A stretch of 19,708 nucleotides of DNA. Origin: Bacteroidales bacterium. GTDB lineage: Bacteria > Bacteroidota > Bacteroidia > Bacteroidales > UBA932. Under the pieces are notes generated by a model. The model did no database searches. It had not been told where the DNA came from and was given only the letters and a program-made list of their open reading frames with translations. A program made the position numbers and the translations under genes. The stretch is taken from positions 1 through 19,708 of the forward strand of contig JAEEQI010000022.1 in NCBI GenBank assembly GCA_016285215.1, given 5' to 3'. This document shows positions 1-19,708 of the stretch, piece by piece (position 1 is the stretch's first letter; the number at the start of each line of letters is the position of its first letter).

Positions 1-1836
1 GTGTGGATGGACAAGTTCACCCTCCGCAACCTGGAGGTGTTCCAGAGTGCCGCCGGGGCCGACGGCGTATCCCTGGTCCAGACCCTGGACAAGTGCTCCA
101 GCCCTATGGGAGCACGCCTTTTGCGCCAGTGGCTGGCTATGCCCATCCTGGATCTGAAGGAGCTGGGCGCCCGCTACGACGTTGTTCAGTACTTTACGGA
201 ACAGCCCGCCATTCTGGAAGAGACCCAGATAGACCTGGGCAAGCTGGGAGATATGGACCGTATTTTGGGCCGAATTGCCACCGGAAAGGCTTACCCACGA
301 GAGGTTATGCAGCTGGGCCGCGGCCTGTCGCTCACGGGTCCCATCAAGGCCCGCCTCGCCGGTTCCCCGGCTCTGGAAAAGCTCCTGAAGGGCCTCCATA
401 ACTGTGAAAAGCTGCAGGCAGAGATTTTCCGCGTCCTGGCCCCCGAACCTGCCATTCAGGTGGGTAAAGGCCCTGTCATCGGCCCTGGCGTAGACGCAGA
501 GCTGGACGAGCTGAGAAATCTGAGCGCCGGAGGAAAAGACTACCTTCTCCAGATGCAGCAGCGGGAGGCCGAAAGAACCGGCATTTCCTCCCTCAAAATT
601 GCCTACAACAACGTTTTTGGCTATTATATCGAGGTCCGCAACACCTTCCGCGACAAGGTTCCGCCGGAGTGGATCCGCAAGCAGACCCTGGTCAACGCAG
701 AGCGTTACATCACGGAAGAGCTCAAACAGTACGAGGAAAAGATCTTAACGGCCGAAGACCGCATCTACGCCATAGAAACCCGCCTGTACGGAGAACTCAT
801 AGCCCGCATCCAGCAGCAGATCCCGGACATCCAGACCAACAGCCGCATCCTGGCCAAGCTGGACGTGTTAGCCGGCTTTGCAGAGCAGGCCGTGGAGCGC
901 CGCTACTGCCGTCCGGATATGAACGACGGCAAGGCCCTGGACATCCGCGAAGGCCGCCATCCTGTCATTGAGACCCTGATGCCCGCCGGAGAGGAATACG
1001 TTCCCAACAGCGTGTATCTGGATACGGATAAGCAGCAGATCATCATCCTCACCGGTCCCAATATGGCCGGTAAGAGCGCCCTGCTGCGCCAGACCGCCCT
1101 CATAGTGCTTATGGCCCAGGCCGGCTCCTTTGTGCCTGCCCAGGAGGCCCACATTGGCTGGTTTGACAAACTCTTCACCCGCGTGGGCGCCACGGACAAC
1201 ATCTCCCGCGGAGAATCCACCTTTATGGTGGAGATGCTGGAGACGGCTATGATCCTGAATAACCTTTCGGCCCGTTCTCTGGTGTTGCTGGACGAGATTG
1301 GCCGCGGTACGTCCACCTACGACGGAATGTCCATCGCCCGTGGCATTGTGGAGTACATCCACGAATACGGAAAGGGCGCCAAGACGCTCTTTGCCACCCA
1401 TTATCACGAGCTCAATGACCTCGAGGGTCTCTTCCCCCGGGTCAAGAATTACCACGTTACGGTTAAGGAAGTGGGCCGCGAGGTTATCTTCCTGCGCAAG
1501 ATCAAGGAAGGCGGCACCGCCCACAGCTTCGGTATCCACGTGGCCCGTATGGCCGGTATGCCTCAGCCCGTTCTGGAAAGCGCCGAAAGGACCCTCCGCG
1601 CCCTCGAAAACAGCGAAAAACTGGACGCCATAGGCGCCCTCACGCCCGTCAAGCCCCACCAGACCAAGGCCGGCAAGGTGGAAAAGGACGGTTCTCTGCA
1701 GCTGTCTATGTTCCAGCTGGACGACCCTCTGCTGGAAAGCCTCAGAGACCGTCTCAAGGCCGCCGACCTCAACAATATGACCCCGCTGCAGGCTTTTGAC
1801 CTGCTGCGCGCTATGAAGGACGAGCTGGGAATCTAA
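1..1836 (+). CDS. mutS: DNA mismatch repair ATPase MutS, 3' part (5' end outside window)
   Basis: MutS recognises base mismatches and small loops and, through ATP-driven clamp formation, recruits MutL. The visible 611 codons start inside the core/lever domain and run to the natural stop. About 250 N-terminal residues (mismatch-reading and connector domains) lie before the window, because full-length bacterial MutS is about 850-870 residues. The first triplet, GTG, is an internal Val codon and not a start. In visible-residue numbering, the Walker A GPNMAGKS is at 352-359, the Walker B LVLLDEIGRGTS is at 427-438, and the ATPase-domain FATHYHEL is at 464-471. The C-terminal helical tail, including the NNMTPLQAFDLL segment, is intact. 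The clamp-region motif NNVFGYYIEVRN and the absence of a Smr domain mark it as MutS1 rather than MutS2. The stop lies one base from the stop of the convergent transporter gene. Confidence 0.97.
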   Translation: MWMDKFTLRNLEVFQSAAGADGVSLVQTLDKCSSPMGARLLRQWLAMPILDLKELGARYDVVQYFTEQPAILEETQIDLGKLGDMDRILGRIATGKAYPREVMQLGRGLSLTGPIKARLAGSPALEKLLKGLHNCEKLQAEIFRVLAPEPAIQVGKGPVIGPGVDAELDELRNLSAGGKDYLLQMQQREAERTGISSLKIAYNNVFGYYIEVRNTFRDKVPPEWIRKQTLVNAERYITEELKQYEEKILTAEDRIYAIETRLYGELIARIQQQIPDIQTNSRILAKLDVLAGFAEQAVERRYCRPDMNDGKALDIREGRHPVIETLMPAGEEYVPNSVYLDTDKQQIIILTGPNMAGKSALLRQTALIVLMAQAGSFVPAQEAHIGWFDKLFTRVGATDNISRGESTFMVEMLETAMILNNLSARSLVLLDEIGRGTSTYDGMSIARGIVEYIHEYGKGAKTLFATHYHELNDLEGLFPRVKNYHVTVKEVGREVIFLRKIKEGGTAHSFGIHVARMAGMPQPVLESAERTLRALENSEKLDAIGALTPVKPHQTKAGKVEKDGSLQLSMFQLDDPLLESLRDRLKAADLNNMTPLQAFDLLRAMKDELGI

Positions 1837-1837
1837 T

Positions 1838-3196
1838 CTACAAAAACAGATTGGTGAGGAACATCACCACTATGCCCGCCGGGGCCAGGTAACGCATCAG
1901 GAAATAAACCACGCCAAAGATGCGCACGTTCTTGGTGCCGCCGTTGGTGAACTCGTCCCGAACATCGGCCCCGGACATTTGCCAGCCCACAAAAACGGTG
2001 AACAGGAAGCCGCCCAGCGGCATTAGCCAGTCGGAGCACAGGTGATCCAGGAAATCAAAGAAAGTGAGCCCCAGAATAGTGGTTCCCTTGAGCGAGCCAA
2101 AGGAAAGGCTGCACAAAATACCCACAACCCAGCAGAGGAAAGCCAGCAGCAGGGTAGCTGTGCGGCGTTTCATTCCTCTTTCGTCCGTGAGGAAAGCCAC
2201 GCCCACCTCCAGCATAGAGATGGCCGAAGTTAGGGCCGCCGCCAGGATGGCCACAAAGAAAATGGAGGACGTGAGGGTACTCAGAATGGGCAGGCCTTCG
2301 CCCATTTTATTGAAAATGTACGGCAGCGTCTCAAAGACCAGGCCCGGACCGGCGCCCGGCTGCAGGCCGGCGGCAAACACGGCCGGCATCACGGCAAAAC
2401 CGGCAATGAGGGCAAAGGCAAGGTCGCTTACAGCGGTTCCCACGCCGGAAATGAAGATATTCTCTTCTTTTTTAACGTAGGAAGAATAAGTCAGGATGGT
2501 CCCCACGCCCAGCGACAGGGAGAAGAAAGCCTGTCCCAGCGCAGCGGCGTAAGCATCGGCCGTGAGTTTGGAAAAGTCGGGCTTGATCAGGTATTCCACG
2601 CCCTTGAAGGAGCCGGGAAGGGTGAGGGAATAGGCCTGGATAACCAGAATCAGGATAAACAGGGCGGGCATAGCCACCTTGGAGAACTTCTCTATGCCGT
2701 CTTTGACGCCGCCCAGCACAATGCCGGCCACCAGGGCCATAAAAGCGGTGTGCACAAAGATGGGCTGCCAGGGAGAGGAGATAAAGCGATGGAAAAACCG
2801 CGGAATTTCTTCGGCCGGAACGTCCGTAAAGCTGAAAGAGAGCGATTTGAACAGGTACTCCACGCTCCAGCCGCCCACGACGGAATAGTAGCACAGGACC
2901 AGCAGCGGAGTGAGGATGGTAAGGAGTCCCGCCCAGCTCCAGGCCGTTCCGGGGGCCAGTTTTTTCATAGCGCCAAAGGTGTCGGTACGGGCCCTTCGGC
3001 CTATGATGGATTCGGCATAAAAGATGGGAAGCGCCAGGATGATGCTGGCGGCAATGTATACCAGAATGAAGGCGGCTCCGCCATATTGCCCCATAATATA
3101 GGGGAAGCGCCAGATGTTGCCCAGGCCCACGGCGCTGCCCGCCATAGCCATAATAACGGCAAACCGGCTGCCAAAGTGCTCGCGCTTTTTGATCAT
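1838..3196 (-). CDS. Sodium-dependent NSS/SNF-family transporter, downstream paralogue
   Basis: A 452-residue polytopic inner-membrane protein of the neurotransmitter:sodium symporter family, which in bacteria (LeuT, TnaT, MhsT) couples Na+ entry to amino-acid uptake. TM1 carries the family signature: AGSAVGLGNIWRFPY at residues about 18-32, followed by GGAAF. The middle segment GQAFFSLSLGVGTILTYSSY corresponds to the TM6/7 sodium and substrate region. About 12 hydrophobic segments are visible, the last near RYLAPAGIVVMFL. The ATG overlaps the stop of the upstream paralogue by four bases (ATGA at 3193-3196), so translation is probably coupled. The start aligns with that of the paralogue (MIKKREHFGSRFAVI against MKTKRENFGGRMAVI). 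The substrate cannot be read from the sequence; an amino acid is likely from family knowledge. Confidence 0.93.
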   Translation of the reverse strand: MIKKREHFGSRFAVIMAMAGSAVGLGNIWRFPYIMGQYGGAAFILVYIAASIILALPIFYAESIIGRRARTDTFGAMKKLAPGTAWSWAGLLTILTPLLVLCYYSVVGGWSVEYLFKSLSFSFTDVPAEEIPRFFHRFISSPWQPIFVHTAFMALVAGIVLGGVKDGIEKFSKVAMPALFILILVIQAYSLTLPGSFKGVEYLIKPDFSKLTADAYAAALGQAFFSLSLGVGTILTYSSYVKKEENIFISGVGTAVSDLAFALIAGFAVMPAVFAAGLQPGAGPGLVFETLPYIFNKMGEGLPILSTLTSSIFFVAILAAALTSAISMLEVGVAFLTDERGMKRRTATLLLAFLCWVVGILCSLSFGSLKGTTILGLTFFDFLDHLCSDWLMPLGGFLFTVFVGWQMSGADVRDEFTNGGTKNVRIFGVVYFLMRYLAPAGIVVMFLTNLFL

Positions 3197-4554
3197 AGGA
3201 CAGAGGAGAGGATGAGCACCAGGATGCCGATGGGGGCCACATAGCGCATCAGGAACAGGAGGGGCCGGAAGAAGCGGGCGTTCCTGCGCAGGACGCCGCC
3301 GTTGGTGAGTTCACGGAAGAGAGCGCTGCGCGGCATTACCCAGCCCGCCAGAATCACGGAAACGAGGCTGCCCAGCACCATCAGCACATTGGAGGCCGTG
3401 CTGTCGGCAAAATCAAAGAGATTGAGGCCAAACAGCTTGACCTGGGAAAGCGGGCCGAAGGAGAGGCTGCAAAGGGCGCCAAAGGCTCCGCAGAGCACAA
3501 ACAGCAGGACACACGCCCAGCCTCGTCTCATACCCCGCTCTTCCGTAAGATAGGCCACGCCCACCTCCAGAAGGGAAATGGAGGAGGTAAGGGCCGCAAT
3601 GAAGATGGCCAGGAAGAAGAGGATGGACGCAACGGTGCTGAGAATGGGGGCGTGCTGTGCCAGGCTGGAGAAAATGAAGGGAAGCGTATCAAAAATGAGG
3701 GTGGGACCCGTTCCGGGAGCAATGCCGGCCGAGAAAACGGCCGGAATGATGGCGAATCCCGCCAAAAGGGCAAACAGAAGGTCGCTCACCGCCGTTCCTA
3801 CGCCGGCCACCACCAGATTCTCGCTCTTTTTCACATAGGAAGAATAGGTGATGATGATGCCGGTACCCAGCGACAGGGAGAAGAACGACTGCCCCAGGGC
3901 GTCAATGAAGGTATGGGCCGTCACTTTGGAGAAATCGGGTTTGAGCAGATACTCTACCCCTTTGAAAGCACCGGGAAGGGTGAGCGAATAAACCACCAGG
4001 AAGACAATGAGGACAAACAGCGTGGGAATGCTCCATTTGCAGAATTTCTCAATGCCGTCCTTGACCCCAAAGGCCACCACTGCTACGGTTATACCCATAA
4101 AAGCCAGATGAAACGCCAGGGGAAGCCAGGGTCTGGCAATAAAGCGCTCAAAGCCGCCGGAGAGCTGGTCCGGCGTGGCGTGGATGAAATCCAGGCGGCA
4201 GGCCTGTACCAGGTAGTCTATGCTCCAGCCGCCCACAACAGAGTAGTAGGACACAATCCAAAGCGGGGTAATGACCATCAAGATGCCAAACATATGACCC
4301 ACCCGGCCCGGAACCAGGAAGCCTACGGCCGCCCGGCAATTGGCCTGGCTGCTGCGCCCTATGGCACTTTCGGCCAGAAAGATGGGCAAAGACAGGATGA
4401 GGGTGAAGGCAATGTAGATGAGGATGAAGGCGGCTCCTCCATTTTCTCCTACCAGGTAAGGAAATCTCCAGATATTACCCAGCCCGATGGCGCTACCGGC
4501 AAAAGCGGCGATGACGGCCATACGGCCGCCGAAGTTTTCTCGCTTGGTTTTCAT
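3193..4554 (-). CDS. Sodium-dependent NSS/SNF-family transporter, upstream paralogue
   Basis: A 453-residue NSS-family symporter closely related to the next gene on the strand; aligned by eye they share long identical blocks such as GLGNIWRFPY, VKDGIEKF, YSLTLPG, FKGVEYL and ITYSSYVKK. TM1 has AGSAIGLGNIWRFPY at about residues 18-32, and the Na+-site region GQSFFSLSLGTG follows. I chose ATG 4554 because it matches the paralogue's N-terminus. The open frame continues upstream to 4626, but that would run through the promoter region and overlap the divergent thyA start. A -7 box on this strand lies at 4596-4603, giving a leader of about 40 bases. The two genes look like a tandem duplication; divergent residues in the extracellular loops suggest different substrates, which is inference only. 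Confidence 0.93.
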   Translation of the reverse strand: MKTKRENFGGRMAVIAAFAGSAIGLGNIWRFPYLVGENGGAAFILIYIAFTLILSLPIFLAESAIGRSSQANCRAAVGFLVPGRVGHMFGILMVITPLWIVSYYSVVGGWSIDYLVQACRLDFIHATPDQLSGGFERFIARPWLPLAFHLAFMGITVAVVAFGVKDGIEKFCKWSIPTLFVLIVFLVVYSLTLPGAFKGVEYLLKPDFSKVTAHTFIDALGQSFFSLSLGTGIIITYSSYVKKSENLVVAGVGTAVSDLLFALLAGFAIIPAVFSAGIAPGTGPTLIFDTLPFIFSSLAQHAPILSTVASILFFLAIFIAALTSSISLLEVGVAYLTEERGMRRGWACVLLFVLCGAFGALCSLSFGPLSQVKLFGLNLFDFADSTASNVLMVLGSLVSVILAGWVMPRSALFRELTNGGVLRRNARFFRPLLFLMRYVAPIGILVLILSSVL

Positions 4555-4595
4555 AAAGGTCGTTTTCCGGGGCTTTGTTGATACACTACTGCTTG

Positions 4596-4603
4596 CAAAG
4601 ATA
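4596..4603 (-). promoter_or_regulatory. Bacteroidota -7 promoter box for the NSS transporter pair
   Basis: Read on the minus strand this is TATCTTTGC, a full match to the Bacteroidota sigma consensus TAnnTTTG(C), 42 bases from the transporter ATG. No clear TTTG is seen at -33. It lies back to back with the thyA box, with 12 bases between them. Confidence 0.65.
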
Positions 4604-4615
4604 ATGATTTTTGCG

Positions 4616-4623
4616 TAAGTTTG
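4616..4623 (+). promoter_or_regulatory. Bacteroidota -7 promoter box for thyA-folA-galM
   Basis: TAAGTTTG, followed by CA, matches TAnnTTTG. A partial -33 box, CTTG, sits at 4592-4595 with a 20-base spacer. Only five bases separate the box from the thyA ATG at 4629, so the transcript should be leaderless or nearly so. The ATG itself forms one of only three CATG words in the window. Confidence 0.65.
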
Positions 4624-4628
4624 CATAC

Positions 4629-5423
4629 ATGCAACAGTATCTAGACCTCCTGCGCCATATTCGCGCCAACGGCGCTATGAAAGAAGACCGTACCGGTACC
4701 GGCACGCAAAGCGTGTTCGGCTACCAGATGCGCTTTAACCTGGCCGACGGATTCCCCCTCCTCACCACCAAGAAGGTGCACCTCAAATCCATTATCTACG
4801 AGCTTCTGTGGTTCATTTCCGGCAATACCAACGTGCGGTATCTGCAGGAACACGGCGTCACCATCTGGGACGAGTGGGCCGATGAAAACGGAGAACTGGG
4901 CCCGGTTTACGGACACCAGTGGCGCTCCTGGCCGGCACCCGACGGCCGCTCCATCGATCAGCTGTCGCAGGTGATCGACCTCATCAAGAACAACCCCAAT
5001 TCCCGCCGGATGCTGGTCTGCGCCTGGAACCCCGGAGAGGTGGACAAGATGGCCCTGCCGCCCTGCCACTGCCTGTTCCAGTTCTATGTGGCCAACGGTA
5101 AACTTTCCTGCCAGCTGTACCAGCGCAGCGCAGACGTGTTCCTGGGCGTACCCTTCAACATTGCCTCCTATGCGCTCCTGACCCTGATGCTGGCCCAGGT
5201 CTGCGGGCTTGAGCCCGGTGAATTCATTCACACCACCGGAGACACCCACCTCTACCGCAACCATTTTGAGCAGGTGGCCCTGCAGCTCTCCCGTGAGCCC
5301 CGTCCGCTCCCCAAGATGCACCTGAACCCGGACATCAAGTCCCTGTACGATTTCAAATACGAAGATTTCACTCTGGAAGGTTACGACCCGTGGCCTGCCA
5401 TCAAAGCACCTGTAGCCGTATAA
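4629..5423 (+). CDS. thyA: Thymidylate synthase
   Basis: Converts dUMP to dTMP using 5,10-methylenetetrahydrofolate as methyl donor and reductant, yielding dihydrofolate. The ATG at 4629 gives 264 residues, exactly the length of the E. coli enzyme, and alignment is nearly gap-free. A TTG seven codons further upstream (4611) lies inside the promoter and is rejected. The catalytic cysteine is C146 in [12 protein letters not shown], the same number as in E. coli. The phosphate-binding DRTGTGT is near residue 20, [21 protein letters not shown] surrounds the dUMP-binding arginine, and GDTHLYRNH follows. The C-terminus IKAPVAV matches the conserved end whose last residue closes the active site. It is the first gene of an operon with folA one base downstream, which recycles its dihydrofolate product. 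Confidence 0.98.
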
Positions 5424-5424
5424 T

Positions 5425-5919
5425 ATGGAAAAATGCCTGATAGTAGCCGTTGCCGATAACTGGGGCATCGGAATCAAGAACCAACTTCCCTGGCACATTG
5501 CGGAAGACCTCAAGTATTTCAAGGAAACCACCAAGGGTTTCCCGGTCATTATGGGCCGCACCACCTACTTCTCCCTGCCTTTCCGTCCCCTGAAGGGCAG
5601 AAAGAACATCGTGCTCAACCTGGGCGGAGACCCCATTCCGGAAGTCACCTGCGTGTACTCCTTTGACGAGGCGTATAAAGAGGCCGAAGTCACCGGGGCC
5701 CAAAAGTGCTTCGTAATGGGCGGCGCCTCCGTGTACCGGGCCGCTATGCCCGATATGGACAAGCTATACATCACCCACGTGCACACCGTGCTGCCCGATG
5801 CAGACGTCTTCTTCCCGGAGATTGACCCCGCCGTCTGGGAGCGTGTGAGCACCTCCGAGACCCACACGGATCCGGAGACCGGCTTCACCTTTGAGTTTGT
5901 GATTTACAAAAAGAAATAA
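5425..5919 (+). CDS. folA: Dihydrofolate reductase
   Basis: Reduces dihydrofolate to tetrahydrofolate with NADPH and is the classical trimethoprim target. The 164-residue length is typical of chromosomal bacterial enzymes. The N-terminal VAVADNWGIGIKNQLPWHIAEDL holds the loop tryptophan W23 and the catalytic acid D28, equivalent to E. coli W22 and D27. The NADPH-binding PVIMGRTTY follows at about residue 40, and the second cofactor motif FVMGGASVYRAAMP lies at about 91-104. The C-terminal strand FEFVIYKKK closes the fold. The ATG begins one base after the thyA stop, so the two are co-transcribed and probably translationally coupled. This makes metabolic sense because ThyA is the main consumer of reduced folate. 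No substitution that I would call a resistance change is evident by eye. Confidence 0.97.
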   Translation: MEKCLIVAVADNWGIGIKNQLPWHIAEDLKYFKETTKGFPVIMGRTTYFSLPFRPLKGRKNIVLNLGGDPIPEVTCVYSFDEAYKEAEVTGAQKCFVMGGASVYRAAMPDMDKLYITHVHTVLPDADVFFPEIDPAVWERVSTSETHTDPETGFTFEFVIYKKK

Positions 5920-5922
5920 CCT

Positions 5923-6969
5923 ATGACCATTACCAAAGAATCCTGGGGCCAGGCTCCCGACGGAAAGGAGATTCTCCTTTACACGCTCAAAAACGCCTCC
6001 GGCGCGTATGTTCAGCTCACCAACATTGGAGCCGGCATCGTTTCCATTGTGGTACCGGACAAAAACGGCCGGCTGGGAGACGTTGCCCTGGGTTACAAGA
6101 ACCCCCTGGATTACTTTGGAGACGGTCCTTACTCCGGCAAGGTGCCCGGCCGCTATGCCAACCGCATTGCCAAGGGCAAGTTTACCCTGGACGGAGTGGA
6201 ATACACCCTTCCCGTCAACAACGGCCCCAACCACCTGCACGGCGGCCCTCTGGGCTTCCACAGCCAGGTTTGGGACAGCCGCATTGACGGTGAGGCCGTA
6301 GAGTTCCTCTATTATTCCGAAGACGGAGAAGAAGGCTATCCCGGCAACCTCAAGACCGTGGCCCACTACACCTGGGCAGAGGACAACTCCCTCAAGCTCA
6401 TCCTCACGGCCGAAACGGACAAGCCCACGGTGGTGAACCTCACCAACCACGTCTACTTTAACCTGGACGGAGAGGCCTCCGGCAGCGTTCTCAATCACAA
6501 ACTGGAGCTCAACGCCTCCCAGTACCTTCCTACGGACGAGAACCTCATCCCCCTGGGAGACCCCGAGGACGTAGCCGGAACGCCTATGGACTTTGTGGAG
6601 GCCAAAACCCTGGGCCGGGATATCAAGGCCAATTTCCCCGCCCTCAAATACGGCAAGGGTTACGACAACTGCTATCTCATTGACGGCTATATGCCCGGTC
6701 AGCTTTCCGAGGCGGCCCAGCTGTGGGGTGCCAAAAGCGGCCGTCACCTGACGGTTCTTACCACCCAGCCCGCCGTTCAGATCTATGCCGGCTGCTGGCT
6801 CAAGGGTTGTCCCACGGGAAAAACCGGAAAGGAGTATGAAGACTATGACGGCGTGGCCATCGAGTGCCAGCACTGCCCCGATTCCCCCAACCGGCCGCAG
6901 TATCCCAGCACCGTTCTCCGTCCCGGAGAGGTGATGGAAGAAGCCATTATCTGGGTATTTGAAGCCTGA
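5923..6969 (+). CDS. galM: Aldose 1-epimerase (galactose mutarotase)
   Basis: Interconverts the alpha and beta anomers of galactose (and glucose), supplying alpha-galactose for GalK in the Leloir pathway. The 348-residue protein shows the family's active-site residues in order: R77 in PGRYANRI, H106 in NHLHGG, H176 in NLTNHVYFNL (general acid), D248 in GYDNCY, and the catalytic base E314 in VAIECQHCPDSPN. No signal peptide is seen, so it is predicted cytoplasmic. The ATG follows the folA stop by three bases, making it the third gene of the thyA operon rather than a neighbour of galK about 5 kb away. Its TGA directly abuts the stop of the convergent lipoprotein gene. Confidence 0.95.
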   Translation: MTITKESWGQAPDGKEILLYTLKNASGAYVQLTNIGAGIVSIVVPDKNGRLGDVALGYKNPLDYFGDGPYSGKVPGRYANRIAKGKFTLDGVEYTLPVNNGPNHLHGGPLGFHSQVWDSRIDGEAVEFLYYSEDGEEGYPGNLKTVAHYTWAEDNSLKLILTAETDKPTVVNLTNHVYFNLDGEASGSVLNHKLELNASQYLPTDENLIPLGDPEDVAGTPMDFVEAKTLGRDIKANFPALKYGKGYDNCYLIDGYMPGQLSEAAQLWGAKSGRHLTVLTTQPAVQIYAGCWLKGCPTGKTGKEYEDYDGVAIECQHCPDSPNRPQYPSTVLRPGEVMEEAIIWVFEA

Positions 6970-7926
6970 TTACAAAGACTCCATTACCTCCAGGGCCAGT
7001 TGGGCCGGAGCATCTTTTAAAACCACCCTCTTGTCCTTGTCCAGCAGGTACAGGGACGGAACGGCGCGCACGGCGTAGATGCGGTCCGTGCGGATGGAGA
7101 AGGTGGGGTCGTAGCCGTTGATCCAGGTCTTGGGATAGCTGTCCCGGCGCTGTTTCCAAAGCTCTATATCCTCGTCAATATATACATCGACCACCTTGAG
7201 GCGGCCGGATTCGATAAGGTAAGTAATCTCTTCGGACGCGCTCATCTGGTCCATAATCTCGCGGCAGGCTTTGCAGTCCGGGTTGCCAAAGATCAGGAGG
7301 AGCCATTCGGCCTTGATGCCGTAGAGGGTTCTGGTGCGGCCGGCGGTGTCTACAAAGCGGAAATCGGCCGCCGGGGTGCCTGTACGGTTGAGGGAACAGA
7401 CCTGCTTTTCCCAGGCGTACTGGCTCTTTTCCTCGTCCGGAACCAACTCTGAGGCCGCCAGACGGGACACAAACGGCAGATAAAGGTCCTCACTCCGCAC
7501 CGGGGAGTTGGGATCGTAAAAATAGCGCGAAATAAGGGCCGAAGTCTCCGCAAACACATTTCCCTCCGGCTGGGCCTTTTGGAAGGCTTCCAGGCGATTA
7601 TAGGCCGCATCCATAGCCACCTGGCCGTCCGGCAGCGGAAGCTGCTGCAGGATGGAGGCGAAAAGTCCCACCTGTTCTTCCAGTTTTTCGACCTGAACGC
7701 CGTTTACCGTAAGGGAGTCGCAGGTATAAAGCTTGTCCGGCTGCGTGAACCGGTCCCAGAAATGCTGCGCAATCCAGGTGGCCCGTTCTCCGGGCTCGGT
7801 AATCATTACGGGAACTTCGGCCTTGGGAAAATCGCGGGTGGCGGGCGCTGCGGGTGCCGCCTTCTTTTTGGTGCCGCAAGACAGCGTCACACAAATCATT
7901 AATAAGATGCCTAATCGTCTGTTCAT
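6970..7926 (-). CDS. DUF5106/thioredoxin-like lipoprotein
   Basis: A 318-residue protein with an N-terminal lipoprotein signal (hydrophobic run then TLSC, acylated cysteine at about 17) and an AP-rich linker. A helical DUF5106-like region follows (about 45-165, with TWIAQHFWDRF). A thioredoxin-like domain comes last, with a CKAC redox pair at C218 and C221 in FGNPDCKACREIMDQM, and a cis-proline-type AVPSLYLLD near the end. This architecture is widespread in Bacteroidota, where such lipoproteins face the periplasm or outer membrane and are presumed thiol-disulfide oxidoreductases; the substrate is unknown. ATG 7926 is chosen over an in-frame TTG at 7935 because it follows the -7 box by six bases and begins the signal peptide directly. 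It is divergent from the large barrel protein. The family name is from memory of the pattern, not a search. Confidence 0.8.
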   Translation of the reverse strand: MNRRLGILLMICVTLSCGTKKKAAPAAPATRDFPKAEVPVMITEPGERATWIAQHFWDRFTQPDKLYTCDSLTVNGVQVEKLEEQVGLFASILQQLPLPDGQVAMDAAYNRLEAFQKAQPEGNVFAETSALISRYFYDPNSPVRSEDLYLPFVSRLAASELVPDEEKSQYAWEKQVCSLNRTGTPAADFRFVDTAGRTRTLYGIKAEWLLLIFGNPDCKACREIMDQMSASEEITYLIESGRLKVVDVYIDEDIELWKQRRDSYPKTWINGYDPTFSIRTDRIYAVRAVPSLYLLDKDKRVVLKDAPAQLALEVMESL

Positions 7927-7932
7927 ACTACG

Positions 7933-7940
7933 CAAAATTA
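7933..7940 (-). promoter_or_regulatory. Bacteroidota -7 promoter box for the thioredoxin-like lipoprotein
   Basis: On the minus strand this reads TAATTTTGC, a full TAnnTTTG match, ending six bases before the ATG at 7926. The transcript should be leaderless or have only a few leader bases. No good -33 TTTG is seen upstream. It lies 12 bases from the opposing box. Confidence 0.6.
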
Positions 7941-7952
7941 CGGTTTTTTCGT

Positions 7953-7960
7953 TATTTTTG
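7953..7960 (+). promoter_or_regulatory. Bacteroidota -7 promoter box for the large barrel protein
   Basis: TATTTTTG followed by CA matches TAnnTTTG(C). Eight bases separate it from the ATG at 7969. The 42-base gap between the two divergent starts must hold both promoters, so each -33 region falls in or beyond the other's -7 box. Confidence 0.6.
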
Positions 7961-7968
7961 CACAGCTT

Positions 7969-10900
7969 ATGCGTAAGATTGCTCTCACTTTGCTGCTGCT
8001 GTTGGCCGTTACCTTCGGCCTGCGGGCACAGTTTTACTCCCCGGGAACCGATCCCGGACGCTTACGCTGGTACACCATAGACAGTCCCTATTACCGCATT
8101 ATTTACCCGGAAGGGGCCGATTCCCTGGCCCGCAGTTATCTGCGTCTGATGGAGCAATTCCGCGAGCCCATAGGCCGAAGCATCCGCTACACGCCGCAAG
8201 CCACCCCCTGGAGCCGGAAGTTCCCCATAGTACTGCACACGCACCATCTCATCTCCAACGGCTCGGTTGCCTATGCCCCCCTGAGGATGGATTTCTATAC
8301 CACGCCCGATTCGTATGGCTCCAATCCCACCTCCTGGCCCATAGAACTGGCCTCCCACGAACCCCGGCACCAGGCCCAGCTGGGAAAGCTGGAAAGCGCC
8401 GGTTTCCTCAAGGGCCTTGGTTATGTGTTGGGACAAGGCTCCGCCCCGCTGGGGTGGTTGCTCTATCTGGCCTCTACCCGCGGAGAAGGCGATGCCGTGG
8501 TAGCGGAAACGGGCCTGGCCCGCGGTACCCGTGCCCGTACGGCCGATTTCCTCAACTATATGCAGGTGGCCTTTGACCAGGGAGACTGGAGAAGCCTCAC
8601 CCGTTGGAGCAAGGGCTCCTACAAGCACTTCACCCCGGACTACTACAAGGCCGGCTATATGCTTATGGCCGGTATGCGGTACCTTTATTCGGACACCTTT
8701 TATACCGCCGAGGGCATAGAGAAGGTCTTCAAGAACCCTATGCTCATTGCTCCCTATAACTACAACAAGGTTATCAAGAAGCTTTCCGGAAAATACCCCG
8801 AAGGAGCCTTCAAGGACATTATGCACGCCTTCAACGACGTCTGGCAGGCCGATGCCGCCGCCCGCGCCCCCTTCATCAATTTGGGAGAGCCCGTCACGCC
8901 GGCCGATGCCTTCCCCCTCAACTACTCCTCGCCCATCTGGGCCGACGGAACCCTGTACGCCCTGAGGGAAGGCTATCTGAAGAGCCCGGAACTGGTGAGC
9001 ATCAAAGATGGACACATCCGCAGGGTGCGGTCGTTCTCCTCGCAGACCTCGCATCTGGCCTACGACCCCGTCAGGGGGCGCATCTACTGGACGGAAATCC
9101 TTCCCCACCTCCGCTGGAGCCTGGACGGGACTTCGGCCCTCCGCTATATGGACTTGAAGACGCGGCGCACGCGGGACCTGGCTCCCGGACACCGCTATTT
9201 CAATCCCTCCCCCTCGCCGGACGGGACGCGGGTGGCGGTGGTGGAATATGCCGTTACCGGTGAGTCCTATTCGCTGATCCTGTCGGCCGACGACGGATCT
9301 GTGTTGCAGCGCCGGGTGGCACCGGAGGGCATTCAGCTCACGGAAAGCGCCTGGTTGGGACAAGACCTTTATCTGATGGGTCTGAGCCAGGACGGTTTCG
9401 GCCTTTATAAAGCCTCTGAATCCTGGGAGACCCTCCTCGCCCCTACGCACCAGAAGGTGGTGAACCTGGAGAGCGCAGACGGCTGCCTGGAGTGGGTCTC
9501 GGACCGCACCGGCGTGAACGAGCGTTACCGCTTTACCCCGGCCGACGGAAAGCTGCTCCAGCTCACCAGCACCCGCTACGGCGCCACGGATTTCCGCGAA
9601 GTGGGAGATACGCTGTACTGCATTTCGCAAACCCTGGACGGAAAGCTGCTCTTCTCCGTTCCCACGGCCTCGCAGATGCCCCGGGAGGTCCGGTATGACG
9701 ACCTCCACGCCTATACCATTGAAGACACCCTGACGGCCCAGGAACAGGCCCTGGGGCCTGGACCGGACTATTCCAAGGAGGTTCCCCTTTCGGCCCCCAA
9801 GCGCTATTTCAAGCTGCTCCATCCCCTGCAGCTGCATACCTGGATGCCCCTGTACGCCGATGCCGACGCCATTATGAGCGGCTCCTTCGAATTCACCTAC
9901 CAGAACATTTCCCCGGGTATCACGGGCTTTTTCCAGAATACCCTGGGCACGCTTTCCGGCCAGCTGGGCGTGGCCGTTCACCCGGACCCCGACAAGGTAG
10001 AAGGCTGGCGCGGTGCGTTCCACGCCAAGGCCACCTATGAAGGCCGCTATCCGGTCTTTGAGGTGAAGGTGGACGTGGGAGACCGCCGGGCGCGTCAGTA
10101 CAATTATACGGAGCTTTACCGCGGAGACAAGATGGCCCGCCTTTATACCAACAGCCTTCGGGACAGGCCCTACTTTGTGACTACGCTGCGGGCCTATGTT
10201 CCCCTCTCTTCCCGCAAGGGCGGTATCCTGTACGGCTTTATTCCGCAGGCCAAGTATACCTTCTCCAACAATGTCTACAGCCTGAAACCGGTTAAATACG
10301 AGTCCAATCCCAACTTGAACGGGACCACTATGCTGCAGTTCAGGGGGGCCGAAGGGATTCAGAATGTCTTTATGCAGCAGCTCACGGCTTCGGCCCGCGG
10401 TTACGTGATGCTGCCCACTCCCCGGTCCCTCACCTATCCCCGCTGGGGTATTGGCCTGGAAGGCGGCGTGAGCCTGCGTCCCTGGACCCTCCAGCACTTC
10501 CGCCCGGTGGTGTATGGCTATACTTATGCCTATCTTCCCGGCTTCTGGCGCACGCAGGGCCTCAAGCTCACCGGTACCGTCCAGCACCAGCTGGGAGACG
10601 CCACCTTTGGCGATATCAGCGTTGCGGTGCTCCCGCGCGGATTCAATACTTCGGCCAACAGCTATATCTCCAACAATTACCGCACGCAGTGGCGCGTCAC
10701 GGCCGATTACGCCATTCCCATCTATGTGGGAGACCTGTCCGTTCCGGCTTTGGGTTATATCCGCAACTTCCTGGTTACGCCCCACGGAGATTTCACGGGG
10801 CTGGGTAAAAAAGACTTCCTGTGGAGCGCCGGAGTGGATCTGGTGGCCAATATGGGAGAACTCTTTTTCCTCTCCACCAATATCAACCTGGGCATCTCGT

Positions 10901-10986
10901 TCTCCTGGCTGGGAGGAAACGTATACAACGAAACGGAGCAAAGCAAGCCTTACTCCGTTTCGCTAATCCTATCGTTTGATCTTTAG
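7969..10986 (+). CDS. Secreted gluzincin-like / beta-propeller / outer-membrane barrel protein
   Basis: A 1005-residue exported protein. Residues 1-20 form a classical signal peptide ending GLRA before QFYSP. The N-terminal part resembles a peptidase MA-like (gluzincin) domain: HEPRH at 130-134 fits HExxH, and GEGDAVVAET at 172-181 offers E173 and E180 as a possible third zinc ligand. Pro and Arg inside HExxH are unusual for an active zinc protease. The middle, about 310-610, has repeated WD40/TolB-like blades such as FNPSPSPDGTRVAVVEY. From about 640 to the end, alternating aromatic and polar strands ending VSLILSFDL look like an outer-membrane beta-barrel. It is probably anchored in the outer membrane; function is not known to me. 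It is divergent from a thioredoxin-like lipoprotein, and its stop overlaps the convergent CpXC gene by four bases. Confidence 0.8.
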   Translation: MRKIALTLLLLLAVTFGLRAQFYSPGTDPGRLRWYTIDSPYYRIIYPEGADSLARSYLRLMEQFREPIGRSIRYTPQATPWSRKFPIVLHTHHLISNGSVAYAPLRMDFYTTPDSYGSNPTSWPIELASHEPRHQAQLGKLESAGFLKGLGYVLGQGSAPLGWLLYLASTRGEGDAVVAETGLARGTRARTADFLNYMQVAFDQGDWRSLTRWSKGSYKHFTPDYYKAGYMLMAGMRYLYSDTFYTAEGIEKVFKNPMLIAPYNYNKVIKKLSGKYPEGAFKDIMHAFNDVWQADAAARAPFINLGEPVTPADAFPLNYSSPIWADGTLYALREGYLKSPELVSIKDGHIRRVRSFSSQTSHLAYDPVRGRIYWTEILPHLRWSLDGTSALRYMDLKTRRTRDLAPGHRYFNPSPSPDGTRVAVVEYAVTGESYSLILSADDGSVLQRRVAPEGIQLTESAWLGQDLYLMGLSQDGFGLYKASESWETLLAPTHQKVVNLESADGCLEWVSDRTGVNERYRFTPADGKLLQLTSTRYGATDFREVGDTLYCISQTLDGKLLFSVPTASQMPREVRYDDLHAYTIEDTLTAQEQALGPGPDYSKEVPLSAPKRYFKLLHPLQLHTWMPLYADADAIMSGSFEFTYQNISPGITGFFQNTLGTLSGQLGVAVHPDPDKVEGWRGAFHAKATYEGRYPVFEVKVDVGDRRARQYNYTELYRGDKMARLYTNSLRDRPYFVTTLRAYVPLSSRKGGILYGFIPQAKYTFSNNVYSLKPVKYESNPNLNGTTMLQFRGAEGIQNVFMQQLTASARGYVMLPTPRSLTYPRWGIGLEGGVSLRPWTLQHFRPVVYGYTYAYLPGFWRTQGLKLTGTVQHQLGDATFGDISVAVLPRGFNTSANSYISNNYRTQWRVTADYAIPIYVGDLSVPALGYIRNFLVTPHGDFTGLGKKDFLWSAGVDLVANMGELFFLSTNINLGISFSWLGGNVYNETEQSKPYSVSLILSFDL

Positions 10987-11597
10987 CGGAAGAACTGCTC
11001 TATCCACTCCTGGTTCACCTCGGCGAAGCCTTCGGCGGGCTTGACCGCGGGGTTGCGCGCCAGGATGCCGCGGGCGTCTTCATAGACGTTGAATCCTACG
11101 TTGACCAGCTGCATCTGACCGTTGAGGGGGAGCGCCAGCACCAGGTCGTGATCGGCCCCTTCGAGGCGCAGGAAACGCAGGGGAGCCTGGGCGGCTTCGG
11201 GGTTTTTGGCGGTCATTTCCTGGCGGGTGACCCATTTGCACATTTCCAGCACGGTGTCTTCCAGGTTGGCGTCTCGGATATTTACCTTCTCTATGAGGTC
11301 TCCTACCTCGCGGACCCTTCTGAGCGTATAGCCGTCCAGCTCTTTAACGGCCTCTTCCACGGCTTTTGGCGGCATTTCGTCCCCGGGGAGGAGCCATACC
11401 ATCAATTTGGTGTCGGGGTCGTGATAGAGCGTCTGATAGCGGGCCAGGTTGCGGTGGCCGCAGTAGGGGCATTCCCACACAAAGAGCGAGCCGTCCCTGA
11501 CCCGGGCCTTGAGGTCCGGATCCTGTCCCACGTTGATGCTCTGGCGGAGCTCAACCTCGGTGGATTTGTGGCAGTTACTACAGTTTGCGAGCGCCAT
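10983..11597 (-). CDS. CpXC-type zinc-ribbon protein
   Basis: A 204-residue cytoplasmic protein with two Cys pairs, C6-S-N-C9 and C43-P-Y-C46-G, spaced as a treble zinc ribbon. This matches the CpXC domain, a family of unknown function found in several bacterial phyla. The remainder is mixed alpha/beta with no catalytic motif that I recognise and no signal peptide or membrane segment. The ATG lies 20 bases inside the end of galK, in another frame, so it should be translated from the galK message by reinitiation. The overlap argues for a fixed operon partnership, but any link to galactose metabolism is inference. Its stop overlaps that of the convergent barrel gene by four bases. Start choice is supported by the cysteines beginning at residue 6. 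Confidence 0.78.
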   Translation of the reverse strand: MALANCSNCHKSTEVELRQSINVGQDPDLKARVRDGSLFVWECPYCGHRNLARYQTLYHDPDTKLMVWLLPGDEMPPKAVEEAVKELDGYTLRRVREVGDLIEKVNIRDANLEDTVLEMCKWVTRQEMTAKNPEAAQAPLRFLRLEGADHDLVLALPLNGQMQLVNVGFNVYEDARGILARNPAVKPAEGFAEVNQEWIEQFFR

Positions 11598-12723
11598 CGC
11601 TGATAACTACGTTGTAAATCTTGGGTGCGTGGCCAAACTTTTGGGTAAACTGCTCCACGGCGGTGGTAATGAATTTGTCGTAAAGCTCCTCTTTGACCAG
11701 GTTGATGGTGCAGCCGCCAAAGCCGCCGCCCATCACGCGGGAGCCGGTCACATCCATCTTGCGGGCCAGATTGTTGAGGAAGTCCAGTTCTTCGCAGGAC
11801 ACCTCGTAGAGCTTGCTCAGGCCGAAGTGGGTCTGGTACATCATTTCACCCACAGTCTCGTAGTCGTCTCTCTCCAGGGCGTCGCAGACGTCCAGCACGC
11901 GCTGGACCTCTCCAATCACGTATTCGGCCCTCAGGAAATCTTCCTGGGAAATCTGGTCGCGGACCTCGTCCAGCCATACACGCTTGGCGTCGGAGAGGAA
12001 GTCTACCTCGGGATGGTTCTTCTTGATGGCGGCAGCGGCCTTTTCGCAGGACTCGCGGCGCTTGTTGTAGGCGCTGCTGGCCAGATTATGCTTCACGCAA
12101 GTATCCAGAAGGACCACTTTGTAGCCCTGAGGGTGGAACGGGAAGTACTTGTATTCTCCGGTTTTGCAGTCCAGGCGGATCAGGGAGCCTTCCTTACCGA
12201 AGAGGGAGGCAAACTGGTCCATAATGCCGCACTTGACACCGCAGTAGTTGTGCTCGGTGCTCTGACCTATGCGGGCCAGCTCAAACTTATCTATGGAACC
12301 GTTGTTGAAAATTTCGTTCAAGGCAAACGCAAACGTGCTTTCCAAAGCGGCCGATGAGCTGAGACCGGCACCCAGGGGCACATCTCCGGCAAACACGGAG
12401 TTGAAGCCCTCCACCTTGCCGCCGCGCTTGAGGATTTCCATACACACGCCAAAGATGTAGCGGGGCCAGTGCTGCTCCGGGATGCAATCTTCCGACAGGC
12501 CAAACTCCACGTACTCGTCCTTGTCTATGGAGAAGATTTTTACCTTGTCGGTTCCGTTGGGCTCGATGGCCGCCATAATGCCGCAGTCGATGGCTCCGGG
12601 GAACACATAACCGCCATTGTAGTCCGTGTGCTCACCAATGAGATTGATGCGACCGGACGACATATACAACGTTCCTTCCGATGCAAAGAGAGATTTGAAT
12701 TTTTCCTGGATTTTTTCTTTCAT
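11578..12723 (-). CDS. galK: Galactokinase
   Basis: Phosphorylates alpha-D-galactose at C1 with ATP, the first committed step of the Leloir pathway. It is a 381-residue GHMP-family kinase. The galactokinase signature GRINLIGEHTDYNGG is at residues 24-38, with R25, E31, H32 and D34 at the sugar-binding and catalytic positions. The GHMP ATP loop VPLGAGLSSSAA is near 115-126, the catalytic aspartate is D169 in GIMDQFAS, and the third motif GSRVMGGGFGGCTI is near the C-terminus. No galT, galE or transporter gene is adjacent; galM is present elsewhere in the window in the thyA operon. A -7 promoter box lies about 30 bases upstream of the ATG, and the CpXC gene overlaps the 3' end. Confidence 0.97.
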   Translation of the reverse strand: MKEKIQEKFKSLFASEGTLYMSSGRINLIGEHTDYNGGYVFPGAIDCGIMAAIEPNGTDKVKIFSIDKDEYVEFGLSEDCIPEQHWPRYIFGVCMEILKRGGKVEGFNSVFAGDVPLGAGLSSSAALESTFAFALNEIFNNGSIDKFELARIGQSTEHNYCGVKCGIMDQFASLFGKEGSLIRLDCKTGEYKYFPFHPQGYKVVLLDTCVKHNLASSAYNKRRESCEKAAAAIKKNHPEVDFLSDAKRVWLDEVRDQISQEDFLRAEYVIGEVQRVLDVCDALERDDYETVGEMMYQTHFGLSKLYEVSCEELDFLNNLARKMDVTGSRVMGGGFGGCTINLVKEELYDKFITTAVEQFTQKFGHAPKIYNVVISDGARKL

Positions 12724-12752
12724 ATCTAGTGTTATTTATGATGTCTATCATA

Positions 12753-12760
12753 CAAATATA
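12753..12760 (-). promoter_or_regulatory. Bacteroidota -7 promoter box for galK
   Basis: The minus strand reads TATATTTG, a full TAnnTTTG match, leaving a 29-base A-rich leader to the galK ATG. No convincing -33 TTTG is visible at the expected spacing, and I see no clear operator palindrome near it. Confidence 0.6.
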
Positions 12761-12886
12761 CGGAATTTTTCAAATACCCGTTAAAATCGGTCGTTCTCCA
12801 CCACAACACAAAAAAAGATTTTTATTTGAGGAAAAACGATGCAAAAAGTATTTCTGTTTTTGATCGCGGGTTAACAAAACATCCTT

Positions 12887-12894
12887 TATCTTTG
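12887..12894 (+). promoter_or_regulatory. Bacteroidota -7 promoter box for the exported nuclease-like gene
   Basis: TATCTTTG matches TAnnTTTG and ends only three bases before the ATG at 12898, so transcription should begin at or within a few bases of the start codon. A TTTG at 12859-12862 is 24 bases upstream, rather far for a -33 box. The ATG forms one of the three CATG words in the window. Confidence 0.6.
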
Positions 12895-12897
12895 GAC

Positions 12898-13851
12898 ATG
12901 AACGTTTTAGCTATCTTTTGGGCGTCGCTGCTGCTCTGCCTTTCGTCCCCTTCGGACTCCCTCCGGGTTATGTTTTGGAACCTCGAAAACTTCTTTGACT
13001 ACAAGAATGACTCCCTGAGTACCTCGGACCGGGAGTTCTCGGCCCGGGGAGACCGTCGCTGGACCCCCAAACGGTTCCGGACCAAGTGCAATTCCATAGC
13101 AAAGGGCATCCTTTGGGCCGGATCCCGGGAAGGAGGGCTTCCGGATGCCATTGGTCTGGCCGAAGTGGAGAACGCCTTCGCCCTCCGGCGCCTGCTCCAG
13201 GGTACGGCCCTTCGCAAGCTGGACTATCAGATAGTGCATTTTGAGTCGCCGGATCCCCGTGGGATAGACGTGGCACTGCTGTACCGGCGCAGCCGTCTGA
13301 GGCTGGTGGATGCCAAGCCGTGCCGTCTCCGGGGCCCGGATTCGGCCCTTATGGCCACGCGGGATATCCTCCTGGCGCGTTTTCAGAGGGCCGATGGGCG
13401 CGAAATAGCCCTTCTGGTGAACCATCATCCGTCCAAATACGGGGGTCTTCTGGAGTCGGAGCCCAAACGGCGGATAGCGGTGGAAAGGCTGCGCTTCCTG
13501 GCCGATTCCCTGCAGGCGCTGGGAGTGAAAGACCTGGTGGCTATGGGGGATTTCAACGATACGCCCGCCAATCCCGTCTACAGGCTCCTGGAGCCCACGC
13601 TTCATAATTTGGCAACACCTCTATACCAAAAAAGTCAAGGCACCATCAAATACGACGGTGCCTGGGAACTTATAGATATGTATTTTGTGTCGCAAGGACT
13701 GGATACTTCTGTTATGAAAATCCTCCAAATTCCTTTTCTGATGACCAAAGACGGCAGTCACGCCGGTACCAAACCCCTCAGAACCTATTCGGGACCCCGT
13801 TATCTGGGCGGCGTCTCCGATCACTGTCCTATCTGGCTAGACGTTAAATAG
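12898..13851 (+). CDS. Exported endonuclease/exonuclease/phosphatase-family protein
   Basis: A 317-residue member of the Mg2+-dependent EEP superfamily (DNase I, exonuclease III, phosphatases). Motifs in order: VMFWNLENFFD with N28, LAEVEN with the metal-binding E89, RGIDVALLYR, VNHHPSK with H176-H177, MGDFNDTP with D218 and N220, and SDHCPIW with the catalytic H309. All key residues are present, so an active hydrolase is expected. ATG 12898 is chosen because it follows a -7 box and starts a hydrophobic N-terminus (about residues 3-17) that looks like a signal peptide, although it lacks the usual Lys or Arg. A TTG-initiated extension to 12826 would run through the promoter. Whether it acts on nucleic acid or phosphoesters is undetermined. 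Its 3' end overlaps ychF by 15 bases, tail to tail. Confidence 0.88.
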   Translation: MNVLAIFWASLLLCLSSPSDSLRVMFWNLENFFDYKNDSLSTSDREFSARGDRRWTPKRFRTKCNSIAKGILWAGSREGGLPDAIGLAEVENAFALRRLLQGTALRKLDYQIVHFESPDPRGIDVALLYRRSRLRLVDAKPCRLRGPDSALMATRDILLARFQRADGREIALLVNHHPSKYGGLLESEPKRRIAVERLRFLADSLQALGVKDLVAMGDFNDTPANPVYRLLEPTLHNLATPLYQKSQGTIKYDGAWELIDMYFVSQGLDTSVMKILQIPFLMTKDGSHAGTKPLRTYSGPRYLGGVSDHCPIWLDVK

Positions 13852-14940
13852 GAAATGCATTATGTCGCCGTCCTGGACAACATAATCTTTACCTTCAATA
13901 CCCATTTTACCGGCGGCACGGACGGCTGCTTCGGTCTTGTACTGGACAAAGTCCTCGTACTTGATGACCTCGGCCCGGATGAAGCCGCGCTCGAAGTCCG
14001 TGTGGATGACACCGGCGGCGCGGGGAGCCTTGTCCCCGGCCACGATGGTCCAGGCGCGGCATTCGTCGGCTCCGGCGGTGAAGAAGGTACGGAGGCCCAG
14101 CAGGCTGTAGGCGCTCTGGATCAGGCGCACCACGCCGGACTCGGAAAGACCCATCTCCTCCAGGAACATCTGGCGGTCGTCGTAGTCTTCAATCTCGGCA
14201 ATTTCGGCCTCGGTTTTGGCGGCAATCACTAGAATCTCTGCGTTTTCGGAGGCCACGGCGGCACGGACGGCCTCCACATAGGCGTTTCCGGTGGCGGCAG
14301 AGCCCTCATCCACGTTGCACACGTACATCACGGGCTTGTTGGTGAGAAGGTAGAGGTCCTTGGCCATCTGCTCTTCTTCGGCGTTTTCCGGTACCACGGT
14401 GCGGCAGCACTGGCCCTTCAGAAGGGCCTCGCGGTAACGGAGCAGCAGGTTGAGCAGCTTCTTGGCTTCCTTGTCGCCTCCGGTGGTGGCCATCTTTTCC
14501 ACCTTCTTGATGCGGTTTTCTACGGTTTCCAGGTCTTTGATCTGGAGTTCAGTATCTACCACCTCTTTGTCACGGACGGGGTCCACAGAGCCGTCTACGT
14601 GCACTATATTGCCGTCGTCAAAGCAGCGCAGCACGTGCAGGATGGCATCGCACTCGCGGATGTTGGCCAGGAATTGGTTGCCCAGGCCCTCACCCTTGGA
14701 GGCGCCCTTTACCAGACCGGCAATGTCCACGATTTCTACCGTGGCCGGAATGGTACGCTTGGGCTGACAAATCTCAGTAAGCACTTCCAGGCGCTTATCG
14801 GGCACGTTGGTGGAACCCACATTGGGGTCTATGGTGCAAAAAGGGAAGTTGGCGCTCTGGGCCTTGCCAGAGCTTACGCAATTAAACAAAGTAGACTTGC
14901 CCACGTTGGGCAAGCCTACGATTCCACACTTTAAAGACAT
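13837..14940 (-). CDS. ychF: Redox-regulated ATPase/GTPase YchF (Obg-like)
   Basis: A 367-residue YchF/OLA1-type P-loop NTPase that binds ribosomes; family members prefer ATP. The length equals the usual 363-370. The G1 loop GLPNVGKST is at 9-17, the G3 DIAGLVKGA is near 72-80, and the altered G4 motif NVDE is at 209-212, where Ras-like GTPases have NKxD. The C-terminal TGS domain, about 280-367, contains the characteristic [14 protein letters not shown] and ends near [10 protein letters not shown]. It lies 17 bases downstream of the PpiD-like gene on the same strand, so the two are probably co-transcribed. The last 15 bases overlap the convergent exported nuclease-like gene. Confidence 0.97.
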
Positions 14941-14957
14941 AAAGTCATCAGTTTCTA

Positions 14958-17039
14958 TTAATAGAAGCGGGCGCGATTGTCCTTGACCGTCTTATCCATC
15001 ATGATGGGAAGGATCATCTGGTCGTAGTAGGAGGCGAAGCGGGCCTGGGCGGCCTTGGCATCGTCCTCGGTGTAGTAGGAACCCATCTCACGACCGTTGA
15101 CCTGGAACACATAAGCGCCCATCAGACCGGCCACGGGACCGTTCATCTTGCCTTCCTTGGCGGCAGCCACGGCACCGATGAAAGCGGGCTCGGTGGCAGG
15201 GGCCGAAGAGGTGGAGAAGGTGACGTCCGTAATGTTGGAAACGGGGGTGCCCACTTTCTCAGCCACAGCCTCCAGGTTGGTGAGACCCTCAATCTGGGCA
15301 GCCACATCCTGGGCGTGCTTCTGAGCGTACTTTTCACGGTAAACCTGGGAACGGATGGTCTCGTAAACCTCGTTCATAGGGGCGATACCCTCCTTGTGAG
15401 CCTTCTCAACGGCAATCACAAAGTAGTACTTGTTGTCCACGGGGATCACATCGGAAACCTTTCCGGGCTTGTTGTTGAAGGCCCAGCGGGTTACTTCCTT
15501 GGCGTGGGAGATGGCGCCATAGCTGTCCGTAGCTTCGTTGATATTGAGGCTGCGGGCGTAGATGCCGGTGGTGTCGCAAACGGTCTTGAAGTTTTCCAGT
15601 TTGCCCTGGGAACGAACGGCCAGCAGACGGGCCTGCTCGGAGATGGCGCGCTCAGTCTCCTTGGAGATGGCGGCTTCCTTCTCGAAGATGGCCACCTTCT
15701 TCTTGGCAACGGGAGCAGTAGCCTTAACCACTTCCACCACGTGGGAGCCATACTGGGTGTTCAGAACGAAGGGAACGCCCACTTTGGCTTCCAGAACGGG
15801 CTCGAAGCCCTTGATCATAATATTCTTGGTCATCCAACCCAGATTACCCATCTCACCGTCCTGGGCGTTGCCCTTGTCGGCGGAATAGAGGGTGGCCAGG
15901 GTGGAGAAGTTGTTCTTGTTCACAACGCCCAGGAGGCTGTCGGCCTGGTGCTTGGCGTTTTCACCCACCAGCATAATGTGACGGACATACACGGAATCCG
16001 GCAGGGAGGCGCTGTCCATAATACGGGCGGCGTAGAAAGTTTCACCGGACTGGTAGACGGGGGAAACACCCTCCTTGTTGGCGCTTACGAAAGCGTCAAT
16101 GTCTGCGTTCACGGTGCGGAGTTCACCGGCCTTGTACCAGGTATCTTCCCACTTGCGGTCGGAATTCTTCTGGAGGAAGGCGCGCATATTATCGGTGGTG
16201 GAGAACTCGTCGTACAGACCTACGAACTTGGCGTTGCTGTTGGCAATGTCTTCCTGGGAAGGCTTGAGCTCATAAACGGCATAGCGGATGTCGCGGTTGG
16301 CTACCTGACGGAAACCGTCCTTGTGGTTGTTGTAGAACTTCTCAACCTCGGCCTTGGTAACCACAACGGTGGAATCCTCCGGGAAGAAGGTGCCGGGGAC
16401 CATTACGAAGTCAACGTTGGCGGTGGTGTTGTTCTCCTCGATGGCGCGCTTGCGCTCAAGGGCGTTCACATAGGTGCCGGCGTTGAACAGGCCGATGTAT
16501 TTCTCGTTGAAACGGTTGGAGCGAACGGCGGTCTGGAGGTAGTCGCGGATCTGACGATAGGCTTCGCTGGTCTCTGCGCCTTCCATAAGCTCGCGGACGC
16601 GGTCGATGGAGAAGGAACCGTCCTCGTCATAGAAGCCGTAGAAGCTGGACACAACCGGGGAGATGTTGTCACCCACAAACATATCAATCTGTTCCTGCTG
16701 ACCCACGTGGATGCCGGCCTTCTCGATGGTGGGGATTACCAGATAACGGTCCACCATATTCTGCCAGGACATTTCACGAAGCTGGTTCTGGTCTTCTTCG
16801 GAAGAAGAGGAGGCGCCGGAAATCATTTTGCGGACCTCGTCAAACTGACGAACCTCGTTGTCAAACTGCAGGTAAGAGATAGATTTCCCATTGATTTTGC
16901 CGACATCGTTCTTGGAAGAAGTAGACTGGATGGTCTGGATGATGTCGGACGGGTTCACAAGGAAGAGTAAAAGACCGAAGGCAATGATGAGGGATGCACC
17001 AATGCCAAACTTAGTTCTGATGGTCTCAAGAGCTGCCAT
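14958..17039 (-). CDS. ppiD: Membrane-anchored SurA/PpiD-type peptidyl-prolyl isomerase and chaperone
   Basis: A 693-residue periplasmic folding factor held in the inner membrane by one N-terminal helix (about 13-29, IGASLIIAFGLLLFLV). A SurA-N-like helical chaperone region (about 40-250, starting GKINGKSISYLQFDNEV) precedes a parvulin domain at roughly 345-440. The parvulin domain has VYVRHIML, MGNLGWM around W402, FEPVLEAKVG and YGSHVVEVV. A second, more degenerate parvulin-like region may occupy 470-580. The length and order match the PpiD-like proteins common in Bacteroidota, which help outer-membrane and secreted proteins fold. A -7 box lies in the 99-base gap upstream, and ychF follows after 17 bases. 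The symbol is assigned by architecture; orthology with E. coli PpiD is likely but not exact. Confidence 0.9.
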   Translation of the reverse strand: MAALETIRTKFGIGASLIIAFGLLLFLVNPSDIIQTIQSTSSKNDVGKINGKSISYLQFDNEVRQFDEVRKMISGASSSSEEDQNQLREMSWQNMVDRYLVIPTIEKAGIHVGQQEQIDMFVGDNISPVVSSFYGFYDEDGSFSIDRVRELMEGAETSEAYRQIRDYLQTAVRSNRFNEKYIGLFNAGTYVNALERKRAIEENNTTANVDFVMVPGTFFPEDSTVVVTKAEVEKFYNNHKDGFRQVANRDIRYAVYELKPSQEDIANSNAKFVGLYDEFSTTDNMRAFLQKNSDRKWEDTWYKAGELRTVNADIDAFVSANKEGVSPVYQSGETFYAARIMDSASLPDSVYVRHIMLVGENAKHQADSLLGVVNKNNFSTLATLYSADKGNAQDGEMGNLGWMTKNIMIKGFEPVLEAKVGVPFVLNTQYGSHVVEVVKATAPVAKKKVAIFEKEAAISKETERAISEQARLLAVRSQGKLENFKTVCDTTGIYARSLNINEATDSYGAISHAKEVTRWAFNNKPGKVSDVIPVDNKYYFVIAVEKAHKEGIAPMNEVYETIRSQVYREKYAQKHAQDVAAQIEGLTNLEAVAEKVGTPVSNITDVTFSTSSAPATEPAFIGAVAAAKEGKMNGPVAGLMGAYVFQVNGREMGSYYTEDDAKAAQARFASYYDQMILPIMMDKTVKDNRARFY

Positions 17040-17109
17040 TTTGTTATTATTTTTGTATTATTTCCTTATTTTTCCTCTGCTATGCCCAAAAAGGTAAGCA
17101 TAAGGGCTG

Positions 17110-17117
17110 CAAAGTTA
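17110..17117 (-). promoter_or_regulatory. Bacteroidota -7 promoter box for the ppiD-ychF pair
   Basis: The minus strand reads TAACTTTGCA, a full match to TAnnTTTG(C), in the 99-base gap after lptC. It implies a leader of roughly 65 bases and a separate promoter for ppiD-ychF. No -33 TTTG is clear. The leader is A-rich near the start codon. Confidence 0.6.
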
Positions 17118-17138
17118 CTAATTTTCTTCTAAATACCA

Positions 17139-17765
17139 CTATTTTTTTAACAGAGGGCCAATAAAATTCACGGAGTCAATAATCACACGGGTGCTGTCGC
17201 TCTCGATGATGAACTCATTGTCGAAAGGTTTGAGCAGAATGGCGTTGCGGGCCATTTCGTCCGAGCGCATCCCGTATCCCTGCATATAACCGGAGGGCGA
17301 AGACATCTTTACGTAGCAGTCGGTCCAGATTTCCTCCTTGGCACCGTCCCAGTAGAGGGTGTCGGTTTCCATAGTCTCCTGCTTGATGATGTTCTTTACC
17401 ACCACGTTGCCAAAGGCGCTCCAGAGCTCCCCTTTTCCGCGAAGACTCTTGTCGTGGCGGGCCTTGCGGGCCACAATGGTGGTTTCCAGCAGGCCTTCCT
17501 CCGAATAACCGTAAATCTTAATACCCTTGGGAAAGAGGTCAAAAGTCACTGTATCGTGCTCAAAAACCTCCATTCTGGGCGTTTCTACGCGCATTTTGAG
17601 CTTACCGTTCTCCGTGCGCACAAAGAACATATCGTCCACCGTCTGGACCGGCGTCTGGTCCAGATCCAGTTTCTCGGCTTCTGTCAGGTTTCCCTTACAG
17701 GAATAAACGACGAAAGCAAGCGCCAGAGCGCTTGCTATTGTCTTCAATATGTTGCGAGAGTTCAC
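17139..17765 (-). CDS. lptC: LPS export protein LptC, lipoprotein form
   Basis: LptC is the periplasmic bridge component of the LptB2FGC-A machine that moves LPS to the outer membrane. The 208-residue protein starts with a GTG that shares its first base region with the preceding TAG (TAGTG), so translation is coupled to the TPR gene. The N-terminus has a hydrophobic run and a lipobox VVYSC with C23 as the likely lipidated residue, common for Bacteroidota LptC, whereas the E. coli protein has a TM helix. The beta-jellyroll features PRMEVFEHDTVTFDLFPKGI, KARHDKSLRGKGELW and GNVVVKN resemble the LptC/OstA fold. There is no other lpt gene in the window; neighbours are an outer-membrane barrel, a TPR protein and a PpiD-like chaperone. 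Confidence 0.87.
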   Translation of the reverse strand: MNSRNILKTIASALALAFVVYSCKGNLTEAEKLDLDQTPVQTVDDMFFVRTENGKLKMRVETPRMEVFEHDTVTFDLFPKGIKIYGYSEEGLLETTIVARKARHDKSLRGKGELWSAFGNVVVKNIIKQETMETDTLYWDGAKEEIWTDCYVKMSSPSGYMQGYGMRSDEMARNAILLKPFDNEFIIESDSTRVIIDSVNFIGPLLKK

Positions 17766-19099
17766 TAGCGGCCGCTGACACGCACCGTGGTGAAGGCGGA
17801 CATACCGCCGCAGGAAACGGTGTAGGACTGACCTGCGCTGAGGTCGTACATAAAGATCTCAGATGCCGGCGGATAGTACTTGGTAACGTTGGCGATAGCG
17901 GTGGAGGCGTCATCGGCAATGGAAGGATCTGCGTTACGGGCCTTCTGATAGTAGTCCGTAGCGGCCCAGTAGCGGGCGTACTTGTCCACTTCACCGGAGC
18001 AGGAAGCCGAAGCCCAGAGGTTACCCAGGATCATATAGGCCTTTCCGGCATAACCGTAGTCCATATCCACGGCCTTCTTGGCGCACTCGCTGGCCTTGCT
18101 GCGCATATTGTTCTTGTAAGCGAAGGCGGCGAGCTCATAGTAGTACTGAGCGTCGGTGGCCTCGTCGGACTCGTCGGAGGCGATGGCCTCTTCCAGGTAA
18201 CGGCAGGCGTCAGCAACATTGTCGCGGGCGGCGTTCAGACGGTACAGACCGTAGGCGCTGCGATAGGAAGGATCCAGCTTGTACATAGCGGTCACGGCCT
18301 TGAGATAGAGGTCGTTGGAGGCGCAGTCTTCGGCGGAGTTCATAAGCTTCACAATGTTGGAAACCAGAGCCAGGTTGTTGGGATCGGCCTCGAAACGGGG
18401 GCCGAAGATGGCGAGGAGGTTCTCGCAGGAAGCGACCTTGCTCTCTGCAAAGATGGACTCGATGGCGGCCTTTACCTTGGCGATGTCTTCTTTCTCGGCG
18501 TCATTCTTGGGGGTAGCACCCTCGATGTTGGCGGTAACCTTGTCGTAGGTGGCAATCACATCGTCTGCGCTGAGCTTGTTCTCGCGATACAGGTTAATGG
18601 CAGACTGGAGCAGGTTTACCTGCAGGGGGCCATTGGCCTGGGAGCCCAACTCGTCCACAATCTCGCCCAGGTTCTTGTAAGCGAAGGCGGCGTCGTTGCT
18701 GCGGTAGTTGATGATGTGCTGACCCTTGTTATTCAGAATGGACGTTCTGTTCTTGGGGTAGGCGGCCATACGCTGATCCTGGAGGGTGAGGATGGTGTCT
18801 ACAATGGCGCTCCGGGCGGCAGCATCCTTGGTCTGGTTGTACAGACGGGTCATAAGGGTGGTACCGTGGATGAACATATTCTGGGAGGCCGTAGGAGGAC
18901 ATACGGCATAAGCCTTACGCCAGTTGGGCAGGGCAGAGTCGTAGTTCTTCTGCTTGTAGTACTCCTGGTAATAGTTCAGGTAGAGCACGCAGTCCGCGCT
19001 GTCTTTGCCGTGGCCAAAACGGGAGCCACCCTGTGCAAAGGCATTCTGACCGGAGAAAACGGCCATAGCGGCGAAGAAAATCAGAGCTAATTTTTTCAT
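17765..19099 (-). CDS. Exported tetratricopeptide-repeat protein
   Basis: A 444-residue alpha-helical secreted protein. Residues 1-22 are a signal peptide (MKKLALIFFAAMAVFSGQNAFA, cleaved before QGG). The mature part starts with a conserved YYQEYYKQKNYDSALPNWRKAY segment and contains several TPR-like helix pairs rich in Ala and Tyr at about 160-400, such as YYYELAAFAYKNNMRSKASECAKKAV. A short beta-rich C-terminal tail ends YTVSCGGMSAFTTVRVSGR. The role is unknown; in Bacteroidota similar proteins lie beside an outer-membrane barrel gene and lptC, suggesting a scaffold in envelope assembly. The stop overlaps the lptC GTG by one base. The ATG lies 45 bases downstream of the barrel gene, with no promoter seen between. 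Confidence 0.82.
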   Translation of the reverse strand: MKKLALIFFAAMAVFSGQNAFAQGGSRFGHGKDSADCVLYLNYYQEYYKQKNYDSALPNWRKAYAVCPPTASQNMFIHGTTLMTRLYNQTKDAAARSAIVDTILTLQDQRMAAYPKNRTSILNNKGQHIINYRSNDAAFAYKNLGEIVDELGSQANGPLQVNLLQSAINLYRENKLSADDVIATYDKVTANIEGATPKNDAEKEDIAKVKAAIESIFAESKVASCENLLAIFGPRFEADPNNLALVSNIVKLMNSAEDCASNDLYLKAVTAMYKLDPSYRSAYGLYRLNAARDNVADACRYLEEAIASDESDEATDAQYYYELAAFAYKNNMRSKASECAKKAVDMDYGYAGKAYMILGNLWASASCSGEVDKYARYWAATDYYQKARNADPSIADDASTAIANVTKYYPPASEIFMYDLSAGQSYTVSCGGMSAFTTVRVSGR

Positions 19100-19144
19100 A
19101 TTTACTGTTTTTTGAATTTGTCTAATTTCAATCCCCGTGCCATA

Positions 19145-19708
19145 CTATTGATAAGCACGCTTCTGGAACCAGATGTCAAAGATATTGAATCCGAGGTTAA
19201 AACCAAAATAATTCTCCTTTACCTGGGAGGTGGCCAGGCCGCGTCTTCCAAACTCAAATCCTACGCTGAGGCCATTGTACCAGCGGAAAACGGGAAGGGT
19301 CATACCCAAAGTAACACCCAAAGAATTCACGTGGGCGCCGTCTACGGTGTAGTACGACTGATCATAATAAGCTCCTACGCGATAAGTGCAGCGGCGAAGG
19401 AAATAACGGATATCGTTTCTGTTGGGGGTGAACTCCACGCCGGCCCGGACGGACTGTCCCACCGACGGGGCAAACACCACGTCTCCCACGTTGGAGAAAC
19501 CCTTTACTTGATCTATTTTACTGTTGCTCCAGTTGGTGCGGGTGTAGTCTATCTCGGCCAGGAAGCTGTCTCCCTTGCGGTAGCTTACGCCCACTCCCAG
19601 CTCGTCTCCCATACGGAGACCCTCGCTGTTGAGATCCTTTACATCGGCCACTTTGTCGTAGCTTCCCAGTTCGCGGTAATGGACGGTGTGACCCCGCATA
19701 GCGGAAGA
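19145..19708 (-). CDS. Outer-membrane beta-barrel protein, 3' part (5' end outside window)
   Basis: The frame is open to the right edge, giving 187 visible C-terminal residues; the first Met at 19699 is internal. The sequence alternates aromatic and polar residues in strand-sized blocks (SVRAGVEFTP, YRVGAYYDQSYY, VNSLGVTLGMTLPVF, LSVGFEFGRRG, YFGFNLGFNIFDIWFQK) and ends with a basic-aromatic tail. This is the pattern of a Bacteroidota outer-membrane barrel, similar to a conserved FadL/OmpP1-like family whose gene often precedes a TPR protein and lptC. Loops with NRNDIRYFLRR are probably periplasmic turns. Substrate and function cannot be deduced from this part. It is probably the first visible gene of the operon running into the TPR protein and lptC. 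Confidence 0.78.
   Translation of the reverse strand, partial: SSAMRGHTVHYRELGSYDKVADVKDLNSEGLRMGDELGVGVSYRKGDSFLAEIDYTRTNWSNSKIDQVKGFSNVGDVVFAPSVGQSVRAGVEFTPNRNDIRYFLRRCTYRVGAYYDQSYYTVDGAHVNSLGVTLGMTLPVFRWYNGLSVGFEFGRRGLATSQVKENYFGFNLGFNIFDIWFQKRAYQ

Follow-up and report, generated by a model that had tools for sequence, protein, structure and literature searches.

Why should one palindromic tetranucleotide be almost missing from a run of ordinary housekeeping genes? The window analysed here, the whole 19,708-nucleotide stretch of Bacteroidales DNA, holds three copies of CATG, each exactly where a sequence-only reading had placed it (Table 1). That reading suggested as the cause long exposure to an NlaIII-type restriction-modification (R-M) system, or a related defence or modification pressure, with the responsible enzyme encoded elsewhere; there is indeed no ICEA (PF05315) nuclease gene within the window.

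Table 1. Features of the window. A hyphen within a motif marks a codon boundary; L001, L006 and L010 are loci of related genomes.
Feature	Position	Strand	Details
CATG-poor core-gene stretch (whole window)	1..19708		3 sites; based on shuffles, codon permutation and phase counts
mutS, 3' part (MutS III, IV, V)	1..1836	+	19 Met codons, none after a codon ending in C
SNF-family sodium symporter	1838..3196	-	
Surviving CATG 1	4628..4631		Over the assigned thyA start codon (ATG at 4629; predicted start); shared with L001 and L010
Surviving CATG 2	12897..12900		Over the assigned start (ATG at 12898; predicted) of an endonuclease/exonuclease/phosphatase-like gene (PF19580); also in L001
ychF GTPase	13837..14940	-	
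SurA/PPIase-like gene	14958..17039	-	
Surviving CATG 3	15000..15003		Ile-Met (ATC-ATG) within the SurA-like gene; shared with L001 and L006
LptC-like and TPR-like genes	17139..19099	-	

CATG is nearly absent from the window

The near-absence of CATG across the housekeeping genes of the window is confirmed. Dinucleotide shuffles averaged 74.5 ± 8.0 copies, matching the earlier compositional estimate of about 75, and all 200 contained at least 3. A maximal-order Markov model predicts 67.3, and the resulting z-score is the lowest of all 256 tetranucleotides. Within genes, the single CATG compares with 60.4 ± 5.0 under a synonymous-codon permutation that preserves each protein and the codon usage of each gene (minimum 47 in 500), and with 66.8 ± 4.5 when amino acid and junction dinucleotide are both fixed (minimum 55 in 500). 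Codon-preserving permutation had been named in advance as a possible refutation, and it never approached the observed count. In the mutS fragment, 14 of the 19 Met codons follow a codon ending in T, as previously described, and a recount over the first 2 kb agrees as well, with 7 GATC and 5 GTAC. The remaining 15 palindromes occur at 0.64-1.17 of expectation, CTAG excepted. CTAG (5 against 26.5 expected) is scarce, and so it is in most of the 80 related loci described below.

Loci from 80 relatives, mostly draft Bacteroidales genomes, were fetched using ychF as the query; ychF was also the basis of a tree comprising the window and 40 of these loci. The observed/expected ratio of CATG exceeds that of the window in 78 of the 80, and the other two (L011 and L064) contain no CATG. 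Chance or base composition is ruled out by the shuffles, both codon permutations and these ratios; with no observation in its favour, we assign this explanation essentially no probability. The depletion of this palindromic word, well below both composition-based and codon-aware expectation, is what is seen when the site of a Type II R-M system is avoided.

Depletion acts on the DNA word in several coding phases

A translational context effect that disfavours NNC before Met codons could also remove CATG, and the majority of the lost sites are indeed of the NNC-ATG type. Counts were taken separately for each coding phase. In the window, NNC-ATG occurs 2 times against 56.8 expected, CAT-G 0 against 16.7 and NCA-TG 0 against 0.5, so that depletion is clear in two phases while the third is too sparse to judge. 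All three phases are depleted in the related genomes G020 and G010, with NCA-TG in G020 at 0 of 8.0 expected. Histidine codons before G show the same loss: CAT is used in 0/37 cases in the window against 44/96 elsewhere (p 1.7e-8). For these phase and His-codon counts, open reading frames were picked greedily, longest first, and the numbers differ slightly from those for the assigned gene list. Depletion extends beyond internal codons, with C preceding ATG starts in 0/25 cases in G010, 0/24 in G305 and 1/35 in G200 against 10/44 in G001, and with CATG outside reading frames numbering 3 in 5324 nt (G010) and 2 in 5114 nt (G305) against 47 in 12438 nt (G001). Loss in several coding phases indicates that the target is the DNA word rather than codon context, an explanation that we set aside on this phase independence and to which we give practically no credence.

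Losses relative to a sister locus are mostly recent

The sister locus L001 (genome G001) is 88% identical to the window. Across 15.8 kb of alignment it contains 49 CATG, of which 3 are retained in the window, and 36 of the 46 changed sites now read CATA or TATG. In the symporter gene, CATG of L001 is replaced at 2021, 2213, 2669, 2738, 2966, 3092, 3143 and 3149. The window also reads CATA at 15816, 15972, 16584 and 16680 in the SurA/PPIase-like gene and at 17370, 17628, 17849 and 18284 in the LptC-like and TPR-like genes, positions at which several outgroups have CATG. At codons ending in C in L001, the matched window codon kept its C in 0/26 cases before ATG against 342/385 before other codons starting with A (p 7e-23). 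The two loci form a natural experiment, sisters of which one has near-normal CATG and the other nearly none, and this contrast makes the strength and route of restriction-system selection on core genes directly measurable.

Outgroup polarity assigns 26 sites to loss in the window and 5 to gain in L001, with 13 ties or absent votes and 2 multiple changes. Where outgroups vote, most losses thus appear to postdate the split of the two lineages, and the exposure earlier described as long needs to be narrowed in duration. L001 itself has few CAT before G in the genes aligned to the window (2/23 against 22/48 elsewhere), as might be expected if CATG had been purged earlier and had since partly returned in this locus; the whole L001 locus shows no such scarcity. 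Among four other stretches of G001, one (L113) has a somewhat low frequency of C before ATG (p 0.0024).

The prevalence of CATA and TATG raises the possibility of mutational loss, in which deamination of methylated cytosine converts CATG to these words with no selection. In line with this, 24/26 matched changes are C to T, and at fourfold sites non-C bases before ATG are skewed to T (T/G/A 38/17/8 against 86/82/60, p 0.004) and changes from C go to T in 16/18 cases against 17/29 (p 0.047). However, transitions are the commonest synonymous route anyway, and the loss of CAT before G is just as complete, which requires a T to C change at another base. NCA-TG is likewise gone in G020, and C5 methyltransferases (PF00145) were found in 2/11 genomes searched, namely two of ten depleted genomes that gave no ICEA match, and not in G001. 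Simple deamination, already contradicted by the CAT-G phase, was set aside as very improbable.

Relatives with an NlaIII/ICEA-type operon are depleted

All seven relatives found to carry an NlaIII/ICEA-type operon are CATG-depleted, at 0.00-0.29 of expectation (observed/expected 8/210.6 in G010, 64/220.7 in G200, 16/252.0 in G305, 0/51.8 in G619, for which the two pieces counted overlap by 1.1 kb, 6/95.3 in G783, 2/96.3 in G834 and 0/20.8 in locus L064 of G972). The gene order is M1-R-M2, with R the ICEA nuclease, M2 a neighbouring D12 methyltransferase and M1 a PF01555-type methyltransferase upstream of the nuclease. M2 matches Pfam D12 in G010, G305, G619, G834 and G972; that of G200 was assigned through 71% identity to the G010 protein, and that of G783 from reading an ORF which is itself cut by the contig end. 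An additional ORF separates the nuclease from M2 in G200, as does one of 94 residues in G834. A contig end interrupts the operon in two of the seven carriers (G010 and G783). From homology and from the depletion in every carrier, these operons probably cut and methylate CATG.

Ratios below 0.35 were found in 6/6 operon carriers against 8/47 ICEA-negative genomes (p 1.3e-4). The latter derive from a draw of 52 genomes (G017 to G072, first contig each), less four consisting entirely of N and one with an expectation below 15; G036, G039, G055 and G063 were excluded from the draw for earlier matches, G038, also matching, was retained, and G036, G039 and G055 were sampled in a separate set. In 66 genomes not picked for ICEA, the two carriers have the two lowest ratios and the sole two loci with no CATG (p 4.7e-4). 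These are 66 of the 80 loci, 16 chosen before the ratios were known and 50 after; the other 14 have ratios of 0.57-1.21. With this set and the drawn set joined, and two genomes present in both counted once, 2/4 genomes below 0.1 of expectation carry the operon. That both CATG-free loci belong to operon carriers suggests the CATG count as a predictor of the ICEA operon, so that unnoticed restriction systems in draft assemblies can be flagged simply by counting the word.

The nuclease is rare in assembled genomes, scoring above cut-off in 1/16, 3/299, 2/393, 2/300 and 1/50 genomes, G010 falling within three of these sets. In the genus of G001 the operon occurs in 2/300 genomes, both as depleted as the window, and the 16-genome search found none in the closest relatives, G001 and G002. 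Nuclease homologues as such are abundant (2019 proteins at E 0.001). Relatives of M2 at up to 43% identity occur in 18 further genomes; of 12 sampled, the 11 with sequence letters all have at least 0.66 of the expected CATG. Plasmid searches returned one weak match to R (Priestia), R had no phage match, M2 had no match among viral contigs, and sequence searches retrieved no solved structure for either.

Some depleted genomes have no detected operon

Depletion recurs over the clade when placed on the tree. No ICEA was detected in G020 or G065, both below 0.1 of expectation. G020 has 51 CATG against 1950 expected over 672 kb outside recent CATG-rich islands, and its whole draft gave no match to ICEA, D12, PF01555 or C5 methyltransferases.

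An agent directed at CATG but outside the NlaIII/ICEA family, acting here and in G020, G065, G017 and G002, would account for such genomes. Neither D12 (PF02086) nor the M1 of the operon was found in any of ten depleted ICEA-negative genomes; D12 was present in 4/12 non-depleted controls, three of them (G038, G255 and G310) already known carriers. PF01555 was found in three of the ten, in a search that covered depleted genomes alone. One of these genes, in G027, lies in a CATG-free stretch and looks like a phage gene on account of its neighbours, which we take to be ParB- and terminase-like. Eco57I-type enzymes (PF07669) occur in eight of the ten, though also in non-depleted G001, and those of G020 (contigs C15 and C4) look recently acquired because they contain CATG. 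MT-A70 matched 0/18 genomes, controls included, and is therefore uninformative. No candidate among these families (ICEA, M1, D12, PF01555, C5, Eco57I-type and MT-A70) is common to the depleted genomes, which argues against a shared alternative agent. The depleted genomes are moreover draft assemblies of unstated completeness, and since contig ends cut the operon in two of seven carriers, assembly drop-out is plausible. We regard a different agent as unlikely, although the near-complete avoidance in G020 and G065 makes the enzyme family likely rather than certain. Less likely still is that some Bacteroidales, with G020 as the example and possibly including the window lineage, purge CATG almost completely under a sequence-specific selective agent on the chromosome that is no classical R-M pair, having neither an ICEA nuclease nor a CATG methyltransferase that can be recognised.

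A model for CATG loss in the window lineage

We propose that, since the split from L001, the window lineage has probably lived with a Type II R-M system cutting unmethylated CATG, most likely an NlaIII/ICEA-type M1-R-M2 operon that is still present or was very recently lost. Incomplete methylation at any CATG could lead to a chromosome break. Each site would then be a potential break point, favouring mutations that destroy it with no change to the protein. Most losses took a cheap synonymous route, either the C-to-T transition from NNC-ATG to NNT-ATG or the writing of histidine before G as CAC rather than CAT. The NlaIII-type pressure put forward earlier is well supported in relatives, two of the carriers belonging to the genus of G001, while in the genome of the window the enzyme is presumed.

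Comparison with known systems

The mechanism is already known in print, and the window is a fresh case of it; titles and abstract openings in the open-access literature yielded no report of CATG avoidance in Bacteroidales. In the survey of Rusinov et al. 2015 (PMC4687349), site avoidance is given for 47.9% of orthodox Type II R-M cases, and for 18.4% where, within the genus, a different species alone has the system; the word CATG is absent from the main text of that article. For NlaIII itself, iceA1 is described as 52% identical (PMC2749054), and one title in the bibliography of the same article describes hpyIM as the gene of a CATG-specific methyltransferase. PMC3261200 in one passage gives CTAG for NlaIII, but a title among its references gives CATG for iceA1.

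Like NlaIII and iceA1-hpyIM, the operons of the relatives pair an ICEA nuclease with a nearby D12 methyltransferase; unlike them, they add the upstream PF01555-type methyltransferase, and their CATG specificity is putative. As in the cases described by Rusinov et al., a palindromic 4-bp site is depleted in the host chromosome while the system is found in relatives, and avoidance extends to genomes where the system is absent. The present case differs from what is presented there in that the clade consists mostly of draft Bacteroidales genomes, almost every site has gone from the window, the loss can be dated against a sister locus that is 88% identical and retains its own sites, and the coding phases are separated.

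CATG depletion in the window

Three CATG sites occur in the window, as the sequence-only reading had it in both number and position, against 74.5 ± 8.0 expected from 200 dinucleotide-preserving shuffles. The maximal-order Markov expectation is 67.3, and none of the 256 tetranucleotides has a lower z than CATG. Earlier counts for mutS, GATC and GTAC were reproduced on recount. Depletion also stands when codons are preserved: permuting synonymous codons within each of 16 genes (500 trials) gave 60.4 ± 5.0 coding CATG (minimum 47), with 1 observed, and keeping both amino acid and junction dinucleotide gave 66.8 ± 4.5 (minimum 55). This confirms that the CATG depletion is real and strong. CTAA/TTAG (13 versus 52.6) and CTGA/TCAG (100 versus 153.9) are also low, in part perhaps through avoidance of in-frame stop codons.

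The genes of the window are ordinary chromosomal ones, comprising the 3' part of mutS, two SNF symporters, thyA, dihydrofolate reductase, aldose epimerase, a thioredoxin-like DUF5106 protein, a 1005-residue protein without Pfam match, a CpXC protein, galactokinase, an endonuclease/exonuclease/phosphatase-like protein, YchF, a SurA-like PPIase, LptC, a TPR-like protein (sub-threshold match) and a last ORF without match. No tRNA genes were found in the window.

Features in the window and in loci of its relatives
Sequence	Coordinates	Strand	Feature
Window	1838-4554	minus	Two SNF-family symporter genes in tandem
Window	4628-4631		CATG
Window	12897-12900		CATG
Window	15000-15003		CATG
L064 (G972, Prevotellaceae draft, ICEA carrier)	1-11410		CATG, GATC, AGCT, GGCC and CTAG all zero; CCGG 0.12
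L083 (G200)	349-1488		379-residue ORF between ICEA nuclease and D12 methyltransferase; sub-threshold EVE match
L286 (G834)	1177-1461		94-residue ORF between nuclease and M2, without Pfam match
L255 (G020)	1191-1251		Six CATG exactly 12 bases apart, in a genome that is depleted elsewhere; apparently a short tandem repeat
L256 (G020)	1373-9346		Island of residual CATG
L258 (G020)	494-14667		Island of residual CATG
L264 (G020)	15731-19064		Island of residual CATG

The pressure acts on the DNA word

The three coding phases of CATG were examined separately (hyphens mark codon boundaries). In the window, NNC-ATG occurs twice against 56.8 expected from the use of C before other A-starting codons, and CAT-G is absent against 16.7; NCA-TG (0 versus 0.5) is too small a number to be informative. 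For this last phase the relatives G020, G031 and G010 give 0/8.0, 0/8.7 and 1/14.1 (observed/expected). All 37 window His codons preceding G are CAC, whereas 44 of the other 96 are CAT. Directly before ATG starts, C is found at 0/25, 0/24 and 1/35 positions in the depleted relatives G010, G305 and G200, as opposed to 10/44 in the sister genome G001. Depletion across phases and before starts therefore indicates that the pressure targets the DNA word. G200 differs among the depleted loci, with CAT-G near expectation (21/23.9) and NNC-ATG low (34/148.0).

Comparison with the sister locus

Eighty loci (L001-L080) were fetched via YchF, mostly from draft Bacteroidales genomes whose titles often name the rumen or another gut source. 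The closest, L001 of G001 (88% identity over 15.8 kb), has 65 CATG in 20.9 kb, 0.75 of expectation; with four further stretches of G001 the count is 431 versus 519.5 (0.83). Only 3 of the 49 L001 sites in the aligned part are kept in the window, and 36 of the 46 changed ones read CATA or TATG. Outgroup votes polarised these as 26 window losses and 5 L001 gains; a further 13 were tied or drew no vote, and 2 had changed more than once. Before a conserved ATG, C-ending codons kept their C in 0/26 cases, compared with 342/385 before other A-starting codons (p = 7e-23). A hand calculation on these numbers puts CATG retention at no more than ~0.11 (95% upper bound), so that loss was at least ~18 times faster than at matched sites, which calls for selection.

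Against a recent loss, His before G in the L001 genes aligned to the window is CAT in 2/23 cases versus 22/48 elsewhere, which would fit an earlier purge since partly reversed. The whole L001 locus shows no such bias (26/71 versus 48/101, p = 0.16); in L113, one of the four other G001 stretches, C before ATG is somewhat low (p = 0.0024). A 41-row YchF tree pairs the window with L001 as its sister (support 100/98) and places L002 (ratio 0.33) next. Ratios under 0.35 require 7 changes on this tree, of which well-supported branches force at least 6, and shuffled labels behave similarly (mean 7.5). Two purges (window and L002) and one older purge followed by recovery in L001 are not distinguished by parsimony; on the basis of site-by-site polarity, two separate purges are favoured.

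An NlaIII-type operon in depleted relatives

ICEA (PF05315) takes its Pfam name from H. pylori iceA. Whole-genome searches placed ICEA above cut-off in seven genomes: G010 (1/16 in one search set); G010, G200 and G305 (3/299); G010 and G619 (2/393); G783 and G834 (2/300, genus of G001); and G972 (1/50). Sub-cut-off matches in G129, G443 and G502 were excluded from the counts; their loci are less CATG-poor than those of carriers (6/12.4, 6/10.6 and 6/6.2). G001 and G002, the window's closest relatives examined, have no ICEA match. An excerpt of PMC2749054 gives 52% identity between NlaIII and the iceA1 product.

A contig end truncates the operon in G010 and G783; the five free of such cuts all have the order M1 (PF01555 methyltransferase), nuclease, M2 (D12 methyltransferase). 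Pfam supports M1 in G200, G305, G619, G834 and G972, and M2 in the last four of these; M2 of G200 is 71% identical to that of G010. The short ORF in G834 reads like a remnant of the EVE-matching ORF in G200. What we take to be a pdxJ-like gene adjoins the operon in G305 (L084) and G783 (L287), followed in G305 by a presumed nadK-like gene; this shared neighbour may mark a single insertion site.

Carriers are consistently depleted, with CATG at 8/210.6 (G010), 64/220.7 (G200), 16/252.0 (G305), 0/51.8 (G619), 6/95.3 (G783) and 2/96.3 (G834), and 0/20.8 in L064 of G972. Ratios under 0.35 were found in 6/6 carriers versus 8/47 ICEA-negative sampled genomes (median 0.83; p = 1.3e-4). In 66 genomes selected on grounds other than ICEA, the only two zero-CATG loci belong to the two carriers (p = 4.7e-4). 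With the sampled set added, for 111 genomes in all, ICEA is present in 2/4 under 0.1 and 0/107 others (p = 9.8e-4). The window's ratio of 0.04 is within the carriers' range. Attribution of the depletion to an NlaIII-type restriction-modification system is thus supported by relatives, and this support is confined to their genomes.

Joint avoidance of several palindromes in L064 suggests several restriction systems. In many of the 80 loci GATC falls short of 0.5 of expectation, and GGCC does so in 5/5 loci titled Paludibacteraceae (L044, L045, L054, L057 and L077).

Depletion without a detected system

CATG depletion was commoner without a detected ICEA system than with one. Over the 0.77 Mb fetched, the sharpest such case, G020, has 172 CATG versus 2314 expected; outside CATG-rich islands (672 kb) it has 51 versus 1950. 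Its whole draft (19 contigs) gave no ICEA, D12, PF01555 or C5 methyltransferase match, and querying the fetched part in translation with M1, the nuclease R and M2 returned a single chance-level match (E 0.40). Such genomes may reflect recent system loss, assembly drop-out or another agent. According to Rusinov et al. (PMC4687349), sites are avoided although the system is absent in 43.3% of cases if another strain carries it and in 18.4% if the carrier is another species of the genus, which they interpret as the trace of lost systems. The residual CATG of G020 (L121, L244-L282) is clustered, and CATG density may therefore mark recently acquired DNA.

Discussion

With orthodox Type II systems, incomplete methylation is a risk at every recognition site, so silent changes that remove sites would be favoured. 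The changes seen in the window are synonymous: C to T before ATG and CAC instead of CAT before G. C to T makes up 24/26 changes before ATG, and T is in surplus at fourfold sites there (T/G/A 38/17/8 versus 86/82/60, p = 0.004), consistent with a purge in which mutation supply was limiting. Deamination, as a cause by mutation alone, leaves the CAT-G phase unexplained.

The kind of phenomenon is already known. Added here are a near-total CATG purge that is dated by a sister, shown for the DNA word and recurring, and its close association, within Bacteroidales, with an NlaIII-type operon.
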